A stretch of 64,000 bases of DNA, taken from IMG/VR virus record IMGVR_UViG_3300023257_000007, positions 186,001 through 250,000 of that record, one strand, 5' to 3'. The stretch comes from a virus. Below are positions 1 to 64,000 of the stretch, one piece after another. How positions within the stretch are numbered: the stretch's first letter is position 1; each line of letters begins with the position of its first letter. The position numbers and the translations under genes are program-made. The notes under the pieces were generated by a model. The model saw only the letters and a list, made by a program, of their open reading frames with translations. It had not been told where the DNA came from and ran no database searches.

Positions 1-2
1 AA

Positions 3-386
3 GAAAAATATCTAGAAGATTGGGGAATGACAGTTGGTAGGATGTTTCAATTAATAGGAACAGAATCAATTAGAAATAATTTACACCCTGATGCCTGGAT
101 TTTAACACTAGTTGCCAACAGCAAAGGACAAAATGTTATTATATCAGATGTAAGATTTAAAAATGAAGCAAATTACATAAAAAATAATGGTGGTATTCTA
201 ATAAGATTGGAAGGCGATCCAAAAGAAATAAGAGGAAAAGATGGTAGAGATTTAAATCATATATCAGAAACAGATTTAGACGATTATGAAGATTTTGACA
301 TAATATGGAACAACAAACCACCCATCGAAAATCTCAAAAACTTAATGAAAATAATAAAAGATAAGATAAATGAAAAATATAACTAA
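3..386 (+). CDS. deoxynucleoside monophosphate kinase-like protein (T4 gp1 type), 5' end outside window
   Basis: The frame is open to the left window edge (it reads EKYLEDWG before the first ATG at 27), so only the C-terminal part is present. The segment GRMFQLIGTESIRNNLHPDAW followed by VIISDVRFKNEANYI is the signature of phage dNMP kinases of the T4 gene 1 family, which phosphorylate dNMPs for DNA synthesis; the ISDVRFxNE motif is typical. The P-loop must lie upstream. The stop overlaps the next gene by 17 nt, which suggests translational coupling. Family assignment is by motif recognition only. Confidence 0.75.
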   Translation, partial: EKYLEDWGMTVGRMFQLIGTESIRNNLHPDAWILTLVANSKGQNVIISDVRFKNEANYIKNNGGILIRLEGDPKEIRGKDGRDLNHISETDLDDYEDFDIIWNNKPPIENLKNLMKIIKDKINEKYN

Positions 387-687
387 AGTTTATGAAATAA
401 AAGACTCTAAAATTGATATAACAATCAATTATGGTTTAGATAAAGAACAAATATTAAATCACCCAATATCTTTTGATGAAAAAAATCCACATATATTATA
501 TGTATTTCTTTCAAGTAAAGAAATGGAAAAACATACAGATTGGTTATGGGAAAATAAAGAAAATAATCCTTTCGTAGTTGTTATGTTAACACAATACGAA
601 GAAAAAGATTTCGATGAAATAGAATCAAGCATAGATTTATTATATACTTCTGTAAAAGAAAAATTTGAAAATAAGAATGACAATTAG
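370..687 (+). CDS. hypothetical protein, acidic, 105 aa
   Basis: No family recognised. The ATG lies inside the 3' end of the dNMP kinase gene, and the stop overlaps the following gene by 23 nt, so the first three genes look like a translationally coupled unit. The protein is rich in Glu, Asp and Lys and ends in a charged helix-like tail (KEKFENKNDN). No signal peptide or membrane segment is visible. Confidence 0.6.
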   Translation: MKNITKVYEIKDSKIDITINYGLDKEQILNHPISFDEKNPHILYVFLSSKEMEKHTDWLWENKENNPFVVVMLTQYEEKDFDEIESSIDLLYTSVKEKFENKNDN

Positions 688-931
688 TGAACTATTTGAA
701 AAAGAAAGACCAATGTATGTTATTTGTGTAAAATCAGATTCAGCTTATAATGTATCTGAAGGTACAAAATATAAAATTGAATCTTATACTACTAGAAGTC
801 TTAAATTATTCATGTTATTTAAAAATGATAATAATGATGAATTAGAATTACAAGTAGGTGAATCTTCAAAACATTTTATACCAATTATTTCTGATAGAAA
901 AAGAAAATTAGATAGAGTGAGAGGATTATAA
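665..931 (+). CDS. hypothetical protein, 88 aa
   Basis: No family recognised. Strand-rich composition (MYVICVKSDSAYNVSEGTKY, then SLKLFMLF) suggests a small SH3/KOW-like barrel, which is inference. It overlaps the preceding gene and ends in a basic tail (RKRKLDRVRGL). It is convergent with the next gene, with the two stops adjacent. Confidence 0.6.
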   Translation: MKIRMTISELFEKERPMYVICVKSDSAYNVSEGTKYKIESYTTRSLKLFMLFKNDNNDELELQVGESSKHFIPIISDRKRKLDRVRGL

Positions 932-1216
932 TTATCTTTTAACATCTCTAATAACTTTATCCATTCCTTTTTTCATATCTTCTATTAAAGATAATATAGT
1001 TTTATATTGTGGATCTTTTTTATGATATTTATCTAATTCTTGATATAATCTTTGTAATTCTTCTTCAAAATCTGGTCGTTTATTTTGTTTGCCAGTTTTT
1101 ATTCCTTTAGTATAAACAGTTCCTTCCTCATCTACAAACCTATTTCTCCAATTCCAACCTATAGGCCCAATTTTATTTTCATTAACATAATCATCAAAAT
1201 TACAAATATGTTTCAT
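932..1216 (-). CDS. hypothetical protein with T4-CTS-like N-terminus, 94 aa
   Basis: Begins MKHICNFDDYVNENK, one of the set here with an MK-x-(L/I)-x-x-(Y/F)-x-x-(Y/F)-x-x-E start that resembles the capsid-targeting N-terminus of T4 internal proteins. The rest is Lys/Glu-rich with a probable coiled coil (FEEELQRLYQELDKYHKK) and a basic C-terminus (KVIRDVKR). The upstream gap to 1298 is AT-rich with a TTTAGATA.../...TATCTAAA inverted repeat near 1221-1245. Function unknown; packaging into the prohead is inference from the N-terminus. Confidence 0.6.
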   Translation of the reverse strand: MKHICNFDDYVNENKIGPIGWNWRNRFVDEEGTVYTKGIKTGKQNKRPDFEEELQRLYQELDKYHKKDPQYKTILSLIEDMKKGMDKVIRDVKR

Positions 1217-1298
1217 AATATTTAGATATTTTTATCTAAATATTAAAAAACTTAAATTATTTTTTATACTAAGTAAGTAAATCTAAAATTTTAACTTC

Positions 1299-1730
1299 AT
1301 GAAAAAAACTATGACGATTGATTATAACGAATATATGTCTTTAATCAATAGTAAAGATGAACTTCGAAAACAAATGGAAATACTTAAAAAAGAAGTCTTT
1401 AAGAAAAACGAAGAATTATCTTTTATTAAAGATAATGCGGAAGAAATATTAGTAATTGAAAAAACAGAAGATGGTTCAAAAATAGAAAGCAGAAGAAAAG
1501 AAAAAGATGTTATATCAAGTATTGTTAATGAAAATATGAAATTAATGGAAAAATTAGAAAAGACAAAAGAAAAATTATCAGAACTTAAAGATGAGTTTGA
1601 TTTAATAAAATATGAATATGAAGATTATTTAAAACTAAACCATGAATTAAAAATAAATAATTTTGAAAATAAAATTCAAAAATTAGAAAAAAGAAATATT
1701 CTACAAAGAATAATAAATAAAAAACAATGA
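1299..1730 (+). CDS. coiled-coil protein, 143 aa
   Basis: Almost the whole protein has heptad-like Leu/Ile spacing with Lys and Glu (residues about 15-140; LRKQMEILKKEVFKKNEELS, KLMEKLEKTKEKLSELKDEF), which predicts a long parallel coiled coil. No catalytic motif. The start follows an AT-rich leader without a Shine-Dalgarno sequence. The stop overlaps the next start by 4 nt (ATGA). A scaffold or structural role is possible but unproven. Confidence 0.65.
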   Translation: MKKTMTIDYNEYMSLINSKDELRKQMEILKKEVFKKNEELSFIKDNAEEILVIEKTEDGSKIESRRKEKDVISSIVNENMKLMEKLEKTKEKLSELKDEFDLIKYEYEDYLKLNHELKINNFENKIQKLEKRNILQRIINKKQ

Positions 1731-2050
1731 AAATGGCTTTTATCTATTTAATTGAAAGTGACAACGAACATGAAAAATTATATAAGATAGGTTTTACAAG
1801 AAATAACGATGTCAAAAAAAGATTAAAACAACTTAAAATTGGTAATACATCTAAATTAACAATAATAGAAAAATTTGAAACAAACCACAATAGAAAAGTA
1901 GAAATTACACTACACAATATTTATTCAGTAAAAAATATTGATGGAGAATGGTTTAAACTTGAAAATTATGATGTTGATAATTTTTTAGAAAATTGTTCTA
2001 AAATTGAAAAAAATTTTGACCTACTTGAAAATGAAAACCCATATTATTAA
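1727..2050 (+). CDS. GIY-YIG-like / T5orf172-MUG113-type nuclease domain protein
   Basis: The N-terminus IYLIESDNEHEKLYKIGFTR followed by VKKRLKQLKIGNTSK matches the MUG113/T5orf172 branch of GIY-YIG-related domains, which usually read GxIYxxxxxxxxxxKIGxTxxxxxRxxxL. The domain fills the whole 107 aa, with no DNA-binding extension. It may be a small endonuclease or an inactive relative. It is coupled to the coiled-coil gene by ATGA overlap. Confidence 0.65.
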   Translation: MKMAFIYLIESDNEHEKLYKIGFTRNNDVKKRLKQLKIGNTSKLTIIEKFETNHNRKVEITLHNIYSVKNIDGEWFKLENYDVDNFLENCSKIEKNFDLLENENPYY

Positions 2051-2068
2051 AAAATAAATATATTATAT

Positions 2069-2566
2069 ATGCAAATTACAATAACACCAAATGATATTAT
2101 AGAAAGATGTCTATGGTATGAATATAAAAAGTTTTGTCTTAAAGACAAATCAGAACAAGAAATAGAAGAATTAATAATTGAAAACAAACCTTTTGTTATT
2201 ACAGAAAATAACGCATATGTAACTGGATTATTGAAAATAATATCAACTAATAACTTAACACATAGATTTAAACAATATATAAATGAATTACTAGATATAA
2301 GATCAATTATTTATGAAAATAACGTTTATATAAATAAAATAATTCTAATGAAAGAATCTATTTCATTTAAAAATAGATTTCCTATATCATATAATCCAGA
2401 CTTATCATTTAAATTAGCTCTAGAAGAAATGAACAATTTTATCAATACTGTAGTAAAAGAATTTGATAAACTTGAAGTAATTGAAGTTAGTAGAAAAATT
2501 AAAGGACAAATTAAAAAATATAATTGTGTTAAATCTACACAAATAGCAAAATTAGTTAAACTTTAA
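2069..2566 (+). CDS. hypothetical protein, 165 aa
   Basis: No family recognised. Mostly helical, charged sequence without signal peptide or membrane segment; basic C-terminus (KIKGQIKKYNCVKSTQIAK). The start follows TATATTATATATG with no Shine-Dalgarno. The end overlaps the convergent neighbour by 4 nt. Confidence 0.6.
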   Translation: MQITITPNDIIERCLWYEYKKFCLKDKSEQEIEELIIENKPFVITENNAYVTGLLKIISTNNLTHRFKQYINELLDIRSIIYENNVYINKIILMKESISFKNRFPISYNPDLSFKLALEEMNNFINTVVKEFDKLEVIEVSRKIKGQIKKYNCVKSTQIAKLVKL

Positions 2567-3024
2567 ATTGTTTTAGGGTAACCATTAATAACAAGATCAT
2601 TTGATATTTTATCTGTTTGTCTAGTTCCTAAATCGGTTTGTAAAGCAGGAGAATTATTTGATCTGTACATAGCAACAATATCAGTGCTCTTGATAGTGGC
2701 TTCAGGAGCATTTCTAAATAAACTACCTTCAATATTAAAATCAACAGTATAACTATTCTTTGAATTTACTTTAATAATTTTAACAGGAGTCATATCACCA
2801 GTTTGCCAATATCTTATCATTACAACATCCCCAGTCGTGTAAACATTACCAACTTCATGATTATGTGAAATATCATCTTCTAATTTCTTAATCTTATTCT
2901 TAGTTTTAAGATAATCATCATCATTAAAATTCAACTTCTTTAAATACTTATTTAATTTTGCAATATCTTTTTGTTTACCTTTAAAAGATTCATTTAATTC
3001 GTTATACGTTAGAAGATGTTTCAT
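2563..3024 (-). CDS. hypothetical protein with T4-CTS-like N-terminus, 153 aa
   Basis: Starts [17 protein letters not shown], matching the N-terminal motif shared by about a dozen proteins here. A Lys-rich helix follows (residues 17-50), then a strand-rich part (GNVYTTGDVVMIRYWQTGD) that looks like a small beta barrel. Its ATG overlaps the stop of the upstream gene by 4 nt, so the two form a leftward pair. Function unknown. Confidence 0.6.
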   Translation of the reverse strand: MKHLLTYNELNESFKGKQKDIAKLNKYLKKLNFNDDDYLKTKNKIKKLEDDISHNHEVGNVYTTGDVVMIRYWQTGDMTPVKIIKVNSKNSYTVDFNIEGSLFRNAPEATIKSTDIVAMYRSNNSPALQTDLGTRQTDKISNDLVINGYPKTI

Positions 3025-3359
3025 GTTTTTAATAATATTAAGTTCTTATCACAAATATCATATATTTTATTATATATAGAATTTGAATTTTGTAAATCAG
3101 TTTGCAATATATTTAATTCTTTTACTAAATCATCCCAACATTGACACTTTTCCAATATTTCTAATTTTTTAGTTTTAAATAAATTGATCAATTCTTTAAC
3201 AAAATTAGGTTCATCAATTGTAGAATTAGTAAAATTATTCCAAGTTTGAGATATATCTACAACGATATTCCAATCTATATCAGATTCAAATTGAACATCA
3301 CCATCAAATATTAATTTTCCGGTTTGTTGTTCTTTAATATATTGATTATATTTTTTCAT
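3021..3359 (-). CDS. hypothetical protein with T4-CTS-like N-terminus, 112 aa
   Basis: Starts [14 protein letters not shown], the closest match here to the T4 internal-protein leader (MKTYQEFIAE) in length and spacing. The remainder is acidic and helical with a short CQCWDD segment. First gene of a leftward pair. No recognised domain. The 124 nt upstream, to the fibre gene, show no gene or clear promoter. Confidence 0.6.
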
Positions 3360-3483
3360 ATTTTATTCATAAATGCTTTTTTCATAATAATTTTATTTTC
3401 TTTTCTGATCCAATAAGGTCATTTCAATTATTAGGACCAACATTAAATACAAGAAATGAATTTTTTAGGGCTAATTATCTTCA

Positions 3484-5322
3484 TCATTTTGAGGGAAGTA
3501 TATGAGATAAAATTCCGGTATTAAGCGTAGTTAGGTATAAATTTCCATCAACAGTAATAAGTTGTTTACTTTGACTTGCAGATATATTCATAGTTGCACT
3601 ACCATCTATCAATTCTCCACCTTCTGTTTGAATAAGTATCTCTTTTCCAACAGCCGCTGAAAAAGGTATAATTGTTAGTTTTCTACCCTCAATCGCAATT
3701 TGTGCGGATAAAATAGTCATTGTAACTGCTGTCGTTGAATTAATAAAAATGACATTATCTGTTGATAATACAGTATAACCACTTGTTGAACCAGATATTT
3801 TAGTCACATTAATATAATTGGCTTGTTTTGAATATAAATCACCATTTATATCTAATGTTCTACTTGAAAAATCACCATCTAATAAAGGTGAATTTGTTGT
3901 TGTATTATCAATCATTAATCTATTTGAAAAAGACACTAAACTATCTTTACCAACATCATAACCAATTATAATATTATCTTCAAATGTTAAACCAGTTGTC
4001 TCAGTTGAGAATGCACCGGAGCCAATACTAACATTTCTGTTATATGTAGCGGCTTTTTGAGCATTATTGTTTCCAATAAAAACATTTCTTTGCCCACCTA
4101 TAACATATCTACAACAATTATTACCAATAGCAACATTTTGTTTATCATCAGTTGTATCACCTATTACACCACCTGCTTCATGTCCTATAAAAGTATTTGA
4201 TGAGCCTTCTTTTATTCCCATGCCAGACTTATAACCAAGTGTTGTGTTTTTTGTACCAGTGGTTAAACCAGAACTTGAATATTGTCCTATATGAAGCGAC
4301 TCAGTTCCAAATAGTATATAATCTTTATTATATATTTTCGTACCATCAAATGTTAAATTACTTGAAGAACCTAAAACATCACCATCATTAAATTGTATTT
4401 CTGTATCAGAACCTGCCACTAAACTTGTATTAGCACTTAAAAAATTATTATTTGCTTGTGTTTCTGTATAAACATCAGCAATACTATATCCTGAAATTGT
4501 AGTCGGTGTTGATGTTATATCACTCCAACCAAGATTTCCATAAAATGTTGTAGCTGTTATTATTGTTGAATTTATTGTTGATGAACTTAAACTAATAAAA
4601 AATGCTTCACCATTACCTTTAACATATCCATTTATTGTTGTAGCACTAGATTGAAATGTTACAACATTATCAAAATCTGAACCACTACCAACTCTAAAGT
4701 CAACTGACCCTCTAGTCGAATCCGTTAATATTTCAGGTGTAGGTGTTGAATTATTATAAGCATTTTGTAGGTTTGTTATAGAACTGAGACTAACATATGT
4801 TTCTACCCAATCTTGGCTCGCTAAAGTTTCTCCACTAAATAAAAAATTAGAACCACTAATACTTAATGGTATTTGATCTAAATAAATTGTGCCACCAGAT
4901 ACCCATATATCTTTCCATTGTCTACCAGTAGAACCTAATGAATATATACCATCAACGATAGGAACCAAATCACCAGTAATACCAGTAGAACCAGATAATG
5001 TTATATATCGATCATCAAGAACACCATCTTCAAGTTGTACTTTTGTATAATATTCAACATAAATATTTTGTATTAATTCTTTTTTGATAGTATTTAATTT
5101 CTGTAATGCCTGTATTGCGATATCAGATGTTTCAAAATCTAAATTTAAATCAACATCATCTTCTTGTTTTATAATAACATAATTGTTTTTATAATAAAAA
5201 TATGATAAATTTGGCGTGACATTATACTGAAAATTATCATATTTGTCGTATAATCTTATTCTATTGTCACTAGTATCTGGGATTTGTATGAAATTATCTA
5301 ATTTATAATTAAAAGTAGCCAT
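3484..5322 (-). CDS. tail fibre / receptor-binding-like protein, 612 aa
   Basis: The N-terminal ~140 residues are related to the 400-aa protein encoded further right (shared: [10 protein letters not shown]-like start, LNTIKK, then [15 protein letters not shown]...SLGSTGRQW), as expected for a common tail-attachment domain. The middle is Ser/Thr/Gly/Asn-rich with many SGST/SGxT beta-turn motifs. Around residues 335-470 is a run of repeats ([50 protein letters not shown]) of the kind found in trimeric beta-helical fibres. The C-terminus is another beta domain ([19 protein letters not shown]). Expressed leftward. Probably contacts the host surface. Confidence 0.75.
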
Positions 5323-5449
5323 GAAAAAGAATAATATTTTTAACTATATATTAATTAAAAATACCAAAAAACCTTGTTTTACATCAATTCTACATTAATC
5401 CTACATAATTTTTACATTTTTTCATGAAAATCTATTTATATATAAGATT

Positions 5450-5755
5450 ATGAAAAAAATGAAAACAATCGTAATTCAAGAAGATTTACACACAAAACTC
5501 AAAAAATATTGTAAAGATAACAATATTAAAATAAATGAATATGTAGAAAAAATAATTTTAGATCATTTACAATTCACATTAGAAAGTGAATCACAACTTC
5601 CATTAGTTTTAAAAAATTCTAAAAATGAAATAGTAGAAACAATTATATGTTCTTCAATTTCTAGAGAATATCAAAAAAATATGCCAATAGAAATAACTTT
5701 AATTAGAAATGTTGGTGATGAGGGTCATATAGGAAATTATTCTATTAATCTATAA
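5450..5755 (+). CDS. small protein with ribbon-helix-helix-like N-terminus, 101 aa
   Basis: The first 45 residues (KTIVIQEDLHTKLKKYCKDN, then NIKINEYVEKIILDHL) have the strand-helix-helix pattern of Arc/MetJ-type DNA-binding proteins. The C-terminal half is different and strand-rich (ISREYQKNMPIEITLIRN). It is divergent from the left fibre gene, overlaps the right fibre gene by 19 nt in convergent orientation, and sits between the two paralogous fibres. The upstream region has TTTATATATAAG just before the ATG. A regulator of the fibre genes is conceivable but not shown. Confidence 0.55.
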   Translation: MKKMKTIVIQEDLHTKLKKYCKDNNIKINEYVEKIILDHLQFTLESESQLPLVLKNSKNEIVETIICSSISREYQKNMPIEITLIRNVGDEGHIGNYSINL

Positions 5756-6939
5756 ATATATCTAAATGTTCCATCACCAGTATAATATGGTGTAATTATA
5801 CAACCTGTAGAAGTATCTATTGATATAACATCCCATTCATCCATTGTAGCATCATTAATTTGATAATTATGTGTCCATATAGCTGCATCAACGCCGTCAC
5901 CTTTTAGAATTCTTAATTCACCTTCTTGTCTATTAGTACCATTAAGAATAATATAATCTACAATAATAGCATTCCAATTTGTATTTGTTGTTACTGTTGT
6001 GTTACCACTAGCATCTGAAATATTTGTAGTTGCATCATCACTATTAATTATAACTGCATTATCAGTAACATCAACATTTAAACCAGTACCACCAACAAAT
6101 GTTAGAGTGTCACCTAAATCTACGAAATCAGTTCCAGTATCACCTGAAATAGTGAAACCACTGTTTACAAGAGAAGCATTTTCAATACTATTAGCATCTA
6201 TACCAATTGTTAATGATTGAGTTGCCCAATTAATAACTGATTCAGTGATATTTAAACCATCACTAGCACTTATGGTAATACCTGAAAGATATCTACCTTC
6301 TAAACTAATATTAGGAACTGCAGTATCATTTCTATATAATATTAAATTACCATCAACTATACTAAATGTACCACCTGTGACAAATATATCTTCAGTTGAT
6401 GCACTTAAAAAATTTTCATTAACTTGTGTTTTAGTATAATAATTTGTTAATCCACTAATACTACCAGTAATTATTTCACTACCATTAAAATATAAATCAT
6501 CACCAGAAACATATAGAGATAAACCACTAATTGTTACTAAAGTTGAACATATATTAAACCATTGTTTAGTATATGATCCAAGTGAGTGTGTTGCATCTGT
6601 TAATGGAACTAAATCACCGTATATATTACTAGAACCAGAAAGTGGTATATACTCATAAATACCAGGTTCTGATGTTCTATTTAAAAAGTATTTTTTAATA
6701 GTATTTAATTTTACCAAAGCACATTCAGATTCATTGTTATCAGCAAAATCTAATACATTATTATAATTTTTCTTATTTTCAACCAACATATATACAAATC
6801 TACTCTTTGCATAAAAAGATGTAACGTAAGGATCTAGAGAAAATCTATGGACTCCCCTAATATCATATATTTGTATAGCAGTATCATTTATACTTGGTGT
6901 CTGTACAAAAGAATCACAAGAATAATTATATGTTGACAT
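5737..6939 (-). CDS. tail fibre-like protein, 400 aa
   Basis: The N-terminal domain (STYNYSCDSFVQTPSINDT... LVKLNTIKK... YIPLSGSSNIYGDLVPLTD... SLGSYTKQW) is paralogous to that of the 612-aa fibre, while the C-terminal two thirds differ. The central part is Ser/Thr/Gly-rich; the tail (ELRILKGDGVDAAIWTHNYQ) looks like a compact beta domain. It lies 4 nt downstream of the Ig-like protein gene on the same strand, so it is probably co-transcribed. Likely an alternative or co-assembling receptor-binding subunit. Confidence 0.7.
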   Translation of the reverse strand: MSTYNYSCDSFVQTPSINDTAIQIYDIRGVHRFSLDPYVTSFYAKSRFVYMLVENKKNYNNVLDFADNNESECALVKLNTIKKYFLNRTSEPGIYEYIPLSGSSNIYGDLVPLTDATHSLGSYTKQWFNICSTLVTISGLSLYVSGDDLYFNGSEIITGSISGLTNYYTKTQVNENFLSASTEDIFVTGGTFSIVDGNLILYRNDTAVPNISLEGRYLSGITISASDGLNITESVINWATQSLTIGIDANSIENASLVNSGFTISGDTGTDFVDLGDTLTFVGGTGLNVDVTDNAVIINSDDATTNISDASGNTTVTTNTNWNAIIVDYIILNGTNRQEGELRILKGDGVDAAIWTHNYQINDATMDEWDVISIDTSTGCIITPYYTGDGTFRYIYRLIE

Positions 6940-6943
6940 AATA

Positions 6944-8647
6944 TTATGTTATAATAGTTTTAGTAGTTGTACCTGTTAATTGTGAAAAGTTAACCACATT
7001 AAAATCAGCGACATAAGTTTGACCACTCGATAATGGGAACACAACACCAGAAACATATACACTACTCACACCTAAACTAGGTTCGAATGTATCAGTAATA
7101 CCAGAAACCATTTCAGTTATTAATTCAGATTCAGTATAACCAGATAATGTTGCACCAGTTGAACCTGATATAATAGGCACATCATATGAATCATAGAAAT
7201 TAATAGTAGCCGCAGATAATTCATAAACCACTAATGATATTTCAGATGAATAACCTCTATTACCTACTGTATCATCAGCATAAAATTTAAATGGATATTC
7301 TCCAACATATTCTATCATTCCAGTGTCACCTGAAAATGTCACAGCTGATGTTGAACCAGAAATATATGAATTACTCTTACTAATAACACCATCAACGGCA
7401 TCATAAATACCTTCTATATAATAATCTTTTAATTCAGCACCAGTAATAAACGGATCACTTGGATAATATAAATACAATGTATTAGATACATCATATAAAG
7501 TAAATTCAGGAGCCGTAGAATCAACTATTAAATCTTTAACATCTGTAACTCTATTATTTGCTATATCAGCGACAGAGAAAACTAGTTCATAATTACCATC
7601 CTGACTTATATAATCTATTTCCTCTAAAGAACCAACTCTTGTAATAGTAACACCTACATTATCAACAGATATCACACCATCTCTAGGAATAGTATTACCA
7701 CTATCAGCATAATCATAAACAGATGAGATAAAGTAACTTCTAATATCGCCCTTACTTATAGTAGGATTTAATGGTAATGTATTAACACTATGTGAAATAT
7801 AAGTTATTAATGGAACTTGTGAATCTATAATTGGATATGTTCCACCACTAGCAGGATTTGCTAAATATCTAGTACTTTGACTCTCCATAACCCAATTAAT
7901 TCTACTATTAGCTTGGTAAGCATTAAACTCACTTAAAAAACTTAATTTAGCTTTATCATCATGTGTTGTTGTAACAATCAAATCACTACCATCTTGTTCT
8001 ATTATATCAATTTCAGCATAAGTTAAAACTAATTGTGGTATATAATTTAAATCCAATATTTCTAATTGTGTAGATCCAGTATTACCAAACATATCATATA
8101 TTTGATCTGATGATATAGAATTAAAGAATAAACCACTAAATGTTTGTGCTGCTGATAATACAGCAGAAATAGTGCAATCACCAACATTTGCAACCATAAC
8201 TTCAACTTCAACAGCGTTATCATTTGGATTATATAAATAAACTTGTGGTATTCTGTGTTGTTCAGTACCAGTTAAAATCATAAAATTAGACATATATCTC
8301 TTAGTCAAAGCATCATCTTCAAAATAATACTCCAAATAAGATTGTGTATCACAACATATAGATGTAACATTATTACAACAACTAGCCTGACTAACTGTAG
8401 AATCATAATTAACCTTAATCATAAGATATGTAATATCTGTACCCAAAAATCCATACATTATTGGTTTATCAGCTTCACCAGATTCCAATTTCATTTTTGA
8501 TACGAAAAATGTTTCATATGGTATATTTAAATCACTTAAACTTAATTTACCCACAATATTAGGGCCTTCTGCAACTATCATACTACAGTCGTAATTAGTG
8601 ATATATTTATTTGTTGATTGTAATAATTGACTTGGCTTTATTTTCAT
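6944..8647 (-). CDS. virion protein with Ig-like (DUF5011/cadherin-like) repeats
   Basis: An upstream in-frame ATG at 8716 would overlap the divergent gene's coding start. MKIKPSQLL at 8647, after a TATATAA-containing spacer, is the more credible start, giving about 567 aa. Residues about 300-480 hold two repeats with the pattern ...DGVISVDNVGVTITRVGSL...GNYELVFSVADIANN...DSTAPEFTLYD, typical of DUF5011-type Ig-like surface domains. An N-terminal CCNNVTSICCD cluster is unusual. The C-terminus is Ser/Gly-rich like the fibres. Probably a decoration, whisker or fibre-network protein. Confidence 0.65.
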   Translation of the reverse strand: MKIKPSQLLQSTNKYITNYDCSMIVAEGPNIVGKLSLSDLNIPYETFFVSKMKLESGEADKPIMYGFLGTDITYLMIKVNYDSTVSQASCCNNVTSICCDTQSYLEYYFEDDALTKRYMSNFMILTGTEQHRIPQVYLYNPNDNAVEVEVMVANVGDCTISAVLSAAQTFSGLFFNSISSDQIYDMFGNTGSTQLEILDLNYIPQLVLTYAEIDIIEQDGSDLIVTTTHDDKAKLSFLSEFNAYQANSRINWVMESQSTRYLANPASGGTYPIIDSQVPLITYISHSVNTLPLNPTISKGDIRSYFISSVYDYADSGNTIPRDGVISVDNVGVTITRVGSLEEIDYISQDGNYELVFSVADIANNRVTDVKDLIVDSTAPEFTLYDVSNTLYLYYPSDPFITGAELKDYYIEGIYDAVDGVISKSNSYISGSTSAVTFSGDTGMIEYVGEYPFKFYADDTVGNRGYSSEISLVVYELSAATINFYDSYDVPIISGSTGATLSGYTESELITEMVSGITDTFEPSLGVSSVYVSGVVFPLSSGQTYVADFNVVNFSQLTGTTTKTIIT

Positions 8648-8697
8648 TTTCTGATATACTTTTTTTAATATATATAAAAAAATCATACTGATTTTAA

Positions 8698-11079
8698 ATG
8701 CAAAACAATTTAACATATTTACTTAGTAAGAAGTATGATATGACTTTCTCAATGAATTGGGTTGGCACTCAACCAAACCTTTTTAATGTTGGTGATTCTC
8801 AAAAATTATCAACAAATGATACAACGACGGGAATCAAAAATTTTACATCTTATGACATTTCTACAGAAGAAGAAACTACAAATAGTTATCTAAAAATATT
8901 ATTTAAATATAAAAATAGTCCTGAAAATTGTGAAAATTGGAGCGATTTAATACCAATTGAAAATATCACAGGTTTAACATTAAATTCTTCATATACATTT
9001 GATATAGAATTACAAGTTTTTAGAGTTGATGATAGTATAACAGGAAATATACCATCTGATATTTATCTTAACTATGTTAAATTATATGGTGATTATGAAT
9101 ATACAGTTACAGATAGTTTAGCTCTACTTTTACCAGGTGAAGAAACAATATTAGAACCTATAGAAACTTATAAAGTATTTGATTTAGAAGATTATCAAAT
9201 AAACGCAAGAAACCTTAAACTAGGTGGGTATGAAATAAAATATAGATTTACACAAAATAATGGAAGATCATATACAGAATGGGAAAATTTAACAACAGAA
9301 AATTTAAAAACATTAAGATTAGATGAATTAAGATTTGCTAATGTACAATATTTAATTAAAAATATTGGTACAGACACATTTATAATCAATGATATTACGT
9401 TAATAGGAGATTTTCAAAATGTGTCTGCTGATTATATAAAAGTAAACAGATATGGATTAAGAGAAGATTGTATAACATTTTTTCAAAATACAACCGTAGG
9501 TATTAATGCATTTAATAAAAATGCATTAACAAACGGATTAAGTTGTTATCAAAATCCATTAACCGATCTAGAAAATAAAGATAAATCTGGGTTTTGGAAT
9601 CCTTATGACTTTGATAAAATAGTAGGATTAGCTAATCTATTTGGGGGACATGTTTCAGATATTGCTGGATGGACTTCAACTTATTGTTTAGCTGATCCAG
9701 ACGGAAACGGTATAGATAAATATTTACATGAACATCAACTTAAAAATATAATTGATATGCAAGATGTAAAAATAATAATTCCAGAAAATAAATTTCCAAA
9801 CGAAACTATCAAAATAAATATATTTAACTTAGATCTTTTTGATACATTTGAAGTTCATATTATGAAAGACCCATTCAAAGAAGCTTTTGGAATAACAAAA
9901 AGACCAGGTGAAGATGATATAGTGTACATATGCGAATCAAATCGATTATTTAGAGTTAAACATGCTCAAGCATTTAGAGAAGTTATGAATGCATCAACTT
10001 ATTATAAAGTTATTCTAGAAAAATATGAAGATAGAAAAAATATTCAATTTATTGATGAAGATGCAAAAGATTTAATCGATGAATTAACTAAAAATACTTC
10101 TATAGATGAAATACTTGGTATTGAAAATGAACAAGATGAAGATAAAATCTCAAATAAAGAACAAACATATACATTATCATTTGATAAAATAAGAGCAGAA
10201 ATACACAAAGACGTACTATTTGAAAATTATAATATAAATCAAGATAATACAACAATTTCAAAATCTCAATATGATTTCAAAGATGTAATTGGTAATACTG
10301 CTGTAGATTATTTAAAAACAGACCCTACATTAGGAAAAGGTAATAATAGGTCTTTTATTACTTGGTTTAATTTTAATTATAAATATACATCAGAAAATTA
10401 TTTATCTAATGAAGTATTTGATGCATATACACCAACTAAAAATGCAGTATTTCCTCTATTATATAATTATGATACTACTGAAAAATTAGGTTATAGATAC
10501 TGGTTAGAATATGATAAATTAATATTTCAAATAAATGAAAAATATTTCAGTTTAGAATATAATTTTATGACTGGTATATGGTACGGTATAATAATAAACC
10601 TAAACCAAAAACAAGGATCAATATCACTGGATATTTATAAAAGAAGTTATGATATTGAAATTACAATGTTTAATAAAGACTACGAAAAAATCACAATGAC
10701 AACAGAAGATACAATAGAAAACAGTCACGAACAATATAATACAGGTTATACATATACTGATGCAATTGCTGATGGTTATGAACCTGTTAAAAATATCCAG
10801 AATATATATTCTGTTACAGATGATAACTTGACAAATGTTAGTAGTATAACATATGAAAATATTGAACCTTCAGAATTCTCACATGATCAATCTATTAAAA
10901 TTATAGGTTCAGATATACAATATACAAACTTAAGGTTATTCAATGACGTTATTAAAGAAGAAAGCCAAGAAAATTTATTAAAACAATTTATTATCAAAGA
11001 TGCACAATATTTAATTTTATCAGACAACTCATCAAAACAAGTCATAACAACAAATTATTGGAACAAAAATTTTAAATAA
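8698..11079 (+). CDS. large virion structural protein, 793 aa
   Basis: No family firmly recognised. The N-terminal half is strand-rich with repeated motifs such as YLKILFKYKNSPENCENWSDL and YEIKYRFTQNNGRSYTEWEN, i.e. at least two related beta domains of about 150 residues. The C-terminal half (KYTSENYLSNEVFDAYTPTKN onward) resembles a concanavalin-like sandwich. Located between fibre and baseplate genes, so a tail, baseplate or neck component is likely. It is the only long rightward gene in this part and ends at a bidirectional terminator. Confidence 0.6.
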   Translation: MQNNLTYLLSKKYDMTFSMNWVGTQPNLFNVGDSQKLSTNDTTTGIKNFTSYDISTEEETTNSYLKILFKYKNSPENCENWSDLIPIENITGLTLNSSYTFDIELQVFRVDDSITGNIPSDIYLNYVKLYGDYEYTVTDSLALLLPGEETILEPIETYKVFDLEDYQINARNLKLGGYEIKYRFTQNNGRSYTEWENLTTENLKTLRLDELRFANVQYLIKNIGTDTFIINDITLIGDFQNVSADYIKVNRYGLREDCITFFQNTTVGINAFNKNALTNGLSCYQNPLTDLENKDKSGFWNPYDFDKIVGLANLFGGHVSDIAGWTSTYCLADPDGNGIDKYLHEHQLKNIIDMQDVKIIIPENKFPNETIKINIFNLDLFDTFEVHIMKDPFKEAFGITKRPGEDDIVYICESNRLFRVKHAQAFREVMNASTYYKVILEKYEDRKNIQFIDEDAKDLIDELTKNTSIDEILGIENEQDEDKISNKEQTYTLSFDKIRAEIHKDVLFENYNINQDNTTISKSQYDFKDVIGNTAVDYLKTDPTLGKGNNRSFITWFNFNYKYTSENYLSNEVFDAYTPTKNAVFPLLYNYDTTEKLGYRYWLEYDKLIFQINEKYFSLEYNFMTGIWYGIIINLNQKQGSISLDIYKRSYDIEITMFNKDYEKITMTTEDTIENSHEQYNTGYTYTDAIADGYEPVKNIQNIYSVTDDNLTNVSSITYENIEPSEFSHDQSIKIIGSDIQYTNLRLFNDVIKEESQENLLKQFIIKDAQYLILSDNSSKQVITTNYWNKNFK

Positions 11080-11105
11080 TGAAATTCCTCAAATAGAAAT
11101 AACCC

Positions 11106-11138
11106 AAAAAAAAGAGCGCCGAAGCACTCTTTTTTTAT
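11106..11138. terminator. bidirectional intrinsic terminator
   Basis: A GAGTGC/GCGCTC-type stem with a TTCG loop (read on the minus strand) is flanked by A-tract on the left and T-tract on the right. It lies exactly between two convergent genes, so it can end both transcripts. Confidence 0.85.
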
Positions 11139-12010
11139 TTTAATGTTATCAAATTTAAAGGATCCAGTGTCTTATCATTATAATATATTTCATAATGTAA
11201 ATGAGATCCAGTTGATAAACCAGTACTACCAACATAAGCTATAACATCATCAACATCTACTGTATCACCTAATTCAACGTTAAAATTAGATAAATGAGCG
11301 TATAATGTTTTATAACCATTTTGATGATTAATAACTAATCTGTTGCCATATCCGATTCTAGAATATATTTTCATAGTCACAATACCTTTACCAGGTGAAT
11401 ATATATCTGCACCATATTCTGTGTCTAAATCTATACCATCATGGAAATCTATTTTTTTAGTTATAGGATGTTTCCTATAACCATATCCTGATGTTATCCG
11501 ATTAAGATCAATTGTTGATATTGGAGAACGATATGGTATATATTCCAATTCATTAACATAATCTGAAAGTTCGTTATATGACTCTTTTTGAATTTTGAGT
11601 CTAGTTTCAAATTTATCAACATTCAAATATGAATCTTTTATAAAAGATTCTAAATCTTCGTCAAATAAAAAGATATTTTTATATCTTTCAACACCACCAA
11701 ATCCACCATTTCTATCATATGGTATTTCATTAACTCCAAGTACATTTCTAAACATTGAATCGTTTTTTTCAAAATCCATTAATGCTGTTTTTAAAAGTGT
11801 AACTTTGTTGTTAATTTTTTGGTAGGTGTTTGTTAGGGCTTTTTTATCATTTTTTAGTTCAATATTTTCTCTACTTTTATCAATAGAAATAATATTAACT
11901 GTTAAAAACAATAATAATAAAAGTAAAACCCAATTTTTTTTGAAAAAGATTTTTTTCTTTTCATTTTTCATCTTTAATTTTTGTTTTTTAAGACTTGTAA
12001 CCCCAACCAT
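11135..12010 (-). CDS. membrane-anchored M23 (LytM-type) peptidoglycan endopeptidase
   Basis: An N-terminal basic stretch and one transmembrane helix (NWVLLLLLLFLTVNIISI, residues ~27-44) are followed by a coiled-coil linker (residues 45-90). The C-terminal zinc peptidase domain runs from about residue 165: TSGYGYRKHPITKK, the HDGIDLD metal-binding motif, a conserved GDTVDVDDVIAYVGSTG and the HLHYEIY HxH motif. All zinc and catalytic positions seem present. The layout matches periplasmic M23 hydrolases that cleave peptide crosslinks, so it is probably the phage endolysin or a lysis co-factor. No holin or spanin is recognised beside it. Confidence 0.85.
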   Translation of the reverse strand: MVGVTSLKKQKLKMKNEKKKIFFKKNWVLLLLLLFLTVNIISIDKSRENIELKNDKKALTNTYQKINNKVTLLKTALMDFEKNDSMFRNVLGVNEIPYDRNGGFGGVERYKNIFLFDEDLESFIKDSYLNVDKFETRLKIQKESYNELSDYVNELEYIPYRSPISTIDLNRITSGYGYRKHPITKKIDFHDGIDLDTEYGADIYSPGKGIVTMKIYSRIGYGNRLVINHQNGYKTLYAHLSNFNVELGDTVDVDDVIAYVGSTGLSTGSHLHYEIYYNDKTLDPLNLITLK

Positions 12011-12241
12011 TTTAGTGTAATATTACTAAAGTAGTATCAATATTCAATTTTAATTTAAAATCTTCCAAAGTCATATAAAATGAAAGATTACAGTCTAGTA
12101 ACGATTTATATATAAAAATAAATTACTCAAAAAATTCTAAAAACACGAATTAATTATAATTAGATTTATTTATTTAGTTTGAAAAAATTTTTTGGCATGA
12201 AAATTGTATTATATTAAATATAAAAACTTAAAAAATATATT

Positions 12242-13306
12242 ATGAAAACACTACTTTTAACAATTTTACTCGCAATTACAACATTATTCTCATATTCACA
12301 AATAGATGAATATGATGATGTTTATTATTCTCCTCTAAAAGAGAAAGATACTATATATATAGTGGATACTATATACACAGACACAACAGTTGAAAAAAAC
12401 ACACACGTAACGAATAACTATTATGATGATAATGATTATGAAGATTATTATTACACAAAAAGAATCCAAAGATTTCATAGATATTATAATTATGATTACT
12501 ATTCAACGTATTATTCAGATTACTATTTTTTATTTGATATAGGTGGTGTTGATTTTTACTTTACAAATTATTATTATCCATATTATTACGGACATTATTA
12601 TAGACCATATCATTATCATTATTATAGACCATATTATTATTCATACTACAATAATTATCACTACTGGGGATATAATCATTATTATTATAATTATAATGGA
12701 TGGAATAATGGACATAACTATGGATATCATAATAATGAACAATATACCAACAACAATAATATTTATTATGGACACAGAAATAATTCAATTACAAATGGAT
12801 CTAGAGGAAATAACAATAGAACAGATAATGTTGCAGTTTCAACTAATACAAAAAACCCAACTAGTAACCCTACATCTTATAGTCACAAACAAGACCAGTC
12901 ACACACACCTGTTGCAACTAATACTTTAGAAAATAAAAAACCTTATACAAGACCTTCAAATTATAGTAAAGATAAAAGTCCATATACAGAATTATTAAAT
13001 GGTTCAGAAAATAAAAAACCATATAATAAACCTAATTTTAGACCTAACAATACAAAGAAACCTACTAACACATACACTAAACCTAACAATAAACCAACTT
13101 ATAAACCAACTTATAAACCATCTAGTTCAAGATCAAGTTATTCTAAACCTAGTAGAAGTTCATCAAATTATTCTAGACCAAGTTCAAAATCAAGTTACTC
13201 TAGACCTAGTTCTAGTAGAAGTTCATCAAGTTACTCTAGACCTAGTTCTAGTAGAAGTTCATCAAGTTCATCAAGACCATCTAGTAGAAGTGGTGGGCGA
13301 AGATAA
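12242..13306 (+). CDS. secreted low-complexity Tyr/His/Asn-rich and Ser/Arg-rich protein
   Basis: A clear signal peptide (KTLLLTILLAITTLFSYSQ) is followed by a short acidic segment. Residues ~60-180 consist mainly of Tyr, His, Asn and Gly; residues ~200-280 are Pro/Lys/Asn-rich with YKPTYKPSS repeats; the last 70 residues are SSRSSYSRPSS-type repeats ending in SGGRR. Such a composition predicts disorder or a sticky extracellular polymer. It has its own intergenic region and a strong terminator, so it is a separate transcription unit. It could be a host-derived adhesin-like protein or act at lysis; unknown. Confidence 0.7.
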   Translation: MKTLLLTILLAITTLFSYSQIDEYDDVYYSPLKEKDTIYIVDTIYTDTTVEKNTHVTNNYYDDNDYEDYYYTKRIQRFHRYYNYDYYSTYYSDYYFLFDIGGVDFYFTNYYYPYYYGHYYRPYHYHYYRPYYYSYYNNYHYWGYNHYYYNYNGWNNGHNYGYHNNEQYTNNNNIYYGHRNNSITNGSRGNNNRTDNVAVSTNTKNPTSNPTSYSHKQDQSHTPVATNTLENKKPYTRPSNYSKDKSPYTELLNGSENKKPYNKPNFRPNNTKKPTNTYTKPNNKPTYKPTYKPSSSRSSYSKPSRSSSNYSRPSSKSSYSRPSSSRSSSSYSRPSSSRSSSSSSRPSSRSGGRR

Positions 13307-13314
13307 TCGTTCAT

Positions 13315-13345
13315 AAAAAAACCTCTCGATTGAGAGGTTTTTTTA
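13315..13345. terminator. bidirectional intrinsic terminator
   Basis: Perfect hairpin ACCTCTC-gatt-GAGAGGT with an A-run on the left and a T-run on the right, located between convergent genes. Confidence 0.9.
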
Positions 13346-13350
13346 TGCGA

Positions 13351-13743
13351 CTATTTATATAATAACCGTATTAAATCTTGTGTAATTATTTTAATCAATT
13401 TTTGATCACCAACTTGAACATCTGGTATATTCTTAAGAATAGAAAAATTGTCATTTCCCTCAATAACTAAATTTTCAATGTGTTGGTACATTTCTAAATC
13501 TTTTTTATAATATTCTTTAAGAGATTCTACAAATTTCTGACAATTAAATCCAACTCTATTATTATATTTTATCATTTGTAAATCTTCACCTTCATTACTA
13601 TCTTTTTCAATAATAAAATACCATAATTTTTTCTTAGAAACTTTTATATTTTCTAATACATTATAAGCTTTACTAGCTTGAACATTTTTTGGAAATGTAG
13701 CTACTTTACCATAAAAATTTACATCACTTGTATTACCTGTCAT
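13351..13743 (-). CDS. hypothetical protein, 130 aa
   Basis: No family recognised. Starts MTGNTSDVNFYGKVATFPKN, then charged mixed alpha/beta sequence. It lies downstream of the baseplate operon on the same strand, ending at the shared terminator, so it may be the last gene of the late operon. A small baseplate- or tail-associated protein is possible from position only. Confidence 0.55.
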   Translation of the reverse strand: MTGNTSDVNFYGKVATFPKNVQASKAYNVLENIKVSKKKLWYFIIEKDSNEGEDLQMIKYNNRVGFNCQKFVESLKEYYKKDLEMYQHIENLVIEGNDNFSILKNIPDVQVGDQKLIKIITQDLIRLLYK

Positions 13744-13814
13744 ATTTTATATTAAGATTTTAAGATTTTAATTATATATCTTCTTATAGAAGTCTAAAAA
13801 AGTCAAAAATTTTA

Positions 13815-14069
13815 TTAATTATTATGTTTATCATAATACTTATCAACATTATAATTCCAAAAATTTCTTAATACTAAATTTGAATTAATTACATCAATAG
13901 CAAGTTTTTGAAGCCATCCTAAAAATTCATATGTAGTATCATTATGTAAAAGATAACCAGAAGTCATTTTCTCAACCAATTTATTCTCATAATCAACCCC
14001 AGTATTTTTTAAATTATCATTTCTGTGTTTTAATTCATACAATTCTCTTATATGTCTATCTTTTTCCAT
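13815..14069 (-). CDS. hypothetical protein, 84 aa, baseplate operon
   Basis: No family recognised. Helical, charged protein with DTTYEFLGWLQKLAIDVIN in the middle. Its ATG overlaps the stop of the gp6-like gene by one base (TAATG), so it is translationally coupled and probably made in proportion to the wedge protein. The 71 nt downstream hold no gene. Confidence 0.6.
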   Translation of the reverse strand: MEKDRHIRELYELKHRNDNLKNTGVDYENKLVEKMTSGYLLHNDTTYEFLGWLQKLAIDVINSNLVLRNFWNYNVDKYYDKHNN

Positions 14070-16021
14070 TATACAGTTTTATTCTCTTTCTTAGTAACAC
14101 CATCAAATATTATATTAATACTTGTTAAACCATCAGAATCTGGATTCTCATTGTAATATAAATTGTCTCTATCTTTCCAACCACCTCTTATAATAGCATA
14201 TTCATCTTTACTAATAATAATATCACCATGCACTGGGTCTAAACCTATTATAGCATTATTATCATAAGAATTTACTTTATCTTTATCATTAATAACCAAT
14301 TCACTTATAGGTGTTATACTTTTTGTATTTATACTAACAATAGATTTTTTTGATAATTTAGAAAATTTTAAATTTTTTTGTTTCAAACCTTTTTGAATTA
14401 AATTAGAATTTCTTGCATGATAATCTTCATTATTTTGACTTACAAAATGAATATCAATAGAATCAACACCATCAACTCCTTTTAAAATTTTGATTAAATC
14501 TGATTTTACTATTCTATCAAATCTTTCGTTATTTAATAAATAATCAGACATTTTAGATATAATATCTTGTTTAATATTAGTTTCAATAACATCATCATAT
14601 CTTCTAACATAAACATAAGAAACATATTTAGTTATCTTAGGTTGAATTATAACCAATTCAGAAGTCATACTCAATATACCCATTTTTTTAATATAATTAA
14701 CAATTTTTTGCTGTTCTACATCATCTAAATAAAATACATCAACAGGAACATTAAAATAATTAACACTATCAGTAAAATAATTAGATATTTTAGGTATCAA
14801 GTATAAATAAATTTGATTGTCATTTGTATTACTAAAATACTCATAATAAGCATTCTCAAAATTTATCATTTTGTTTTGAATATATGCACTACTCTTGCCA
14901 TTTGAAATAGATTTTTTTAATTCTTGCATCTTTGTATTGATAACAGTAGATGTAATATTAGAACCAAAGTTATTATCATCAGACTTATTAAAAGCATTTA
15001 TTTTACTAAACATATTTAATCTCTTTAAATGAAATATAAATTGTGGAGGAGTAGATAAAATAAAATTCCTAGAAACATAAGGAATTAAAGATTTTGTAAA
15101 TTTAGGTGATTCGCCATTACTAGACAATCCAATATTAACATCAACTTCAATATTAAATAAATCTTCCATTTCTAAAGAATTACCATCACTATCATTAATC
15201 ATATCAATAAACGTCCAATCATTATTAATTGGATTTAAAATATCACCCCTTTGACCTTCTGTTAATAAATATTTAACTTCTATAATTGAACCTAATGCAG
15301 GTATAAAACCAAAATCATCAGTACCAAATTCAACATCTACACCACCATTAAAACCTGTTTTAACAACACATGATAATTCACCAGATGTCATACTATATTT
15401 ATGTTCTTTAATAGTTAATGGATAACCATTAACATAAACTAAAACATTAAAATTTTCAATTAAAGATTCACTAGAAATATTAACACTTATAGATTGATCA
15501 GGCTCTGCAGCACCAGTAAAAGTTTGAGTTTCAAATTGACCTTGAATAATATTTGCAAAAAATTGTGTACTTGTGTTCATATTATAAATATTAGAATCAG
15601 TACCAAGTACGATAGAATATTTTAAATTATTCGTTTTATTTTTAACAACAGTATAATTATTAATAGTAAATGTGCCAGAAGATATTTCCTCATTAATATT
15701 AATACCTGGTTTTAATTTAAACATTAATGTACCTGTAGCACTAATCGGTCTAGTAGGGCTATGTCCTGCAATTCTAGATATATTCCAAATAACTTTAGGA
15801 TCAATTGTTTGTTCAATATTTATTTGTTCAACCGATCTTTTTTGATAAATCATAGTATGTCTAAAAACCTCTTCAATGAAAATTAACATTTGACCATAAG
15901 GGGAACTAGAATTAAAAAGAAGATCAGATTTCTGATACTGGTTTCGTAACCAAGTATTAGTTTGATTTACAAGACTATCAAATTTTAATTCTATAAAATT
16001 AAATATATTCTTTGCAGGCAT
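14069..16021 (-). CDS. baseplate wedge protein, T4 gp6 / baseplate J-like
   Basis: 650 aa, the right size for T4 gp6. The N-terminal region (GQMLIFIEEVFRHTMIYQKR, then IWNISRIAGHSPTRPISATG, then LMFKLKPG) matches the start of gp6/gpJ-like proteins, in which a helical part leads into an AGxxxxRxxxAxG turn and a beta domain. The C-terminal part has the VDVFYLDDVEQQKIVNYIK and KSDLIKILKGVDGVDSIDI pattern expected of gpJ-like subunits. It should form the inner ring of the baseplate. Coupled to both neighbours by single-base TAATG overlaps. Assignment from family resemblance, not a search. Confidence 0.65.
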   Translation of the reverse strand: MPAKNIFNFIELKFDSLVNQTNTWLRNQYQKSDLLFNSSSPYGQMLIFIEEVFRHTMIYQKRSVEQINIEQTIDPKVIWNISRIAGHSPTRPISATGTLMFKLKPGININEEISSGTFTINNYTVVKNKTNNLKYSIVLGTDSNIYNMNTSTQFFANIIQGQFETQTFTGAAEPDQSISVNISSESLIENFNVLVYVNGYPLTIKEHKYSMTSGELSCVVKTGFNGGVDVEFGTDDFGFIPALGSIIEVKYLLTEGQRGDILNPINNDWTFIDMINDSDGNSLEMEDLFNIEVDVNIGLSSNGESPKFTKSLIPYVSRNFILSTPPQFIFHLKRLNMFSKINAFNKSDDNNFGSNITSTVINTKMQELKKSISNGKSSAYIQNKMINFENAYYEYFSNTNDNQIYLYLIPKISNYFTDSVNYFNVPVDVFYLDDVEQQKIVNYIKKMGILSMTSELVIIQPKITKYVSYVYVRRYDDVIETNIKQDIISKMSDYLLNNERFDRIVKSDLIKILKGVDGVDSIDIHFVSQNNEDYHARNSNLIQKGLKQKNLKFSKLSKKSIVSINTKSITPISELVINDKDKVNSYDNNAIIGLDPVHGDIIISKDEYAIIRGGWKDRDNLYYNENPDSDGLTSINIIFDGVTKKENKTV

Positions 16022-16677
16022 TATTGTCTAATATTATTTTTTAAAACATCTCCAACTGTCTCCACAATTGTTGTTAAATTATTTTTTTCAACATGTATAA
16101 ATTTATCATATATTTGAAAATCAAATTTAAATAAACCATCTCTTTCTTTTGTAATATTTAATTTAACATCATGTTTATTACTAACATTAATATCAAAATT
16201 AAACGCTAAATATTTACACGGAACCATAGTAACTTGTGGATCATATTTAAAACCATAAATAGATATTTCATTAACATCATTTTTAGAAAACCATTCATTA
16301 ATCATAACAGCAGGCGAATTAATAAATTCCGATAAAATTTTTATATTTTTTCCAAATTTATTTTTCTTAAAAACATTAGAAAGATTTTTTTTAAACTCAT
16401 CTATATCTTCAAAATAAATAGCCTTATATAAACAATTAATATCATATAAATATAAGCATTCATTTTTAGTTAAATATTGTTTATCTGAATCAACAACAAA
16501 TATCAACTTTGTATGTAACACTTGTGTTTTCTTATAATATAATTTATTAAAAGCAACAACCAATTTCAAATCATCAGAACCTTCTATTTTCTCATAAACA
16601 TGATCGACAGTTAAAACTTGACTATCATCAAATTTTTCTTTCGTAGCTTTATATATTTCGTCAATACTTATATTCAT
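16021..16677 (-). CDS. hypothetical baseplate-operon protein, 218 aa
   Basis: No family recognised. Mixed alpha/beta with many Lys and Asn; contains SEFINSPAVMINEWFSKNDV and a repeated strand pattern at the C-terminus. Coupled at both ends to putative baseplate genes by one-base overlaps, so a baseplate wedge component is the best contextual guess. Confidence 0.6.
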   Translation of the reverse strand: MNISIDEIYKATKEKFDDSQVLTVDHVYEKIEGSDDLKLVVAFNKLYYKKTQVLHTKLIFVVDSDKQYLTKNECLYLYDINCLYKAIYFEDIDEFKKNLSNVFKKNKFGKNIKILSEFINSPAVMINEWFSKNDVNEISIYGFKYDPQVTMVPCKYLAFNFDINVSNKHDVKLNITKERDGLFKFDFQIYDKFIHVEKNNLTTIVETVGDVLKNNIRQ

Positions 16678-19286
16678 TATAATAATTTTCTTGTTATTTC
16701 ATATCTTTCTGAAACTGTAGACGTATTAGATTCATCAACTCTTAATATTCTAATATTCATTCCTTTATAATAATTCATATCAGAATAATTTTTCATAGTT
16801 AAACCACTACTAGTACTATCCAAATTAATATTATAGTAATATGTTGTTCCAGTCATACCAGTTGATTGTATCGTATAAACGCCTGTTAAATCTACAACAG
16901 TATCTCCACTATTAAAATAAAAATTGTCTACATAAACTGTATCACCAGATTGAAATATAGGATATTTATAAGGTTCTAAATAAAGTGAACTAGTTGAACC
17001 ACTAACAAATGTTATTAACCTTTCATTAACATTAGTATGATTATAATAAGAATTTGCATATGTAGAACCAGTTGGATTCGAAGAATTATATTCATATAAA
17101 TCCACTGGTAAATTAACACTAAACAATCTAATCTCTGAATTTGAATCACCGTCATAAAAATTCATATTCACATTTAACTTATTTAACACCGATGTCATAT
17201 TTGCATCAATAGTTATATCCATAACTTGCGCATATTCTAAATCTTTTGTTAACATAATATATAATTCACCACCAAAATCAACAATATCATCATTATCAAC
17301 TGTCAATTTAACTTGATTAGTTGTCGGTATAATTATTGGATAACTTGTACCACTAGCAGTTTGGTTATAATTATATATTTCAGTTGAAGTTATATCATAT
17401 ATTTCTGAATATTCAGAATTCAAAGCTCTCATTCTCAATGTAGGATAATTACCTGTATAATCAGTTTCTATTTTAATTGAAGGTGAATCCACAAATTGAT
17501 AAGTAGAATATAAAGTTAACAATTCTTCTAAATTAATAATTTGTGATTTAATTAAATCTAAATCTGTTTGAGAATAAATCAAACTTTTTATGTTCCATAA
17601 CTCTTCATGAAAATAAGTATATCCACTTAAAACTTTCATATAATTATCACTCATTTGAGCATTTGTCTGCAATATTCTCTTATATAAATCTAGACTAAAT
17701 GAATTATAGATACTAGTTGGATCATAACTCATAGGCAAAACATCATTATCAATATCATAATTTATATTTAATATAAAATCATAACTAACACCATCTTGTA
17801 CCCCGTTACTCACATATTTTGGATATGGTCTTATTAATGTGCCATCTGGATCAACTGCACCATCCAAATCGTTATTTGGATTATTAAGAAATTCTACACC
17901 ATATAAATTAGTTGTAATATTTCCTGATCCATCATCAATTTCATAATACCATAAAATAGCATTAAAATAAAAATCAGAAGGAGCCTCGTTATTATAACTA
18001 TAACTATTAAATTCATTAAATGTTTCTAAATTAGCAATAGTCATTTTATAATAATGTTCTGTTTCAAAGTCAATTGTTAAACCATCAATATCATCTGAAT
18101 TAAAACTAACAAGACTCTCGACATAATCAGATTGATCTAAATCAACATTATTAGTTAATTCTATACCATAATAATTTCCTTTTTTCCTCAATTTATCACC
18201 ACTTGAACAAATATATGTTTTATCGTCTGTATCAAAATAACCAAAATAAGAGCCTGGATAATCAGACGGATTTAATCTTATAGGAGAATTCAATGATTCT
18301 GCGCCCATAATTTCATCTTGTATTTCTTCTGGAATAATAGGTAATTCTAAATTTGGATAATAATTATTATTATCTTCTATTTTAAATAAGATATTTGGAG
18401 TTTGACCCTCGTGATGAGGAATCTTAGCTATTATCTCATTGTAATTTCTTCTACTTGTCTGTACTTGGCTATCTACTTGTGTATCACCAGCATATTGTAT
18501 AAATCTAGTATAATCTAAATAAATTGTAGCCGATTCGCTGATTATACTATGTACAGTAGAACCTAAATCAAGATATGTTATACTGCCAACAACAGTCACA
18601 TTTTCAATTGTGTATGTTGTGTCTACTAAATATATGTTTGTTGTACCTGAAAAATTAACTTCATCACCAATTTTGAATTTAGCAACACTTGATATTTCCA
18701 CACTTATTGTACCACCACTGTAGTAACCAGTTGAACTATCTACAACACAACTATAATAATTAATTTCTCTTTCTTTCCATAAATACTCTCTAAAATAATC
18801 TGTATTAGTTACAGTAGATGCATTCGGATTTTGAAAATCAGGAAGATTTTTATCCCAGTCTACCAAATGTACACCTGGTTCAAAATCCATCAAATTTAAT
18901 TTTCTACACCATTTCCAAAAAATCATTTCGGTAGGTGTTTGTAACTCTGATATATTGTAGAAATCCGTGTTCGAGTTTATTCTACTTTCTCGTTCAACAT
19001 CATCATAATTAGCAACATAATTTCTTAATGATTCAATTAAATTATCACCAAATGATAAAGCAGGTGGACTTGGTTCATAACAGAAAAAGTCTCCTTTTTT
19101 ATTGGTTGTAATATCAAAATTTAATGTATCTCCAGATTGATTTGGAAAATTAAGACATACAAATTTTGTAAAATTTACTTTGAAATTCTGATTATTATGC
19201 GCTTGATTAATATCTTCTGCTGCACTTGGAAAAGCATAAAAACTTGTTCCACGTTCTTTCATTGCTTTGTAAAGTGGTGTAGCCAT
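16677..19286 (-). CDS. large baseplate/tail structural protein, 869 aa
   Basis: First gene of the leftward structural operon. Starts MATPLYKAMKERGTSFYAFP and contains many SG(D/T)T turns (KIGDEVNFSGTTNIYLVDTT and QSGDTVYVDNFYFNSGDTV), which suggests two similar small beta barrels, near residues 200-240 and 780-820. The remainder is Tyr/Asp/Asn-rich. No named family recognised; operon context with gp6-like protein suggests a wedge or hub component. The upstream sequence has a TATAGTATATTTAA box 10-20 nt before the ATG. Confidence 0.6.
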   Translation of the reverse strand: MATPLYKAMKERGTSFYAFPSAAEDINQAHNNQNFKVNFTKFVCLNFPNQSGDTLNFDITTNKKGDFFCYEPSPPALSFGDNLIESLRNYVANYDDVERESRINSNTDFYNISELQTPTEMIFWKWCRKLNLMDFEPGVHLVDWDKNLPDFQNPNASTVTNTDYFREYLWKEREINYYSCVVDSSTGYYSGGTISVEISSVAKFKIGDEVNFSGTTNIYLVDTTYTIENVTVVGSITYLDLGSTVHSIISESATIYLDYTRFIQYAGDTQVDSQVQTSRRNYNEIIAKIPHHEGQTPNILFKIEDNNNYYPNLELPIIPEEIQDEIMGAESLNSPIRLNPSDYPGSYFGYFDTDDKTYICSSGDKLRKKGNYYGIELTNNVDLDQSDYVESLVSFNSDDIDGLTIDFETEHYYKMTIANLETFNEFNSYSYNNEAPSDFYFNAILWYYEIDDGSGNITTNLYGVEFLNNPNNDLDGAVDPDGTLIRPYPKYVSNGVQDGVSYDFILNINYDIDNDVLPMSYDPTSIYNSFSLDLYKRILQTNAQMSDNYMKVLSGYTYFHEELWNIKSLIYSQTDLDLIKSQIINLEELLTLYSTYQFVDSPSIKIETDYTGNYPTLRMRALNSEYSEIYDITSTEIYNYNQTASGTSYPIIIPTTNQVKLTVDNDDIVDFGGELYIMLTKDLEYAQVMDITIDANMTSVLNKLNVNMNFYDGDSNSEIRLFSVNLPVDLYEYNSSNPTGSTYANSYYNHTNVNERLITFVSGSTSSLYLEPYKYPIFQSGDTVYVDNFYFNSGDTVVDLTGVYTIQSTGMTGTTYYYNINLDSTSSGLTMKNYSDMNYYKGMNIRILRVDESNTSTVSERYEITRKLL

Positions 19287-19385
19287 TTAAATATACTATA
19301 TTTTTTTATTATATATTAAATAAACTCATTCATAATTCAAAAATTTATTTTTAAAACTTTTAAAAATAAGAACACTAAAATATAA

Positions 19386-19763
19386 ATGAGATGGAAACCC
19401 GGTACAATATTTCAGGCAGATGAAAGATTTATTTTTGCAAGAAAAATGATAGATAAAAATACACTAATAATTTGTACCAGAGATGATGAATATAAAATGT
19501 ACAAAAAAATTATCACAGAAAAAATATATTCTAAAGGCAAAGTATTTATAAATAAAAGAATAGTAGAAATAAATCTAATGGCTGATGATATTACAAGAAA
19601 TGGTTCATATTATAAAATAATAAAACCAATGTTTACTCCGTTTAAAAGTGAACACTTAGCAATAAGACTAGATAAGAATTTTAATAAACTAGAAGAAATA
19701 ATAGATTTCCAATTAGACAAAATGATAAATCTAAAACTTAGTATTTTTGCCCCTGTCGTCTAA
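19386..19763 (+). CDS. hypothetical protein, 125 aa
   Basis: No family recognised. Basic, with N-terminal MRWKPGTIFQADERFIFAR and a short DDEYKMYKKIITEKIYSKGK helix. Divergent from the structural operon (the 100-nt spacer is AT-rich) and overlapping the convergent neighbour by 33 nt. Confidence 0.5.
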   Translation: MRWKPGTIFQADERFIFARKMIDKNTLIICTRDDEYKMYKKIITEKIYSKGKVFINKRIVEINLMADDITRNGSYYKIIKPMFTPFKSEHLAIRLDKNFNKLEEIIDFQLDKMINLKLSIFAPVV

Positions 19764-20135
19764 ATAAACATTTAACATATCATACATACTAATAGCCAGT
19801 TTTATCTGAAACTCAACTTCCTTAAACTTACCAGAATTTAACATATTCATCAATTGAAATAAAGAATGATCTTTAAAAAGATAAAGAGTTAAACCATCCA
19901 TTTCTTCTTCATCAACTAACTCTTCAACTTCAATTTTTTGATCCTCAATCTTTTTCTCAATTTTTTTCAATTCTTTAGCATCTTTTTTATTTTTAACATC
20001 GATATATTGTGTATTTCCAAGAGAATCATGCATATAATATCCAAGTACTTTACCACCATGTCCATATACAATTTGAGGCGGTTTATTTATAGGGTATCTG
20101 TCCATTTCACTACCAAATAATTTATGAATATCCAT
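19731..20135 (-). CDS. hypothetical protein with central coiled coil, 134 aa
   Basis: No family recognised. N-terminal GSEMDRYPINKPPQIVYGHG, then a charged coiled coil at residues ~48-75 (KKDAKELKKIEKKIEDQKIE), then an acidic segment and a helical C-terminus. The start overlaps the end of the HAD gene by 14 nt, so it is co-expressed with it. Confidence 0.55.
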   Translation of the reverse strand: MDIHKLFGSEMDRYPINKPPQIVYGHGGKVLGYYMHDSLGNTQYIDVKNKKDAKELKKIEKKIEDQKIEVEELVDEEEMDGLTLYLFKDHSLFQLMNMLNSGKFKEVEFQIKLAISMYDMLNVYLDDRGKNTKF

Positions 20136-20559
20136 TTAATATTTTTATTGCTTTTTTAGACGAAATTAAACCAAATTCAGCATCTACTTTAATTAAATTA
20201 TCATATAATCCATCTATATCCATATCATCAATTATAATAAATGATTCTACATCATTTAAATATATCCAATGATTAATTTCTTCACTTCTATTTTTATATT
20301 CAAAACCAATAGGAGTAACATCTATTATGTTCTTTATACCTCTCTTTTTAAATATTTCTTGTATTTTTTCTAAACCTGCCGTTCTCCATGTACTAGTCAC
20401 TACAATTTTCGCATCGGTTTTATTTTGAATTTCGTTGATAAATTTGACTACTTCTGGATTAAATTTTGATAATTTATCCTTAGCCTCTTTATAATCAATT
20501 GAAATTTGATGTTTTCTAGTTACTAAAACACCATCTATATCCAAAAATATTATTTTCAT
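20122..20559 (-). CDS. HAD-superfamily phosphatase-like protein
   Basis: Motif I is MKIIFLDIDGVLV (DxDG nucleophile and acid/base Asp). Motif II is IVVTSTWR (Thr/Ser). The C-terminal IIIDDMDI carries the acidic pair of motif IV. The cap is short; 145 aa is close to other phage HAD-like proteins of the polynucleotide-phosphatase/swapped-HAD type. Substrate unknown: nucleotide, sugar or nucleic-acid 3' phosphate are all possible. Promoter-proximal gene of a leftward pair. Confidence 0.75.
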   Translation of the reverse strand: MKIIFLDIDGVLVTRKHQISIDYKEAKDKLSKFNPEVVKFINEIQNKTDAKIVVTSTWRTAGLEKIQEIFKKRGIKNIIDVTPIGFEYKNRSEEINHWIYLNDVESFIIIDDMDIDGLYDNLIKVDAEFGLISSKKAIKILNGYS

Positions 20560-20608
20560 ATTTAATATATATTAAAGAATATAAATCCATTATGAAAAAT
20601 TTAATGAC

Positions 20609-20668
20609 ATGAAAATTGGTTTAAAAAGAAAGCACATCATCGAAGCACTTAAAATGAATTTATTATAA
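20609..20668 (+). pseudogene. 19-codon open frame ending in the KMNLL tail: probable gene remnant
   Basis: The frame reads MKIGLKRKHIIEALKMNLL and stops. The last five residues equal the tail of one of the tagged proteins at 33.8 kb, far outside the main tagged arrays. It is probably the C-terminal remnant of a lost tagged gene upstream of RNase H, or an active minigene. No promoter or Shine-Dalgarno is visible. Confidence 0.4.
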
Positions 20669-20683
20669 TAATATATAAAATAT

Positions 20684-21289
20684 ATGAGAAACCTTAAAAC
20701 ATATGAAGATTATTTATATGAATATTCTGAAATTAAAAAAGAAGAAACACTACACATATACACAGATGGTAGTTATTCTGACCAAGTTTCAAATTATAAA
20801 ATAAGTTATAGTGCAGTTTTAATAACAGAAAACGAAAACGAATATTATCTTTCAGGACATATGGTTAGAAAATATGTTGATCAATTATTTGGTTCTCAAA
20901 CACCATTAAATAGTTTAACTGCTGAATTAGTGGCTTTAAATCAACTACTTTATATTATGAATAGCTATAAAATATCTAATAAAAATCTTCTAATTTATAC
21001 AGATTGTGAATCTGTTTACGAACACTTCAATGAATCTTTGCCTGTAATAAAGAAAAAAAATATGTCTAAATTAGTCAATAATATAAAACATAATATTAAC
21101 AATTTAAAAAATAAAAAAAATATCGTTGATATTAGATGGATTCCAGGACATAAACAAATATACGGTAATATGATAGCAAACTATCTAGCCAAAAAAGGTG
21201 AAGATATCAACACTTTTAAAATATATTTTAATATGGCAGATAGACATTTTAAAAATATGAAAGACTACGATTGGTTCAAAAAACTTTAA
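20684..21289 (+). CDS. RNase H type I with T4-CTS-like N-terminal extension
   Basis: Residues 1-20 (MRNLKTYEDYLYEYSE) match the N-terminal tag family. The RNase H fold follows: LHIYTDGSYSD (first catalytic Asp), TAELVALNQLLYI (Glu), IYTDCESVYEHF (Asp) and IRWIPGHKQIYGNMIANYLA (histidine loop). The fourth metal-site Asp appears to be Asn (ANYLA), a change that E. coli RNase HI tolerates. It would remove RNA from RNA:DNA hybrids during replication or recombination. ATATATAAAATATATG lies just before the start. It overlaps the convergent glycosyltransferase gene by 4 nt. Confidence 0.85.
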   Translation: MRNLKTYEDYLYEYSEIKKEETLHIYTDGSYSDQVSNYKISYSAVLITENENEYYLSGHMVRKYVDQLFGSQTPLNSLTAELVALNQLLYIMNSYKISNKNLLIYTDCESVYEHFNESLPVIKKKNMSKLVNNIKHNINNLKNKKNIVDIRWIPGHKQIYGNMIANYLAKKGEDINTFKIYFNMADRHFKNMKDYDWFKKL

Positions 21290-21924
21290 AAATCACCACC
21301 TTTTATTGGAGGAGCACCCCAGTGACAAACTAAATATTGTGGCATATTTTCAAGTTTCTTAAATTTCAAACCTTTACTAGCTAAAGTTAAAACAAATAAC
21401 CAATCATGACCATAACCAGTTTTCCATTCTATACCAGAAATATTCTTATGACAAATAGAACTTGTTCCGATCTGACCAAATCTCGGTTCAACCAACCTTT
21501 TATGTAATATTTTAAAATCTTTACTACCAACTAAATAATCATCATAATATACCCAGTCATATTTATTAATATCAAATTGAGACATTATAGTTTCTAAATG
21601 TGTTTTACCCCAAGCATCATCACTATCAAGATAAGCGATAACTTCACCTTTAGCATGGTTTAATCCTTCTGTTCTAACATTTCCACTATAAGTTGGCTGT
21701 TTTGGTATTATTATACATTCAATATTTGGAATATCATCCCAATTTTCTTTATATATCTCATAAGTTTTTGTACAACCATCTGAAACAATAATTAATTCAG
21801 TATTTTTATATGATTGTTTTATAAAAGTTTTAACAGCTCTTATAAATTTTTTATCTCTATTTTTAGCAGCATTTGGATAATCACCCAAATAACTTGCCAT
21901 TATAACTGAAACTAATTTATTCAT
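21286..21924 (-). CDS. family 2 (GT-A) glycosyltransferase
   Basis: N-terminal VSVIMASYLGDYPN, then VKTFIKQSYKNTELIIVSDG (nucleotide-binding part), then GEVIAYLDSDDAWGKTHLET, with DSDD as the metal/UDP-binding DxD motif. At 212 aa it is a compact single GT-A domain with no membrane helix. It may glycosylate virion proteins or modified DNA, or alter the host envelope. Adjacent to thymidylate synthase and a second glycosyltransferase. Confidence 0.85.
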   Translation of the reverse strand: MNKLVSVIMASYLGDYPNAAKNRDKKFIRAVKTFIKQSYKNTELIIVSDGCTKTYEIYKENWDDIPNIECIIIPKQPTYSGNVRTEGLNHAKGEVIAYLDSDDAWGKTHLETIMSQFDINKYDWVYYDDYLVGSKDFKILHKRLVEPRFGQIGTSSICHKNISGIEWKTGYGHDWLFVLTLASKGLKFKKLENMPQYLVCHWGAPPIKGGDF

Positions 21925-21939
21925 ATTATTTATTTTATT

Positions 21940-23112
21940 TTAAACTGCAACCTCCATTTTTATATTAGGATGATATTCATAATTAACAAATTCAAAATCT
22001 TCATATCTATAATCATAAATAGAAACTTTTTTTTCTATTTTTAATTTACAGGGTTTAAAACTATCCCTTGTTAACAATTCTGTTAATTGTTCCTCATGAT
22101 TCTTATAAATATGAACATCTCCCCCCTGCCAAATAAATTCATCAGGTTTCATATTAACAACAGATGCAATCATATTTAATAAAATAGAATAAGATGCAAT
22201 GTTAAATGGTAAACCTAAACCAACATCCACAGATCTTTGATATAATTGCAAAGATAAAGATTTAGTAGATACATTTAAATCATTTAATTTATGTATTTGT
22301 TCAACTCTATCATATTTATCCATAAAAGTAACAATTTGATATTTATCATTATCAAAATAGTATTCTAATCTTTCTTTATGTGACAATGTTTTAACATAAC
22401 ATTGAAATAATATATGACATGGTGGTAACATCATATCATCAACATCATTAACATTCCATGCATTAACAATATGCCTTCTTGAATCTGGATTTGACATTAA
22501 ACCATCAATTAAATTATCAATTTGATTTATACCTGGAAAATATACATCTTTCCAACCAAGATGATCTACTATCTTAGTTTCTGATTTAGTATAATTATAT
22601 TCTTTCTTTACTTCAACTTTTTCATAATGTCCATTCCAATCAACCCATTGTTTACCATAAACTGGTCCAAGATCTCCCCATTTAAGAGCAAAATTATCAT
22701 CTTTTTCAATTTTAGTTTCAAATTCTTTCTGATTCAACATTTTAAATTTCTTTACAGTCTTTTCATCTATTAAATCATTTTGCATATATTTTTCTAATTT
22801 CTTACTTCTGTAATCTTTATACGGCCAATCACTCCAAAAAGTGACACCATTATCAATTAAATATTTGATATTAGTATTACCAAATTTATCATATTTCTCG
22901 TCATAAGATTTTAAAAACCATAATAATTCATGAATTAATGATTTATTGTGTATTTTTCTTAATGTTAATAATGGAAATCCATCATCCATTTTAAATCTTA
23001 TATTATAACCAAAAACACTTTTAGTACCAATATTAGTTCTGTCTGCTTTATCAGAACCATTTTCAAATATATGTTTGATAAGTTCTTTATATTTCTTATC
23101 ATGTATATTCAT
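21940..23112 (-). CDS. thyA: thymidylate synthase
   Basis: Converts dUMP to dTMP with methylene-tetrahydrofolate. Recognised by RTNIGTKSVFGYNIRF and FPLLTLRKIHNKSLIHELLW at the N-terminus, the DSRRHIVNAWN phosphate loop, the MMLPPCHILFQCYV active-site Cys, and RSVDVGLGLPFNIASYSILL. At 390 aa it is longer than the usual ~265-280 aa; the extra sequence sits between residues ~100-190 and ~240-275 (Lys/Asp-rich loops). No sign of an intron or intein. It supports phage DNA synthesis in a genome with very high T demand. Confidence 0.95.
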   Translation of the reverse strand: MNIHDKKYKELIKHIFENGSDKADRTNIGTKSVFGYNIRFKMDDGFPLLTLRKIHNKSLIHELLWFLKSYDEKYDKFGNTNIKYLIDNGVTFWSDWPYKDYRSKKLEKYMQNDLIDEKTVKKFKMLNQKEFETKIEKDDNFALKWGDLGPVYGKQWVDWNGHYEKVEVKKEYNYTKSETKIVDHLGWKDVYFPGINQIDNLIDGLMSNPDSRRHIVNAWNVNDVDDMMLPPCHILFQCYVKTLSHKERLEYYFDNDKYQIVTFMDKYDRVEQIHKLNDLNVSTKSLSLQLYQRSVDVGLGLPFNIASYSILLNMIASVVNMKPDEFIWQGGDVHIYKNHEEQLTELLTRDSFKPCKLKIEKKVSIYDYRYEDFEFVNYEYHPNIKMEVAV

Positions 23113-23135
23113 ATTATTCTTTATTTTTGGAAAGA

Positions 23136-23666
23136 TTAACGTTTCATTAATTCTCTATATTGTTCTTCTAATTGAGATATTTTATCTTTCATATATTCAT
23201 TCTCACTAGTTAATTTTTCAACCTCACATTTATATTCATTTAATTCAATTTGCAAATTCCCAGTCGTTGTACCTTCACAACACTTATCAAATATATCACC
23301 ATCTTCTTCCATTAAAATAGTTGAAATATATTTTCCAGATATTTCATTTTTTATATCATTTAATTTCGCATGTAATGCATTTTGATAATTAATATCAGAA
23401 TCTAATTCTAATTCATCTTTAATCCATCCAGATGATACTTCTAAACAATGATTTTCATGTTCTGTTATTAATTGTCGAACTTGTGGTTTAATTGCATTTG
23501 ATATCAATAAAGTAAAATTACTTTTATCTGCATATGATTTACATAATATCTCACTTATAGTGTCAGCAATAATATTTGATATTATTTCGTAAGCTTCTGT
23601 TGATACAACCATTTCGGTGTATGTTTGTTCTCTATTTTCATTAAATATGAAACCTTTTTTAATCAT
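23136..23666 (-). CDS. hypothetical protein with C-terminal coiled coil, 176 aa
   Basis: No family recognised. Starts MIKKGFIFNENREQTYTEMV, has a helical middle with several Cys, and a coiled-coil C-terminus (LNEYKCEVEKLTSENEYMKD). It lies between thymidylate synthase and a glycosyltransferase on the same strand with short spacers, so it is probably in the same operon. Confidence 0.55.
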   Translation of the reverse strand: MIKKGFIFNENREQTYTEMVVSTEAYEIISNIIADTISEILCKSYADKSNFTLLISNAIKPQVRQLITEHENHCLEVSSGWIKDELELDSDINYQNALHAKLNDIKNEISGKYISTILMEEDGDIFDKCCEGTTTGNLQIELNEYKCEVEKLTSENEYMKDKISQLEEQYRELMKR

Positions 23667-23677
23667 TTTTTAAATTA

Positions 23678-24895
23678 TTATTTTTTAGATACTATCTCTT
23701 TATAAAGATCAGTTCTTTTTTTATTTACTACACTCATTTCAAACGTTTTCATAAAATATTCATGATTTGCTTCACCATGATCAATAATAGCATTTGGGTT
23801 ATCAACATACCATTTCATTTTATTATACCAATCACTATTTTTTTCACTAACATAAAAACCTTTTTGTTTACCGTCATTTTTGCCTTCTATATCATCTATA
23901 AGATAAGGACCATAATCACTTAATATTATTGGCATTTTGTGAGCACCAGATTCAATTACTTTTAATTGAGATTTACAATAATTAAACATATGATTATTTT
24001 TTAAAGGTGCTAAAGAAATATCAGCCTCTCTATACATTGTACCATATTCTAAAATGGCTTTTGTCCATCTTCTTTGATAAAATTCATCTTTGTATTTTTC
24101 AACATATCCAAAAGTAACATTATCATTTTTTTCATTATTATCTAAATGAGATCTATAATTATGATCTTTTATATATTTATTACCACTTGTAAATATACTC
24201 TCAAAATGACCCCATTGACTTCTTCTAGAATCATCAATTGCAGTTTGGCCACCAGCCATTCTGATTCTTAAATCAAACCCACACAAATAAATTTGTGCCT
24301 TTGTCAAAAATTCTTTATCAAATAATTTAAAATCATCCTTTAATAATCTTAAATCTGGCATATGAGAAATACCACCACCCCATATAAATCTAGTTTTTTC
24401 AGATTCAACTTTAACAGAGTTCCATTGTTGCTCTTTAATATTTAAAGCATTTTCAATAACAGTAATATTTGGATTATGTTCTCTAATTATATCTGCAAAC
24501 AAAGGAGAAGTAGTTGTTATATGATCTGAATTTTTAAGAATTTTTTCAATAACTGATTGTGAATTATTCTTTTTCCATGATCTATAATTTAAATGAGTAC
24601 TATTCAATATCCAATAATCATCAATATCATAAACTAATTTAATATTATATTTTTTAATAATTGAATAAAAAACAGATTCAATTTCAGGTTTTAAAGGTAA
24701 CATTTTATTATAAAATAAAATATCATATTTACTCATAAATTCCTCGCTTAATAACGGTAATGTACCATCAGAAAGAAGTCTAATGTCTACATTAATATCT
24801 GGGTCATTCATACATAAATGTGGATTTAATATCCGATAATATCCAACACCATCGTTATCACCTGAAACTACAAGTATATTAATTTTTTTGCTCAT
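23678..24895 (-). CDS. glycosyltransferase, GT-B fold (GT4-like)
   Basis: 405 aa. N-terminal KINILVVSGDNDGVGYYRIL is a typical glycine-rich acceptor-side loop of GT-B enzymes, followed by IKLVYDIDDYW and DHITTTSPLFADIIREHNP (the start of an inter-domain helix). The C-terminal half contains ADISLAPLKNNHMFNYCKSQ and KVIESGAHKMPIILSDYGPY, the nucleotide-sugar side with the ExG-like element. It likely adds sugars to a phage or host target. Promoter-proximal in the leftward operon with thymidylate synthase and the GT-A enzyme. Confidence 0.75.
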   Translation of the reverse strand: MSKKINILVVSGDNDGVGYYRILNPHLCMNDPDINVDIRLLSDGTLPLLSEEFMSKYDILFYNKMLPLKPEIESVFYSIIKKYNIKLVYDIDDYWILNSTHLNYRSWKKNNSQSVIEKILKNSDHITTTSPLFADIIREHNPNITVIENALNIKEQQWNSVKVESEKTRFIWGGGISHMPDLRLLKDDFKLFDKEFLTKAQIYLCGFDLRIRMAGGQTAIDDSRRSQWGHFESIFTSGNKYIKDHNYRSHLDNNEKNDNVTFGYVEKYKDEFYQRRWTKAILEYGTMYREADISLAPLKNNHMFNYCKSQLKVIESGAHKMPIILSDYGPYLIDDIEGKNDGKQKGFYVSEKNSDWYNKMKWYVDNPNAIIDHGEANHEYFMKTFEMSVVNKKRTDLYKEIVSKK

Positions 24896-24965
24896 AAATA
24901 GTAATATTTTTAATTTTATATATCCTTAGAGATTAAGTTTAATAAAAATTATTTTTTAAAATTCA

Positions 24966-25000
24966 AAAAACCTATTCGACGAATCGAACAGGTTTTCTAT
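24966..25000 (-). terminator. intrinsic terminator of the 27-25 kb leftward operon
   Basis: On the minus strand, ACCTGTTCG-attcgt-CGAATAGGT forms a hairpin (one mismatch) followed by a T-run. It separates the small-gene operon on the right from the glycosyltransferase operon on the left. Confidence 0.8.
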
Positions 25001-25019
25001 ATTTGAAGTATAATTTTAT

Positions 25020-25184
25020 TTATTTTTTAAAATCATGTACATTACAATAATTATTTTTTGAAACTATTTCTATTAACTCATCAAGAGTAACTTTTATGAG
25101 AAATTCACCTCTCTTTACATTCTTTGCAAATTTGCATGTCTTTTATTCCTGTACCAATACAATCTTCACAAAGTTTGTGAACAT
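25020..25184 (-). pseudogene. frame-disrupted small zinc-ribbon gene
   Basis: After an AAAGGA ribosome site, the ATG frame stops after 13 codons. A different frame encodes VHKLCEDCIGTGIKDMQICK and then ECK, with two CxxC pairs as in a zinc ribbon, and a third frame continues GEFLIKVTLDELIEIVSKNN before stopping. Two indels would restore one ~50-aa protein. Either a decayed gene or sequencing indels. Confidence 0.45.
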
Positions 25185-25203
25185 AATATAATCCTTTCAG
25201 GAT

Positions 25204-25437
25204 TTAATTTAATTTTTCTAATTCTTCATAAAATTTTTCCATTAACTTCTCTTTATACATTATCCAATCTTTATTTGTCTTATCAAAATAACTAAAAACA
25301 AGCAAAGGTGATATTAAATAAATTATAGGTACTCTTAATAACCAAAAAGGGTATATACATATTTTACCAATTTTATTATAATTAGACCAATCCTCTTTTA
25401 TATATTGATTATACACAAACTTATAGAATTTTCTCAT
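25204..25437 (-). CDS. small membrane protein, 77 aa
   Basis: Short charged N-terminus (MRKFYKFVYNQYIKEDW), then a hydrophobic segment of about 25 residues (ICIYPFWLLRVPIIYLISPL) that should span the inner membrane, and a charged C-terminal helix (KLMEKFYEELEKLN). No family recognised. Last intact gene of the leftward small-gene operon. A role in host takeover or lysis timing is conceivable, without evidence. Confidence 0.55.
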   Translation of the reverse strand: MRKFYKFVYNQYIKEDWSNYNKIGKICIYPFWLLRVPIIYLISPLLVFSYFDKTNKDWIMYKEKLMEKFYEELEKLN

Positions 25438-25454
25438 TTAAATTTTTTCTTTTG

Positions 25455-25658
25455 TTAATAAATAAGTACATATTCTACATTAATATAACATTTCTTTTTT
25501 AACTCCACTAAATCAACTTTTAATTCCTGTGGAATTCCATACAATCTACCATGATATTTAGATTTCATTTTAATTTCTAATTGATCTGAAACAAATCTAA
25601 TATAATCACCTTTTGTTTCAAAAATTTCCATATCATGACCACTAACATTTAATTTCAT
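25455..25658 (-). CDS. hypothetical protein, 67 aa
   Basis: No family recognised. Begins MKLNVSGHDMEIFETKGDYI; alternating hydrophobic/charged strands suggest a small beta-rich domain. Sits in the tightly spaced leftward operon between two other unknown small genes. Confidence 0.5.
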   Translation of the reverse strand: MKLNVSGHDMEIFETKGDYIRFVSDQLEIKMKSKYHGRLYGIPQELKVDLVELKKKCYINVEYVLIY

Positions 25659-25673
25659 ATAATTTTATTTATT

Positions 25674-26048
25674 TTATTTTCCTAAGCCAAATAAACGTTG
25701 AAAAAAATTTCTTGAAGGTTTAACCATAATAATCTCTTTCAATTCTCGAACAACTTCTTGTTCATTTTTTTCTTCAACTTTAGGTTCAACTTTAGGTTCA
25801 ACTTTAGGTTCAACTTTAGGTTCAACTTTAGGTTCAACTTTAGGTTCAACTTTAAGTTTTTTAGCAGAATCAACTGATCTAATTAAATCTTTATAATTTG
25901 CTTCAAATCTGTGTCTTTCATTAGAATCTAACATTTCTTTTAAAATACTATCAATTTTAATTTTATACTCTTCATAATTTAAATCAACTTTTAATAAAGG
26001 TTTAACTTTATGCCAAAAGTAATAAGCAACTGTTGTTTTTGGTACCAT
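25674..26048 (-). CDS. hypothetical protein with (KVEP)n linker, 124 aa
   Basis: Three parts: an N-terminal helical domain (residues 1-65, starting MVPKTTVAYYFWHKVKPLLK), a rigid charged linker of six KVEP units plus a KVEE (residues 66-93), and a short basic C-terminus (VKPSRNFFQRLFGLGK) that looks like an amphipathic anchor. The repeat resembles TonB-type Pro/Glu/Lys spacers and could bridge a compartment or hold two partners apart. Repeat number may vary between relatives. Confidence 0.6.
   Translation of the reverse strand: MVPKTTVAYYFWHKVKPLLKVDLNYEEYKIKIDSILKEMLDSNERHRFEANYKDLIRSVDSAKKLKVEPKVEPKVEPKVEPKVEPKVEPKVEEKNEQEVVRELKEIIMVKPSRNFFQRLFGLGK
25772..25855. repeat. 12-bp tandem repeat, seven units, coding for KVEP
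   Basis: Near-identical consecutive copies of TTCAACTTTAGG (plus strand) inside the reading frame. The near-perfect DNA identity, beyond what the protein needs, indicates recent expansion by slippage. Confidence 0.9.
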
Positions 26049-26066
26049 AATTTTATGTTTTTAAGT

Positions 26067-26522
26067 TTATACTAATTTTATTTCTATATTTTCATTCTTG
26101 TAAAAATGTTCCTTCATTAAAAATATAACAGAAGTTTTTCTTAAAAAATAAGTCTTTGAAGTAAAACATTCTTTATCATCCATAATCTTAATAACCAAGC
26201 CATCTTTCATTTTAAATTCACCATCTCTCAATAAATCTATAACTTGTTCATATGTTAAATCAACTTCTTTAAATTTAAGAGATTCGCCATTTTTAATTAC
26301 ATATCTTGTTTCATTATATTTCTTACTAATTGTATCTGTAGTTTCATCTACAAAATCTTTAACCTCTGAATTTTTATAATTTTCCATTAATCCATCAACC
26401 CTTTTTTTGAAATTAGATTTTTTATATTTTTCTTGCGCTTTCTTAGCACTAACTTTAACATTTCTCTTTACAGAATATTTGAGTGTTTCAAATAATAACT
26501 GTTGTTTTAAAAAATTCCACAT
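26067..26522 (-). CDS. hypothetical protein, 151 aa
   Basis: No family recognised. Highly basic N-terminal half (LKYSVKRNVKVSAKKAQEKY) that could bind nucleic acid, and a mixed C-terminal domain (DLTYEQVIDLLRDGEFKMKD). Short 15-19 nt spacers to its neighbours place it in the leftward operon. Confidence 0.5.
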   Translation of the reverse strand: MWNFLKQQLLFETLKYSVKRNVKVSAKKAQEKYKKSNFKKRVDGLMENYKNSEVKDFVDETTDTISKKYNETRYVIKNGESLKFKEVDLTYEQVIDLLRDGEFKMKDGLVIKIMDDKECFTSKTYFLRKTSVIFLMKEHFYKNENIEIKLV

Positions 26523-26536
26523 TTTTTTTATATTTT

Positions 26537-26989
26537 TTAGTTAATAAATTCTTTATGTACTATTACATTTTCTCTGAATTCTTCAGAGAAAGTTTTCTTC
26601 AAATCTTCATTCTCTTTTTTCAATACCTTATTCTCTTTTTTCAATTCTTCTATCTTCTTATATTCAGGTGTTAAATTACCATCCCAATTTAACCATTCTT
26701 CAGTTTCACCAATAATATTCAAATAATTCTCAATCAATCTTGTAACACCAACTTGATAATCTTCCAATTTATCATATAAATCACGAGTCCAATCATTATA
26801 AAATATAAATTTACTCTTAGAATGATACCTTTCTGAATGTAATTCAACTTTTCTAATTTTTTTATAACCAAAAAAATTTTTTTTTATAACATCCTTATAT
26901 AAAGTAGTTTTTATTTCCCAAGAAAAACTACTATCATGAAAAGTCGTATAATACTTTTTACCCTTATAATGAATTTCTCTATATGTCAT
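26537..26989 (-). CDS. hypothetical protein with coiled coil, 150 aa
   Basis: No family recognised. The N-terminal ~95 residues are basic and aromatic-rich (MTYREIHYKGKKYYTTFHDS); the C-terminal third is a coiled coil (KKIEELKKENKVLKKENEDL). It follows its upstream neighbour by 2 nt, consistent with coupling. Confidence 0.5.
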   Translation of the reverse strand: MTYREIHYKGKKYYTTFHDSSFSWEIKTTLYKDVIKKNFFGYKKIRKVELHSERYHSKSKFIFYNDWTRDLYDKLEDYQVGVTRLIENYLNIIGETEEWLNWDGNLTPEYKKIEELKKENKVLKKENEDLKKTFSEEFRENVIVHKEFIN

Positions 26990-26991
26990 TT

Positions 26992-27186
26992 TTAGTTGTC
27001 TTCTGACTCCTTTAATTTCTGAACATAAATCGCTTTCAATTTTTGTTCTCTTTTCTTAACTGATTTCTTTTTATAATCTTTCTTGTCCCTGATTGCTTTT
27101 AAAACACCAGTCTTAATATATTTTTGCTTATATTTTTTTAAAGCTCTATCAATTTTATCTTTACTATCTACTTTAATTATTAACAT
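26992..27186 (-). CDS. small basic protein, 64 aa
   Basis: No family recognised. About a third of residues are Lys or Arg (YKKKSVKKREQKLKAIYVQK). First gene of the leftward operon, directly downstream of a good host-type promoter. The charge suggests binding to nucleic acid or the ribosome; that is inference. Confidence 0.5.
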   Translation of the reverse strand: MLIIKVDSKDKIDRALKKYKQKYIKTGVLKAIRDKKDYKKKSVKKREQKLKAIYVQKLKESEDN

Positions 27187-27245
27187 TTTTTATATTTATT
27201 ATTTTTATTCTGTTTTGTTTAATTATTTGTTAAAATTTCACTAAC

Positions 27246-27275
27246 ACAAATATAGTAAAAATTTAACAAATAAAA
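27246..27275 (-). promoter_or_regulatory. host-type promoter of the leftward small-gene operon
   Basis: On the minus strand: TTTG, then about 15 nt, then TATATTTG, i.e. the Bacteroidota -33/-7 pair, about 60 nt before the first ATG. One of the few clear promoters of this type in the left half. Confidence 0.6.
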
Positions 27276-27293
27276 AATTTAAAAAGAAAAATA

Positions 27294-28367
27294 CTAAGAA
27301 ACTACATACTTATATAACTTCTTGTGATAGTCAAGATCCTTATAATCACTAACCATCAAATAAACTATATAACAAAAATAAAATATTTTATCAATCATCA
27401 AACTTCTATCAACATCACCACCAACAAACCTAAATTCAACATAATCATCATCAATAATTCTTCTTAAATTCATACCGAAAGTTTTAGAACCTAGATTATT
27501 AGATAATTCCTTTAATTCGATTTCCAAAAACTTCTCAACATCATCTACAAAATTATCACTACTAAACTCAGGAAACTCACCCTTCTTTATCTTATCTAAA
27601 AATGTCTGACAATATGCAGTAAATTGTCTATATTCAATATCTTTATAAATATAGGGTTTTTCACTAGTCTCAACCATCATAATTAAACCCTTTACAAAAT
27701 TCCATCTATCTACATCTTTATTTAAACCAATATTAATATGAATAGAAGTGTGATTATTCATATACCAATAATCCTGTTTATTAAAATCATCATAAAAATC
27801 ATTAATCATTTCTAAACCTTTATCCAAACCAGTCACATATTTCTTAGGTGAAAATTCAACCCCCCTAGATAAAGTTTGATCAAACTCAAATTTTAAATCA
27901 TCATAATATTTAGTATAAAAATTAGGCAAATATTCACCAATTTTATTTATAACATATCCAAGATTTTCAAATTCATCTTCTTCCTCTTCCTCATATTCAA
28001 TTTCTAAATTATCAATAATATTAATCATATTAGAAACTATATATTCCTCTGTCTTATTCTTACAACTATTCATAATATTATCCAAAGAATCAGATATATT
28101 TCCAAAATCAAACTGATTATAAACTATCTGTTTTAAAAAATCTAAATCATAATCAATTTTATCAATGTCTAATCCAACACGTAATTTTTTAAATATTTCT
28201 AATAAATACTTATCCTCTACTTTAGAAACTTTAACATTCTCATCATCTGTTTCTAATTCAAATTCAAAAGCTAATGTAAAATGTTCTACCATACCAGAAT
28301 CAAATAATAATTTCTTATCTTTTCTATTAAATTCTAGTAATTGTTTATATGTTATAAGATATTTCAT
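27294..28367 (-). CDS. amidoligase-like protein (COOH-NH2 ligase fold) with CTS-like N-terminus
   Basis: Starts MKYLITYKQLLEFNRK, the shared N-terminal tag. The rest resembles the amidoligase family, glutamine-synthetase-fold relatives that make amide bonds: FTLAFEFELETDD, then SRGVEFSPKKYVTGLDKGLE, NNHTSIHINIGLN (the HxHxN-type site) and FGMNLRRIIDDDYVEFRFVG (the RxxxxxTxEFR-like end). 357 aa is a normal size. Possible substrates are peptides, poly-amino acids or cell-wall pieces; none can be named. It has its own upstream TATATAAAG sequence. Confidence 0.55.
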   Translation of the reverse strand: MKYLITYKQLLEFNRKDKKLLFDSGMVEHFTLAFEFELETDDENVKVSKVEDKYLLEIFKKLRVGLDIDKIDYDLDFLKQIVYNQFDFGNISDSLDNIMNSCKNKTEEYIVSNMINIIDNLEIEYEEEEEDEFENLGYVINKIGEYLPNFYTKYYDDLKFEFDQTLSRGVEFSPKKYVTGLDKGLEMINDFYDDFNKQDYWYMNNHTSIHINIGLNKDVDRWNFVKGLIMMVETSEKPYIYKDIEYRQFTAYCQTFLDKIKKGEFPEFSSDNFVDDVEKFLEIELKELSNNLGSKTFGMNLRRIIDDDYVEFRFVGGDVDRSLMIDKIFYFCYIVYLMVSDYKDLDYHKKLYKYVVS

Positions 28368-28403
28368 TTCAACTTTATATATTAAAAATTAATATATACT
28401 AGT

Positions 28404-28796
28404 ATGAAAAATTTTTTAAATTTTATAAATAATAATCACGAATATTCAAATAATGAAATGAATAAAATTATTAAATTCATTGGCAAATTATGTAAATATG
28501 AAAACAAAAAAGCAAACGCAATATTCAATTTTAACATATCAAAAAATATACTTAATGATACAGATTTTAATGCATCAGTAAGATCAAATAACATATATTC
28601 AAACGATATAAAACAAGTTACAAAAATACTTGATAAAGTATGCGAAAAATTAAATATGTATCCAACAATAAATATTATGATTAATACATTTGGTAGATCA
28701 ACAAATTATAATATTAACTGTACATTTGAATTTACAGAAAAAAATAAATTAGACATTCTTGCAACTATAGAAGGAAATAAATTAGGACTATTATAA
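28404..28796 (+). CDS. hypothetical tagged protein, 130 aa (C-terminus NKLGLL)
   Basis: Starts MKNFLNFINNNHEYSN, a weaker version of the N-terminal tag, and ends EGNKLGLL, the leftmost intact member of the C-terminal tag family on this strand. The middle is mixed alpha/beta (KQVTKILDKVCEKLNMYPTI). The stop is directly followed by the next ATG (TAAATG), so the two are coupled. Promoter-like TTAATATATACTAG precedes the start. Confidence 0.65.
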   Translation: MKNFLNFINNNHEYSNNEMNKIIKFIGKLCKYENKKANAIFNFNISKNILNDTDFNASVRSNNIYSNDIKQVTKILDKVCEKLNMYPTINIMINTFGRSTNYNINCTFEFTEKNKLDILATIEGNKLGLL

Positions 28797-29141
28797 ATGA
28801 AACATCTTAAAAAATATAACGAAGAGAAAATAGAAAATAAATGGAAAAATACAATAGTAATTTATGAATCTTACTCGGATTCATGGGTATATGTAGATGG
28901 TTCATTGATATCAGAATGGTCTGTTACCATATTTGATATATTATTAATATTATCAGAGGATAATGTTAATATATTGAAATATAAAATATCAATGTTAACA
29001 GATCATTTTCCTCAAAATATAATTGATCATTTAAACGATCACCCAGAACAAGAATTTCCAATGTATGATTTAGATATATATGAACAAGAAATAATAAAAA
29101 GAAAAGCAGAAAAAGAAGGACAAAAAATGGGTCTGTTTTAA
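28797..29141 (+). CDS. doubly tagged hypothetical protein, 114 aa (MKHLKKYNEE...KMGLF)
   Basis: Carries both shared ends: MKHLKKYNEEK at the N-terminus and GQKMGLF at the C-terminus. Between them is a strand-rich part (NTIVIYESYSDSWVYVDGSL) and an acidic helix. No known family. First of three consecutive genes or remnants with the same two ends. Confidence 0.6.
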   Translation: MKHLKKYNEEKIENKWKNTIVIYESYSDSWVYVDGSLISEWSVTIFDILLILSEDNVNILKYKISMLTDHFPQNIIDHLNDHPEQEFPMYDLDIYEQEIIKRKAEKEGQKMGLF

Positions 29142-29142
29142 A

Positions 29143-29466
29143 ATGAAACATATTTCAACATATAACGAATACTTACAAACACCCTTAAATTTATCAATAC
29201 CAATATAGAAGATAATGATAAATTTACAAATTACCTAGAACAATCAAACCTAATATCAAAAAATTCTTTATTTAGAACATATCATAAAGGATGTATATAT
29301 CATACATTTTTAATATCAATTATAGATAATCATTCTTAAAAATTAGTTGTTCAAACCCAGATAATGTATCTGGGTTTGAACAAAAAGGAGTAAATGAAAT
29401 ATTATTTGATCCAGATATAATTATATAATTATAAGATTAGAAGCAAATAAAATGGGATTATTATGA
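29143..29466 (+). pseudogene. broken doubly tagged gene (MKHISTYNEY...NKMGLL)
   Basis: The ATG frame reads MKHISTYNEYLQTPLNLSIP and stops. A second frame continues EDNDKFTNYLEQSNLISKNS to a stop, a third has CSNPDNVSGFEQKGVNEILF, and a last one ends RLEANKMGLL. At least three frame breaks separate recognisable N- and C-terminal tags, so this is a decayed paralogue. It contains a 15-bp perfect inverted repeat. Confidence 0.7.
29349..29381. repeat. perfect 15-bp inverted repeat
   Basis: GTTCAAACCCAGATA and its exact reverse complement are separated by ATG only. It lies inside a broken gene and has no T-run after it, so it is not a simple terminator. Confidence 0.85.
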
Positions 29467-29744
29467 AATATTTAAAGACATACAACGAATCAAAATATAA
29501 ACCATCATATACTGCACGCCCAATGCCAGATAAATATCGGCTTAGATGTGAATATTTAATAGATAAATACGGTAAACTAAATACAAATAATAAAATTACA
29601 CATTTATCAGAAGAATCAGAAATTTTACAAATAGATATAAATGATGATTATAGATTAGATATTTTTAAAACTACTGATAAATCGTTACTTAATATGAGAG
29701 AATTAGAAATGAAATTACAAGCAAAAGAATTAGGATTGTTATAG
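29463..29744 (+). CDS. doubly tagged hypothetical protein, 93 aa (MKYLKTYNES...KELGLL)
   Basis: N-terminus MKYLKTYNESKYK and C-terminus KELGLL. The middle (PMPDKYRLRCEYLIDKYGKL, NNKITHLSEESE) is a paralogue of the minus-strand protein at 30.2-30.6 kb (LMPDKVFNRCLYLLDKYGEK). Its ATG overlaps the TGA of the broken upstream copy. Function unknown. Confidence 0.65.
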   Translation: MKYLKTYNESKYKPSYTARPMPDKYRLRCEYLIDKYGKLNTNNKITHLSEESEILQIDINDDYRLDIFKTTDKSLLNMRELEMKLQAKELGLL

Positions 29745-29806
29745 ATTTAATGAAAAGGGGAATTTATATTATAATATATTTAATGTATCATAATTTAGCA
29801 CCTTTT

Positions 29807-30192
29807 TTATAATAATCCCATTTGATTTGCCTGTTTAACATTATCGAGTGATATACCAACATTTTTTTCTAACCAATTTTCAATTGTAATATAATTGTAT
29901 TTTTTATAATCAGGATCTTGTAAATTATTTTGTAAATATACCATACTACCCCCAATTAAAATCATAATCTTTAACATTAAATATTTCATAATTTTCTTGA
30001 GAAATAGATATCAGAAAATAACTAGGTCTACCACCAGAATAACGAAAAATATAATCATAATCTATATCAATATTATAAAAATCATCATATAATGAAAATA
30101 ATACAAAATTAATACATAATATATGTATACATAATATTAAAACAGATGATATAAAATTATTAGAAAAAATATGTTGTTTTAAGGTATTTTAT
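29807..30192 (-). pseudogene. broken doubly tagged gene whose start codon is mutated to ATA
   Basis: The junction with the upstream gene reads TTATAAAATACCTTAAAACA where intact copies have TTATGAAATA. One G to A change is silent for the upstream stop but turns the downstream ATG into ATA. The remnant then encodes KYLKT, further frames (IDYDYIFRYSGGRPSYFLIS), and finally WLEKNVGISLDNVKQANQMGLL-type sequence ending in the tail. A 60-aa open frame from 29989 keeps the end intact and could still be made. Confidence 0.65.
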
Positions 30193-30575
30193 AACAATCC
30201 CATTTTTTTCGCAGTTAATATTTTTTCTATTTCAGAACCTAATAAAAATGCATTTAATTTTATGAGTATAGAATTATCTAAATCATCATATTGTACATTT
30301 CTTTCATATTCACTATCTGATAAATTATAATAATAAATAATACCGGTTGTATTAATATTACTTTGATAAATGTCAAATTTTAAATCATCTAATTTTATTT
30401 TTATTAAATTAGTAGATGTAGATCTACCATAAAGATCAGATATTCTATTATTACCATCATTATTTTTTTCACCGTATTTATCTAGTAAATATAAACACCT
30501 ATTAAATACTTTATCAGGCATTAAATAACAATGATTTCTATTAATTTTTTCTAAATATGATTTCAAATATCTCAT
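30189..30575 (-). CDS. doubly tagged hypothetical protein, 128 aa (MRYLKSYLEK...KKMGLL)
   Basis: N-terminus MRYLKSYLEKINRN and C-terminus TAKKMGLL on the minus strand, which shows that the tails do not depend on the rightward arrays. The middle (LMPDKVFNRCLYLLDKYGEK, RISDLYGRS) is paralogous to the rightward gene at 29.5 kb. The divergent start region shared with the next gene has TTAAATATATAAG-like sequence on both strands. Confidence 0.65.
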   Translation of the reverse strand: MRYLKSYLEKINRNHCYLMPDKVFNRCLYLLDKYGEKNNDGNNRISDLYGRSTSTNLIKIKLDDLKFDIYQSNINTTGIIYYYNLSDSEYERNVQYDDLDNSILIKLNAFLLGSEIEKILTAKKMGLL

Positions 30576-30616
30576 TAATCTTATATATTAAATTTAAATA
30601 AGAATATATAAATAAT

Positions 30617-30919
30617 ATGAAATACCTTAAAACATATAATGAAAATAAATCATTTAATGATAAAGTTAATATGATTAAAAAAATAGTAGACACCGTTGGT
30701 AAAACTGATGATAGAGGTAAAATTTTAAATTTAAACTATAAATCAAAAGGTTCTAAAACCTATCTTTTAAAAATTCAAGATACATGCTGGATAAGTATTG
30801 AGATGATAGGTACAAGATTTTTAAGAAATTTAGATTCTAGAGTAATTGAATCTATATATAAAGAATTAAAAGAAAAATACCCAGAGTTTTTTATGGGAGA
30901 TAAATTAGGTATTTTATAA
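30617..30919 (+). CDS. doubly tagged hypothetical protein, 100 aa (MKYLKTYNEN...KLGIL)
   Basis: N-terminus MKYLKTYNENKSFNDK and C-terminus GDKLGIL. The middle (NMIKKIVDTVGKTDDRGKIL) is helical, then strands. ATATATAAATAATATG precedes the start, matching a T4-type late promoter core TATAAATA. Last gene before the gene-free stretch. Confidence 0.65.
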   Translation: MKYLKTYNENKSFNDKVNMIKKIVDTVGKTDDRGKILNLNYKSKGSKTYLLKIQDTCWISIEMIGTRFLRNLDSRVIESIYKELKEKYPEFFMGDKLGIL

Positions 30920-31408
30920 AATAAAAGTCTTAAAAAATTTTCCAAAAAAATTTTCCAAAAAAATTTTAGAAACAAAATCCCAGTTTCTAAGTTATACTTT
31001 GTAACGGATACCCAAACGTAATTATATTATATATTATATTATATACACTTTTTAAATTTACACTTTCTGACAAATACTTAATATCTACTACAAAACAGTT
31101 ACTAATTTAAATGAACACTACTTACTCTATAAAAACAAACTTACTATTCTGTGATATAAAAAGTACTCTATTTACTATAAAATAGTTAATACCTTATATA
31201 GATAATACTTTATTTTAAAATAAACTTCTTTATATTATTTAAAATAAACTTCTTCATGACCTCATATATTCACTATATCTATATATGTAGATAGGTGGCC
31301 CGTGAGCTATTTTTACTTATTATTATTAATCTTAAATTAGGAGGATTTTTATAATCCTTATCTATTATTATTTTTTTGTCATGGATCATTGTGACATCTT
31401 TTTTTATT
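30920..31408. other. AT-rich gene-free region at the transcription and composition switch
   Basis: No credible gene. It contains long A/T stretches (TATATTATATATTATATT near 31030), two direct repeats, and CTATATATGTAGATAGGTGG near 31278. Left of it C exceeds G on the shown strand in many genes and both strands are used; right of it genes are rightward and the shown strand becomes G-rich. An origin or terminus of replication or a master regulatory region is plausible. Confidence 0.5.
31213..31254. repeat. two direct repeats TTTAAAATAAACTTCTT
   Basis: A 17-bp sequence occurs twice with a 24-bp period in the AT-rich stretch. Iteron-like arrangement, but only two copies. Confidence 0.75.
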
Positions 31409-31440
31409 TTTATATTAAGGTTGCTTTCCTTATCTTTGTA
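31409..31440 (+). promoter_or_regulatory. promoter of the rightward tagged array
   Basis: CCTTATCTTTGTA with TATCTTTG at 31431. The ATG at 31441 follows the box by 2 nt, so the transcript is probably leaderless. Confidence 0.7.
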
Positions 31441-32013
31441 ATGAATAAAAATTATAATGAGATGGAAAATTATTTTAAAATTGAACATGGAAGAAAGGTT
31501 GAGACATACACACCTAAAGATACATATGTATTAACATGGAATGAAAGACATGGTGATGCTGATCAAAGTATGCCTACATCTATGACTATACACAGTATGG
31601 ATGAGTTATGGTTCATGTTATGGTTTAGTAAGTGGTTAGATAGATACAGACAGTATAGTGACTTAGATGAGTATAGTAAGGTACTTAATAAGTATAGTAA
31701 GGAGTTATTGGGTAGTAGTTGGTATATAACTGATTGGTGTAGTGATGTGTATGATCATGATTGTATATATTCTAGTTGTTATTGTGGTGTGGATGCCATG
31801 AAGTTATATTATTATGATGAGCATGGTGTTAAGTATGAAGAGGAGATTGATGGTAGTACATATATATCTTTAGTGAAGATGGGATATAAGTTAGATTGTT
31901 GGTTCATTGATAAGTATCCACATATAGCTAATGAGTTACAGGGTATGATATGTGATGCTGCATTGGAAGATAAGAAGGATGTTATTGAGGCTAATAAAAT
32001 GGGGTTGATATGA
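31441..32013 (+). CDS. tagged hypothetical protein with YYxDExGVK motif, about 190 aa
   Basis: Start chosen at 31441, directly after the -7 box; MENYFKIEHG at 31462 is an alternative and 31381 lies upstream of the promoter. The protein contains MKLYYYDEHGVKYEEEIDGS, a motif shared with the genes at 36.1 and 52.3 kb, and ends EANKMGLI. It has many Trp, Tyr and Cys (SSWYITDWCSDVYDHDCIYS). Codons are visibly G-richer than those of the left half. The stop overlaps the next ATG (ATGA). Confidence 0.65.
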   Translation: MNKNYNEMENYFKIEHGRKVETYTPKDTYVLTWNERHGDADQSMPTSMTIHSMDELWFMLWFSKWLDRYRQYSDLDEYSKVLNKYSKELLGSSWYITDWCSDVYDHDCIYSSCYCGVDAMKLYYYDEHGVKYEEEIDGSTYISLVKMGYKLDCWFIDKYPHIANELQGMICDAALEDKKDVIEANKMGLI

Positions 32014-32342
32014 TAGATAAGAATATAGTTATAGTATCGTATAGTAAAGAGGAGTTTAATTATGTATTGAATCTATTTAAATCTAGGGAGTTCAGTAGGT
32101 CTACGATTGATTCGTATCTACGTTACGTTAATGATGATGGTCATTATAATGATTATGTATATCCTATTGCATTAATTGTGAGGTTTAAATTAATGTCAGC
32201 AACGTGGCAGTATAAAGATATGTGGGATCATATTAATGATTTATTAGATAGGGGTGAGGTTGATAGTGTTATTGATTGTAAAGATTTCAAAGAGATGGGT
32301 GGTGATAATTATATTGAAGGTATTAAATTAGGTTTACTTTAA
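32010..32342 (+). CDS. tagged hypothetical protein, 110 aa (IKLGLL)
   Basis: Ends EGIKLGLL. N-terminal NIVIVSYSKEEFNYVLNLFK has the strand-helix pattern common to the array proteins. Coupled to the upstream gene by ATGA overlap and followed at once by the recurrent TTTAGAAGGTATTCC promoter. Confidence 0.6.
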   Translation: MIDKNIVIVSYSKEEFNYVLNLFKSREFSRSTIDSYLRYVNDDGHYNDYVYPIALIVRFKLMSATWQYKDMWDHINDLLDRGEVDSVIDCKDFKEMGGDNYIEGIKLGLL

Positions 32343-32343
32343 A

Positions 32344-32370
32344 GTTTAGAAGGTATTCCTTATCTTTGTA
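32344..32370 (+). promoter_or_regulatory. promoter, GTTTAGAAGGTATTCC type
   Basis: TTTAGAA, then TATCTTTG at 32361; starts 2 nt after the upstream stop and drives the gene at 32415. Confidence 0.8.
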
Positions 32371-32414
32371 TTGAATATAATTTAAAGAATAGAAAATGAT
32401 AAAAGGAATAAGTA

Positions 32415-32732
32415 ATGACATATAAGGTATTGATTAAGGTTCGTAATGAATCTGAATGGATATCATGTTGTGATATGTTGTATAGTCATGGTTATCGATG
32501 GCAAGACAATTGTATGGACTCAAAGAAGATACATGGATATAAGTTGATAAGTGAAGGTGATATATATTTAGTTATATATAATCATACTGACCCTCATCAT
32601 CATGATGATCGTTTATTTTATAATACTAATGTTAATGTTGATATTTATGGGCCGGATGTTATTATAATTAATTATGTTGAAGGTATGGATTTACATGAGA
32701 TAATAGAAGTTAATAAATTGGGATTAATATGA
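32415..32732 (+). CDS. tagged GYxW-family protein, 105 aa (NKLGLI)
   Basis: VLIKVRNESEWISCCDMLYS followed by HGYRW is nearly identical to the next gene (IKVRNESEWVSCCNMLYSHG), so they are recent tandem duplicates. C-terminus EVNKLGLI. The fold pattern is strand, helix, GYxW, strands. Coupled to the next gene by ATGA. Confidence 0.65.
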   Translation: MTYKVLIKVRNESEWISCCDMLYSHGYRWQDNCMDSKKIHGYKLISEGDIYLVIYNHTDPHHHDDRLFYNTNVNVDIYGPDVIIINYVEGMDLHEIIEVNKLGLI

Positions 32733-33064
32733 TAGTATTTAGTAAAGATATAAAGAAAATAAATATTAAGGTTCGTAATGAATCTGAATGGGTATCATGT
32801 TGCAATATGTTGTATAGTCATGGTTATCATTGGAATGTTGAGTCTGATTTTATGGAGATATATTCTGAATGTTTAGAAACTGCTAAGGAATATATTAAGA
32901 CTTATGCAATAAATGATGGTATATATTTAGTTGTTTATAATGATAATAGTGGACGGTTATATTATAATTATAAATATAAGACTGATGGTATAATAAATCT
33001 TGATTGGTATGATGGTATGGATTTACATGAGATAAATGAAGCTAATAAATTGGGGTTAATATGA
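32729..33064 (+). CDS. tagged GYxW-family protein, 111 aa (NKLGLI)
   Basis: Tandem paralogue of the preceding gene with diverged middle (EIYSECLETAKEYIKTYAIN); shares DGIYLVVYN, RLYYN and MDLHEI near the end and EANKLGLI at the tip. ATGA overlaps on both sides. Confidence 0.65.
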   Translation: MIVFSKDIKKINIKVRNESEWVSCCNMLYSHGYHWNVESDFMEIYSECLETAKEYIKTYAINDGIYLVVYNDNSGRLYYNYKYKTDGIINLDWYDGMDLHEINEANKLGLI

Positions 33065-33366
33065 AAGAGAAGATATACATAATATTAAATAATATAGATG
33101 ATTGGATTAATTGTTGTAATCAATTAGACAATGAGGGATATTTTTGGGCAAGAAGTAGTGACTCATATAAAGATAAATATCATAAATGTAAAACTTTCGG
33201 TAATCCTGAAAATTATATAGTAATAGGTCATAATGAGTATGATGATAATCGTTTATATTATGGTAATATATATAATGATAAGAAGTTTGATGGTATTATT
33301 TTATATTGGGATGCTGATGTAGATTTAGAAAGTTATTTTGCAGGTTTAAAAATGGGATTATTATAA
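33061..33366 (+). CDS. tagged GYxW-family protein, 101 aa (LKMGLL)
   Basis: More diverged member: IYIILNNIDDWINCCNQLDN, EGYFW, RLYYGN, then AGLKMGLL. Last gene of a four-gene overlap chain. Confidence 0.6.
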   Translation: MKEKIYIILNNIDDWINCCNQLDNEGYFWARSSDSYKDKYHKCKTFGNPENYIVIGHNEYDDNRLYYGNIYNDKKFDGIILYWDADVDLESYFAGLKMGLL

Positions 33367-33376
33367 TAATATTTTC

Positions 33377-33493
33377 ATGTTTGACCAGGGAGAATTTAGG
33401 TTGGAGGAAAGGGGATATTTTTATTTGGTGAAGGTTTGTTGTGTATTTGTGTATAAATTAAAATGTAAAAAAGATTATGATAAAATGGATTAA
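33377..33493 (+). CDS. possible 38-aa peptide
   Basis: MFDQGEFRLEERGYFYLVKV, then Cys-rich and Lys-rich. It overlaps the following gene's start by 17 nt. A GACCAGGGAGAA string recurs at 55.5 kb. Could be a gene remnant; weak support. Confidence 0.25.
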   Translation: MFDQGEFRLEERGYFYLVKVCCVFVYKLKCKKDYDKMD

Positions 33494-33857
33494 TATAAGG
33501 CTGGAAGGTTATGGTAAAGGTAAAGGTAAAGGTAAAGGTAAGAAGAAACTGAATAAGATGGTTATGCGTAAATTGTTACATCAAATTGATTGTAAGGTTG
33601 GTTTTCGTATTAAGGATGGTGGATGGAAACCAGTTTTAAATAGTTTAAAAGAATATAAGCATTATAAATATATATGGATTGCTATATGTCCTTTTGGTAA
33701 AGATATGGCTGCGGATTATCATGAAAATAAAGAAGAATGGGAGAGTTATAAAGACGGTATTGAGGCGGATGAAGCTGAGGTATGGTTGAGTTGGGAAGAG
33801 TTTATGGATTTAGATATTCAGATGATTGTTAATGGTTCTAAAATGAATTTATTATGA
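33477..33857 (+). CDS. tagged protein with (GK)n basic repeat, 126 aa (SKMNLL)
   Basis: After MIKWINIRLEG comes GYGKGKGKGKGKKK, a short GK repeat encoded by tandem GGTAAA units (33513-33543). The C-terminal part (WLSWEEFMDLDIQMIVNGSK) ends in MNLL, the same variant as the remnant at 20.6 kb. The opening WINI and overall plan are shared with the next gene and with the 60.1-61.2 kb genes. Basic repeat may bind nucleic acid. Confidence 0.6.
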   Translation: MIKWINIRLEGYGKGKGKGKGKKKLNKMVMRKLLHQIDCKVGFRIKDGGWKPVLNSLKEYKHYKYIWIAICPFGKDMAADYHENKEEWESYKDGIEADEAEVWLSWEEFMDLDIQMIVNGSKMNLL

Positions 33858-34246
33858 AAGATATAAAGTGGATAAATATAATGTTAGACTGGGATAAGTT
33901 TAAGTGGGAACAATTCCATGATGTTGTTGATTATTATAAAGAGTTATTTCCTAAATTAGATTGGACAACTGTTCAAACTGAGATACAGATACATGATAAA
34001 ATTCGAAATGAATCTGTTTTTGATATTTTAGGTTTATCTATATGTTTGGAACATGATAGTAATGATTTTAATATTAATAATTGTGAAAATACTATAAATA
34101 ATTGGCATCCTGTTATATTTAAGTATGGTATTGGTGATGATTTATATGACAAGCAAACTGGTATTGAAATAATTGTTAAATATAGTAAAGATTTCCGTGA
34201 AGAGATTGAGTTTTATTTAGAGGGTTCTAAAATGGGTTTATTATGA
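33854..34246 (+). CDS. tagged protein of the WINI...YxKxF family, 130 aa (SKMGLL)
   Basis: IKWINIMLDWDKFKWEQFHD resembles LQWINIFIKYDDFTWKIYDE of the 60.1 kb gene, and both end with FREEIEFYLEGSK- or FKEEIEMLL-type sequence before the tail. Hence array genes here and 26 kb away are paralogues. ATGA overlap with neighbours. Confidence 0.65.
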   Translation: MKDIKWINIMLDWDKFKWEQFHDVVDYYKELFPKLDWTTVQTEIQIHDKIRNESVFDILGLSICLEHDSNDFNINNCENTINNWHPVIFKYGIGDDLYDKQTGIEIIVKYSKDFREEIEFYLEGSKMGLL

Positions 34247-34575
34247 AAAAAACAATAATATTTTTACATAACAATAAGGATTTGGGCAACTTGTTCATGT
34301 ATTTACATGTTATTGGATGCAAATGGTCTAGTGGTAGACCTATTATAATAGATAGTGAAATACAAAGATTTAATTTATCTTGTTCTAGATCTAAATCTGT
34401 TGCAATTATCGTTGATGATGGTAGTCTTACTTATGTATCAAATAAGAAAGATATTGTTTATAGTTATATATCTGGTGATAAATTTAAATATTATGATCAT
34501 TATGAGTATGTAGATTTTGATAAGGAGTTTGATATTGATGTAACTATTAATGGTAATAAGATGGGATTACTTTAA
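34243..34575 (+). CDS. tagged YLHxxGxxW paralogue 1, 110 aa (NKMGLL)
   Basis: First of three consecutive paralogues: TIIFLHNNKDLGNLFMYLHV, IGCKW, RSKSVAIIVDDGSLTYVSN, YYDHYEYVDFDKEFDIDVTI, then NKMGLL. Followed by a promoter nearly identical to those at 32.3, 35.3 and 39.8 kb. Confidence 0.65.
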   Translation: MKKTIIFLHNNKDLGNLFMYLHVIGCKWSSGRPIIIDSEIQRFNLSCSRSKSVAIIVDDGSLTYVSNKKDIVYSYISGDKFKYYDHYEYVDFDKEFDIDVTINGNKMGLL

Positions 34576-34576
34576 A

Positions 34577-34603
34577 GTTTAGAAGGTATTCCGTGTCTTT
34601 GTA
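34577..34603 (+). promoter_or_regulatory. promoter, GTTTAGAAGGTATTCC type
   Basis: TTTAGAAGGTATTCCGTGTCTTTG; the -7 box is TGTCTTTG (one change). A good AAAGGAGG ribosome site follows before 34628. Confidence 0.75.
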
Positions 34604-34627
34604 TTATAATTAAAGGAGGAAACAAAA

Positions 34628-34963
34628 ATGAAAATGATAATATATGCACATAATGACGAAGATATTTATAAGTTATCAACTTATTTACATTATATTGGAA
34701 TTAAATGGCAAACTGAAATTTTTATTATGAATGATGGTGAAATGACAATAGATTGTAATAGAGCTGAATCTAAATCTATTGCATTTTGTGTTAAAAATAA
34801 TCGTGTGTCATATATGAATGATGGTGGTTCTTTTGGTGGTGATGTTTATAATTTTTTCAAAAGGCAACCATATGAATGTTATGACCATTATGAGTATATT
34901 GAATTTGATAAGGAGTTTGGTGTTGATATGGTTTTAGAATCAATAAAGATGGGTTTATTATGA
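34628..34963 (+). CDS. tagged YLHxxGxxW paralogue 2, 111 aa (IKMGLL)
   Basis: MIIYAHNDEDIYKLSTYLHY, IGIKW, SKSIAFCVKNNRVSYMNDGG, CYDHYEYIEFDKEFGVDMVL, then SIKMGLL. Preceded by its own promoter and an AAAGGAGG site, unlike most array members, which rely on coupling. Confidence 0.65.
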   Translation: MKMIIYAHNDEDIYKLSTYLHYIGIKWQTEIFIMNDGEMTIDCNRAESKSIAFCVKNNRVSYMNDGGSFGGDVYNFFKRQPYECYDHYEYIEFDKEFGVDMVLESIKMGLL

Positions 34964-35325
34964 AAAAAACAATAATATATGTACATAGTGATGAGGATAT
35001 GATTAATTTATTAAGTTATTTACATTTTGTTGGAGTTACATGGCATGGCTCTGCTATTATAAAAGATGATGATAGTTCCGATAATTTTTTTAATGCCGAT
35101 GCCAGATATATAGATATTAGTTGTAAAAAAACGGGAACTGTTGGATTTTGTATTGATCAAGATGATTATATTACATATATGGATGATGGTACTTTTAAAG
35201 GCGAGAATGTTTATGAATATTTCGGTAGAGATTTTATGGAGTATGATCATTATGAGTATGATGAATATGTTGAAAAGTTTGATATTGAACCACTCATAAA
35301 TGGAATAAAGATGGGTTTACTTTAA
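34960..35325 (+). CDS. tagged YLHxxGxxW paralogue 3, 121 aa (IKMGLL)
   Basis: TIIYVHSDEDMINLLSYLHF, VGVTW, TGTVGFCIDQDDYITYMDDG, EYDHYEYDEYVEKFDIEPLI, then GIKMGLL. Same arrangement as the two preceding genes with an insertion near residue 45 (SSDNFFNADARYIDIS). ATGA overlap with paralogue 2. Confidence 0.65.
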   Translation: MKKTIIYVHSDEDMINLLSYLHFVGVTWHGSAIIKDDDSSDNFFNADARYIDISCKKTGTVGFCIDQDDYITYMDDGTFKGENVYEYFGRDFMEYDHYEYDEYVEKFDIEPLINGIKMGLL

Positions 35326-35326
35326 A

Positions 35327-35353
35327 GTTTAGAAGGTATTCCGTATCTTTGTA
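35327..35353 (+). promoter_or_regulatory. promoter, GTTTAGAAGGTATTCC type
   Basis: TTTAGAAGGTATTCCGTATCTTTG immediately after the preceding stop; an AAAAAGGAG site follows before 35378. Confidence 0.8.
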
Positions 35354-35377
35354 TTATAATTAAAAAGGAGAAGAAAA

Positions 35378-35632
35378 ATGAAAAAGAAACAAAATAAAAA
35401 AGAAGAGAGTAAATATCAATACAGAAGTGATACTGCTGTTAGGGTTGAAGAAACTGAATATAGTGTAAATGAGTATGACGAATGGGATCGCATAGTATTT
35501 TATTTATGGAAGAAGAGTGGTTATTGGTCTGTGAATGTTTTTGCTCCTGTAACTGATGGTAAAAGGGTTTCATTAGAACCTTTACAAGTAATTCATAAGT
35601 ATTGGACATCTTATAATAAATTATCAATATGA
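35378..35632 (+). CDS. hypothetical protein, 84 aa, no tail
   Basis: Highly charged N-terminus (MKKKQNKKEESKYQYRSD), then YEYDEWDR-like aromatic segment and VNVFAPVTDGKRVSLEPLQV. Untagged gene within the array, with an AAGGAG ribosome site, coupled to the next gene by ATGA. Confidence 0.55.
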   Translation: MKKKQNKKEESKYQYRSDTAVRVEETEYSVNEYDEWDRIVFYLWKKSGYWSVNVFAPVTDGKRVSLEPLQVIHKYWTSYNKLSI

Positions 35633-35895
35633 AAAGATTAAATATATTTGTAAGAAGTGGATTACAGCAAACGTTGTTTCTACATTATTTATATACTAAT
35701 GGTTATAGTTATAAAGATAGAAAGGATCTTTATTGGAAATTTACTAATGGTTCAGGTGCTATTGTGGTTAATGTAATTGATAAAATAATATTAGGTGGTA
35801 ACACAGGTTGGTTTGCAACACAATCACATATGAATGTAAAAGAATTTGTTGATAAGGCGTGGGAATTTGAAAGTATGAGGATTGGTGTATTATGA
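35629..35895 (+). CDS. tagged protein with variant tail MRIGVL, 88 aa
   Basis: RLNIFVRSGLQQTLFLHYLY, NGYSY in the GYxW position, and SMRIGVL at the end, an outlying variant of the shared tail. Coupled to the untagged gene before it. Confidence 0.55.
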   Translation: MKRLNIFVRSGLQQTLFLHYLYTNGYSYKDRKDLYWKFTNGSGAIVVNVIDKIILGGNTGWFATQSHMNVKEFVDKAWEFESMRIGVL

Positions 35896-35940
35896 TTAAG
35901 GAATATCATATATGTATTATAAATAAAAAGGAGAAAAAAA

Positions 35941-36131
35941 TGCTAACAATATTAACAATATTATTAATATGGAATCAATTTAGTGGTTGGTTTAGAAAGA
36001 TGTTTTGTAAAATTGGTTTACACACATGGATTAAAGTCTATTCACATAATGAAAAAGGTTGGCATATAAAGGAAAAGAAATGTAGAATATGTAATAAGGA
36101 GGTAAAAAATGATAAAAATAATAGAAAATAA
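35941..36131 (+). CDS. small membrane-associated zinc-binding protein, 63 aa
   Basis: Start set at 35941 because AAAAAGGAGAAAAAA immediately precedes this ATG; an in-frame ATG at 35892 lacks a site. MLTILTILLIWNQFSGWF is a hydrophobic anchor, followed by FCKIGLHTWIKV and EKKCRICNKE, a Cys/His set like that of small DUF1660-type phage zinc proteins. Function unknown. Confidence 0.5.
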
Positions 36132-36618
36132 AACACAAACTAAAAGAATTGAACCTTATTATAGGTTAAAATTTAGTTACATGATTGGTGATGCTGATGG
36201 TGACACTACAGAGAAGATTGATATTCCTCTTAACAATCCATATGTCGAAAGAGTTGTTGATGTTTTAAATAATTGTGATACACCTAAAGGTCATTGGGGT
36301 ATGATATTAGACTCTGAACATTTCACTAAGTTATTGAATCAGGGTAAAATGACACAGAGTGATTATAATTTTTGTAAAGTGGTTGTATTTGGTGATGACA
36401 TTGATGAACACATGGAAGAGTTTTTCAGCAAGGAAAGAATTGAGGCTGACAAATTAAAATTATTGGAGATAACTGGCGATGAAAAATCATACGCTTATGA
36501 ATTTGAAGAGGCTTGTATTACTTCGATTGGACATAGTTTCGCAGTTTTTGAAGGTATTGATTTATATTATATTGATGAATATGGAGTAAAACATGAGACC
36601 AAAATAGTTGATGATTAA
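36109..36618 (+). CDS. hypothetical protein with YYIDEYGVK motif, 169 aa
   Basis: Starts 7 nt after an AAGGAGG site. Contains YMIGDADGDTTEKIDIPLNN and near the end IDLYYIDEYGVKHETKI, shared in pattern with the tagged genes at 31.4 and 52.3 kb, but it lacks the tail. No known family. Confidence 0.6.
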   Translation: MIKIIENKTQTKRIEPYYRLKFSYMIGDADGDTTEKIDIPLNNPYVERVVDVLNNCDTPKGHWGMILDSEHFTKLLNQGKMTQSDYNFCKVVVFGDDIDEHMEEFFSKERIEADKLKLLEITGDEKSYAYEFEEACITSIGHSFAVFEGIDLYYIDEYGVKHETKIVDD

Positions 36619-36637
36619 AACATTAAAATGGTAAGGA

Positions 36638-36665
36638 ATTTCAGAAGGAGTTCCTTATCTTTGTA
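36638..36665 (+). promoter_or_regulatory. promoter
   Basis: TTTCAGAAGGAGTTCCTTATCTTTGTA with TATCTTTG at 36656; drives 36693. Confidence 0.75.
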
Positions 36666-36692
36666 TTAATATTAATTTAAAGAAGAAATAAA

Positions 36693-36920
36693 ATGATAAA
36701 ATATAAAATAACAGATGAAAAAATTGAAGTAGGCGACATTGTTGCTTATGGAATAACATGGAGAGAGAAACGTGTAAGAAAGCACGGTTATGTACTTGGT
36801 GTTTGGGAAGAATATTGGGATGAGGATTCACAGAAGTTTAGAAATAAGGTTGAATGTGTTGATAAAGATAATCATATAATTCGTAGTGAAGAATGGTTAA
36901 AAAAGGTGGTATTGATATGA
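36693..36920 (+). CDS. hypothetical protein, SH3-like, 75 aa
   Basis: Strand-rich sequence with a turn (EVGDIVAYGITWREKRVRKH, GYVLGVWEEYW) suggests a small SH3/KOW barrel. It ends overlapping the next ATG by ATGA. Function unknown. Confidence 0.55.
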   Translation: MIKYKITDEKIEVGDIVAYGITWREKRVRKHGYVLGVWEEYWDEDSQKFRNKVECVDKDNHIIRSEEWLKKVVLI

Positions 36921-37222
36921 TAAAACGATATTATAAAATAGGAATAGATATTCCTGATAATAAATTTGTTAAGTTGATATCAGATCATTTATATTCTTTG
37001 GGTTATAAATGGTGTAGTGATTTTAGAGACGAATCTTTTTATGATAAAGTAACGAATGAATGTATAAGAAGTAATGTGCGTGGTATTGGTGTTGAATGTA
37101 ATGGTCGCATGAGTTACAATGTTGTTAAAAATCAAACTGAAAAGTGGTATTCTCTTGAAGAATATGTAATAAAATATGATTTAGTGATTGAATATGAAGG
37201 ATTAAAAATGGGTTTATTATGA
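36917..37222 (+). CDS. tagged LYSLGYKW paralogue, 101 aa (LKMGLL)
   Basis: Start set at 36917 from the ATGA overlap. NKFVKLISDHLYSLGYKWCS, then NECIRSNVRGIGVECNGRMS and KWYSLEEYVIKYD match the 58.2-58.9 kb genes (VVNHLYSLGYEWCGG... GIGVEHGRISYNV... KWYDIDEYVEKYD) across 21 kb. C-terminus LKMGLL. Confidence 0.7.
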   Translation: MIKRYYKIGIDIPDNKFVKLISDHLYSLGYKWCSDFRDESFYDKVTNECIRSNVRGIGVECNGRMSYNVVKNQTEKWYSLEEYVIKYDLVIEYEGLKMGLL

Positions 37223-37326
37223 GAAAGAGAAAACGAATCAAGGAAAATATTGACTATTTGTTATTTGGAATGGATTGTGCATTGATAGTATTATTTGTAT
37301 TATTCATAGTATTAATTATAATTTAG
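37219..37326 (+). CDS. small membrane protein, 35 aa
   Basis: MRKRKRIKENIDYLLFGMDC followed by ALIVLFVLFIVLIII: basic N-terminus and one transmembrane helix. ATGA overlap with the tagged gene before it. A holin-like or host-membrane effector is possible. Confidence 0.5.
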   Translation: MRKRKRIKENIDYLLFGMDCALIVLFVLFIVLIII

Positions 37327-37335
37327 GAGGAAAAA

Positions 37336-37686
37336 ATGAGAAAAATATATTTAGCAACAAATTATTTCACAGCGTTAACCCCGCTTGATGATGATAACAA
37401 TTTATTAAAATTAGAAAGAGGTAAAGATCCTGTTATTATTTGTACCCTTGAGAAATATCTGGAAGATGTTGATAACACAATAATCACAGGTAACATATTA
37501 AGATTAGAAATAATTGCAAAAACAGATGATGGTTGGATAATTGAACAAGAATTTATAACACCGGGAATGTTAGAGAGTTTGAATTGTAGAAAGATAAGTC
37601 TTGACTCACAATTTATTGAAACTTTAAATCGAAGCCAGAAAGTGGCTTTAGAGTTAAAGAATATAAATGAAAAATTGTCAAGGTAA
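37336..37686 (+). CDS. hypothetical protein, 116 aa
   Basis: Good ribosome site (TAGGAGGAAAAA). Starts MRKIYLATNYFTALTPLDDD; strand-rich, then a helical C-terminus. No family and no tail. Confidence 0.55.
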   Translation: MRKIYLATNYFTALTPLDDDNNLLKLERGKDPVIICTLEKYLEDVDNTIITGNILRLEIIAKTDDGWIIEQEFITPGMLESLNCRKISLDSQFIETLNRSQKVALELKNINEKLSR

Positions 37687-37692
37687 ATTTTT

Positions 37693-37721
37693 TTATTAAG
37701 TAGAATCACCGTATATTTGTA
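37693..37721 (+). promoter_or_regulatory. promoter
   Basis: TTAAGTAGAATCACCGTATATTTGTA, TATATTTG at 37712. The next gene also has a second promoter 80 nt downstream, so HU1 may have tandem promoters. Confidence 0.75.
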
Positions 37722-37769
37722 TTATACAATTGAGAAGATAGAAAAAGAAGAGAAATAAACAGAATGATT

Positions 37770-37802
37770 TTTTAATTCAGAATAAAGTTCTTATCTTTGT
37801 AT
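37770..37802 (+). promoter_or_regulatory. promoter of HU-like gene 1
   Basis: TTTTTTAATTCAGAA, then TTCTTATCTTTGTA, TATCTTTG at 37792, 56 nt before the ATG. Confidence 0.8.
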
Positions 37803-37854
37803 AGACAAAAACAAGTAAACATAATATTAATTAATTTAAAAAACGAAAAACAAA

Positions 37855-38169
37855 ATGGCAAACAAAAAAGATTTAACAAACGCAATTGCAATAGCTACAG
37901 GCAAAACAAAAAAAGATAGCAAAGAATTAGTAAACGTCATAATGGCATCTATTAAATCTGAATTAAGTAACGGTGAAGGTTCTATCGTAAAATTAGTAAA
38001 CTTTGGAACATTTAAAGTAGTTAATCGAAAAGCAAGAAAAGGAAGAAATCCAAGGACTGGTGAATCAATTGATATCCCTGCAAAGAATGTAGTTAGATTC
38101 AAAGCTGGTAAAGGTCTTAAAGAAGCGGTTGATTATACTGCTGAAGAAAGAGAAGAATTAGGAATATAA
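37855..38169 (+). CDS. HU/IHF-family DNA-binding protein 1
   Basis: ANKKDLTNAIAIATGKTKKD, EGSIVKLVNFGTFKVVNRKA, then RKGRNPRTGESIDIPAKNVV with the Pro of the DNA-intercalating arm, and FKAGKGLKEAVDY. Full length for the family. It should bend or coat phage DNA. Monocistronic: two upstream promoters and a terminator. Very similar to HU2, less to HU3. Confidence 0.95.
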   Translation: MANKKDLTNAIAIATGKTKKDSKELVNVIMASIKSELSNGEGSIVKLVNFGTFKVVNRKARKGRNPRTGESIDIPAKNVVRFKAGKGLKEAVDYTAEEREELGI

Positions 38170-38193
38170 GAAATAAAACTCCTGAAATATCGA

Positions 38194-38221
38194 AGCCACC
38201 TGGAGAGGTGGCTTTTTTTAT
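38194..38221 (+). terminator. intrinsic terminator after HU1
   Basis: AGCCACCT-ggag-AGGTGGCT followed by seven T. Confidence 0.95.
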
Positions 38222-38245
38222 TTGAAAAAATTCCTTATATTTGTA
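38218..38245 (+). promoter_or_regulatory. promoter abutting an ATG (leaderless)
   Basis: TTTGAAAAAATTCCTTATATTTGTA; TATATTTG at 38236, with the ATG 3 nt after the box. Confidence 0.7.
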
Positions 38246-38246
38246 T

Positions 38247-38567
38247 ATGAATAACGAAAAATATATAAGGTTTAAGGTAAAAACTCTATCAGATAGTAAG
38301 AGTATTCAAGAATTTTTATTTTCTTTAGGATATATGTGGTGTTCAGAAAATAGGAAAGAATATTATTATATGAATTTTGAAACGTCTGATATTTTATTAT
38401 GTCTTGAGAGTGACTTTAATCCTAATATAGATCATATTTTTCATGGTGATGTAGAGATATTAAATTATGATAAAAGATGGATGGATAAGATAATAAAATC
38501 TTATGATATGAGTAATTATAAAGATTTTATTCAATATAAAAATGCAAAACAACTGGGATTAATTTAA
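38247..38567 (+). CDS. tagged FLFSLGYxW paralogue A, 106 aa (KQLGLI)
   Basis: MNNEKYIRFKVKTLSDSKSI, QEFLFSLGYMWCSEN, then MSNYKDFIQYKNAKQLGLI. Very similar in plan to the next gene. The ATG lies 3 nt after the -7 box, so translation is probably from a leaderless mRNA; TTG at 38241 would be inside the promoter. Confidence 0.65.
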   Translation: MNNEKYIRFKVKTLSDSKSIQEFLFSLGYMWCSENRKEYYYMNFETSDILLCLESDFNPNIDHIFHGDVEILNYDKRWMDKIIKSYDMSNYKDFIQYKNAKQLGLI

Positions 38568-38595
38568 TATTAAGAACAAACTCCGTATCTTTACA
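38567..38595 (+). promoter_or_regulatory. promoter abutting an ATG (leaderless)
   Basis: TTAAGAACAAACTCCGTATCTTTA; box at 38586 and ATG 4 nt after it. Confidence 0.7.
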
Positions 38596-38597
38596 CT

Positions 38598-38903
38598 ATG
38601 AAAAAACATGAAAAATTTATATTATTTAAGGTTGATACTTCAAGGGAAAGTAAGGAAATTCAAGAATTTTTGTTTTCTTTAGGTTATTCTTGGCGTGGAG
38701 ATAATAATATGGAATATTTCTCTGTTGAAATTGGGGCTTATATTTTATTATGTGTTGATAGTAATAATATTAAGAGCAAAAATTGTATTTTTTATGGAAA
38801 TGATAAAATGCAATATGATCAAGAACTTATAAAATCTTATAACATGAATAATTATAAAGATTCTTTATGTTTTATAGAATCATTTAAATTGGGATTATTT
38901 TAA
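38598..38903 (+). CDS. tagged FLFSLGYxW paralogue B, 101 aa (FKLGLF)
   Basis: ILFKVDTSRESKEIQEFLFS, LGYSW, MNNYKDSLCFIESFKLGLF. Tandem duplicate of the preceding gene, each with its own abutting promoter and no Shine-Dalgarno. Confidence 0.65.
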   Translation: MKKHEKFILFKVDTSRESKEIQEFLFSLGYSWRGDNNMEYFSVEIGAYILLCVDSNNIKSKNCIFYGNDKMQYDQELIKSYNMNNYKDSLCFIESFKLGLF

Positions 38904-38931
38904 AATTGAGAACAAACTCCGTATCTTTACA
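38902..38931 (+). promoter_or_regulatory. promoter of repeat RNA copy 1
   Basis: TTGAGAACAAACTCCGTATCTTTA, box at 38922; nearly the same as the preceding promoter. Confidence 0.75.
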
Positions 38932-38990
38932 TAGTTAAAGGGCGGAGAATTTTTATAGGTTCTGGGAGAGTAGACTCCAACTTGCGATAT
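38932..38990 (+). ncRNA. repeated small RNA element, copy 1
   Basis: Directly after a promoter: GGCGGAG, a variable stretch, GAGAGTAGACTCCAACTTGC, then GATAT and a T-run. No open frame. GAG-TAGA-CTC can form a hairpin, or GGAG can pair with CTCC. See copies at 43.6, 49.5, 51.4 and 53.9 kb. Confidence 0.7.
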
Positions 38991-39009
38991 ATTTTTTTTA
39001 ACACAATTT

Positions 39010-39040
39010 TTATTTCTTAGAAGTAATCCGTATCTTTGTT
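39010..39040 (+). promoter_or_regulatory. promoter abutting an ATG (leaderless)
   Basis: TTATTTCTTAGAAGTAATCCGTATCTTTG, box at 39031, ATG 4 nt after it. Confidence 0.75.
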
Positions 39041-39042
39041 AT

Positions 39043-39474
39043 ATGAAAATGAAAGTATTATATATTAAAGCTGAAAACATGAAAGATGGTGATTTTGACA
39101 TTATGTTAAAATTTGTTAATAATAATAAAAATTTAGATTATTATTTAACAGGTATAAATATGGGGGGTATTATGAGAACATTTATATGTATAGCCGTAAA
39201 TGATGATAATTATAATGAGGTTAAAGAAAAATTATTCTCTAAATATAATACACCATCACATATTACTGATTTTCAAAATTATGAAGATTATAAATATCCC
39301 TATTTATCAATTGAAATATCAATGGAAAATGAACATGCAGATCATTTAACTATTCATCCTTTGAATGATGATGATGTAGATGTTAAAAATTTTGAAATAA
39401 TTTATAGTAATATTGATGACATATTTGATGATATTGATATGCATATAACTACAAAAAAACTTGGTTTATCTTAA
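39043..39474 (+). CDS. tagged hypothetical protein, 143 aa (KKLGLS)
   Basis: VLYIKAENMKDGDFDIMLKF at the N-terminus; acidic C-terminal part (NIDDIFDDIDMHITTKKLGL) ends in LGLS, a tail variant. Leaderless arrangement. No GYxW motif. Confidence 0.6.
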   Translation: MKMKVLYIKAENMKDGDFDIMLKFVNNNKNLDYYLTGINMGGIMRTFICIAVNDDNYNEVKEKLFSKYNTPSHITDFQNYEDYKYPYLSIEISMENEHADHLTIHPLNDDDVDVKNFEIIYSNIDDIFDDIDMHITTKKLGLS

Positions 39475-39489
39475 CTAAAAAAAATAATT

Positions 39490-39810
39490 ATGAGAAAATT
39501 TAATTGTATTAAAATAGAAAATGAAGAACATTTAAATGAATGTTATAAAAAGATAATTGATCTTAAAACACATTATCCATATAACACTTTTGTTGATAGA
39601 TTTATTATGATAAAGGGTTATTGTATTGGTTTTGAAATAGAAGAAATAGAAGAAGGAAGATTAATTTTAACATTTTTAACTGATAATGATCTTCAACGAT
39701 TTGATGAATCAAATGAATTAGCTTTTAATTGTAATTATTTTAATGATATTGATTCTTTTGTTGAATATCATAAGATTTATTTTGATTGTAGATCATTAGG
39801 GGTTTTATAA
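39490..39810 (+). CDS. tagged hypothetical protein, 106 aa (RSLGVL)
   Basis: NCIKIENEEHLNECYKKIID, CIGFEIEEIEEGRLILTFL, then YFDCRSLGVL. A tail variant. Probably co-transcribed with the preceding gene, 15 nt away. A GTTTAGAAGGTATTCC promoter follows its stop. Confidence 0.6.
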   Translation: MRKFNCIKIENEEHLNECYKKIIDLKTHYPYNTFVDRFIMIKGYCIGFEIEEIEEGRLILTFLTDNDLQRFDESNELAFNCNYFNDIDSFVEYHKIYFDCRSLGVL

Positions 39811-39813
39811 GAA

Positions 39814-39841
39814 AGTTTAGAAGGTATTCCGTATCTTTGTA
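39814..39841 (+). promoter_or_regulatory. promoter, GTTTAGAAGGTATTCC type
   Basis: TATCTTTG at 39832; fourth copy of this near-identical promoter cassette. Confidence 0.8.
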
Positions 39842-39863
39842 TAAATATTAAAATAATATAATT

Positions 39864-40325
39864 ATGGAATTAGATAAAGCAAGAATAAAAATGAGAGAAT
39901 TGTTATCAAAACATGGTCTTGATAATTGGAGTTTTGATTTTGATAGAGCAGTTAGACGTTTAGGTCAATGTGTTTGGAAAAAGAATAGTATCATGACTCG
40001 AAAAATTACTATGTCTAGAATTATGACTGAAAGTAGAACTGATAAAGAAGTTATTAATACAATGTTACATGAAATAGCACACGCAATAGATTTTGAAACA
40101 AGGGGTAGAAGTGCTCATGATGATGTTTGGAGATCAATTGCATTGAGTATTGGTTGTGATGGTAATAGATCTAGTAATGTTGATGTTGAGGTTTCAGAAA
40201 AGAATTATAAGTGGTTGGCTATATGTCCAGAGCATGGTGTTTTGGGTGGATGGCAAAGAAAACCAAAAGATAATAAAATGTGTAAAAAATGTAAAAGTAA
40301 AATCATAATAAAGGAAAATAAATAA
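39864..40325 (+). CDS. SprT-like zinc metalloprotease
   Basis: N-terminal helix (MRELLSKHGLDNWSFDFDRA), RRLGQCVW, the zinc motif TMLHEIAHAIDF (HExxH), a further His in GRSAHDDVWRSIAL, and a C-terminal zinc ribbon (AICPEH... KMCKKCKSK). This is the SprT/Spartan plan at 153 aa. Relatives act on DNA-protein crosslinks. Followed 1 nt later by an unknown 275-aa gene. Confidence 0.8.
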   Translation: MELDKARIKMRELLSKHGLDNWSFDFDRAVRRLGQCVWKKNSIMTRKITMSRIMTESRTDKEVINTMLHEIAHAIDFETRGRSAHDDVWRSIALSIGCDGNRSSNVDVEVSEKNYKWLAICPEHGVLGGWQRKPKDNKMCKKCKSKIIIKENK

Positions 40326-40326
40326 C

Positions 40327-41154
40327 ATGAAAATAAAAGAAATAATAAGAAAAATATATGATAAAACCGGACATGGATATACTGCTACGGCTATTAGTGT
40401 TTTAAAAAAATCTGGTTTGATGGGTGATAAAACACATCAAAAGATTAAGAACATTGTTGAGAATGAAATTCAAAGATATGAAAAAGAATATTTTGAAAAA
40501 TATAAGTCTTATATTAGTGAGTATAGATATGAATCACCAACTATGATTTTATCAATAATGTATATTGATGGTTTTAAAGGAAAATATACTGATTCTTATA
40601 AGAAGATTCAGAAAGAGATTCAAAGAATTGACACATCAGAATTAAAGTCATATAAATCTTTAATAAAGAAAGCTAAATCTACTGATCATTTGCTAAGTAA
40701 GATATCCCATTATAAAAGAGCATTATCATTTCGAGGGGATAAAAAAATTGAAGAGAAATTGAAAGATTTAGAGGAGGATTTTCACTCAGATCAGATTATA
40801 GAGGATGAGAAGCAATTTTCAGAGAATACTATTCAATTAAAAGATTCCTCTATAATCAAAATTTATCTTGATCCGAATAACAGAAATACTTTGATGATGG
40901 AACAAGAACAAGAAGGTAAAAAAGGTTTTAGGTTAGTTAATCATTTTGCAGCTATACCACCATTGAAAGAAACTACTGACATATTTTGGATTGGTGAAAG
41001 AACTTCAAAAGCAACTGGTTATAAACATAATTCAGAGGCTTTAATAATAATGAGAGATGAAAATGATACAATAAGAATATATTATAAAGGAAGTTTATTA
41101 ATAGAAAATTATTGTGAAGAAGAATTAAAAAAAATTATAAATAAAATTAAATAA
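40327..41154 (+). CDS. hypothetical protein, 275 aa
   Basis: No family recognised. The N-terminus has a YDKTGHGYTATAISVLKKSG segment, followed by a long charged helical part with coiled coil near residues 105-160, and a strand-rich C-terminal domain (GFRLVNHFAAIPPLKETTDI, FWIGERTSKATGYKH). It is probably co-expressed with the SprT-like protease and the next two small genes. Confidence 0.55.
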   Translation: MKIKEIIRKIYDKTGHGYTATAISVLKKSGLMGDKTHQKIKNIVENEIQRYEKEYFEKYKSYISEYRYESPTMILSIMYIDGFKGKYTDSYKKIQKEIQRIDTSELKSYKSLIKKAKSTDHLLSKISHYKRALSFRGDKKIEEKLKDLEEDFHSDQIIEDEKQFSENTIQLKDSSIIKIYLDPNNRNTLMMEQEQEGKKGFRLVNHFAAIPPLKETTDIFWIGERTSKATGYKHNSEALIIMRDENDTIRIYYKGSLLIENYCEEELKKIINKIK

Positions 41155-41162
41155 AACAAATT

Positions 41163-41369
41163 ATGTGGATAACAATTGGAATAATAATAGGATTAGTAAT
41201 AGGTGGTTGGTTAGGATATCAGGCTTGTATGGCAAAATATAGACCTACAGAATTACTTAAATTAGCAAAAATACAAACTGAAATGATTTCAGGTGAAATA
41301 ACACCGGAAAAGGCTTTAAAAGAGATACATCAAATTGAAATTGAACACCCTGAATTGAAAAAGAAATGA
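41163..41369 (+). CDS. small membrane protein, 68 aa
   Basis: ITIGIIIGLVIGGWLGYQAC is an N-terminal glycine-zipper-like transmembrane helix, followed by a short cytoplasmic or periplasmic helical tail (KEIHQIEIEHPELKKK). ATGA overlap with the next gene. Confidence 0.55.
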   Translation: MWITIGIIIGLVIGGWLGYQACMAKYRPTELLKLAKIQTEMISGEITPEKALKEIHQIEIEHPELKKK

Positions 41370-41689
41370 AAAAGTATAAATTTATAACAGAAAGTGATTA
41401 TGGTGATTTGCAACTCATCATTTATTTTGAAGATAGAGATGAATCTATTAAAGTTCAAAATGAAATGATAGAACGTGGTTATTTAAAAATCACAGAGACA
41501 AATACACAAGATAAAGATTTATATCCATTTTCTGTTTGGTTTGAACCTAAAAATAAAATAATGAATGGTGGTCAAAAGAATTCTGAATATATGTTAAGGT
41601 ATGGTAGATCATTACATTCTGATATATTTATGGAGTATATAGATAATCTGGAAGCATTATTTGAGTCTTTAAAAATGGGTTTGTTATAA
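41366..41689 (+). CDS. tagged hypothetical protein, 107 aa (LKMGLL)
   Basis: FITESDYGDLQLIIYFEDRD, a short helix with ERGYLK in the GYxW place, and FESLKMGLL at the end. Ends the SprT operon. Confidence 0.6.
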   Translation: MKKYKFITESDYGDLQLIIYFEDRDESIKVQNEMIERGYLKITETNTQDKDLYPFSVWFEPKNKIMNGGQKNSEYMLRYGRSLHSDIFMEYIDNLEALFESLKMGLL

Positions 41690-41691
41690 TT

Positions 41692-41723
41692 TTTAACTTT
41701 TGAACAAAGTCCGTATATTTGTA
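41692..41723 (+). promoter_or_regulatory. promoter of a tRNA-like RNA
   Basis: TTTTGAACAAAGTCCGTATATTTGTA, TATATTTG at 41714. Confidence 0.8.
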
Positions 41724-41728
41724 TTATC

Positions 41729-41814
41729 ATTAACGGTTACATGTGTCCAACGACACCTTGCAAGAGCGTAATAAGCGATGTCCAGTGTTCGATTCCCTGG
41801 TAGTGGTACAAAAA
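41729..41814 (+). ncRNA. tRNA-like or degenerate tRNA transcript
   Basis: Short non-coding stretch between two promoters. Contains a T-arm-like segment (CAGTG TTCGATT CCCTG) and a GTGTC-caac-GACAC hairpin. A possible acceptor (TCATTAA with GTAGTGG) pairs only partly and no convincing anticodon stem was found. Could be a decayed or very divergent tRNA. Confidence 0.35.
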
Positions 41815-41844
41815 TCACAAAGAAAACAAAACACAAGTATATTT

Positions 41845-41875
41845 TTTATTTAGGAAGGAAGTCCGTATATTTGTA
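41845..41875 (+). promoter_or_regulatory. promoter
   Basis: TTTAGGAAGGAAGTCCGTATATTTGTA, TATATTTG at 41866; drives 41930 and probably the tRNA-Lys. Confidence 0.8.
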
Positions 41876-41929
41876 TAACAATAAAGAAAAATAATAATAT
41901 TAATTTAAAATCTATAGGAGGATATAAAA

Positions 41930-42166
41930 ATGGCAAGAGAAAAATTAGGTAAAGTAGTAGGACAAGTTGGTGGATTCAGAATCAGAATGGAAATGAAAAA
42001 TATCCAAAAAATTGAAACAGACAGATTTGGTAGAAGAAAAGTAACTGAATCTAAAAGATGTTTCACCGGAAAATACGGAGTTTACGCAGGTAGAAACCTT
42101 TGTAAAAATGGTCTAACCAAAGAAAAAGCAATTCAATACGCAAAATCGTATAACAAAGAAAATTAG
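41930..42166 (+). CDS. small basic protein, 78 aa
   Basis: Good ATAGGAGG site. Strongly basic, Gly-rich (KVVGQVGGFRIRMEMKNIQK, TGKYGVYAGRNLCKNG), with a C-terminal KAIQYAKSY helix. No family. It resembles small DNA- or RNA-binding phage proteins in composition. Confidence 0.6.
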   Translation: MAREKLGKVVGQVGGFRIRMEMKNIQKIETDRFGRRKVTESKRCFTGKYGVYAGRNLCKNGLTKEKAIQYAKSYNKEN

Positions 42167-42188
42167 AGCTCCCAGTTGGAGATTCGTT

Positions 42189-42212
42189 CCTCAAGGTTGA
42201 AAGGTCTTGAGG
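42189..42212 (+). other. hairpin between a coding gene and tRNA-Lys
   Basis: CCTCAAG-gttgaaaggt-CTTGAGG without a T-run. Possibly an RNA processing signal separating the mRNA from the tRNA. Confidence 0.5.
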
Positions 42213-42249
42213 GACGTCTTAATTATAATAATAATTATTAAAAATATAT

Positions 42250-42322
42250 GTATCATTAGCTCAGTTGGTAGAGCTTCTGCCTTTTAAGCAGAAAGTCCAG
42301 GGTTCGAGTCCCCGATGGTATA
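42250..42322 (+). tRNA. tRNA-Lys (anticodon TTT)
   Basis: Acceptor GTATCAT pairs with ATGGTAT; D-arm TAGCTCAGTTGGTAGAGC; anticodon stem TCTGC/GCAGA with loop CTTTTAA; T-loop TTCGAGT. CCA is not encoded. A terminator lies 35 nt downstream. Confidence 0.97.
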
Positions 42323-42357
42323 CACAATGTAACCTCCTTTCACATTGAATTAGTACT

Positions 42358-42388
42358 TCCCCACCCGAACAGGTGGGGATTTTTTTTA
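42358..42388 (+). terminator. intrinsic terminator after tRNA-Lys
   Basis: TCCCCACC-cgaaca-GGTGGGGA followed by eight T. Confidence 0.95.
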
Positions 42389-42413
42389 TTAGAAGGATTG
42401 TTGTATCTTTGTA
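42383..42413 (+). promoter_or_regulatory. promoter
   Basis: TTATTAGAAGGATTGTTGTATCTTTGTA, TATCTTTG at 42404; the -33 part begins inside the T-run of the preceding terminator. Confidence 0.75.
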
Positions 42414-42443
42414 TTAGTATAAATTTTAAAAAAGGAGAAAAAA

Positions 42444-42599
42444 ATGAATGAATTAACAAAATTTATTGAATATTTAGAAAAAACTGATATTGAGGATTTT
42501 AAACATCCTGAACAGATTAAAGAATATATTATTGGTATATGTAAATCAATTAAAAAAGATATTATTGATTTTCATCCAATGATGGAGGATACGGAATAG
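42444..42599 (+). CDS. small acidic protein, 51 aa
   Basis: AAAAAGGAG site and a dedicated promoter. MNELTKFIEYLEKTDIEDFK with helical, acidic remainder (DFHPMMEDTE). The MNEL(T/N)K start and leader sequence are repeated at the next gene, so the two share a duplicated 5' region. Confidence 0.6.
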   Translation: MNELTKFIEYLEKTDIEDFKHPEQIKEYIIGICKSIKKDIIDFHPMMEDTE

Positions 42600-42602
42600 G
42601 GT

Positions 42603-42635
42603 TTTTTAAATCAGAACAAATTCCGTATCTTTGTA
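42603..42635 (+). promoter_or_regulatory. promoter
   Basis: TTAAATCAGAACAAATTCCGTATCTTTGTA, TATCTTTG at 42626. Confidence 0.8.
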
Positions 42636-42665
42636 TTAATATAAATTTTAAAAAAGGAGAAAAAA

Positions 42666-42767
42666 ATGAATGAATTAAACAAAATAGCAATAAATTTTAT
42701 AAATATTATAAACACAATTAGTATAGACGCATTTACATTATATATGTATATTGGGTTTTTCATATAG
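42666..42767 (+). CDS. tiny hydrophobic protein, 33 aa
   Basis: MNELNKIAINFINIINTISI then DAFTLYMYIGFFI; about one transmembrane span. The leader and first codons duplicate those of the gene at 42444. Followed by an ATAGGAG site for the next gene. Confidence 0.45.
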   Translation: MNELNKIAINFINIINTISIDAFTLYMYIGFFI

Positions 42768-42778
42768 GAGAAATTAAA

Positions 42779-43012
42779 ATGATAGTAAGTATAAGAATAA
42801 ATAACTGGGAAGATTATTTCAAAATTAAGAAATATCTAATATCACTCAATTTTAAGTGGTTTAGGACAACCTATAGCCCAAAATTTGATTTAATTATACA
42901 CTTATCAAGTGGTAAATTATCATATGATCCAAGAATGAATAAAAATGATAATTATGAATATGCTACTGTAAAAGAAATTATAAGTAAAGGATTCGGATCT
43001 TTTATTTTTTAG
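42779..43012 (+). CDS. array-family protein lacking the tail, 77 aa
   Basis: VSIRINNWEDYFKIKKYLIS, LNFKW (GYxW position), KLSYDPRMNKNDNYEYATVK: the common array fold, but it ends GFGSFIF without the tail. A useful contrast case for the tail family. Confidence 0.55.
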   Translation: MIVSIRINNWEDYFKIKKYLISLNFKWFRTTYSPKFDLIIHLSSGKLSYDPRMNKNDNYEYATVKEIISKGFGSFIF

Positions 43013-43033
43013 AAGATAATCCGTATATTTGTA
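43003..43033 (+). promoter_or_regulatory. promoter of the 43-kb RNA
   Basis: TTTTTTAGAAGATAATCCGTATATTTGTA, TATATTTG at 43024. Confidence 0.85.
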
Positions 43034-43034
43034 T

Positions 43035-43612
43035 TGACACAAGCAGAAACAGGATTGGTCGAATTGCCTGTGTTCTTCGGAACAAACTCGTTACCTATGC
43101 TTTTTTCCTAGAGGTTGGGCGAATTAATAACAATAAACTAGGCGCCGGACAATGCGATATTGTATGATTTTTAAGTAGTGAAATAAGAACTAACTTGGCT
43201 CTCTAACCAGATAGAGTGACTTTCGTAAGATGTTTGAAAGAAAACTATCTAGACTTTTATGTTTCAAGATAACCGGTAATGGAATTAAAAAGTTGCTAAC
43301 ACACAACGCGACAAGGCTTTGTCGCGTGAGATAGATATTCAAGGTAGGAGGTATTAGATACACCGTCTGGACTACAAGTTTGGAAATCAACAAAGTGGTG
43401 GGATGCGAGTGGTTGACCAGTGTTAGAATTAAAGAAGCAGGTTCGAATCCTGTGAATATGGATATAGAAAACAAAGGAGGGTTAATATTCGAGATAGAAT
43501 GGCTCTAGCTTCGGCAGAGTATCGCCTCAGAAATTAAATGAACGGCTATGCTAAATAGCTTCAGTACTTTAATCGAGAAGCCCAATAGGAAATTACTATT
43601 GGGCTTTTTTTA
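43035..43612 (+). ncRNA. large structured non-coding RNA candidate, about 570 nt
   Basis: Bounded by a strong promoter and a strong terminator, with no plausible open frame and a more balanced base composition than its surroundings. Visible elements: GTTCTTCGGAAC hairpin near 43071, a 9-bp hairpin ACGCGACAA-ggct-TTGTCGCGT near 43307, and a tRNA-like 3' part: T-arm GCAGG TTCGAAT CCTGT at 43437 with ATATTCA (43335) complementary to TGAATAT (43453). It does not fit RNase P or tmRNA signatures that I know. May contain an interrupted tRNA. Confidence 0.6.
43579..43612 (+). terminator. intrinsic terminator of the 43-kb RNA
   Basis: AGCCCAATAG-gaaatta-CTATTGGGCT followed by seven T. Confidence 0.95.
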
Positions 43613-43637
43613 TTTGAATAATCTCCGTATATTTGTA
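43606..43637 (+). promoter_or_regulatory. promoter of repeat RNA copy 2
   Basis: TTTTATTTGAATAATCTCCGTATATTTGTA, TATATTTG at 43628, overlapping the terminator T-run. Confidence 0.8.
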
Positions 43638-43642
43638 CTATC

Positions 43643-43705
43643 AAAAGGCGGAGTTTTAAAAGAACCCCGAAGAGTAGACTCCAATTTGCGTTATATATTA
43701 TATAA
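43643..43705 (+). ncRNA. repeated small RNA element, copy 2
   Basis: AAGGCGGAG, variable loop, GAAGAGTAGACTCCAATTTG, CGTTATAT. No open frame; same arrangement behind a promoter as the other copies. Confidence 0.7.
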
Positions 43706-43708
43706 CAT

Positions 43709-43741
43709 TTTTTAATTCAGAATATTATTAGTATCTTTGTA
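43709..43741 (+). promoter_or_regulatory. promoter without an adjacent gene
   Basis: TTTTTTAATTCAGAATATTATTAGTATCTTTGTA, TATCTTTG at 43732. Another promoter follows 90 nt later; the RNA between contains TTACATATTTTTTCTC but no frame. Confidence 0.65.
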
Positions 43742-43807
43742 TTATAAATATAAAATTAGAAATTATAATTACATATTTTTTCTCTTTGAAAAAATTGGGA
43801 GGAATTT

Positions 43808-43838
43808 TTAATTTAAGAAAAATTTCCGTATATTTGTA
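43808..43838 (+). promoter_or_regulatory. promoter
   Basis: TTTAATTTAAGAAAAATTTCCGTATATTTGTA, TATATTTG at 43829; drives 43883. Confidence 0.8.
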
Positions 43839-43882
43839 GTATTAAAATGTTTAGTATAAATTAAATAAAAAACTGAAAAAAT

Positions 43883-44527
43883 ATGGCAAAAGAAAAAAAG
43901 ATTGAAGAAAAAATAGTGGAAAAATTATTAACATCTAAGAAGAAATTAGAAACAGGCAAATGGCTTTATAGAGGATTTGTAGTTGAAAAAAATGGATCAA
44001 AATGGGTGGCTAAAGTTCACGAAGGTTCTAATATTGTTGAAGAAAAATCTGATTCTGTTGTTGATGAATTGATGACATCAGCTAAAAATATTTGTATTAG
44101 TATTGATAAGGTTTTAGGTGATTTAACAGATTCAGAAAAAACTAAACCGAAAAGAGCAATAAAATCAAAAGCATCAAGACTTAAAGATAAAGATGAAAAA
44201 GCTAAATATATTGAAAGAGCGCAAAGAGTAGCTTATGACATTAGAAATGGTTTACAAGTATTATCATTTCTTAATAAGAAAAAATTAAAAGATAATCTTT
44301 TAAGTGATGCTCCGAATATGAGAAAAACATTATCTAATGGTTATAGATTAGGATGGGAAAATGGTTGTTTATATAATGTACCAGAAATAACTGATGAAAT
44401 TAAAGCAATCATAGAAAAGGACAAAGAGTTTATTGAAGAATTAAAAGTGAAACATGAAGATTTAAACATATCATTTGGTATGGAAGATAATAAAATTGAT
44501 ATAGAAGTAACTTATAAAGAAAAATAA
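43883..44527 (+). CDS. hypothetical protein, 214 aa
   Basis: No family recognised. Lys-rich start (MAKEKKIEEKIVEKLLTSKK), a strand-rich section (GKWLYRGFVVEKNGSKWVAK), a basic middle (KTKPKRAIKSKASRLKDKDE) and a C-terminal helical/strand part. Monocistronic with its own promoter and terminator, a layout shared with the HU genes. Perhaps nucleoid-associated. Confidence 0.6.
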   Translation: MAKEKKIEEKIVEKLLTSKKKLETGKWLYRGFVVEKNGSKWVAKVHEGSNIVEEKSDSVVDELMTSAKNICISIDKVLGDLTDSEKTKPKRAIKSKASRLKDKDEKAKYIERAQRVAYDIRNGLQVLSFLNKKKLKDNLLSDAPNMRKTLSNGYRLGWENGCLYNVPEITDEIKAIIEKDKEFIEELKVKHEDLNISFGMEDNKIDIEVTYKEK

Positions 44528-44547
44528 TCTCAATCTTTTTAATATAA

Positions 44548-44577
44548 ACCCCAGTTAATCGACTGGGGTTTTTTTAT
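44548..44577 (+). terminator. intrinsic terminator
   Basis: ACCCCAGT-taatcg-ACTGGGGT followed by seven T. Confidence 0.95.
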
Positions 44578-44602
44578 TTTAAATACTTTCCGTATATTTG
44601 TA
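44571..44602 (+). promoter_or_regulatory. promoter
   Basis: TTTTATTTTAAATACTTTCCGTATATTTGTA, TATATTTG at 44593. Confidence 0.8.
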
Positions 44603-44634
44603 TAACGAAATTAATAATTAAAAAGGAGGAAAAA

Positions 44635-44997
44635 ATGACAACATTATTATTTATAAAAATATTAATAATTATAATGATTTTAGTAATGGGATTTATATCA
44701 GTTAGAATATGGGTTAAGCAAGTTAAATTGTTTAATAAGAGAAATAAAATGATTGCTGATAAAAAATTAAAAACTGAAAACTATATCAAAGAAAGAACTG
44801 AATTCTTTAAGAAAAATATTGATGAGTTTGAAATAGATGAAGTCGTTAAAGAAAAAGCATTTAACTTTGAAGCAATTATATTAGATAAAACAGCAAACAG
44901 TCTTTTTGTTCACACAAAGAAAAGAAAACCAGAAGGAACTGATTGTACAGGATGGTTTTCTATTGATGATTTCAACAGAAGATTTAAAAAACAATAA
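44635..44997 (+). CDS. membrane-anchored protein, 120 aa
   Basis: AAAAGGAGG site. TTLLFIKILIIIMILVMGFI is an N-terminal transmembrane helix, followed by a basic juxtamembrane segment and a soluble domain (FNFEAIILDKTANSLFVHTK, CTGWFSIDDFNRRFKK). No family recognised. Upstream of the five-tRNA cluster, so possibly its transcript continues into the tRNAs. Confidence 0.55.
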   Translation: MTTLLFIKILIIIMILVMGFISVRIWVKQVKLFNKRNKMIADKKLKTENYIKERTEFFKKNIDEFEIDEVVKEKAFNFEAIILDKTANSLFVHTKKRKPEGTDCTGWFSIDDFNRRFKKQ

Positions 44998-45080
44998 TAA
45001 TAATTAAAATTAAAACTAGAAACTATGAAAAATTATGAAATTGAAGATGATAGAGTAATGTTCTAAAAACATTGAAACAT

Positions 45081-45152
45081 GGTCCGTTCGTCTATTGCGA
45101 AGGACGTTGGGTTTTCAGCCCAGAAAGAGGGGTTCGATTCCCCTACGGACTA
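45081..45152 (+). tRNA. tRNA-Glu (anticodon TTC)
   Basis: Acceptor GGTCCGT/ACGGACT; anticodon loop TTTTCAG between TTGGG and CCCAG; T-arm AGGGG TTCGATT CCCCT. First of five clustered tRNAs. A 13-codon open frame (MKNYEIEDDRVMF, 45025-45066) lies just upstream and may be a leader peptide or chance. Confidence 0.95.
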
Positions 45153-45159
45153 CTAAATT

Positions 45160-45243
45160 GGGTAGGTATGCAAGAGGCTAAAGCAGGCGGTCTGTAAAAC
45201 CGTTACGTAAGATCTACCGGTGGTTCAAATCCATCTCTACCCA
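45160..45243 (+). tRNA. tRNA-Tyr (anticodon GTA)
   Basis: Acceptor GGGTAGG/TCTACCC; anticodon stem GCGGT/ACCGT with loop CTGTAAA; long variable arm; T-arm GGTGG TTCAAAT CCATC. Confidence 0.95.
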
Positions 45244-45250
45244 CACATAT

Positions 45251-45326
45251 CTAGATGTTCCTCCAGCCAGGCATAGGGGCGTGACTTGGACTCACGTGTT
45301 CACAGGTTCGAATCCTGTCATTTAGA
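45251..45326 (+). tRNA. tRNA-Pro (anticodon TGG)
   Basis: Acceptor CTAGATG/CATTTAG; anticodon stem CGTGA/TCACG with loop CTTGGAC; T-arm ACAGG TTCGAAT CCTGT. Confidence 0.95.
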
Positions 45327-45335
45327 CTAAAATAT

Positions 45336-45409
45336 TGTGATGTAGCTCAGCTAGGTAGAGCACCAGATTGAAGATCTGGGTGTCGGTGGTTCAAATCCAT
45401 CTATCACAA
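45336..45409 (+). tRNA. tRNA-Phe (anticodon GAA)
   Basis: Acceptor TGTGATG/TATCACA; anticodon stem CCAGA/TCTGG with loop TTGAAGA; T-arm GGTGG TTCAAAT CCATC. Confidence 0.95.
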
Positions 45410-45415
45410 CAAAAT

Positions 45416-45490
45416 GCCTTTATGATGTAAAGGATAGCATAAAAGTTTTCTAAACTTTTCGTCTAGGTTCGAATCCTAGTAAGGGTACCA
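45416..45490 (+). tRNA. tRNA-Arg (anticodon TCT), CCA encoded
   Basis: Acceptor GCCTTTA/TAAGGGT; anticodon stem AAAGT/ACTTT with loop TTTCTAA; T-arm CTAGG TTCGAAT CCTAG. The only tRNA here whose 3' CCA is encoded. Reads AGA, the dominant Arg codon in this genome. Confidence 0.95.
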
Positions 45491-45525
45491 ATATCAAAAT
45501 AAATTACAAATTATTGAATACTATT

Positions 45526-45557
45526 TTTAGTTTAAGAAAAATATTCGTATATTTGTA
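45526..45557 (+). promoter_or_regulatory. promoter
   Basis: TTTTAGTTTAAGAAAAATATTCGTATATTTGTA, TATATTTG at 45548. Confidence 0.8.
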
Positions 45558-45599
45558 TTATAATTAAATTAAAAATTAAACTAATAGGAGGAAAATAAA

Positions 45600-45752
45600 A
45601 TGGCAATTAAAAGATGTACTTGTAAAAATGAATTTCAAGATGAGAAATATGGTAAAGGAAAAAGAGTATTTACTCAATCTAGCGTACCTAAAGAAGGTGG
45701 AACCGCAAAAGAAGGTAAATCAAGATGTACTGTATGTGGATCAACAAAATAA
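45600..45752 (+). CDS. small zinc-ribbon protein, 50 aa
   Basis: AATAGGAGG site and own promoter. CTC near the N-terminus (AIKRCTCKNEFQDEKYGKGK) and CTVC near the C-terminus (GKSRCTVCGSTK) can form a four-Cys zinc site. No family name; a small nucleic-acid-binding or ribosome-associated role is possible. Confidence 0.65.
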   Translation: MAIKRCTCKNEFQDEKYGKGKRVFTQSSVPKEGGTAKEGKSRCTVCGSTK

Positions 45753-45760
45753 TACGAATT

Positions 45761-45793
45761 ATTTTTTATTTAAGTATAAAGTTCGTATGTATA
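45761..45793 (+). promoter_or_regulatory. degenerate promoter of HU-like gene 2
   Basis: ATTTTTTATTTAAGTATAAAGTTCGTATGTATAAC keeps spacing and CGTAT but has lost TTTG, so it should be weak or depend on an activator. Confidence 0.5.
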
Positions 45794-45844
45794 ACAATTA
45801 AACAATTAAATTATTTATTAATAACACTAAAACAAAAAATTAAA

Positions 45845-46159
45845 ATGGCAAACAAAAAAGACTTAACAAACGCAATCGCTTTAGCAACAGGTAAAACTAA
45901 AAAATCAAGTAAAGACCTAGTTGATGTTATCATGGCATCTATTAAAGCTGAATTATCAAATGGTGAAGGTTCAATCGTGAAATTAGTTAATTTCGGAACA
46001 TTCAAAGTAGTAAACAGAAAAGCAAGAAAAGGTAGAAACCCTAGAACTGGTGAATCAATCAACATACCTTCAAAAAATGTTGTTAGATTTAAAGCTGGTA
46101 AAGCATTGAAAGAAGCAGTTGATTATACTGCCGAAGAAAGAGAAGAATTAGGACTATAA
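45845..46159 (+). CDS. HU/IHF-family DNA-binding protein 2
   Basis: ANKKDLTNAIALATGKTKKS, VKLVNFGTFKVVNRKARKGR, NPRTGESINIPSKNVVRFKA. The real start is the ATG at 45845; the frame is open further upstream but would include promoter sequence. Almost identical to HU1, with synonymous changes throughout, so both are under selection. Confidence 0.95.
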   Translation: MANKKDLTNAIALATGKTKKSSKDLVDVIMASIKAELSNGEGSIVKLVNFGTFKVVNRKARKGRNPRTGESINIPSKNVVRFKAGKALKEAVDYTAEEREELGL

Positions 46160-46178
46160 TCTACTCAAACATAAAGAA

Positions 46179-46209
46179 AACCCTGACTTTGACGGTCAGG
46201 GTTTTTTTA
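46179..46209 (+). terminator. intrinsic terminator after HU2
   Basis: AACCCTGAC-tttgacg-GTCAGGGTT followed by T-run. Confidence 0.95.
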
Positions 46210-46235
46210 TGTAGAATAATTTTCGTATCTTTGTA
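46203..46235 (+). promoter_or_regulatory. promoter
   Basis: TTTTATGTAGAATAATTTTCGTATCTTTGTA, TATCTTTG at 46226. Confidence 0.8.
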
Positions 46236-46275
46236 TTAAGTAAAATTAATTATGAACCTATTTAAAATAAAAATT

Positions 46276-46626
46276 ATGGGAAAAAAAGAAAAAAAACAAA
46301 TAGGCTTTAAACAAAATTATCAAATTGAAGCTGACAAATTAAAAGAAGAACCAAAAGAAGAAGAAAATATAAATAAAGAAGAAGAAAAAGGTCAAGCTGC
46401 ACTTGAAGCAATGGCTAAACTTACCGGACAATTTCAAATGTCTACAAATGAAATATTAATATCAACAAAATTAAAAATGTATGTAGATTTAATTAAATCA
46501 GAAGAATTCATAATAAAAACATTAGAAGAAAAAGAAGCATTTATAGGTGAATTGTTATTTTTACAATCATTAAGCACAGAAATGACCACATTAAAATCAC
46601 AAATGCAATCAGTTATAAACAAATAA
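46276..46626 (+). CDS. hypothetical charged helical protein, 116 aa
   Basis: Start at 46276 (MGKKEKKQIGFKQNYQIEAD) preferred; an ATG at 46252 is also in frame. Residues 20-50 are very acidic/Lys-rich (KLKEEPKEEENINKEEEKGQ), the rest is helical with a hydrophobic heptad pattern (FIGELLFLQSLSTEMTTLKS). Reminiscent of phage scaffold or chaperone-like proteins, but unassigned. 13 nt before the next gene. Confidence 0.6.
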   Translation: MGKKEKKQIGFKQNYQIEADKLKEEPKEEENINKEEEKGQAALEAMAKLTGQFQMSTNEILISTKLKMYVDLIKSEEFIIKTLEEKEAFIGELLFLQSLSTEMTTLKSQMQSVINK

Positions 46627-46639
46627 AAAAGGGAAAATT

Positions 46640-46849
46640 ATGTTATCAAAAGAAGAATTTAAATCGCTAGAAGAAACAAAATTACTTGCGTCTAATGTTA
46701 AAAAAATGTTAAATGATGATTGCGAATTATTTATCAAATACACAAACGAACCAACAGGTAAAATTAAACAATTATTGAAAAGAACTAAAGATCCTTATTT
46801 AGAGTTTATTTTAAATAATGTTTTACAAACAAGATATGGAAAGAAGTAA
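46640..46849 (+). CDS. hypothetical helical protein, 69 aa
   Basis: MLSKEEFKSLEETKLLASNV, then CELFIKYTNEPTGKIKQLLK. Helical; no family. Cotranscribed with the preceding gene. Confidence 0.55.
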   Translation: MLSKEEFKSLEETKLLASNVKKMLNDDCELFIKYTNEPTGKIKQLLKRTKDPYLEFILNNVLQTRYGKK

Positions 46850-46854
46850 TTTTT

Positions 46855-46886
46855 TTTATCTTTTGAAGAATATCCGTATATTTGTA
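46855..46886 (+). promoter_or_regulatory. promoter
   Basis: ATCTTTTGAAGAATATCCGTATATTTGTA, TATATTTG at 46877. Confidence 0.85.
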
Positions 46887-46917
46887 TATTGTTAAACTAA
46901 AAAAGGAGGAAATTAAT

Positions 46918-47184
46918 ATGGCACGTAAAATAAATTGGAATAAAAATAAAGCTAAATCAGAAATTAAAAAAAATGTAGAAATTGTATCTGAAAAGAAAAC
47001 TATTAAATTTGCTTATAAAATTGGATTAATCAAACGAAAAGGTGGTATAACATCTTATAACGCAATTGATAAAGACGCAATGGAAACCAAAGTATTGGAA
47101 ATAATGGAAAAAGATAATTATAAGAAAATCCTAGTTTTAAACAATAAAACCAGAGAACGTAAAGTATATTTATCAGAATTATAA
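46918..47184 (+). CDS. small basic protein, 88 aa
   Basis: Start set by the AAAAGGAGG site; the ATG at 46882 is too close to the promoter. MARKINWNKNKAKSEIKKNV, then FAYKIGLIKRKGGITSYNAI and a C-terminal NNKTRERKVYLSEL. No family; strongly basic. Confidence 0.6.
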   Translation: MARKINWNKNKAKSEIKKNVEIVSEKKTIKFAYKIGLIKRKGGITSYNAIDKDAMETKVLEIMEKDNYKKILVLNNKTRERKVYLSEL

Positions 47185-47195
47185 TTATAATATAA

Positions 47196-47228
47196 TTTTT
47201 TACCTGGAATATTATCCGTATATTTATA
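47196..47228 (+). promoter_or_regulatory. promoter
   Basis: TTTTTTACCTGGAATATTATCCGTATATTTATA, box TATATTTA at 47219. Confidence 0.7.
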
Positions 47229-47282
47229 TCAACAAACAACAATTAAATTATTTATTAACTAACATTAAAACAAAAAATTAAA

Positions 47283-47495
47283 ATGCCAAACATCAAAAAA
47301 TGTAAAATAGGAGAATTTGTACAAATCATCACTAATGGACAAGCGAACCGTAGAGGTCGTATAGTATCTAAAACAGAGAAACGAGTTTATTGTTTCATCA
47401 TGGAAGGTGGAAAATATTTACGTGACGAGAATGGTCGTGAAAAACGTTTTTTAGTTAACCCTACAAACATTAAGTTTTACAACTCAGCAGAGTAA
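47283..47495 (+). CDS. small KOW/SH3-like protein, 70 aa
   Basis: KIGEFVQIITNGQANRRGRI, VSKTEKRVYCFIMEGGKYL: the glycine/hydrophobic spacing of a KOW-type RNA-binding barrel. Sits directly before a hairpin and tRNA-Gln. Function unknown. Confidence 0.55.
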   Translation: MPNIKKCKIGEFVQIITNGQANRRGRIVSKTEKRVYCFIMEGGKYLRDENGREKRFLVNPTNIKFYNSAE

Positions 47496-47499
47496 AAGA

Positions 47500-47533
47500 A
47501 AAAAGAGAACCTCCATTTAATTGGAGGTTCTTT
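47500..47533 (+). terminator. hairpin between KOW-like gene and tRNA-Gln
   Basis: AGAACCTCC-atttaatt-GGAGGTTCT followed by only a short T-rich stretch; a weak terminator or an RNA processing site before the tRNA. Confidence 0.7.
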
Positions 47534-47537
47534 ACAT

Positions 47538-47608
47538 TGACCCATGGTATAATGGTAGTATACCTGCCTTTGAAGTAGGTGGTTTTGGTTCGAATCCTGA
47601 TAGGTCAA
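47538..47608 (+). tRNA. tRNA-Gln (anticodon TTG)
   Basis: Acceptor TGACCCA/TAGGTCA (one mismatch); anticodon stem CCTGC/GTAGG with loop CTTTGAA; T-loop TTCGAAT. No separate promoter; likely processed from the upstream transcript. Confidence 0.93.
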
Positions 47609-47636
47609 CAATTATTAACTTTAAAAAATTTAAAAT

Positions 47637-47783
47637 ATGGATATTTGTATAATAATAATATCACTTTTATTTATATTATGTAACGTTTTTGTTTTAGGAT
47701 ATTATTTTGAAAGAAATAAATCTAAAAAGGTGTCTTATTACAAATGTTTTATTGAGTGTTTAGAATTGTTTAAATATTTTTAA
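47637..47783 (+). CDS. small membrane protein, 48 aa
   Basis: MDICIIIISLLFILCNVFVL forms an N-terminal membrane helix, then a short basic, Tyr/Cys-containing tail (SYYKCFIECLELFKYF). No Shine-Dalgarno. Follows tRNA-Gln in the same transcript. Confidence 0.45.
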   Translation: MDICIIIISLLFILCNVFVLGYYFERNKSKKVSYYKCFIECLELFKYF

Positions 47784-47923
47784 CCCGAAAAACCATAGTT
47801 CGTTTTTTATACACCTAATTAATAACATGAAACAAAATGTGGGTACAAACCTTATATAATAAAAGATATGGGTGGTTATGATAAAGACTTTGTTGAAAAA
47901 GAATTTGAAAACTTTAAAAATAT

Positions 47924-47956
47924 TTTTTAATTAAGAAACAAAATCGTATATTTGTT
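47924..47956 (+). promoter_or_regulatory. promoter of initiator tRNA
   Basis: TTTTTTAATTAAGAAACAAAATCGTATATTTG, box at 47947. The 140 nt upstream (47784-47923) contain no convincing gene. Confidence 0.8.
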
Positions 47957-47997
47957 CTATAATAGAAAATGAAAGATATAAGAATCCAAAAATATAT

Positions 47998-48069
47998 TGC
48001 GAGGTGGAGCAGGGGTAGCTCGCTAGGCTCATAACCTAGAGGCCGTCGGTTCAAATCCGACTCTCGCTA
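47998..48069 (+). tRNA. initiator tRNA-fMet (anticodon CAT)
   Basis: Acceptor pairs GCGAGG with TCTCGC-type sequence but T1 faces T72, so the first pair is open, a hallmark of bacterial initiator tRNAs. D-arm GGTGGAGCAGGGGTAGCTCG is the typical fMet sequence. Anticodon stem CTAGG/CCTAG with loop CTCATAA; it has only two of the three G:C pairs usually next to the initiator loop. T-arm GTCGG TTCAAAT CCGAC. Dedicated promoter and a terminator 60 nt downstream. Confidence 0.9.
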
Positions 48070-48129
48070 CTAAGTAGGTCTATATGGCTTACCGAATATG
48101 TCTCTTAACACTACGGTGTTCAAAAGGAA

Positions 48130-48152
48130 AAGCCCGATAAGGGCTTTTTTTA
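48130..48152 (+). terminator. intrinsic terminator after tRNA-fMet
   Basis: AAGCCC-gataa-GGGCTT followed by a T-run. The 60 nt between the tRNA and this hairpin also contain AACAC-tacg-GTGTT. Confidence 0.9.
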
Positions 48153-48177
48153 TTGGAATATATTCCGTATATTTGTA
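48146..48177 (+). promoter_or_regulatory. promoter of RNA ligase
   Basis: TTTTTATTGGAATATATTCCGTATATTTGTA, TATATTTG at 48168. Confidence 0.85.
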
Positions 48178-48204
48178 TAGTTAAAATAAAAAGTAAAAAG
48201 TATT

Positions 48205-49188
48205 ATGGAAAGAAAATTAGCAACAATAGCAAAAATTAATGACATCAACCCTATTAAAGGAGCTGATGTAATTGAAGTAGCTACTATTCGAGGATGGAAA
48301 GTTGTAGTTAAAAAAGATGAATTCAAAATTGGAGATCTTTGTGTGTATTGTGAAATAGACTCAGTTATGCCTCCAAAAGAAGAATTTAAATTCCTAGAAA
48401 ATAAAAAATATAGGATTAAAACTATTAAACTCAGAGGACAAGTATCTCAAGGTATAGCATTTCCATTGTCTATTTTACCATTAGGTTGGCACTCAATTAT
48501 AGATCAAGATGTAACAGAACTTCTTGAAGTAATTAAATGGGAACCAGTAATACCAGCTTGTTTAGCAGGTAAAATAAAAGGTCTTTTTCCTTCTCATTCT
48601 CTAAAAACAGATGAAGAAAGAATACAAAATCTTATTGAAGAATTTCCTAATTTAAAAACTAAAACATATATAGCAACAGAAAAACTTGATGGTTCTTCTG
48701 CAACATTTTATCTTAAAGATAATATATTTGGTGTATGTTCTAGAAACTTAGATATATTAGAAGATGATACTAATTCATTTTGGAAAGTAGCAAGAGAATT
48801 GAAAATCGAAGAATTAATGAGAGAAAATGGTCTTGATAATTATAACCTCCAAGGAGAACTTATTGGAGAAGGTATACAAAAAAACAAATATAAAATCAAA
48901 GGACAAACAGTAAGATTCTTTAGAATGTTTAATATTAAAACACATTCATTTATAAATTATAGTGACTTTATTTTATTAATTAAAGCAATGGAATTACAAA
49001 CTGTTCCTATTGTAGAAGTTAATTTAGAACTACCTGAAACAATAGATGAACTTCTTAAATATGCTGAAGGATTATCAAAACTTAATAAAAATATACAAAG
49101 AGAAGGTATTGTCTTTGTAGCTGAAGAAACAGAAGATAGAGAATCATTTAAAGTAATATCAAATAAATTTTTATTGAAAAATGAATAA
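48205..49188 (+). CDS. RNA ligase, DRB0094/Rnl5-type
   Basis: The N-terminal OB-like domain (LATIAKINDINPIKGADVIE, GWKVVVKKDEFKIGDLCVYC) precedes the nucleotidyltransferase domain, as in Deinococcus DraRnl. The catalytic motif is ATEKLDGSSATFY (KxDG lysine at about residue 157), then FGVCSRNLD (motif Ia), LQGELIGEGIQKN (motif III/IIIa), and REGIVFVAEE (motif IV) near the C-terminus. It seals RNA ends and probably repairs tRNAs or other RNAs cut by host defences, which fits the adjoining tRNA region. Overlaps the DUF4314 gene by 8 nt. Confidence 0.9.
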   Translation: MERKLATIAKINDINPIKGADVIEVATIRGWKVVVKKDEFKIGDLCVYCEIDSVMPPKEEFKFLENKKYRIKTIKLRGQVSQGIAFPLSILPLGWHSIIDQDVTELLEVIKWEPVIPACLAGKIKGLFPSHSLKTDEERIQNLIEEFPNLKTKTYIATEKLDGSSATFYLKDNIFGVCSRNLDILEDDTNSFWKVARELKIEELMRENGLDNYNLQGELIGEGIQKNKYKIKGQTVRFFRMFNIKTHSFINYSDFILLIKAMELQTVPIVEVNLELPETIDELLKYAEGLSKLNKNIQREGIVFVAEETEDRESFKVISNKFLLKNE

Positions 49189-49375
49189 AGAACTAGAATT
49201 AACAGGAAAACAAGTAAAACTCATATCAATGGATGACCCTTATACTAAATTGAAAAATGGAGATAAAGGTATAATAATCTTTGTCGATGATATAGGTCAA
49301 ATACATGTACAATGGGACAATGGATCATCACTTGCATTAATACCAGGTGAAGATAAGTATGAAATATTAGATTGA
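49181..49375 (+). CDS. DUF4314-family small protein
   Basis: KQVKLISMDDPYTKLKNGDK, GIIIFVDDIGQIHVQWDNGS, SLALIPGEDKYEIL is the complete DUF4314 signature, a small barrel of unknown function common in phages. The overlapping frame with RNA ligase suggests coupled synthesis. The stop codon begins the closing stem of the structured RNA that follows. Confidence 0.85.
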   Translation: MNKELELTGKQVKLISMDDPYTKLKNGDKGIIIFVDDIGQIHVQWDNGSSLALIPGEDKYEILD

Positions 49376-49488
49376 TGGAACTTCCAGAAATGGGCGCTAT
49401 TTCGAGCATAAGATGTGAATTGCCCTGATATCTCTGCAGACAAACCCCTATAAGGGGAGAGAAAATTAGCATTCTTCCATCATTTTTA
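49373..49488 (+). ncRNA. structured 3' RNA closed by TGATGGAA/TTCCATCA
   Basis: An 8-bp stem brackets about 94 nt that contain GGGC/GCCC pairing (around 49392 and 49423) and a nested CTC...CCCC-tataa-GGGG-AGAG hairpin, then TTTTT. So it is a multi-branched 3' structure acting at least as terminator. May be a separate small RNA processed from the RNA ligase/DUF4314 transcript, or a ligand-sensing element. Confidence 0.55.
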
Positions 49489-49516
49489 ATCTTTGAATAA
49501 TTTCCATATCTTTACA
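49484..49516 (+). promoter_or_regulatory. promoter of repeat RNA copy 3
   Basis: TTTTTAATCTTTGAATAATTTCCATATCTTTA, box at 49507. Confidence 0.75.
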
Positions 49517-49521
49517 TAAGT

Positions 49522-49580
49522 AAAGGGCGGGAATTTTTTAGGTTCTGGAAGAGTAGACTCTAATTTATGATATATTCACC
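49522..49580 (+). ncRNA. repeated small RNA element, copy 3
   Basis: AGGGCGGGAATTTTTTAGG, TTCTGGAAGAGTAGACTCTA, ATTTATGATAT. The variable part is closest to copy 1 (shared AGGTTCTGG). No open frame. Confidence 0.7.
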
Positions 49581-49585
49581 CCAAT

Positions 49586-49618
49586 TTTTTATATTCAATA
49601 ATTATCCGTATATTTATA
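49586..49618 (+). promoter_or_regulatory. promoter
   Basis: TTTTTATATTCAATAATTATCCGTATATTTATA, box TATATTTA at 49609. Confidence 0.75.
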
Positions 49619-49640
49619 CAAAATTAAAAAACCTAAAGAA

Positions 49641-49827
49641 ATGAAAAAAAAAATATTTAACACAAAAATTAGAAGAATTAACAACTCGGACTTATAAATA
49701 TAAAAGGACTAAACTTGATGTAATTATGTTTAAACTTAAAGAAGCATTAAGTAATGATGAATTGGCAGATCTATTAGAAATCAGATTAGTAGATATTTTA
49801 GAAGGACAGAAATTGGGTCTATTGTAA
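49641..49827 (+). CDS. tagged protein split at an A10 run (QKLGLL)
   Basis: ATG is followed by ten A. The ATG frame stops after 18 codons, but with nine A the frame reads MKKKYLTQKLEELTTRTYKY and on through ALSNDELADLLEIRLVDILE to GQKLGLL, a complete 61-aa tagged protein. Transcriptional slippage on A10 could make it; otherwise it is a single-base frameshift or a sequencing error. Strong promoter upstream. Confidence 0.55.
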
Positions 49828-49828
49828 T

Positions 49829-49861
49829 TTTTAATTCTTGAAAGATATCCTTATCTTTGTA
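49829..49861 (+). promoter_or_regulatory. promoter
   Basis: TTTTTAATTCTTGAAAGATATCCTTATCTTTGTA, TATCTTTG at 49852. Confidence 0.8.
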
Positions 49862-49884
49862 TAAACAATTAAAGATAAAATATC

Positions 49885-50076
49885 ATGGCAAAAAGAAAAA
49901 GAAAAAGAACAAAAAAAATCAAAGAATTTAAAATAACTTTAGATGACTTTCTAAAAGCTAATCGTATAGGATCTAGAGAGGCAGAATTAGAACAAAATGG
50001 AACTGGTTGGAAATCTAATCGAAAAGCATATAAAAATAAAAAATCATATTCACGCAAAGATAAACACAGAAATTAA
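49885..50076 (+). CDS. very basic small protein, 63 aa
   Basis: MAKRKRKRTKKIKEFKITLD, FLKANRIGSREAELEQNG, KAYKNKKSYSRKDKHRN. More than a third of residues are basic, apparently a nucleic-acid binder. The stop overlaps the next remnant's ATG (TAATG). Confidence 0.6.
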   Translation: MAKRKRKRTKKIKEFKITLDDFLKANRIGSREAELEQNGTGWKSNRKAYKNKKSYSRKDKHRN

Positions 50077-50349
50077 TGGAATTCAATCAATTATCATATC
50101 AAATAATAGTTACGATGAATTAATGGAAGAACTTAAAGGTTTTATTGATTTTAAAGAAAATGATAGTTTACGACCGAATATCGTGACTATAAACAAGATT
50201 TTAAAGCAACATGGGATCATTATGAAGTTTATAAACGTAAAGTTATATGGGATAGTAATGATTATATATTTAATATGAATGAACAGTCTATTAAAGAAAT
50301 AATTAATAAAATTAAAGAAATAATACCATATAAATTAAAACTATTATGA
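50076..50349 (+). pseudogene. frameshifted gene with KLKLL end
   Basis: The ATG frame ends after 15 codons. Shifted frames encode SIIISNNSYDELMEELKGFI then DYKQDFKATWDHYEVYKRKV, and finally EIINKIKEIIPYKLKLL, an end like the shared tail. Two indels (near 50082 and 50170) would restore one ~90-aa protein. Confidence 0.55.
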
Positions 50350-50672
50350 TTAAACTATTAGCAATAAAAATATATTCTAAAACAAGATTATTACAAATAT
50401 TAGATGATCTTAAAAAGAACTATAATATACATAAAACATACAATAATGATTGGGTAGGTTTTAAAGGTATAAGAGAAGGTGGTATATTTGTATATATCAA
50501 TATTGAATCAAATATAAAGTTATATGGTTGGGATTATATTTACAAAGATTATGATAAGGAATATGTACCAAGTACTATCAGCAATGGTTTAAAACACAAA
50601 ACATTAATAATAATAGATAACGATTTACCAATATCAGCAATAATAGAATCAAATAAATTTAACTTAATATAA
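50346..50672 (+). CDS. tagged hypothetical protein, 108 aa (NKFNLI)
   Basis: LAIKIYSKTRLLQILDDLKK, DWVGFKGIREGGIFVYINIE, YGWDYIYKDYDKEYVPSTI: paralogous to the 62.7 kb gene (IAIELYTKKELFKAWKKMLD, NWIGFDYIKKRGGLYIYFDL, TGWDGLYN). C-terminus ESNKFNLI, a tail variant. Start overlaps the remnant's stop (ATGA). Confidence 0.6.
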   Translation: MIKLLAIKIYSKTRLLQILDDLKKNYNIHKTYNNDWVGFKGIREGGIFVYINIESNIKLYGWDYIYKDYDKEYVPSTISNGLKHKTLIIIDNDLPISAIIESNKFNLI

Positions 50673-50685
50673 AAAAGGAGACAAA

Positions 50686-50964
50686 ATGATTGAAACTAAA
50701 ACAAAAGAATTAGTAATAAATAAAACAACTATTAAGAAATCATTAATAATTCATGAATGTAAAAGATGTGGAAATACACACCTAATACATATTGAATATG
50801 AGATTGAAAACATAGATACATCTTGGGAAGAAGAAATGATTGCATTCTCTGATGGTTATTGGTGTGAAAAATGTAATCATGTTATAAGTGAAGATGAAAA
50901 TCATACTTCCACTTATGTTATTACTTCATCTACAAATGATGATTTTGATATAAGAAAAATATAA
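50686..50964 (+). CDS. zinc-ribbon protein, 92 aa
   Basis: AAAAGGAG site. IHECKRCGNTHLIHIEYEIE and GYWCEKCNHVISEDENH give two CxxC knuckles about 40 residues apart. No family name. Directly precedes tRNA-Leu, probably on one transcript. Confidence 0.65.
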   Translation: MIETKTKELVINKTTIKKSLIIHECKRCGNTHLIHIEYEIENIDTSWEEEMIAFSDGYWCEKCNHVISEDENHTSTYVITSSTNDDFDIRKI

Positions 50965-50965
50965 T

Positions 50966-51049
50966 GCCAAAATGGCGAAATAGGTAGACGCGCCAGGTTT
51001 AGAACCTGGTGTCCATTAGGACGTGTGGGTTCGAGTCCCACCTTTGGTA
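50966..51049 (+). tRNA. tRNA-Leu (anticodon TAG)
   Basis: Acceptor GCCAAAA/CTTTGGT (one mismatch at the base); anticodon stem CCAGG/CCTGG with loop TTTAGAA; long class II variable arm; T-arm GTGGG TTCGAGT CCCAC. Confidence 0.96.
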
Positions 51050-51065
51050 CAAAATAATTAAAAAT

Positions 51066-51380
51066 ATGAAAAATATAGAAGAATATTATTTTATAACAAT
51101 TGAAACTAAAAAATGTAACAATGGAAATATTAATGAAATATTAGACTATTGTATAAAAATAGGACTTCAACTTCAGTATCCACGGCAAAGCTACGAAACT
51201 GATGAATATTTAGTAATGTGTTTCAAAAGTTATCATAAAGCAATTGCTAATTGTGATGCTGGTATAGTTTACGGAACTAATGATTTATTAGAAGAACTAG
51301 ATTATATGTTATCACCAGAAGAATTTTTATCTGGTGAATATGACTACTTATTCGATGCAGGAAAATTAAACTTAATTTAA
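51066..51380 (+). CDS. tagged hypothetical protein, 104 aa (GKLNLI)
   Basis: Start at 51066, since the in-frame start at 51009 lies within tRNA-Leu. YYFITIETKKCNNGNINEIL, IGLQLQYPRQSY, then YLFDAGKLNLI, a tail variant. Confidence 0.6.
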   Translation: MKNIEEYYFITIETKKCNNGNINEILDYCIKIGLQLQYPRQSYETDEYLVMCFKSYHKAIANCDAGIVYGTNDLLEELDYMLSPEEFLSGEYDYLFDAGKLNLI

Positions 51381-51397
51381 AAATATAACATTTAAAC

Positions 51398-51430
51398 TTT
51401 TTATTCCAGAATAATCTCCGTATATTTGTA
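51398..51430 (+). promoter_or_regulatory. promoter of repeat RNA copy 4
   Basis: TTTATTCCAGAATAATCTCCGTATATTTGTA, TATATTTG at 51421. Confidence 0.8.
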
Positions 51431-51437
51431 CTATAAT

Positions 51438-51495
51438 AAAGGCTGAGAGATTAAACTCCCCCAGAAGAGTAGACTCCAACTTGCGTTATATCCCC
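51438..51495 (+). ncRNA. repeated small RNA element, copy 4
   Basis: AAGGCTGAGAGATTAAACTC, CCCCAGAAGAGTAGACTCCA, ACTTGCGTTATAT. Here GGCGGAG is GGCTGAG, while GAG still matches CTC. No open frame. Confidence 0.7.
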
Positions 51496-51528
51496 GCACA
51501 CAAGAATAATATATACCAATAAACAGAT

Positions 51529-51567
51529 TCGTGATTCGACTGCTTGCGTCAAAGCCTCGAATCACGA
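51529..51567 (+). other. long perfect hairpin downstream of RNA copy 4
   Basis: TCGTGATTCGA and its exact complement TCGAATCACGA flank a 17-nt loop (CTGCTTGCGTCAAAGCC). Weak T-content afterwards, so either an unusual terminator or a separate RNA element in the gene-free stretch 51.38-51.80 kb. Confidence 0.7.
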
Positions 51568-51621
51568 TCATGTTGATATATCTAAGTTACATGTTTAAAT
51601 TCAATTTTATTACATTTAAGT

Positions 51622-51653
51622 TTTTTTACCTGAAAAAAATCCGTATATTTGTA
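51622..51653 (+). promoter_or_regulatory. promoter upstream of HU3 (distal)
   Basis: TTTTTTTACCTGAAAAAAATCCGTATATTTGTA, TATATTTG at 51644. A CTTGAAAATTTCAAG inverted repeat follows at 51684, a possible operator. Confidence 0.75.
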
Positions 51654-51718
51654 TAACAAGATTGGAAATAATCTTACACTTTTCTTGAAAATTTCAAGAA
51701 ATAAAACTTTAAAAATAT

Positions 51719-51751
51719 TTTTAATGTAAGAAAAATTTCACTATATTTGTA
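51719..51751 (+). promoter_or_regulatory. promoter of HU-like gene 3 (proximal)
   Basis: TTTTTAATGTAAGAAAAATTTCACTATATTTGTA, TATATTTG at 51742. Two tandem promoters, as for HU1. Confidence 0.75.
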
Positions 51752-51801
51752 TATAACAATTAAGAAAAATTATTTATTAACCTTTTAAAACCTTAAAGAC
51801 T

Positions 51802-52110
51802 ATGGCAAACAGAAAAGACCTTATCAATGGTATCGCATCAGCGACCGGTAAAACAAAAAAAGATTCTAAAATCGCTTTAGAAGCAATGCTTTCAATTATG
51901 AAAAAAGAATTAGGCGATGGCGGAGAAATTAAACTTGTAAATTTTGGTACCTTTAAAATCGTAGCAAGAAAAGCTCGAAAAGGAAGAAATCCTAGAACAG
52001 GTGAATCAATCAACATTCCTGCAAAGAATGTAGTTAAATTTAAAGCTGGTAAAGGCCTTAAAGAAGCGGCTGATTACACAGCAGAAGAAAGAGCTGAATT
52101 AGGACTATAA
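51802..52110 (+). CDS. HU/IHF-family DNA-binding protein 3
   Basis: ANRKDLINGIASATGKTKKD, GEIKLVNFGTFKIVARKARK, GRNPRTGESINIPAKNVVKF. More diverged from HU1 and HU2 than these are from each other (shorter loop GDGGEIKL, ADYTAEERAEL end). Could form heterodimers with them or act at a different time. Monocistronic with terminator. Confidence 0.95.
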   Translation: MANRKDLINGIASATGKTKKDSKIALEAMLSIMKKELGDGGEIKLVNFGTFKIVARKARKGRNPRTGESINIPAKNVVKFKAGKGLKEAADYTAEERAELGL

Positions 52111-52130
52111 ACCTAATAATTCTATAATAA

Positions 52131-52158
52131 AAAGAGGATTTATTAATCCTCTTTTTTA
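52131..52158 (+). terminator. intrinsic terminator after HU3
   Basis: AAAGAGGATT-tatt-AATCCTCTTT followed by T. Confidence 0.9.
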
Positions 52159-52210
52159 TTGCGATAAACACTATTTAGATTTAGTCTAAATAAAAATAAT
52201 AATTCAAATT

Positions 52211-52242
52211 ATTATATTAAGAAGATTATCCCTATATTTAAT
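52211..52242 (+). promoter_or_regulatory. promoter
   Basis: ATTATATTAAGAAGATTATCCCTATATTTAA, box TATATTTA at 52233. Confidence 0.6.
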
Positions 52243-52259
52243 AAATAAATTAAAAAATT

Positions 52260-52337
52260 ATGCAAAAAGTAGAAATAATATTAAGTGTGGTGGATATGGA
52301 TTGTTTCATTAAAAATAATAATAACAATTATGATTAA
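52260..52337 (+). CDS. possible 25-aa leader peptide
   Basis: MQKVEIILSVVDMDCFIKNN, then Asn-rich, stop. It overlaps the start of the next gene by 8 nt and could couple its translation. Weak evidence. Confidence 0.25.
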   Translation: MQKVEIILSVVDMDCFIKNNNNNYD

Positions 52338-52962
52338 AATAGGAGAAAAGAAAATAATACATAAAGATTGTATATACTTTGAAAATAGTATATGTTTTGG
52401 AGATGGCGATACATATAGTACCGTTAAATATGAAATACCTAACAATGAAGTAGGACACAATACAATTTTACTTGCATTATTCTTAGGATATTATGATGAA
52501 TATTCAGATGGAGGTATAAAAAATCTACCAAATTGGATTCAAGATGAATTAAAAACATTAGACCTTCTAATTCTAAATAGATGGAATATAAATAAAAAAA
52601 CAAATGTTAAAGATACAGATGAAAGAGAACTTATGTATATCTTTAATGATTCTGAAGAACATTCAGGATATTTTGGTTGGGTTGATGGTACAGATATATA
52701 TTATTATGATAAAGATGGTGTATCACATGATATTGAAATATTTGGTATATCATTCGATAAACAAACTAATCATACAGCAATAGATATAATGCTTAATATA
52801 TATGCATGGTTTCTAAGTAAGTGCAAAGAAATAACAATGGAAAAATTTAAAGACTTAGTAAGATTTGAATATAGAGTAAAATTCAAGGAAATAATAGAGG
52901 ACAAACCCGAACTAAAAGACCTTAAAATTAAAATAGAAGCCGCTAACCTTGGCTTATTATAA
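52330..52962 (+). CDS. tagged protein with YYYDKDGVS motif, 210 aa (NLGLL)
   Basis: Start at 52330 (MIKIGEKKIIHKDC) preferred over 52285, whose extra residues look non-coding. CFGDGDTYSTVKYEIPNNEV and DIYYYDKDGVSHDIEIFGIS align in pattern with the 36.1 kb protein (GDADGDTTEKIDIPLNN, LYYIDEYGVKHETKI) and partly with the 31.4 kb one. C-terminus EAANLGLL. Largest tagged protein here. Confidence 0.65.
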   Translation: MIKIGEKKIIHKDCIYFENSICFGDGDTYSTVKYEIPNNEVGHNTILLALFLGYYDEYSDGGIKNLPNWIQDELKTLDLLILNRWNINKKTNVKDTDERELMYIFNDSEEHSGYFGWVDGTDIYYYDKDGVSHDIEIFGISFDKQTNHTAIDIMLNIYAWFLSKCKEITMEKFKDLVRFEYRVKFKEIIEDKPELKDLKIKIEAANLGLL

Positions 52963-53014
52963 TATTGGTTTGCCATAACTCCAAGTTATCTGAAAATGTA
53001 CAATGAGTAGGCAC

Positions 53015-53043
53015 AACCCCACCTTTAAAGGTGGGGTTTTTTT
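53015..53043 (+). terminator. intrinsic terminator
   Basis: AACCCCACC-tttaaa-GGTGGGGTT followed by T-run. Confidence 0.95.
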
Positions 53044-53070
53044 ATTTAGAAGAATTTCCTTACCTTTATT
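53038..53070 (+). promoter_or_regulatory. promoter
   Basis: TTTTATTTAGAAGAATTTCCTTACCTTTATT; weak -7 (TACCTTTA at 53061). Confidence 0.55.
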
Positions 53071-53090
53071 TAAATTAAAAAGAAAAAATT

Positions 53091-53192
53091 ATGTTAGAAT
53101 ATACAAAAAATGGAGTAATTATAAGTGGTCAATTTCATTCACTTGAGAGCATCATCAGAAAAGTAAACCAAATGAAGAAATTGATGAACTAA
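53091..53192 (+). CDS. small protein, 33 aa
   Basis: MLEYTKNGVIISGQFHSLES, then IIRKVNQMKKLMN. Looks like the start of a larger protein; the continuing DNA (ELTKKWKV, EYEHTREI) in another frame suggests possible truncation. Confidence 0.35.
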   Translation: MLEYTKNGVIISGQFHSLESIIRKVNQMKKLMN

Positions 53193-53363
53193 CAAAGAAA
53201 TGGAAAGTATGAAAAAAGAATATGAACATACGAGAAATTAACAAATTTGGACCAACACTAATTAAATAAAGAAATGTAATTTTTTAATTAAACAAATTTA
53301 CTATTGTAAAATATAAATCATAATATTTGATATGTTAATCGGTTAAAAAACAAATTAAAAATT

Positions 53364-53825
53364 ATGATTTTAACAATAATTATTACAACCTTAGCAAGCG
53401 TATTATCAACTTTGGTGGTTGGCTATTTTATATGGTCAGGTATTAGGGCACGTAAGTTAAATCAAAAGGTCAAGGATAATACATTAAGTATTACACAAAA
53501 TGAAAGATATTGTCAAGATGCAGATGATTCACTTAGTGAATCTATAGATGAAGTGAATATTCGTGTTGATAATAATGTAAATGAATTAAGTGAAAGAATT
53601 CATTCTATGTATGGTCAGAATTCAGATAATAGAGATGAATTAGATAGAAAAATTCATAAAGAATTAGATAAAAGATTTGATAAAGTTTGGCAAACAATTC
53701 AAAATAATTCTTTATTCCAAAAGTATAATATTATAACTGCGTCGGGAAATATTGATTCAGATAAAGTTACAAAACTTGCTATTGAGAATGATGGTGAAGC
53801 CGTGAAAGATGAAGAAATAAAATAA
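53364..53825 (+). CDS. membrane-anchored coiled-coil protein, 153 aa
   Basis: LTIIITTLASVLSTLVVGYF is an N-terminal transmembrane helix, then a long coiled coil (residues ~35-115: VKDNTLSITQNERYCQDADD, NNVNELSERIHSMYGQNSDN) and an acidic end. Topology resembles phage spanin-like or anti-fusion proteins, but no lipoprotein partner is seen. Confidence 0.6.
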   Translation: MILTIIITTLASVLSTLVVGYFIWSGIRARKLNQKVKDNTLSITQNERYCQDADDSLSESIDEVNIRVDNNVNELSERIHSMYGQNSDNRDELDRKIHKELDKRFDKVWQTIQNNSLFQKYNIITASGNIDSDKVTKLAIENDGEAVKDEEIK

Positions 53826-53852
53826 GAAATATAACTGATTAACAATCAAATA

Positions 53853-53886
53853 TTTTTTATATTAGAAGAAAATCCGTATCTTTATA
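53853..53886 (+). promoter_or_regulatory. promoter of repeat RNA copy 5
   Basis: TTTTTTATATTAGAAGAAAATCCGTATCTTTATA, box at 53877. Confidence 0.75.
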
Positions 53887-53891
53887 CTATT

Positions 53892-53945
53892 AAAAAAGGC
53901 TGAGGATTTAAACTTCCCTAGAAGAGTAGACTTCAACATGCAAAA
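53892..53945 (+). ncRNA. repeated small RNA element, copy 5
   Basis: AAAAGGCTGAGGATTTAAAC, TTCCCTAGAAGAGTAGACTT, CAACATGC. The CTC is CTT here, still able to pair with GAG by G-U. No open frame. Confidence 0.65.
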
Positions 53946-54365
53946 AATTCTTATTTAGAACCATTTTAAATAAGATCAGAATATTAAGAATTTTATTCTT
54001 ATTTACACACCCCTTCTTCGATAAACACTAACCAAAATAATTGCTATACAATTTTTATTTCTTGAAAATTTTCCGTATCCTATTACTATATCAGAATAAA
54101 AAATTCTAAGATTGAAATATATCAGAAATTTTCCTATAAGTGAATAACATAAACAGACAATTTCAGAATTACAAAAAACCTAGATATAAGACCAAAATTT
54201 TCGAATGAGAATTTAATTGAATAATTTTAAAGCCTTGAACGTGAATAACACATATTCATTATATGTAAATACGTAAAGATATAAATGCGCTTATTCTTAT
54301 TTAGACTAAATAAGAATTATAATAATAATTTTTATTATTAATAATAATTACTATTATAATGATAT
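53946..54365. other. gene-free stretch
   Basis: No plausible gene. Contains a degenerate promoter near 54053-54084 (CCGTATCCTATTAC) and a palindrome ATTCTTATTTAG-act-AAATAAGAAT at about 54292-54317, followed by AT-only sequence. GATAAACACTA also occurs at 52.16 kb. The palindrome could be an operator for the following gene chain. Confidence 0.45.
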
Positions 54366-54554
54366 ATGAGTCTTAATAGTAAATATCCTGAACAATTTCA
54401 AGTGCAAATATTTGAATCAAGAGAAGGAGATATAATAACCAACAAAATTAATAATTGGTTAGATGATAATAAAAGTAAACAAATACACGATATTAAGTAC
54501 ATTGTCGATGGTAATGGTTATATATGGTGCGTAATTGAATTTTATAATGAATAA
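54366..54554 (+). CDS. hypothetical protein, 62 aa, MSLN family
   Basis: MSLNSKYPEQFQVQIFESRE, KYIVDGNGYIWCVIEFYNE. First gene of a chain of overlapping small genes, several of which start M(S/N/G)LN. Function unknown. Confidence 0.5.
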   Translation: MSLNSKYPEQFQVQIFESREGDIITNKINNWLDDNKSKQIHDIKYIVDGNGYIWCVIEFYNE

Positions 54555-54798
54555 TATAAATAAAAATACAACATTTATTAGAAAATCAGGGCTTAGTATC
54601 AAGGTTGATGAAGTAGAAGGTGTTAAATGTGTGAAAGATAATCTTGATAAAGGTAATGTAATATGGTTTCATATGAAAAGTGGAAAAACTTTATGTATTC
54701 CACAATTAGAACTAGATATTTTTAAGAAATTAGAAGAATATTTATTAAAATATTTTAATGTAACACAAATAAATGATCTATTAGATGAATCTGAATAA
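54547..54798 (+). CDS. hypothetical protein, 83 aa
   Basis: Start at ATG 54547; overlaps the previous stop by 8 nt. TTFIRKSGLSIKVDEVEGVK, GNVIWFHMKSGKTLCIPQLE, KKLEEYLLKYFNV: strands then a C-terminal helix, the plan shared with the neighbouring small proteins. No family known. Confidence 0.55.
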   Translation: MNNINKNTTFIRKSGLSIKVDEVEGVKCVKDNLDKGNVIWFHMKSGKTLCIPQLELDIFKKLEEYLLKYFNVTQINDLLDESE

Positions 54799-54866
54799 TA
54801 ACATACCGAATATTTCGGAATTATGAAAATGTATCAATTAAAACAAGTAAAAGAAAAATTAAAATT

Positions 54867-55088
54867 ATGAAATATCTTGATTACAAAGGTTACACAGGTA
54901 GTATAGAGTATAGTGAAGAAGATAACTTGCTTTATGGAAAAGTATTAGGAATACAAGGACTTATCTCTTATGAAGGACTTACGGGAAAGGATTTAGAAGC
55001 AGATTTTAAAGAATCTATTAATGTTTATTTCGCTGATTGTAAAGCAAACAATACAAGCCCTGAAAAACCATTTAAAGGACGAATATAA
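54867..55088 (+). CDS. HicB-like antitoxin domain, truncated
   Basis: MKYLDYKGYTGSIEYSEEDN, LLYGKVLGIQGLISYEGLTG, KDLEADFKESINVYFADCKA is the HicB partial-RNase-H-like fold with its usual ISYEG core. It stops at PEKPFKGRI where normal HicB proteins continue into a C-terminal ribbon-helix-helix. No HicA toxin gene is nearby. It could be an anti-toxin decoy against a host HicA, or a decayed gene. Confidence 0.75.
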   Translation: MKYLDYKGYTGSIEYSEEDNLLYGKVLGIQGLISYEGLTGKDLEADFKESINVYFADCKANNTSPEKPFKGRI

Positions 55089-55257
55089 AGGACATTTATT
55101 TAAAATTTCTGATATTGTATTGATAAAATATACTAATCAGTATGGAACAGTAATCGTATTTAAAAATAAATCAACAATAAATACATCTGATGAACGATTA
55201 TATCAGTATTTTAAAAAAATGTTAAACCCAACAAATATAGAAAATGAACTTAAATAA
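55021..55257 (+). CDS. hypothetical protein, 78 aa, overlapping HicB
   Basis: Only ATG at 55021, 68 nt inside the HicB frame; residues ~20-78 (DEYKGHLFKISDIVLIKYTN, TVIVFKNKSTINTSDERLYQ) follow the strand/helix plan of the neighbours, whereas the first 18 look like shadow sequence. The gene may have lost its own start when HicB's end was altered. Overlaps the next gene by 14 nt. Confidence 0.4.
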   Translation: MFISLIVKQTIQALKNHLKDEYKGHLFKISDIVLIKYTNQYGTVIVFKNKSTINTSDERLYQYFKKMLNPTNIENELK

Positions 55258-55495
55258 CAATGAAGATTTTATCTTATTATGGCATGATAATGGATATACA
55301 ACAGTTAAAATTGATCAAATATCTTATATGGTTTGGTATTATTATACTACAAGTACAAGTTATTTAAAGCTTTTTATATATTATATAAATGGAAAATATT
55401 CTGAGGTTATAATTTTTAAAAGACATTATGATGTAAATAAACCAAAATTCGAATTAGCTGGATTAGAAATACCAAGTTATGAAAAAACATCTTAA
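55244..55495 (+). CDS. hypothetical protein, 83 aa, MNLNNN family
   Basis: MNLNNNEDFILLWHDNGYTT, VKIDQISYMVWYYYTTSTSY, LKLFIYYINGKYSEVIIFK. Same N-terminal pattern and fold plan as the 55.8 and 56.1 kb genes. Unknown function. Confidence 0.5.
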   Translation: MNLNNNEDFILLWHDNGYTTVKIDQISYMVWYYYTTSTSYLKLFIYYINGKYSEVIIFKRHYDVNKPKFELAGLEIPSYEKTS

Positions 55496-55580
55496 ATATA
55501 AGAATAATGTCAATGTAGATGAATTTCAAATTTACCTCCGACCAGGGAGAAAACAAGTTATCAGGAAACGGAAACCTTAG
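55479..55580 (+). CDS. possible 33-aa peptide with MKKHLKY start
   Basis: MKKHLKYKNNVNVDEFQIYL then a basic end. The start recalls the N-terminal tag and it overlaps the previous gene by 17 nt. Perhaps a truncated tagged gene. Confidence 0.3.
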   Translation: MKKHLKYKNNVNVDEFQIYLRPGRKQVIRKRKP

Positions 55581-55617
55581 ATGAATATAGATTAGATAGT
55601 AATTTAAAAATTTAAAG

Positions 55618-55806
55618 ATGCAAGAAAAAATTGAAAATAAGACAACTCATAAAGCCATTGATCTTATTGAACAAGGACATTTACCTATTGATGTTGTTGA
55701 TACTCTAAAGTTAAAGAAATTATTAGTTATATCTATTGAACTTGAAAGATATAAATGTTGTCAAATGATAAAAGAAGAACTATTAAATAGAAAAGAATGG
55801 GATTAA
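55618..55806 (+). CDS. hypothetical helical protein, 62 aa
   Basis: KTTHKAIDLIEQGHLPIDVV, DTLKLKKLLVISIELERYKC: helical repeat-like. Overlaps the next gene by 10 nt. Confidence 0.5.
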   Translation: MQEKIENKTTHKAIDLIEQGHLPIDVVDTLKLKKLLVISIELERYKCCQMIKEELLNRKEWD

Positions 55807-56126
55807 ATTATAAATACCTTAAAGTAAAAGGACAATTAATAATATTAGAAGATATTGTAAGTGTTACTAAATATATTTGTAATCCTACACTGAAAGCAGC
55901 ATGGAGTGGATATGTGATGAGAAGATTTAATACTATGGAGGAATTTAAAGAAAGTGATTATGCGGATTGTGAAGAAACTGTAATAGGTGTAAAGTATGTT
56001 TTATCTGATATTAAGTTAGTTTTTACACTAGAAGAAAAAGAAGATGCAGAGAAATGTTTTAATTTCTTAAAACAATTAGAAATTACAGATTATATTGAAT
56101 TAAAAGATATTAAAAATGAGTCTTAA
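55797..56126 (+). CDS. hypothetical protein, 109 aa, MGLN family
   Basis: MGLNYKYLKVKGQLIILEDI, VSVTKYI, GVKYVLSDIKLVFTLEEKED, a helical end. Longest member of this local family; overlaps the next gene by 11 nt. Confidence 0.55.
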   Translation: MGLNYKYLKVKGQLIILEDIVSVTKYICNPTLKAAWSGYVMRRFNTMEEFKESDYADCEETVIGVKYVLSDIKLVFTLEEKEDAEKCFNFLKQLEITDYIELKDIKNES

Positions 56127-56397
56127 CAACAATATTAAATACATAGAAGTTATAACTGGAACAGAATCTATTTGGATTTGTACTGAAAATATATTACAAG
56201 TTAAAAAAGAAACAAAGAACCATTATAATGGACACAATTATGTGAAGTATGCAATATTAAGAATTGTATATAAAACTAAGAATGTTAAAGTTAAAATCAG
56301 AGATATTAATATTTCTAATGAATTAAGAGATAAGTTGTGTATTGTTTTAGAAGAATATGTACTAAAGAGTGAGTACAAACAAGTAAAATTAAATTAA
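56116..56397 (+). CDS. hypothetical protein, 93 aa, MSLNNN family
   Basis: MSLNNNIKYIEVITGTESIW, ICTENILQVKKETKNHYNG, YVKYAILRIVYKTKNVKVKI. The following gene repeats its beginning in truncated form. Confidence 0.55.
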   Translation: MSLNNNIKYIEVITGTESIWICTENILQVKKETKNHYNGHNYVKYAILRIVYKTKNVKVKIRDINISNELRDKLCIVLEEYVLKSEYKQVKLN

Positions 56398-56538
56398 ATG
56401 AGCCTGAACAATAATACTAAATGGATATATGCTGATATTTCTGATTATGAAGAGAGAAATATATTGAAAATCAACAAAGAAGCGTCTTGTGCTAATAATG
56501 GATATAATATATTTTTCAAAATAATATATGTTAAGTAA
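56398..56538 (+). pseudogene. truncated MSLNNN paralogue, 46 aa
   Basis: MSLNNNTKWIYADISDYEER, ILKINKEASCANNGYNIFFK, then IIYVK and stop. It aligns with the first half of the upstream gene (...NGHNYVKYAILRIVYKTK) and ends prematurely; its ATG abuts the upstream stop. Confidence 0.5.
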
Positions 56539-56567
56539 ATACATAACAATTGAGAAAGGAACAATTA

Positions 56568-56648
56568 ATGAGAGAGAAAAAACGAGAGAAAAATCAACAA
56601 AGTCTATCATTTATTGAAAGAATTCGTGATAGAATCCACGGAAATTGA
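56568..56648 (+). CDS. possible 26-aa basic peptide
   Basis: GAAAGGA lies 6 nt before the ATG. MREKKREKNQQSLSFIERIR. Last frame of the chain; weak. Confidence 0.3.
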   Translation: MREKKREKNQQSLSFIERIRDRIHGN

Positions 56649-56905
56649 CCTCGCAGAATGACGCATATCAACGCACATATGTGACAAAAAAGTATTGATT
56701 GGGAACCCCTATACACATTTATTCGGATTTTGAACTTTATATGGTTGTTATATTTAGGTCTTTTGTTTTCTAATTTTACTTACTGTTGATGTGTGATAAA
56801 ACACATTAAAAGATTAAGAACATTGAATTTTAGATTTGACAATCAAAATTATTATTAAATCTCCGAACAACAGAATATGGTAGAGAAAAAATTAAAGGAT
56901 TTAAA
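56649..56905. other. gene-free stretch
   Basis: No gene seen. Includes GATGTGTGATAAAACACATT (56787) with a GTGT...ACAC inverted repeat and TTTGAACTTTATATGG near 56735, but no clear promoter of the standard form. Confidence 0.4.
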
Positions 56906-57121
56906 ATGAAAAATAATTATATGATTATAGAAACAATATTTGGTGAAATGAAAATTGAAGAATATAAATATTCTGATTTTGATAAAGAAACTCAGAATTA
57001 TATTGATAGATTATGGGAAGTTGATATAGATAATTATGATGGTGATGTACTAAAAATTATGTCTGATATTGTAATTGTTGCTAAAGATAAATCTGATTAT
57101 GATCATTATATATTAAATTAA
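56906..57121 (+). CDS. hypothetical acidic protein, 71 aa, with in-frame sequence beyond its TAA
   Basis: YMIIETIFGEMKIEEYKYSD, EVDIDNYDGDVLKIMSDIVI. After the TAA the same frame goes on as KLPTDDEEIEFLKKYIEKIY up to 57184, which looks like genuine helical coding sequence. The TAA may be a point mutation that shortened the protein. No known family. Confidence 0.5.
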   Translation: MKNNYMIIETIFGEMKIEEYKYSDFDKETQNYIDRLWEVDIDNYDGDVLKIMSDIVIVAKDKSDYDHYILN

Positions 57122-57345
57122 AAATTACCTACAGATGATGAAGAGATTGAATTTTTGAAAAAATATATTGAAAAAATATATTAATATGAACGAAATAATT
57201 GTATTTTTTATCAAACCCATGGTCTTTAACATCGATTGTTTGTATAATCTTGATTGCCAAATCTAAGATTTAACAATATATTGTTTTCAGTATGTTTAGG
57301 AGTACATATTATTAACTGTAAGTATTAATTATAAAGGATTTGAGT

Positions 57346-57511
57346 ATGAAAAAAACAAGTAAAATGAGGATTGCAATAAAAATAAAATCACCTAAAAAGT
57401 TACATGAAGTATGGTCAGAAATGGATGGTAAGATATCCTAATGATAGAGAAACCATTATTGTAGATTTGGATAACAATGATTTAGATTCTAATAAATTAG
57501 GATTATTATAA
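57346..57511 (+). pseudogene. frameshifted tagged gene (MKKTSKM...NKLGLL)
   Basis: ATG frame: MRIAIKIKSPKKLHEVWSEM then stop at about 57441. Another frame supplies YPNDRETIIVDLDNNDLDSN and KLGLL. One indel near 57430 separates them. Confidence 0.65.
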
Positions 57512-57792
57512 TGTTGTATTATATAAAAGTAAAGGAAGATATGGATATCAGTCGAATAACCGATGTTGTTCCATGGTATAATAATGAGGGTTTAACTTTT
57601 GTAAAATTTGTTAATTGTTATTGTATTGGTTTTTATGATTATTATAATTATTTTGATAATAATGTATCTAGAAAATTATTTTGGTATTCGTATTTTCATA
57701 TGAAAAATGTAATAATTGAGAGAAAGAAAAAGTGTAAAGACATTGATGAATTTTTAAGTTATTACGAAGGATGTAAAATGGGATTGCTGTAA
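57511..57792 (+). CDS. tagged hypothetical protein, 93 aa (CKMGLL)
   Basis: LYYIKVKEDMDISRITDVVP, CIGFYDYYNYFDNN, DIDEFLSYYEGCKMGLL. The start shares one base with the remnant's stop (TAATG). Tail intact. Confidence 0.65.
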   Translation: MLYYIKVKEDMDISRITDVVPWYNNEGLTFVKFVNCYCIGFYDYYNYFDNNVSRKLFWYSYFHMKNVIIERKKKCKDIDEFLSYYEGCKMGLL

Positions 57793-57848
57793 ATGGAGGA
57801 ATTAATTCCACGAACCTATCCAGGAATTAGTTACGTTAGAATTATTGA
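57793..57848 (+). repeat. dispersed ~50-bp direct repeat, copy 1
   Basis: Shares CCACGAACCTATCCAGGAAT and TTACGTTAGAATTATTGAA with copy 2. It has four extra bases (TTAA) near the start relative to copy 2. Confidence 0.85.
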
Positions 57849-57876
57849 ATATGAAATATGCGATAGAAATAAATAA
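57793..57876 (+). CDS. 27-aa peptide from a duplicated segment
   Basis: MEELIPRTYPGISYVRIIEY. Its ATG follows the preceding stop directly and it overlaps the next gene. The same PRTYPGINYVRIIE sequence recurs at 59.4 kb in front of another tagged gene. Confidence 0.35.
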   Translation: MEELIPRTYPGISYVRIIEYEICDRNK

Positions 57877-58183
57877 TATATCAGAGGGTGCGAAATTATT
57901 TGATATTATAGATATAGATTTGGGAAGAATAAAAGGTTTTATAGGTGATAGATATTCTTCAGATAAGGAGATATGGATAGATTTTTTAAAGTTAAGGATT
58001 AATCATTATAATCATTTTAATTCTGTAATAGTTTGTTTTTATGAAGGATTAATTTTTGAAAAGTATATTTATGGTGGTCATATATTTCACAATGTATTGG
58101 GTGATAATTATATAGAATTAAATTGTAATGATATGGATTATATTAAATTATTTTTTGAAGCTAATAAAATGGGATTGTTATGA
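57845..58183 (+). CDS. tagged hypothetical protein, 112 aa (NKMGLL)
   Basis: YAIEINNISEGAKLFDIIDI, DKEIWIDFLKLRINHYNHFN, FFEANKMGLL. M at 57851 (MKYAIEI) is an alternative start. ATGA overlap with the next frame. Confidence 0.6.
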   Translation: MNMKYAIEINNISEGAKLFDIIDIDLGRIKGFIGDRYSSDKEIWIDFLKLRINHYNHFNSVIVCFYEGLIFEKYIYGGHIFHNVLGDNYIELNCNDMDYIKLFFEANKMGLL

Positions 58184-58400
58184 TTATGAAAGAAAGTATT
58201 GAGTATGATTTTAAATTTGCTATAAAGGTGGATGATAAGTTATTAATTAAATTAGTGGTAAATCATTTATATATTTTGGGTTATAAGTGGTATGGGGGTG
58301 GTGATAGGGATGATATATTAGAGGTATGTATTAAATCTAATTATGATGTCATCCTGAATTAATGGAGGATTATGTTAGTATTAAAATGGGATTATTATGA
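58180..58400 (+). pseudogene. LYxLGYKW paralogue with internal deletion
   Basis: Opens MKESIEYDFKFAIKVDDKLL, VNHLYILGYKWYGGGDRDDI, then a frame break; the C-terminal piece HPELMEDYVSIKMGLL appears in another frame and is identical to the end of the third copy. A deletion or recombination removed about 25-30 codons. Confidence 0.7.
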
Positions 58401-58696
58401 AAAAGTTTGAAAACACACAATTTAAATTTGCTATAAAGGTGAGTGGTATAGGATTAACTGAGTTAGTGGTAAATCATTTATATTCTTTGGGTTATGAGTG
58501 GTGTGGTGGTGATAAGTGTGAGGTAATAAATGAATGTGCAAAAAATAATGAACATGGAATTGGTGTTGAACATGGTAGGATAAGTTATAATGTTTATGAA
58601 TGGGATTGTGATAAGTGGTATGATATTGATGAATATGTTGAAAAATATGATGAATTAATGGAAGAATATATTAGTATTAAAATGGGATTATTATGA
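58397..58696 (+). CDS. tagged LYSLGYEW paralogue, 99 aa (IKMGLL)
   Basis: TQFKFAIKVSGIGLTELVVN, HLYSLGYEWCGG, GIGVEHGRISYNVYEW, KWYDIDEYVEKYD, SIKMGLL. Very similar to the next gene and to the one at 36.9 kb. ATGA overlaps on both sides. Confidence 0.7.
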   Translation: MKKFENTQFKFAIKVSGIGLTELVVNHLYSLGYEWCGGDKCEVINECAKNNEHGIGVEHGRISYNVYEWDCDKWYDIDEYVEKYDELMEEYISIKMGLL

Positions 58697-58992
58697 AAGT
58701 TAAAAAGTGTGATTATAAATTTGCTGTAGAGGTAAGTGGTGTATTATTAACTGAGTTATTAGTAGAACATTTATATTCTTTGGGTTATGAATGGTTTAGT
58801 GGTAAGAAAATGAATATAAATGCTCTATGTGAAAGAACAGAATCAAATAAAATTGGTATTGATTATAATGGTAAGATAAGTTATAATGTTCACGAAGAGA
58901 TATGTGATGAGTGGTATGATATTGATGAATATATTGAATGTCATCCTGAATTAATGGAGGATTATGTTAGTATTAAAATGGGATTATTATAA
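58693..58992 (+). CDS. tagged LYSLGYEW paralogue, 99 aa (IKMGLL)
   Basis: DYKFAVEVSGVLLTELLVEH, LYSLGYEWFSG, IGIDYNGKISYNVHEE, EWYDIDEYIECHPELMEDYV, SIKMGLL. The donor or sibling of the deleted copy two genes upstream. Confidence 0.7.
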   Translation: MKVKKCDYKFAVEVSGVLLTELLVEHLYSLGYEWFSGKKMNINALCERTESNKIGIDYNGKISYNVHEEICDEWYDIDEYIECHPELMEDYVSIKMGLL

Positions 58993-59108
58993 TGATTATA
59001 GATAGTCAGGAAGTATTAAACAGATTTATAAAGTTTTTAGAAGAAGATCATCTTGAAGGTTATATAAAAATTGTAGAAAAATTGAGAGATAAGTTAATTA
59101 GATATTGA
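58992..59108 (+). CDS. small helical protein, 38 aa
   Basis: MIIDSQEVLNRFIKFLEEDH, LEGYIKIVEKLRDKLIRY. Overlaps the preceding TAA by one base (TAATG). No tail. Confidence 0.45.
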   Translation: MIIDSQEVLNRFIKFLEEDHLEGYIKIVEKLRDKLIRY

Positions 59109-59115
59109 TTTGTTG

Positions 59116-59400
59116 ATGAAATATTGTAGTGATTCTTATGGTAATAATTTTTCTTATGGTGATGATTATTTTTTAGGTATAACTGAGGAAGGTGAAGCCT
59201 TATTAAAAAAAGATAGTAGAATTCATGATGAGATTTTAGGAATTGTGGAAGAAGATGAAATTAAATTGATTTTTGTATATTTTAATAAGGGTTCAATTAT
59301 AAAATATAGTTATCTTGAAGTTTTTAATTATGGGGAGTATAAGAAGCATTTTTTAAGGAATCAGAGAAAGTTAAAGTTAGAGAGGGTTAATGGAAAATAA
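59116..59400 (+). CDS. hypothetical protein, 94 aa, no tail
   Basis: MKYCSDSYGNNFSYGDDYFL, GITEEGEALLKKDSRIHDEI, IKLIFVYFNKGSIIKYSYLE, basic end. Start at 59116 or 59110. No family. Confidence 0.5.
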   Translation: MKYCSDSYGNNFSYGDDYFLGITEEGEALLKKDSRIHDEILGIVEEDEIKLIFVYFNKGSIIKYSYLEVFNYGEYKKHFLRNQRKLKLERVNGK

Positions 59401-59452
59401 GTGGAGGAATTCCACGAACCTATCCAGGAATTAATTACGTTAGAATTATTGA
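59401..59452 (+). repeat. dispersed ~50-bp direct repeat, copy 2
   Basis: GGAGGAATTCCACGAACC then TATCCAGGAATTAATTACG, matching copy 1 but lacking four bases, which shifts the reading frame. Confidence 0.85.
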
Positions 59453-59516
59453 AAATTTATATAAATGTGATTTAAGTAATATAAAGAAGATATGCATTAA
59501 ATTAAATGATAGTAAT

Positions 59517-59717
59517 ATGCATGAAGTTATGAATTATTTAGGTTATTCAGCTAACATGTGTTATTATAATTATGGTTATGTGATATATTATATTGGTTTT
59601 GGTGTGTATAGATTTTGTGAAAATAATAGGTTTACTGAATTAATAAATGATTGTGAAGAATGTAATTTTGAAGAGTTTAAATTTAGTATAGAGTCAAATA
59701 AGATGGGATTGTTATAA
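59517..59717 (+). CDS. tagged hypothetical protein, 66 aa (NKMGLL), probably 5'-truncated
   Basis: MHEVMNYLGYSANMCYYNYG, IYYIGFGVYRFCENNRFTEL, KFSIESNKMGLL. The frame is open upstream through NLYKCDLSNIKKICIKLNDS to PRTYPGINYVRIIE of the repeat, where the 4-base loss disconnects it from a start. So this is likely the surviving 3' part of a ~105-aa gene. Confidence 0.55.
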   Translation: MHEVMNYLGYSANMCYYNYGYVIYYIGFGVYRFCENNRFTELINDCEECNFEEFKFSIESNKMGLL

Positions 59718-59727
59718 AAAATAAATA

Positions 59728-59810
59728 ATGTTAATAGTAATTTTACATAAAAACGAAGAGGAAAAGAAATTATAGATTTTTGGAAAGAAAATTTTTATTT
59801 TGAAAGTTAA
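59728..59810 (+). pseudogene. short broken array gene
   Basis: ATG frame MLIVILHKNEEEKKL, then a shifted frame KEIIDFWKENFYFES. It recalls the start of the HNNKD/HNDED paralogues at 34 kb. No tail left. Confidence 0.4.
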
Positions 59811-59838
59811 TGTAGTGATTATATAAAATAGAGATATT

Positions 59839-60102
59839 ATGAAAAAATATTATATAAAATTAGACTATAATAGAGATGAAATTTTTGATTATTGTATGCC
59901 TTATTTCAAGGAGGATATTATTAGTGATATTAAGATTAAAAATGATTTATTTGTATATTTAATATATTATACTCATACTGCGAATTACAATTTTTATACA
60001 AGTTTTTCTAATAAATTATTATTAGGAAGGGATTATATAATGTGTGATAATCTTGAAGAGTTTAAATTTAGTATAGAATCTAGTAGAATGGGATTGATAT
60101 AG
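59839..60102 (+). CDS. tagged hypothetical protein, 87 aa (SRMGLI)
   Basis: KYYIKLDYNRDEIFDYCMPY, FVYLIYYTHTANYNFYTSF, LEEFKFSIESSRMGLI. The EEFKFSIES(N/S)(K/R)MGL end matches the preceding tagged gene, so the last 15 residues are nearly identical. Confidence 0.65.
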   Translation: MKKYYIKLDYNRDEIFDYCMPYFKEDIISDIKIKNDLFVYLIYYTHTANYNFYTSFSNKLLLGRDYIMCDNLEEFKFSIESSRMGLI

Positions 60103-60106
60103 ACAT

Positions 60107-60140
60107 ATTTTTTAAATTAAAAGAAGTTTCGTATATTATG
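60107..60140 (+). promoter_or_regulatory. degenerate promoter
   Basis: ATTTTTTAAATTAAAAGAAGTTTCGTATATTATG; CGTATA kept but TTTG lost. An AAAAGGAAAAA site follows before 60161. Confidence 0.5.
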
Positions 60141-60160
60141 TTAAATTAAAAAAGGAAAAA

Positions 60161-60541
60161 ATGAAATTACAATGGATAAATATATTTATAAAGTATGATG
60201 ATTTTACTTGGAAGATTTATGATGAAGTTGAGTTTTATTTTAAATCTAAATATCCTGGTATTAAATGTGTAGGTAAAAAAGAATTAAAATATGCATTAAA
60301 AGATAGATTAGAAGAAAATCATTATTTTCTAGATATTTTTGCTTTTTGTGTAGAATTTTATCCTAAAAGAGATAGATTTACAGTATATACACCAATTGGA
60401 AAAAATTTTGCTGATTATGGTTTATGTTATAATAAATATACTGAAAGTGTTACTTATTATGAATTAACTGTTGATTATGGTGAAAATTTTAAAGAAGAAA
60501 TTGAAATGTTATTAACATCAATGAATATGGGGGTTCTTTAA
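60161..60541 (+). CDS. tagged WINI...FKEEIE family protein, 126 aa (MNMGVL)
   Basis: QWINIFIKYDDFTWKIYDEV, FYFKSKYPGIKCV, TYYELTVDYGENFKEEIEML, MNMGVL. A related broken copy lies at 60.9 kb and further relatives at 33.5-34.2 kb. Confidence 0.65.
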   Translation: MKLQWINIFIKYDDFTWKIYDEVEFYFKSKYPGIKCVGKKELKYALKDRLEENHYFLDIFAFCVEFYPKRDRFTVYTPIGKNFADYGLCYNKYTESVTYYELTVDYGENFKEEIEMLLTSMNMGVL

Positions 60542-60912
60542 TGAAAAAATGGTTAAACATAAAAATTGACATAAATGGTGATATCATGGGCCAAATGGTT
60601 AAGATGATAAATAAAATGAAAAATTTTTATAGTCCAACTTTATCATTTGATAAACATTTAGAAGAATTGTCAGAATCTATAAAAACTATAAAAGAAAACA
60701 GAAGTTTAAAAGATGATAATTTATTTATAAGTTTCTTTTTAGAAAATAATAAGGACTTGAATTTACATGAATCAAGTTTAATGGTTGTAGATTTATGGAG
60801 TGATGATAGATGGAGGGATATCACAAATGAGATATGGATTGAGGATACTAATGTTTTTTTGGAATATGGTTTAGATGCATTATTAGATAGTATAAATATG
60901 GGGTTACTTTAG
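60541..60912 (+). CDS. tagged hypothetical protein, 123 aa (INMGLL)
   Basis: KKWLNIKIDINGDIMGQMVK, LEELSESIKTIKENRSLKDD, EYGLDALLDSINMGLL. WLNI start relates it loosely to the WINI family. Shares one base with the previous stop (TAATG). Confidence 0.6.
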   Translation: MKKWLNIKIDINGDIMGQMVKMINKMKNFYSPTLSFDKHLEELSESIKTIKENRSLKDDNLFISFFLENNKDLNLHESSLMVVDLWSDDRWRDITNEIWIEDTNVFLEYGLDALLDSINMGLL

Positions 60913-60914
60913 AT

Positions 60915-61240
60915 ATGGAATTAGATTATATAAATATACTTATAAAGTATGATGATTTTACTTGGGAGATTTATGATGAAGTGGAGTCTTATTTTTTATC
61001 GAAATACCCTGATTTAAAATTAGAAGTATTTTTGCTTTTTGTTTAGAAATTCGCCCTGATAATATTAGGAATGTATTTAGAATATACACACCACAAACAA
61101 TAAATTATGCTAAACATGGTTTAAGTTGCAATTCTTATAATGAAGATATTACTTATTATGAATTAACTGTTGATTATGGTGAAAATTTTAAAGAAGAAAT
61201 TGAAATGTTATTAATATCAATGAAATTAGGTTTATTATAA
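60915..61240 (+). pseudogene. broken WINI-family paralogue (KLGLL)
   Basis: ATG frame MELDYINILIKYDDFTWEIY, DEVESYFLSKYPDL, then stop after LLFV. The other frame supplies AFCLEIRPDNIRNVFRIYTP, YYELTVDYGENFKEEIEMLL and SMKLGLL. A deletion near 61025 shifts the frame; the intact sibling is at 60161. Confidence 0.7.
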
Positions 61241-61351
61241 ATTAAAAATTAGGTTGGAGGAGGCATTTAGAAGGTTCAGAGAAGCTGTTAGACTAAATTT
61301 AAAAAAAAGATAATAAAATTAATCGTCTAAAAAATTTAAAGTTATAAAATC

Positions 61352-61534
61352 ATGAATAAGTATTGTTACATAGAAAGAAATAACATTGGAGTAATTCAGA
61401 AATATACTAAACCAAGTTGGTTTAGAAAGACTTTCTTTAATGACGGATATGAATGGAGAGACTTTTGTTTATGTACCGATAAAGAATGGACGAAAGACTT
61501 TTACGAAAGATCATATAAAGATATTAAAATTTAA
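61352..61534 (+). CDS. hypothetical protein, 60 aa, no tail
   Basis: MNKYCYIERNNIGVIQKYTK, PSWFRKTFFNDGYEWRDF, DKEWTKDFYERSYKDIKI. Aromatic and basic. It has the N-GYEW pattern of the array fold but no MGLL end. Confidence 0.5.
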   Translation: MNKYCYIERNNIGVIQKYTKPSWFRKTFFNDGYEWRDFCLCTDKEWTKDFYERSYKDIKI

Positions 61535-61642
61535 AAATCATCGAATCTATTATTGAGCCTGAAAAAATGAATCTTTTATAATAGATTGTCTAAGAATTTG
61601 TTGTAACAAATAATTAAAAAAAATGAAAATAATAAAAAAAAT

Positions 61643-61966
61643 ATGAATTATAGAAAATTTGTGCAAGAACGAATTGGTATTTTTATAGTCTTTACACAAG
61701 AAGATTATAATGAAGTTGTTAAAATCTTTGAATCTATTGGATTAACATTTAATCCATTTTCTAACTTATCATTTAATAGAGTATTTTGTATTACTTTACA
61801 AATAAATCCATGGGGTGGTAACAGAGTTTTCAGGGATTCTTATTCATATAGATCATATTATGAAAGAGAAAAAGAATATTCCAAATTTTGGGATGTAGAT
61901 AAATTAAGAGAAGAGAGTAAAGATTTACCAATAAAATATGAAGCAAGAAAGATGGGTTTATTATAA
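61643..61966 (+). CDS. tagged hypothetical protein, 107 aa (RKMGLL)
   Basis: GIFIVFTQEDYNEVVKIFES, LPIKYEARKMGLL. Its end is convergent with the next gene with a 6-nt overlap, so the two MGLL coding ends lie tail to tail and form an imperfect palindrome (ATGGGTTTATTATAATAGAC... CCAT). Confidence 0.65.
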   Translation: MNYRKFVQERIGIFIVFTQEDYNEVVKIFESIGLTFNPFSNLSFNRVFCITLQINPWGGNRVFRDSYSYRSYYEREKEYSKFWDVDKLREESKDLPIKYEARKMGLL

Positions 61967-62305
61967 TAGACCCATTTTGTTTCCTGTGTGATATATTTTG
62001 AATTCTTTATTATAATCAGCATATTCTTCTAGGCTTTCAAATACTGTAAAAAATGTATTAGAAGAATAATTAAATGCGATGAGGGTTTTATTATAACCAA
62101 TATAATATTCATTGTAACTATAATTGTTAATGCAATGTTCTAATATTTCTTTGTGATGGGCTTCATCTTCATTGGGTTCATCCCAGTATTTATTCAATTG
62201 ACTTCTCCAATAATTAATAAGGCTTGTTACTTCTTCCGGAGTTTTGCAGTTAACTAGGACTTTATCTGATTGTATATTTTCTAAATATGTACTAAGGTAT
62301 TTCAT
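61961..62305 (-). CDS. doubly tagged hypothetical protein, 114 aa (MKYLSTYLEN...NKMGLL)
   Basis: The only minus-strand gene in the right half and the only one there with the N-terminal tag: MKYLSTYLENIQSDK and HTGNKMGLL. The middle (TPEEVTSLINYWRSQLNKYW) is helical. It shows that tag type goes with the gene rather than with the neighbourhood. Confidence 0.65.
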   Translation of the reverse strand: MKYLSTYLENIQSDKVLVNCKTPEEVTSLINYWRSQLNKYWDEPNEDEAHHKEILEHCINNYSYNEYYIGYNKTLIAFNYSSNTFFTVFESLEEYADYNKEFKIYHTGNKMGLL

Positions 62306-62344
62306 ATGAAGATATATATTGAATTTGTTTTTTCAAAATAAATT

Positions 62345-62641
62345 TTGTATTTTATATTTATGAAATTTTATTATTTAGAAGTAAAAGAAAAGGATTGGAA
62401 TGAAGTTATAAACTATATAACTAAAGTTATTCCTATTTGGAATGAAAAGTTTGATATAAGTCTTCCTATTAAACATATTGGATTTTATATAGATCTAAAG
62501 AATGAATTTGGTTTAAATAATGATAATTTATTATTGTTTCGTTATCATAAATTAAATTTTAAAACTTGTGATTATATAAAGTGTAAGGATATAGAAGAAT
62601 TCTTATTTTCTTATGAATCAAGTAAGATGGGATTATTGTAA
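62345..62641 (+). CDS. tagged hypothetical protein, 98 aa (SKMGLL)
   Basis: MKFYYLEVKEKDWNEVINYI (from 62360), DIEEFLFSYESSKMGLL. 62345 or 62360 are possible starts. Paralogous in plan to the 57.5 kb gene (YYIKVKEDMD, DIDEFLSYYEGCKMGLL). Confidence 0.65.
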   Translation: MYFIFMKFYYLEVKEKDWNEVINYITKVIPIWNEKFDISLPIKHIGFYIDLKNEFGLNNDNLLLFRYHKLNFKTCDYIKCKDIEEFLFSYESSKMGLL

Positions 62642-62662
62642 CATTATTAAATAAAACAAAGA

Positions 62663-62986
62663 ATGAACATAGCTATCGAGTTATATACTAAGAAAGAGTT
62701 ATTTAAGGCATGGAAAAAGATGTTAGATTTAGGATATAATTTAGATGTTTGGCATAGAATTTACATGGAGAAGGATTATAATTGGATTGGATTTGATTAT
62801 ATAAAAAAAAGGGGTGGTCTTTATATTTATTTTGATTTAGATGAATATATAATGACTGGTTGGGATGGTTTATATAATATACACATGATTAAATATATTC
62901 CTGATGATATGGATTTTATTATCAATCATATTGATATTGATTCGATTGATTCGTGTATAGAGGGTATTAAATTAGGTTTATTATAG
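62663..62986 (+). CDS. tagged hypothetical protein, 107 aa (IKLGLL)
   Basis: IAIELYTKKELFKAWKKMLD, LGYNLDVW, NWIGFDYIKKRGGLYIYFDL, IEGIKLGLL. Paralogue of the 50.3 kb gene. Confidence 0.65.
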   Translation: MNIAIELYTKKELFKAWKKMLDLGYNLDVWHRIYMEKDYNWIGFDYIKKRGGLYIYFDLDEYIMTGWDGLYNIHMIKYIPDDMDFIINHIDIDSIDSCIEGIKLGLL

Positions 62987-62996
62987 ATTTGAAATT

Positions 62997-63036
62997 ATGA
63001 GATTTTATAGGATCTACTAAAATGGGATTAATGTAA
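62997..63036 (+). pseudogene. remnant of a tagged gene (STKMGLM)
   Basis: Only a start-like MRFYRI and, in another frame, GSTKMGLM with its stop remain, fused within 40 bases. The stop overlaps the next ATG (TAATG), so the coupling site is retained. Confidence 0.5.
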
Positions 63037-63335
63037 TGAATGAACTTGTATATATTAGTGTAAATAATAAGGAACAATATGATAGAGTTATACGTATTGC
63101 TGAAAATAATGGTTTTAAAACAAGAGGTAATTCCTCTTCTTTACCTGTTAATATTTATCTTTGTATTAAGGATGCTGTTGAAGGATCTTGGTTAAAGGAT
63201 GTTATTTATTTTAGTAGTAATGATTATGATCTATATAAAACTGTATTACCAGTTAGGATAAAATGTGATTATGAGGATTTTTCAGAAGAATATTTAAAGT
63301 TTATAACAGAATCAGATAAGATGGGATTATTATAA
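63036..63335 (+). CDS. tagged hypothetical protein, 99 aa (DKMGLL)
   Basis: LVYISVNNKEQYDRVIRIAE, NNGFKTRG, FSEEYLKFITESDKMGLL. Standard array plan with a GFKT at the GYxW position. Confidence 0.65.
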   Translation: MNELVYISVNNKEQYDRVIRIAENNGFKTRGNSSSLPVNIYLCIKDAVEGSWLKDVIYFSSNDYDLYKTVLPVRIKCDYEDFSEEYLKFITESDKMGLL

Positions 63336-63337
63336 TT

Positions 63338-63749
63338 ATGAATGAATCGAATACAATATTGTGTGCTGCTTTTTGTGGTACTGGAAAAACTTATATTTGC
63401 AATCAGAATAAGAAGGCTATTAAAATTGAATATTGGAAGTATGAAAGAAGGACTAGAAAAAGAATATGTTAGTGATATAAAAAAGCAAATTGGAAAAGTA
63501 GATTATATTTTTTTAAGTACTGACATAGAAGGTTTGAAACTATTAAAAGGTTTTAATATTGTACTTGATTACCCTGAAAATAATTTGAGAAATGAATACC
63601 TTGATAGGTTTATTGATAGAGATAGTCCTTACGATTTTATAGGGACGTTTATGAAACATTGGAATATATGGATAGATGAACTTAAAGATCAAAATTATTG
63701 TAAACATATTATATTGAAAAATGGTGAGTACTTGCAAAATATTCTCTAA
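63338..63749 (+). pseudogene. P-loop nucleotide kinase-like gene with a frameshift
   Basis: The ATG frame gives NTILCAAFCGTGKTYICNQN, with Walker A GTGKT, then KAIKIEYWKYE and a stop at about 63465. The next frame continues KQIGKVDYIFLSTDIEGLKL, GFNIVLDYPENNLRNEYLDR and FIDRDSPYDFIGTFMKHWN. Together they resemble a phage P-loop kinase of about 135 aa with an RDSPYDF lid-like motif. A single indel between 63420 and 63465 splits it. Confidence 0.6.
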
Positions 63750-63779
63750 ATTAAAGACTATGTTTTAAATTAAATAACA

Positions 63780-64000
63780 ATGAATGATATAGATATAAAT
63801 GTAAATGAAGATAATTATATAGAATTTGTCAATTATTTATATAGTATTAATTATATAACTAAGAATGATAATGAAAGGTTAGTTAATTGGTATACTGATG
63901 TGAATGATTATTTTCAAAAAGAATATAACTCATATGAATATAGATTATTTTTTGATCGTAAAGAATGGGATATAATAGCTTGTTGTTGTGGCGGTTCTGA
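63780..64000 (+). CDS. hypothetical protein, 3' end outside window
   Basis: MNDIDINVNEDNYIEFVNYL, NWYTDVNDYFQKEYNSYEYR, IIACCCGGS to the window edge. Acidic and Tyr-rich; no family recognised. Confidence 0.45.
   Translation, partial: MNDIDINVNEDNYIEFVNYLYSINYITKNDNERLVNWYTDVNDYFQKEYNSYEYRLFFDRKEWDIIACCCGGS

Follow-up and report, generated by a model that had tools for sequence, protein, structure and literature searches.

A common C-terminal tail in a huge T4-like phage

A short C-terminal peptide, E-[AGS]-x-K-[ML]-G-L-[LI] or a close variant of it, ends 154 of the 925 open reading frames (ORFs) of a huge T4-like phage. We tentatively interpret this tail as a lineage-specific short linear docking motif that would tether hypervariable accessory proteins to one partner, with a subset of these proteins possibly packaged in the virion. 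The stretch of DNA analysed here (the window, 64,000 nucleotides) is part of this phage, which has a genome of ~600 kb assembled from three IMG/VR contigs, one of which is joined to the others by inference. The contig G048 was sought out as a sister species for orthologue comparison and was discarded in that role, since its content is mostly complementary to that of the main contigs and it is thus probably the remainder of the same genome.

The original prediction of a (K/N)(M/L)GL(L/I) tail on many small proteins is confirmed, and the phenomenon is larger than first noted. In the window the strict pattern [KN][ML]GL[LI]$ ends 26 of 122 ORFs and the broad pattern [MLIF][GN][LVI][LIVFMY]$ ends 39. 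The 433.7-kb union that forms the main part of the genome has 58 strict tails at C-termini, compared with a mean of 0.01 in residue shuffles, and 122 broad tails, compared with a mean of 1.75. In the proteome of a 348-kb record, 55 of the 58 strict occurrences lie at the exact C-terminus, and the coding pattern gave 65 matches while its reversed control gave none. The shuffles and the reversed pattern rule out chance or composition as the origin of the tail. Residues at positions beyond the search expression are fixed as well: among the 122 broad tails of the union, K occupies -5 in 92, A, G or S occupies -7 in 114 and E occupies -8 in 59.

Tail proteins are small, soluble, acidic and fast-evolving; only 1 of the 154 looks membrane-spanning, compared with 30 of 433 other proteins of 60–200 aa. 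Their genes are concentrated at 300–380 kb of the union. Early-type TCCGTATATTTG sites cluster at 306–325 kb and late-like TTAATATATA sites are spread widely. Promoter class was considered as a clue to function and set aside, because tails accompany TCCGTATATTTG, TTAATATATA or neither and timing does not separate the models.

Tail proteins of the window

Features are given by window position, on the plus strand unless marked (-). Five tail proteins have N-termini that resemble the capsid-targeting sequence (CTS) of T4: 28797..29141 (MKHLKKYNEE, end EGQKMGLF), 29463..29744 (MKYLKTYNES, QAKELGLL), 30189..30575 (-) (MRYLKSYLE, TAKKMGLL; ORF and AF2 model), 30617..30919 (MKYLKTYNEN, MGDKLGIL) and 61961..62305 (-) (MKYLSTYLEN, TGNKMGLL), the last overlapping its neighbour's stop. 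Weak matches to phrog_8562 are found in a 210-aa protein at 31381..32013 (EANKMGLI) and a 225-aa protein at 52285..52962 (EAANLGLL).

A superfamily of alpha/beta proteins with an LxxxGYxW motif accounts for 32415..32732 (EVNKLGLI; profile and AF2 model), 32729..33064 (EANKLGLI), 33061..33366 (AGLKMGLL), 34243..34575 (NGNKMGLL), 34628..34963 (ESIKMGLL), 34960..35325 (NGIKMGLL), 35629..35895 (variant tail ESMRIGVL), 36893..37222 (EGLKMGLL), 38241..38567 (NAKQLGLI), 38598..38903 (ESFKLGLF; phrog_17589), 58397..58696 (ISIKMGLL) and 58693..58992 (VSIKMGLL) and, by iterated profile, 41366..41689 (ESLKMGLL), 62663..62986 (EGIKLGLL) and 63036..63335 (ESDKMGLL). The other tail proteins are 28404..28796 (EGNKLGLL; from the ORF and its tail), a short protein at 29807..29989 (-) (QANQMGLL), 32010..32342 (EGIKLGLL), 33854..34246 (EGSKMGLL), 57511..57792 (EGCKMGLL), 57845..58183 (EANKMGLL), 59517..59717 (ESNKMGLL), 59839..60102 (ESSRMGLI), 60541..60912 (DSINMGLL), 61643..61966 (EARKMGLL) and 62345..62641 (ESSKMGLL). 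Variant tails end 33477..33857 (NGSKMNLL), 39043..39474 (TTKKLGLS), 39490..39810 (DCRSLGVL), 50346..50672 (ESNKFNLI), 51009..51380 (DAGKLNLI) and 60161..60541 (TSMNMGVL).

About seven further tails lie on broken or short frames. Those at 29440..29466 (EANKMGLL, retained in the sequence) and 58374..58400 (VSIKMGLL) end broken frames, and that at 61214..61240 (ISMKLGLL) belongs to a broken-frame remnant resembling the end of 60161..60541. A 60-residue open frame carries the tail at 49801..49827 (EGQKLGLL), and short frames carry those at 57485..57511 (DSNKLGLL), 61555..61581 (variant EPEKMNLL) and 63010..63036 (STKMGLM). With these remnants included, the earlier count of about 45 tails in this stretch is correct. 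All 31 proteins originally listed as intact are present at, or in frame with, the coordinates given for them and end as described. Some of them have near variants in place of the strict ending, namely those listed at 28797 (KMGLF), 29463 (ELGLL), 30617 (KLGIL), 38247 (QLGLI), 38598 (KLGLF) and 59839 (RMGLI). Those tail proteins of the window that were run against Pfam, PHROGs and PADLOC received no functional assignment.

Related phages carry other motifs

A search for the tail in other phages, as proposed with the original prediction, covered 2.9 million viral contigs (IMG/VR) and recovered the long form in this phage only. Bacterial genomes gave only single, scattered matches to the tail pattern. 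Relatives of the phage have other short motifs on many proteins, namely DPYGEE[DEN]W, NADDFG[FL] or RxxxxIxELL. Among homologous leucine-rich repeat (LRR) proteins the motif depends on the lineage, being KMGLY, NADDFGFF or DPFNEEDW, and in the LRR homologues of the relatives NADDFGFFDN stands at the C-terminus or DPFNEEDW follows the N-terminus. In LR756501 the motif is internal, with up to four copies per protein. Two relatives (G012 and G013) have no detectable shared tail, which suggests that phages of this group can do without such a system.

The different tags in relatives suggest that each virus has one tag-recognising partner that holds a changing accessory set. It is possible, though we would not yet bet on it, that the huge phages of this group share a general peptide-addressing system in which a lineage-specific address (KMGLL, DPYGEEDW, NADDFGFF or RxxxxIxELL) is read by a single receptor that evolves along with it, and accessory proteins, numerous and quickly exchanged, plug in simply by gaining the address. 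If true, such a modular platform for effectors or adaptors would have no described phage counterpart.

A candidate docking peptide

The docking interpretation is supported by the exact C-terminal enrichment, the fixed residues, the varied codons, the unrelated folds and the replacement of the motif between lineages. In this view D/E-L/I-x4-E-[AGS]-x-K would make up the final turns of a helix at the C-terminus, and the hydrophobic [ML]-G-L-[LI]-COOH would extend freely beyond it. AF2 models (pLDDT 71–73, from few sequences) place the last four residues after a helix and outside the folded core. In the model of the 30189..30575 protein, residues 1–16 are disordered and precede a folded core, a helix at 115–124 and four free residues; in that of the 32415..32732 protein, a helix at 93–101 is followed by free LGLI. 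The tail would thus mark ~150 accessory proteins whose bodies (LRR, ankyrin, alpha/beta or singleton) resemble target-binding or effector proteins, and would be a constant handle bound by one partner, either encoded or recruited by the phage, which would hold, or work with, the target of the variable body. We infer that a single partner reads the tail and acts within the infected cell. Tail proteins that also have a CTS-like start may be packaged and injected, and could be active immediately in the next cell.

Adaptors of known systems offer parallels. SspB, a bacterial AAA+ adaptor with a C-terminal ClpX-tethering peptide, likewise combines a variable target-binding body with a C-terminal element that stays constant and docks to a single machine. 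The tail proteins have this arrangement, with LRR and ankyrin bodies and, across 400 pairs from the alpha/beta superfamily, 19% identity in the body and 64% in the tail. Poxvirus ankyrin/F-box proteins also join a variable target-binding body to a constant C-terminal element that docks to one machine (PMC9414399); the F-box is a folded domain that binds Skp1 whereas the tail is a peptide of just 9 residues, and the analogy is mechanistic only.

An open-access full-text literature search found no account of such a tail, in line with the original claim of novelty. That 154 proteins of one phage have a common 8–9 residue C-terminus, with different ones in sister phages, would be unexpected to a specialist. 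The function of most huge-phage genes is unknown, and a shared address would put about one-sixth of the genes of this phage into one system. The tail would then serve as bait for the common partner, gain of a lineage's own motif could become a rule for spotting accessory proteins in other huge phages, and the tail would illustrate how many new genes can rapidly be taken up into an existing machine.

CTS-like N-termini and possible virion loading

N-termini that resemble the T4 CTS, such as MKYLKTYNE, co-occur with the tail in this phage (OR 7.8, p=2e-14) and with the respective motif in G036 (OR 138, p=1e-8) and LR756501 (OR 8.8, p=8e-7); paralogues and homologues were collapsed before these tests. 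This co-occurrence is also compatible with virion loading, which counts against the docking interpretation. In that case the tail would do at the C-terminus what the T4 CTS or an encapsulin cargo-loading peptide does: by attaching to the prohead core or to the HK97-fold shell, it would bring a variety of internal proteins into the capsid for injection. The internal proteins of T4 are likewise a diverse set that shares only a targeting peptide of ~10 aa (PMC3012670; PMC7697877), and the cargo peptides of encapsulins, ~10 aa long and mostly C-terminal, bind to an HK97-fold shell in a hydrophobic pocket (PMC7355545).

We nevertheless consider virion loading unlikely as the general role of the tail, though it is the alternative to be taken most seriously. 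About two-thirds of the tail proteins have no CTS-like start, and on those that have one a second packaging signal would be redundant. The C-terminal motif of G006 is never found together with a CTS-like start (0 of 20). A Glu at -8 like that of prohead protease sites is present in only 59 of 122 tails, with a small residue at -7 in 114. In favour of docking, 31 of 35 members of the alpha/beta superfamily carry the tail and few have a CTS-like start, so that the CTS is optional and the tail constant.

The tail resembles the T4 CTS in being a short terminal peptide on highly diverse small effector or anti-defence proteins of a T4-like phage, and it too is the sole element shared by a diverse set. 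The T4 CTS is N-terminal and cleaved, whereas the tail is C-terminal, also occurs without a CTS-like start and varies among sister lineages. Encapsulin peptides similarly suffice to address diverse proteins to one shell (PMC7355545), but they serve few cargoes rather than ~150 proteins, and the tail does not belong to them by sequence.

Degradation signal or relic of descent as unlikely alternatives

The original prediction also named degradation. As a C-terminal degron for a host or phage AAA+ protease, the tail would make early accessory proteins short-lived, and its free hydrophobic C-terminus on small soluble proteins fits this role. The phage also encodes a Clp-family ATPase (phrog_4871). 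We find the idea improbable, since this Clp looks ClpB-like in sequence without an evident ClpP-binding loop and also occurs in relatives with other motifs or none, and it is thus a weak candidate for a protease receptor. Furthermore, the internal, repeated motif of LR756501 is unlike a C-degron, and the logo [ML]-G-L-[LI] is unlike ssrA (LAA).

Descent could explain the tail if its carriers were very old copies of a single gene and, within the fold, the C-terminus simply evolved most slowly. In favour of this, an iterated profile built with the tails removed joins no fewer than 31 of the 122 into the alpha/beta superfamily, whose members are very ancient and very divergent paralogues; a fold search of the superfamily against the PDB gave no significant match. 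Thus, the earlier statement that the middles are often unrelated needs qualification for these proteins. Other bodies are leucine-rich repeats (LRR_4, E=7e-28), ankyrin repeats (Ank_4, E=2e-5) and 72 singletons without a detectable homologue in the genome. These unrelated bodies are likewise tailed, and the LRR homologues of relatives have different ends, so that descent is largely refuted and has very little chance of being the explanation. Recent duplication of one gene, named with the original prediction as an outcome that would refute it, is excluded as the sole cause, given several unrelated folds, the 72 singletons of 122 and bodies that cannot all be aligned.

Constraint on the peptide

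The varied codons, the presence of tails on both strands and the absence of a close following start in half of the cases support the earlier proposal that selection acts on the peptide. The 122 tails contain 100 distinct 18-mers. A start lies closely downstream of 61 tail genes and none lies close after the other 61, and two tails on opposite strands meet head-on at 61961–61966. As the tail is limited to one phage and no orthologue pair can be compared, selection was inferred from paralogues and independent logo positions.

A mild nucleotide bias, absent from the original account, is seen at Gly -3, where GGA is used in 70% of tails compared with 41% of internal [ML]G[LI]; codon choice in the tails is otherwise near background. 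The bias would allow for a degree of constraint on the nucleotides themselves. Together with the half of tails that adjoin a downstream start, it is what speaks for a DNA or RNA element at gene ends, such as a site of translation coupling, a ribosome site for the next gene, a recombination site or a cassette boundary. Given the 18-mer diversity, the uncoupled half and the head-on pair, we regard such an element as highly doubtful, and a purely DNA-level one is mostly rejected, with the GGA bias as a residue.

Finally, the tail is a short hydrophobic C-terminal peptide shared by several proteins of a T4-like phage, and T4 gp43, gp55 and gp33 have interchangeable sliding-clamp-binding ends across otherwise unrelated proteins (PMC2988020). 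A clamp-binding role for the tail is scarcely credible and was rejected for its charge and for the way the polymerase ends, because the T4 epitopes are hydrophobic and acidic and found on replication and transcription proteins, whereas the tail has Lys at -5 in 92 of 122 cases, and the C-terminal part of this phage's own polymerase ends DEFENFDDWGF without a tail. Other ends are DDFWDF and DDFWN; in this phage DDWGF and DDFWDF fit that role better, and the polymerases of relatives end in LSLF, SSLF or IFSGF.

Conservation of the C-terminal tail

The original prediction was that about 45 diverse small proteins of the window share a C-terminal (K/N)(M/L)GL(L/I) tail. In a six-frame translation of the window, the proteins it listed were present and ended as described. 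With ORFs called by a greedy length rule, 39 of 122 window ORFs matched the broad form [MLIF][GN][LVI][LIVFMY]$ and 26 the strict form [KN][ML]GL[LI]$. About seven other tails end broken or short frames, a sign of gene decay in this region, and bring the total near the predicted 45.

The window covers positions 186001–250000 of a 348,222-bp IMG/VR virus record. In this record the coding pattern AARHTRGGNYTNHTNTRA has 65 matches and its reversed control has 0, and 55 of the 58 strict peptide matches in the proteome are C-terminal. A second record (IMGVR_UViG_3300022868_000009) contains the identical sequence plus 85,475 bp more, giving a 433,697-bp union. The union holds 58 strict and 122 broad tails vs 0.01 and 1.75 expected from residue shuffling; about 2 of the broad matches are expected by chance, and a 546-aa ORF ending DDAINLL is an example. 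When C-terminal triplets were ranked genome-wide with no prior pattern, the most enriched were K.GL. (76), GLL (61), and MGL. (49), each with about 0.3 or fewer expected.

Among the 122 tails, the last four positions are M/L at –4 (117), G at –3 (111), L at –2 (106), and L/I at –1 (96). These are preceded by K at –5 (92), A/G/S at –7 (114), and E at –8 (59), with D/E at –14 and L/I at –13. Because the regular expression fixed the last four positions only, conservation at –5, –7, and –8 is independent support for the tail.

Codons vary, with 100 distinct 18-mers among the 122 tails, and half of the tail genes have no close downstream start. Codon use is near that of the genome at most positions, the exception being glycine –3, encoded by GGA in 70% of tails vs 41% of internal [ML]G[LI]. 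The varied codons and uncoupled genes make selection on the peptide, as predicted, the simplest reading, with the GGA bias leaving room for a small nucleotide-level component.

Bodies of the tail proteins

Once 12 residues had been trimmed from the N-terminus and 9 from the C-terminus, 72 of the 122 tail proteins had no homologue in the genome. Clear families include 11 leucine-rich-repeat (LRR) and two ankyrin proteins. Iterated profiles, built with tails and N-termini removed, placed 31 tail proteins (of 35 hits) in a single divergent alpha/beta superfamily, characterised by a beta strand, a helix, and an LxxxGYxW turn. Over 400 pairs in this superfamily, mean identity is 19% in the body vs 64% in the last five residues. 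Thus, the tail is on several folds, one of them much expanded, and the claim that the middles are often unrelated is only partly true, at least these 31 being ancient paralogues. AF2 models of two groups, built from few sequences (mean pLDDT 72.5 and 71.0), have a folded core and a C-terminal helix with the last four residues free. A fold search with the alpha/beta superfamily gave no significant PDB match.

Genome and relatives

A third contig, G048 (IMGVR_UViG_3300022890_000011, 166.6 kb), overlaps the union by only 1.3 kb (99.9% identity), a stretch that is an IS605 OrfB transposase gene by Pfam. Genes of LR756501, a 735-kb uncultured phage record, were matched by G048 but not the union in 24 cases, by the union in 130 others, and by both in only 6. 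From this complementarity we infer that G048 holds what the union lacks, which brings the genome, assembled from metagenome contigs, to about 600 kb. Across the union and G048, 154 of 925 ORFs carry the tail.

The core genes are T4-like (topoisomerase, RNA ligase, clamp loader, RNR, baseplate wedge) and nearest to those of LR756501 (45–56% identity). Further relatives include Lak phages of Prevotella and phages of Tenacibaculum, Chryseobacterium, and Flavobacterium; therefore, a Bacteroidota host is likely. A copy of the IS605 OrfB/TnpB gene at G000:C1:259161–260327 appears to interrupt the contig assembly of this phage. There are two Clp/ClpB-family ATPases (G000:C1:65936–68092 and G048 ORF 113199), and nine tRNA genes plus an RNA ligase lie at window 42250–51050.

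Terminal motifs in related phages

Many proteins of this phage begin with MKYLKTYNE or similar, a start that we liken to the T4 capsid targeting sequence (CTS) and that is disordered in the low-depth AF2 models. The internal proteins of T4 are a diverse set whose only common part is an N-terminal peptide of about 10 residues (PMC3012670; PMC7697877).

In 45 viral and six phage records, linked to this phage by their baseplate protein, the tail occurs at no more than chance level. Among 2.9 million viral contigs, just three have the longer form E[AG]xKMGL[LI], and each is from this phage. The proteome of LR756501 has about 99 copies of DPYGEE[DEN]W (loci L031, L032, and L054–L090), a motif also carried by two related contigs, G004 and G033. 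Of these copies, 39 lie no more than a few residues from the C-terminus and the others follow CTS-like N-termini or lie in linkers, with varying codons and up to four per protein. A literature search found no paper on this motif. Contig G036 (IMGVR_UViG_3300025030_000039) has 13 proteins with the end NADDFG[FL] or a variant of it, NADDFG[FL][FI](DN). Of these, 10 have a CTS-like start, MKYI..Y; a strict form of the motif is absent from every other viral contig. About 30 small proteins of G006 (IMGVR_UViG_3300012582_000004) have RxxxxIxELL-like ends. Comparison of C-termini revealed no motif of this kind in G012 or G013.

Homologous LRR proteins end NPDLYNANKMGLY in this phage and DVANADDFGFFDN in G036, and in G005 DPFNEEDW directly follows MKYIKEYNEY. 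The body is conserved and the motif is specific to each lineage. By visual alignment only, NANKMGLY and NADDFGFF may be diverged forms of one motif. The G005 LRR proteins form a tandem array (IMGVR_UViG_3300035698_010599, 362–11800), and these proteins start with MKYIKEYNEYVDPFNEEDWDEVE.

Possible function of the tail

The best supported reading is that the tail is a docking peptide. It would be bound by a single partner inside the infected cell, and the variable body would bind a target while the tail tethers the protein to that partner. The steps of this reading that the analysis shows are peptide conservation, tail exposure in the low-depth models, body diversity, and the lineage-specific swap. 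Bacterial AAA+ adaptors have a tether peptide to which the tail can be likened. Poxvirus ankyrin proteins likewise combine a target-binding body with a docking element, their C-terminal F-box (PMC9414399).

The main rival is virion loading, where both the CTS-like start and the tail would serve packaging, the tail acting in the manner of the T4 CTS or of the cargo peptides of encapsulins (PMC7355545). Counting one vote per homology cluster, and with starts defined by regular expressions chosen lineage by lineage, start and motif co-occur strongly in this phage (OR 7.8), G036 (OR 138), and LR756501 (OR 8.8), with no co-occurrence in G006. Almost all members of the alpha/beta superfamily carry the tail, and only a few have the start. 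We therefore read start and tail as separate signals, the former probably for packaging and the latter for docking. A role as a degradation signal ranks third. Sliding-clamp binding by the tail is unlikely because polymerases end differently, with DDWGF in this phage and LSLF, SSLF, or IFSGF in relatives.

Other motifs and promoters

Ends of the type DDWGF, DDFWDF, DDFWN, and DDFWL, on a polymerase part and other proteins (G000:C1 ORF starts 42106, 59398, 73569, and 286713), are likely a second C-terminal motif of this phage and probably bind the sliding clamp. Three HU-type DNA-binding proteins (window 37855–38169, 45725–46159, and 51802–52110; PF00216 in both of two tested) share the end TAEER[EA]ELG[LI]. 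Promoter-like sites, in which a T-rich block is followed by the consensus TCCGTATATTTGTA, cluster at window 31000–54000; they are Bacteroidota-like and absent from most of the genome. Sites resembling TTAATATATA, perhaps a late promoter, precede many large genes throughout the union; one such site lies upstream of window 30189.

Follow-up and report, generated by a model that had tools for sequence, protein, structure and literature searches.

Two hairpins, together termed put, lie directly after phage promoters in HK022 and act in cis on a long operon, while decoy RNAs of the CsrB and ToxI type titrate proteins by means of repeated RNA units. In Bacteroides, multicopy sRNA families with sigma-ABfr promoters are known, among them FopS/GibS, in which many paralogous chromosomal sRNAs per genome combine a constant single-stranded part, a 5' seed, with a variable remainder and one terminator hairpin (PMC11697453). 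RNA anti-CRISPRs (Racrs) have been described as solitary repeat units behind promoters (PMC10651486).

The element considered here, of which five copies were found in a 64,000-nt stretch of viral DNA (the window), resembles each of these systems in part. Like FopS/GibS, it is present as several paralogs behind Bacteroidetes-type promoters and has a constant single-stranded part beside variable sequence, yet it is phage-borne and lacks the layout of a 5' seed followed by a single terminator hairpin. Like the Racrs, it is short, phage-encoded, promoter-linked and non-coding, with titration as a likely mode of action; unlike them, it has no constant repeat, reaches at most nine diverged copies per genome, and has a core that does not recur in the bacterial genomes searched. 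With put it shares two hairpins right behind phage promoters, but in half of the cases the gene faced by the copy is on the opposite strand. The idea of protein titration with repeated RNA units is held in common with CsrB and ToxI; here, however, each unit is a gene in its own right behind a promoter of its own, and neither a GGA-loop array nor tandem pseudoknot repeats are present.

Five promoter-linked copies in the window

The window contains AGAGTAGACT at exactly five places, all of them on the plus strand (38967, 43671, 49550, 51466 and 53923), and a scan of the whole 348,222-b record of this giant bacterial virus with the core pattern gave no forward match besides these five. Each is part of an element of ~59 nt recovered by a covariance model (cmsearch) with E-values from about 1e-15 to 6e-10, the window copies being part of the training set of that model and the homologues in other records having been found independently; the next-best match in the window has an E-value of 0.88. 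The five copies reported in the initial annotation are therefore borne out. The features of each copy, including the hairpin P2 described below, are as follows.

38922..38929, plus strand: copy 1 promoter -7 box TATCTTTA, of the Bacteroidetes type TAnnTTTG, from sequence
38934..38993, plus strand: copy 1 small RNA element (cmsearch 59.5 bits, E 1.3e-15)
38943..38965, plus strand: copy 1 P2 hairpin, closing pair C-G, arms AGAA/TTCT, from covariation across homologues
38967..38985, plus strand: copy 1 conserved core AGAGTAGACTCCAACTTGC, from sequence
43628..43635, plus strand: copy 2 promoter -7 box TATATTTG, from sequence
43639..43697, plus strand: copy 2 small RNA element (cmsearch 52.3 bits, E 2.2e-13)
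43649..43669, plus strand: copy 2 P2 hairpin
43671..43689, plus strand: copy 2 conserved core
3' of the copy 2 element, plus strand: copy 2 tail, hairpin GTTATATATTATATAAC and T-run
49507..49514, plus strand: copy 3 promoter -7 box TATCTTTA, from sequence
49518..49576, plus strand: copy 3 small RNA element, the most diverged (CTCTAATTTATG; cmsearch 41.1 bits, E 6.2e-10)
49528..49548, plus strand: copy 3 P2 hairpin
49550..49568, plus strand: copy 3 conserved core
51421..51428, plus strand: copy 4 promoter -7 box TATATTTG, from sequence
51434..51492, plus strand: copy 4 small RNA element (cmsearch 57.8 bits, E 4.6e-15)
51443..51464, plus strand: copy 4 P2 hairpin (CTG..CAG, GAG..CTC)
51466..51484, plus strand: copy 4 conserved core
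53877..53884, plus strand: copy 5 promoter -7 box TATCTTTA, from sequence
53891..53949, plus strand: copy 5 small RNA element, CTTC replacing CTCC (cmsearch 57.2 bits, E 6.9e-15)
53900..53921, plus strand: copy 5 P2 hairpin (CT..AG, GGA..TCC)
53923..53941, plus strand: copy 5 conserved core

Two pairs, copies 1 and 3 and copies 4 and 5, stand out as more similar in sequence, as expected of duplicates drifting under structural constraint. The absence of a reading frame was also confirmed: an ATG frame of 55 aa (43548-43715) overlaps copy 2 alone, no frame is conserved among the copies, and a coding function was rejected. Nor are the elements tRNA or tmRNA genes, as ARAGORN calls none at these positions.

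Consistent with the promoter linkage that had been claimed, a TAnnTTT(G/A) box, the -7 element of Bacteroidetes promoters, is located 10-15 nt upstream of every window copy. Since the region is rich in TAnnTTT-type promoters, such a promoter is unremarkable by itself, and it is the conserved ~59-nt block behind it that stands out. On the strength of these promoters, the small RNAs are predicted to be transcribed. An extended form around TCCGTATATTTGTA is common to the phage promoters between 38500 and 55500; its GAA-rich box is no more than ~11 nt upstream, a spacing that differs from the usual host arrangement.

Several other features of the window were recorded in passing. A stretch of ~570 nt (43020-43612) that has a separate promoter, contains a T-arm-like GGTTCGAATCC and bears a strong terminator (GCCCAATAG..CTATTGGGC-T7) looks like a large non-coding RNA and receives no Rfam or ARAGORN call; ARAGORN likewise makes no call at 41720-41810, where a promoter precedes a sequence resembling a degenerate tRNA (TGTTCGATTCCCTGG). 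Immediately 5' of copy 3, GATGGAA...TTCCATC closes a possibly structured stretch of ~110 nt (49376-49487). Inverted repeats built like TTATTTAGA-N4-TCTAAATAA, which might serve as a regulator box, are found near the small RNA genes at 52160, 53947 and 54290, as well as 3' of the elements in five loci from other records (L035, L044, L053, L075 and L119). Protein-coding genes include two HU/IHF-like paralogues (45845-46159 and 51802-52110), an RNA ligase among tRNA genes (48205-49188), and, on the minus strand at 21940-23112, a 390-aa thymidylate synthase. The Pfam match of this enzyme extends over residues 6-390 although the profile has 266 positions, which points to a large insert, perhaps an intein or an additional domain.

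Relatives in other phages

A covariance-model search over phage genomes, proposed in the initial annotation as a check, matched 27 of 27 virus records with one to nine copies in each. Four pattern scans of IMG/VR yielded 36, 75, 80 and 21 stretches, the 80 stretches of the third list corresponding to ~68 different contigs by a hand count of contig names, and the distinct elements collected number 137 in total. Many of the relatives also carry Bacteroidetes-type promoters; within the loci collected, the core (at most four mismatches) accompanied by an upstream TAnnTTT(G/A) box was encountered 75 times in the forward sequence versus 0 times in the reversed sequence.

Among named phages searched with variants of the element, the only credible matches were the cultured Tenacibaculum phage Larrie, with four intergenic copies, and LR745206.1, an uncultured phage of 634,780 b with one copy confirmed by the model. 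The Larrie paper reports no tRNA, and a term search of its text brought up no mention of such an RNA (PMC10013915). Across 84,980 bacterial and archaeal genomes, the 19-nt core was matched once, in a contig of one metagenome-assembled genome; this contig bears three copies, as expected of a phage contig. A model search of 100 genomes around that match returned the same contig and one weak match unconfirmed by eye, and no copies were found in plasmids. At the gathering score, Rfam 15 yielded tRNAs only in the window and no family at the elements, a relaxed Rfam search of a Larrie stretch and of one further locus (L050) gave no plausible match over the elements, and a literature text search for the core retrieved only unrelated papers among those listed.

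RNA fold and covariation

From 5' to 3', the layout comprises the promoter, an optional hairpin P1, GGG (at times GUG or AGG), the hairpin P2, AAGAGUAGACUCC, a 3' segment of the form (A/G)AC-CU(A/G)C or (A/G)(A/U)CACG(U/C)C, and a tail. The tail is usually U-rich or an A/U-hairpin, and a T-run is often present 3' of the element; a clear terminator is missing in some copies. Directly 3' of P2, GUAGACUCC is near-invariant across the elements, a conservation that is inflated because the core belonged to the search patterns, whereas P1 and P2 lay outside them. The constant part of the element measures only ~9-17 nt, and the arms of P2 have no constant sequence. In three loci (L119, L121 and L165), a second 3' type, CACG(U/C)C(C/U)AUA(C/U)G..., replaces CCUACCUUAUAUUUUU and can in part form CACGU-CCAU-ACGUG.

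The closing pair of P2 joins the base after GGG to the base standing two positions ahead of AGAG. Of 85 elements, 52 have C-G here, the other 33 have U-A, and no other combination occurs; in an earlier set, 71 of 71 were paired versus 56 expected (z 9.5). The whole P2 helix attains a covariation score of 0.334, versus 0.143 +/- 0.012 in shuffles (0 of 500 reach 0.334) and at most 0.092 in slid versions; the alignment scored was fitted to the model and thus leans to structure, while the closing-pair counts and those for the third pair of P1 are independent of that alignment. P1, with the form GUN-stem-N'AC at the 5' end, is present in many relatives and absent where GGG falls within ~15 nt of the promoter, as it does in all five window copies. 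Its third pair is A-U in 15, U-A in 14 and C-G in 11 of 42 cases, with two mismatches, such that 40 of 42 are standard pairs versus 18 expected. In excess over shuffles, the stems reach z 6.1 (P1) and z 10.7 (P2). Folded one sequence at a time, the window copies give weak signals (z +0.5 to -3.0).

At the level of sequence comparison, covariation among homologues demonstrates the fold of the RNA, composed of P2 and, in many relatives, P1. The initial annotation had proposed a common RNA structure that would stand or fall with covariation in homologues, and this proposal is strongly supported, albeit with different helices from those suggested. The GAG/CTC hairpin it placed in AGAGTAGACT shows 0 double-sided changes among 103 distinct homologues, equal to shuffles, and its 5' side is broken without compensation in GACUAGACUCC, GCGUAGACUCC and GAUUAGACUCC; the change of CTC to CTT, read as pairing-preserving variation, amounts to one single G-U event. 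The variable part of 20-25 nt, thought to be target-specific, is instead the covarying hairpin P2, and nothing favours target specificity. Two further pairings were discarded: GGG with the 3' CCU segment does no better than shuffles, and a long-range helix between the 5' end and the tail is weak and inconsistent in register.

Candidate modes of action

The reading placed first, to which an even chance is accorded, is that the five copies are paralogs, each encoding a free-standing phage small RNA that titrates a conserved host factor in trans. Each copy would constitute an RNA gene of ~60-80 nt; as the sequences show, it follows a Bacteroidetes-type promoter, and its bulged hairpin P2 presents the near-invariant GUAGACUCC followed by the more variable (R)ACCURC. 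The RNAs would be transcribed in high dose, with several loci providing gene dosage, and would act in trans, and the fixed core together with the oriented closing pairs would be the surface that a conserved host factor recognises. This factor is most likely a protein, for example one involved in RNA binding, translation, RNA decay or defence, which the phage would occupy or titrate during takeover or counter-defence. Judged from sequence, large amounts of the RNA are probably produced during infection, with a host component as the binding partner. The presence of several separate copies per genome fits dose-dependent titration, and the oriented, position-specific pair constraints rank protein binding above RNA regulation; specifically, strict Y:R orientation and an invariant core would suit a surface that binds a protein or ligand better than they would a plain antisense seed. 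The preferred reading is thus a decoy or inhibitor RNA, with antisense regulation as the main rival.

That rival, in which the core is a single-stranded seed pairing with host or phage RNA and stabilised by the hairpins, as in the multicopy FopS sRNAs, is possible though rather unlikely. An unpaired conserved stretch next to hairpins is the usual sRNA layout, and in one of two rRNA operons the core pairs with 16S rRNA at TTGGAGTCTGC over 11 nt including one G-U. This level of match, however, is reached by 3% of shuffled 11-mers and is absent in the other operon, the core is nowhere a perfect 16S complement, and antisense action on helix 42 of 16S rRNA is therefore not convincingly beyond chance; phage mRNAs were set aside as targets as well, these phages showing no enrichment for the complement of the core. 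The oriented closing pairs and the internal-loop pattern of P1 also exceed the needs of a seed. As for FopS itself, its published consensus GTGTTTTTCATAGTATTAGATTTAAGGTTAACAAA (the R1' seed), compared by eye with the core and the 5' parts, shows no resemblance, and no Rfam family reaches cut-off over the window copies, the FopS structure having been deposited in Rfam by its authors (PMC11697453).

That the copies are Racrs, solitary decoys mimicking CRISPR repeats, is improbable. The element does resemble them in being short and standing alone immediately 3' of a promoter in viral DNA, but its hairpin arms are without fixed sequence around a brief constant part, and the single match of the 19-nt core in the bacterial and archaeal genomes speaks against a widespread CRISPR repeat. 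A Racr would also have to be similar to a CRISPR repeat in sequence and structure.

About as improbable is a cis-acting leader of its own transcript, be it a riboswitch, an attenuator or a put-like antitermination RNA, as might be suggested by the position immediately 3' of a promoter, the frequent T-run, and the likewise promoter-proximal two-hairpin RNA of HK022. Of 97 elements with a predicted next gene, identified by simple ORF calls, 50 are followed by a gene on the opposite strand (median ~95 nt) and 47 by one on the same strand, and 32 of the latter have a further TAnnTTTG box between element and gene. In Larrie, where every gene annotated near the copies is a minus-strand gene, three of the four elements have the plus orientation, and two elements converge across a gap of 14 nt. 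Neither a constant downstream gene nor a constant orientation was found, and clustering of the neighbourhoods for a partner protein returned ordinary accessory families only, those of the window including a SprT-like one. Because the opposite strand is about as frequent as the same strand, the elements are better regarded as independent transcription units than as leaders, in keeping with the initial annotation, and the convergent, gene-opposed copies of Larrie likewise argue against a cis function. Finally, it is scarcely credible that promoter and repeat together form a dispersed DNA element with no role as RNA: multiple copies with similar flanking promoters would fit, but compensatory base-pair changes in P1 and P2 are needless in double-stranded DNA and no terminal repeats were seen.

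With an autonomous promoter, independence of neighbouring genes and a conserved secondary structure, the element has the features of a trans-acting phage sRNA, and the best reading of these sequences is a new RNA family within the known broad kind of phage-encoded small RNA. More tentatively, it may represent a new class of RNA inhibitor of Bacteroidetes phages, a multi-dose decoy or aptamer that would disable a conserved host protein or a defence signal molecule by means other than CRISPR-repeat mimicry. Phage-specific structured small RNAs are seldom recognised, and none with this core came up in Rfam or the literature searched; the family ranges from phages of 77 kb up to a 634-kb genome. 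Bacteroidetes hosts are generally without Hfq. Given a cultured phage-host pair, Larrie on Tenacibaculum, the function is directly testable, and if the RNA does titrate a host factor, it would represent a widespread form of RNA-based phage control of Bacteroidetes hosts.
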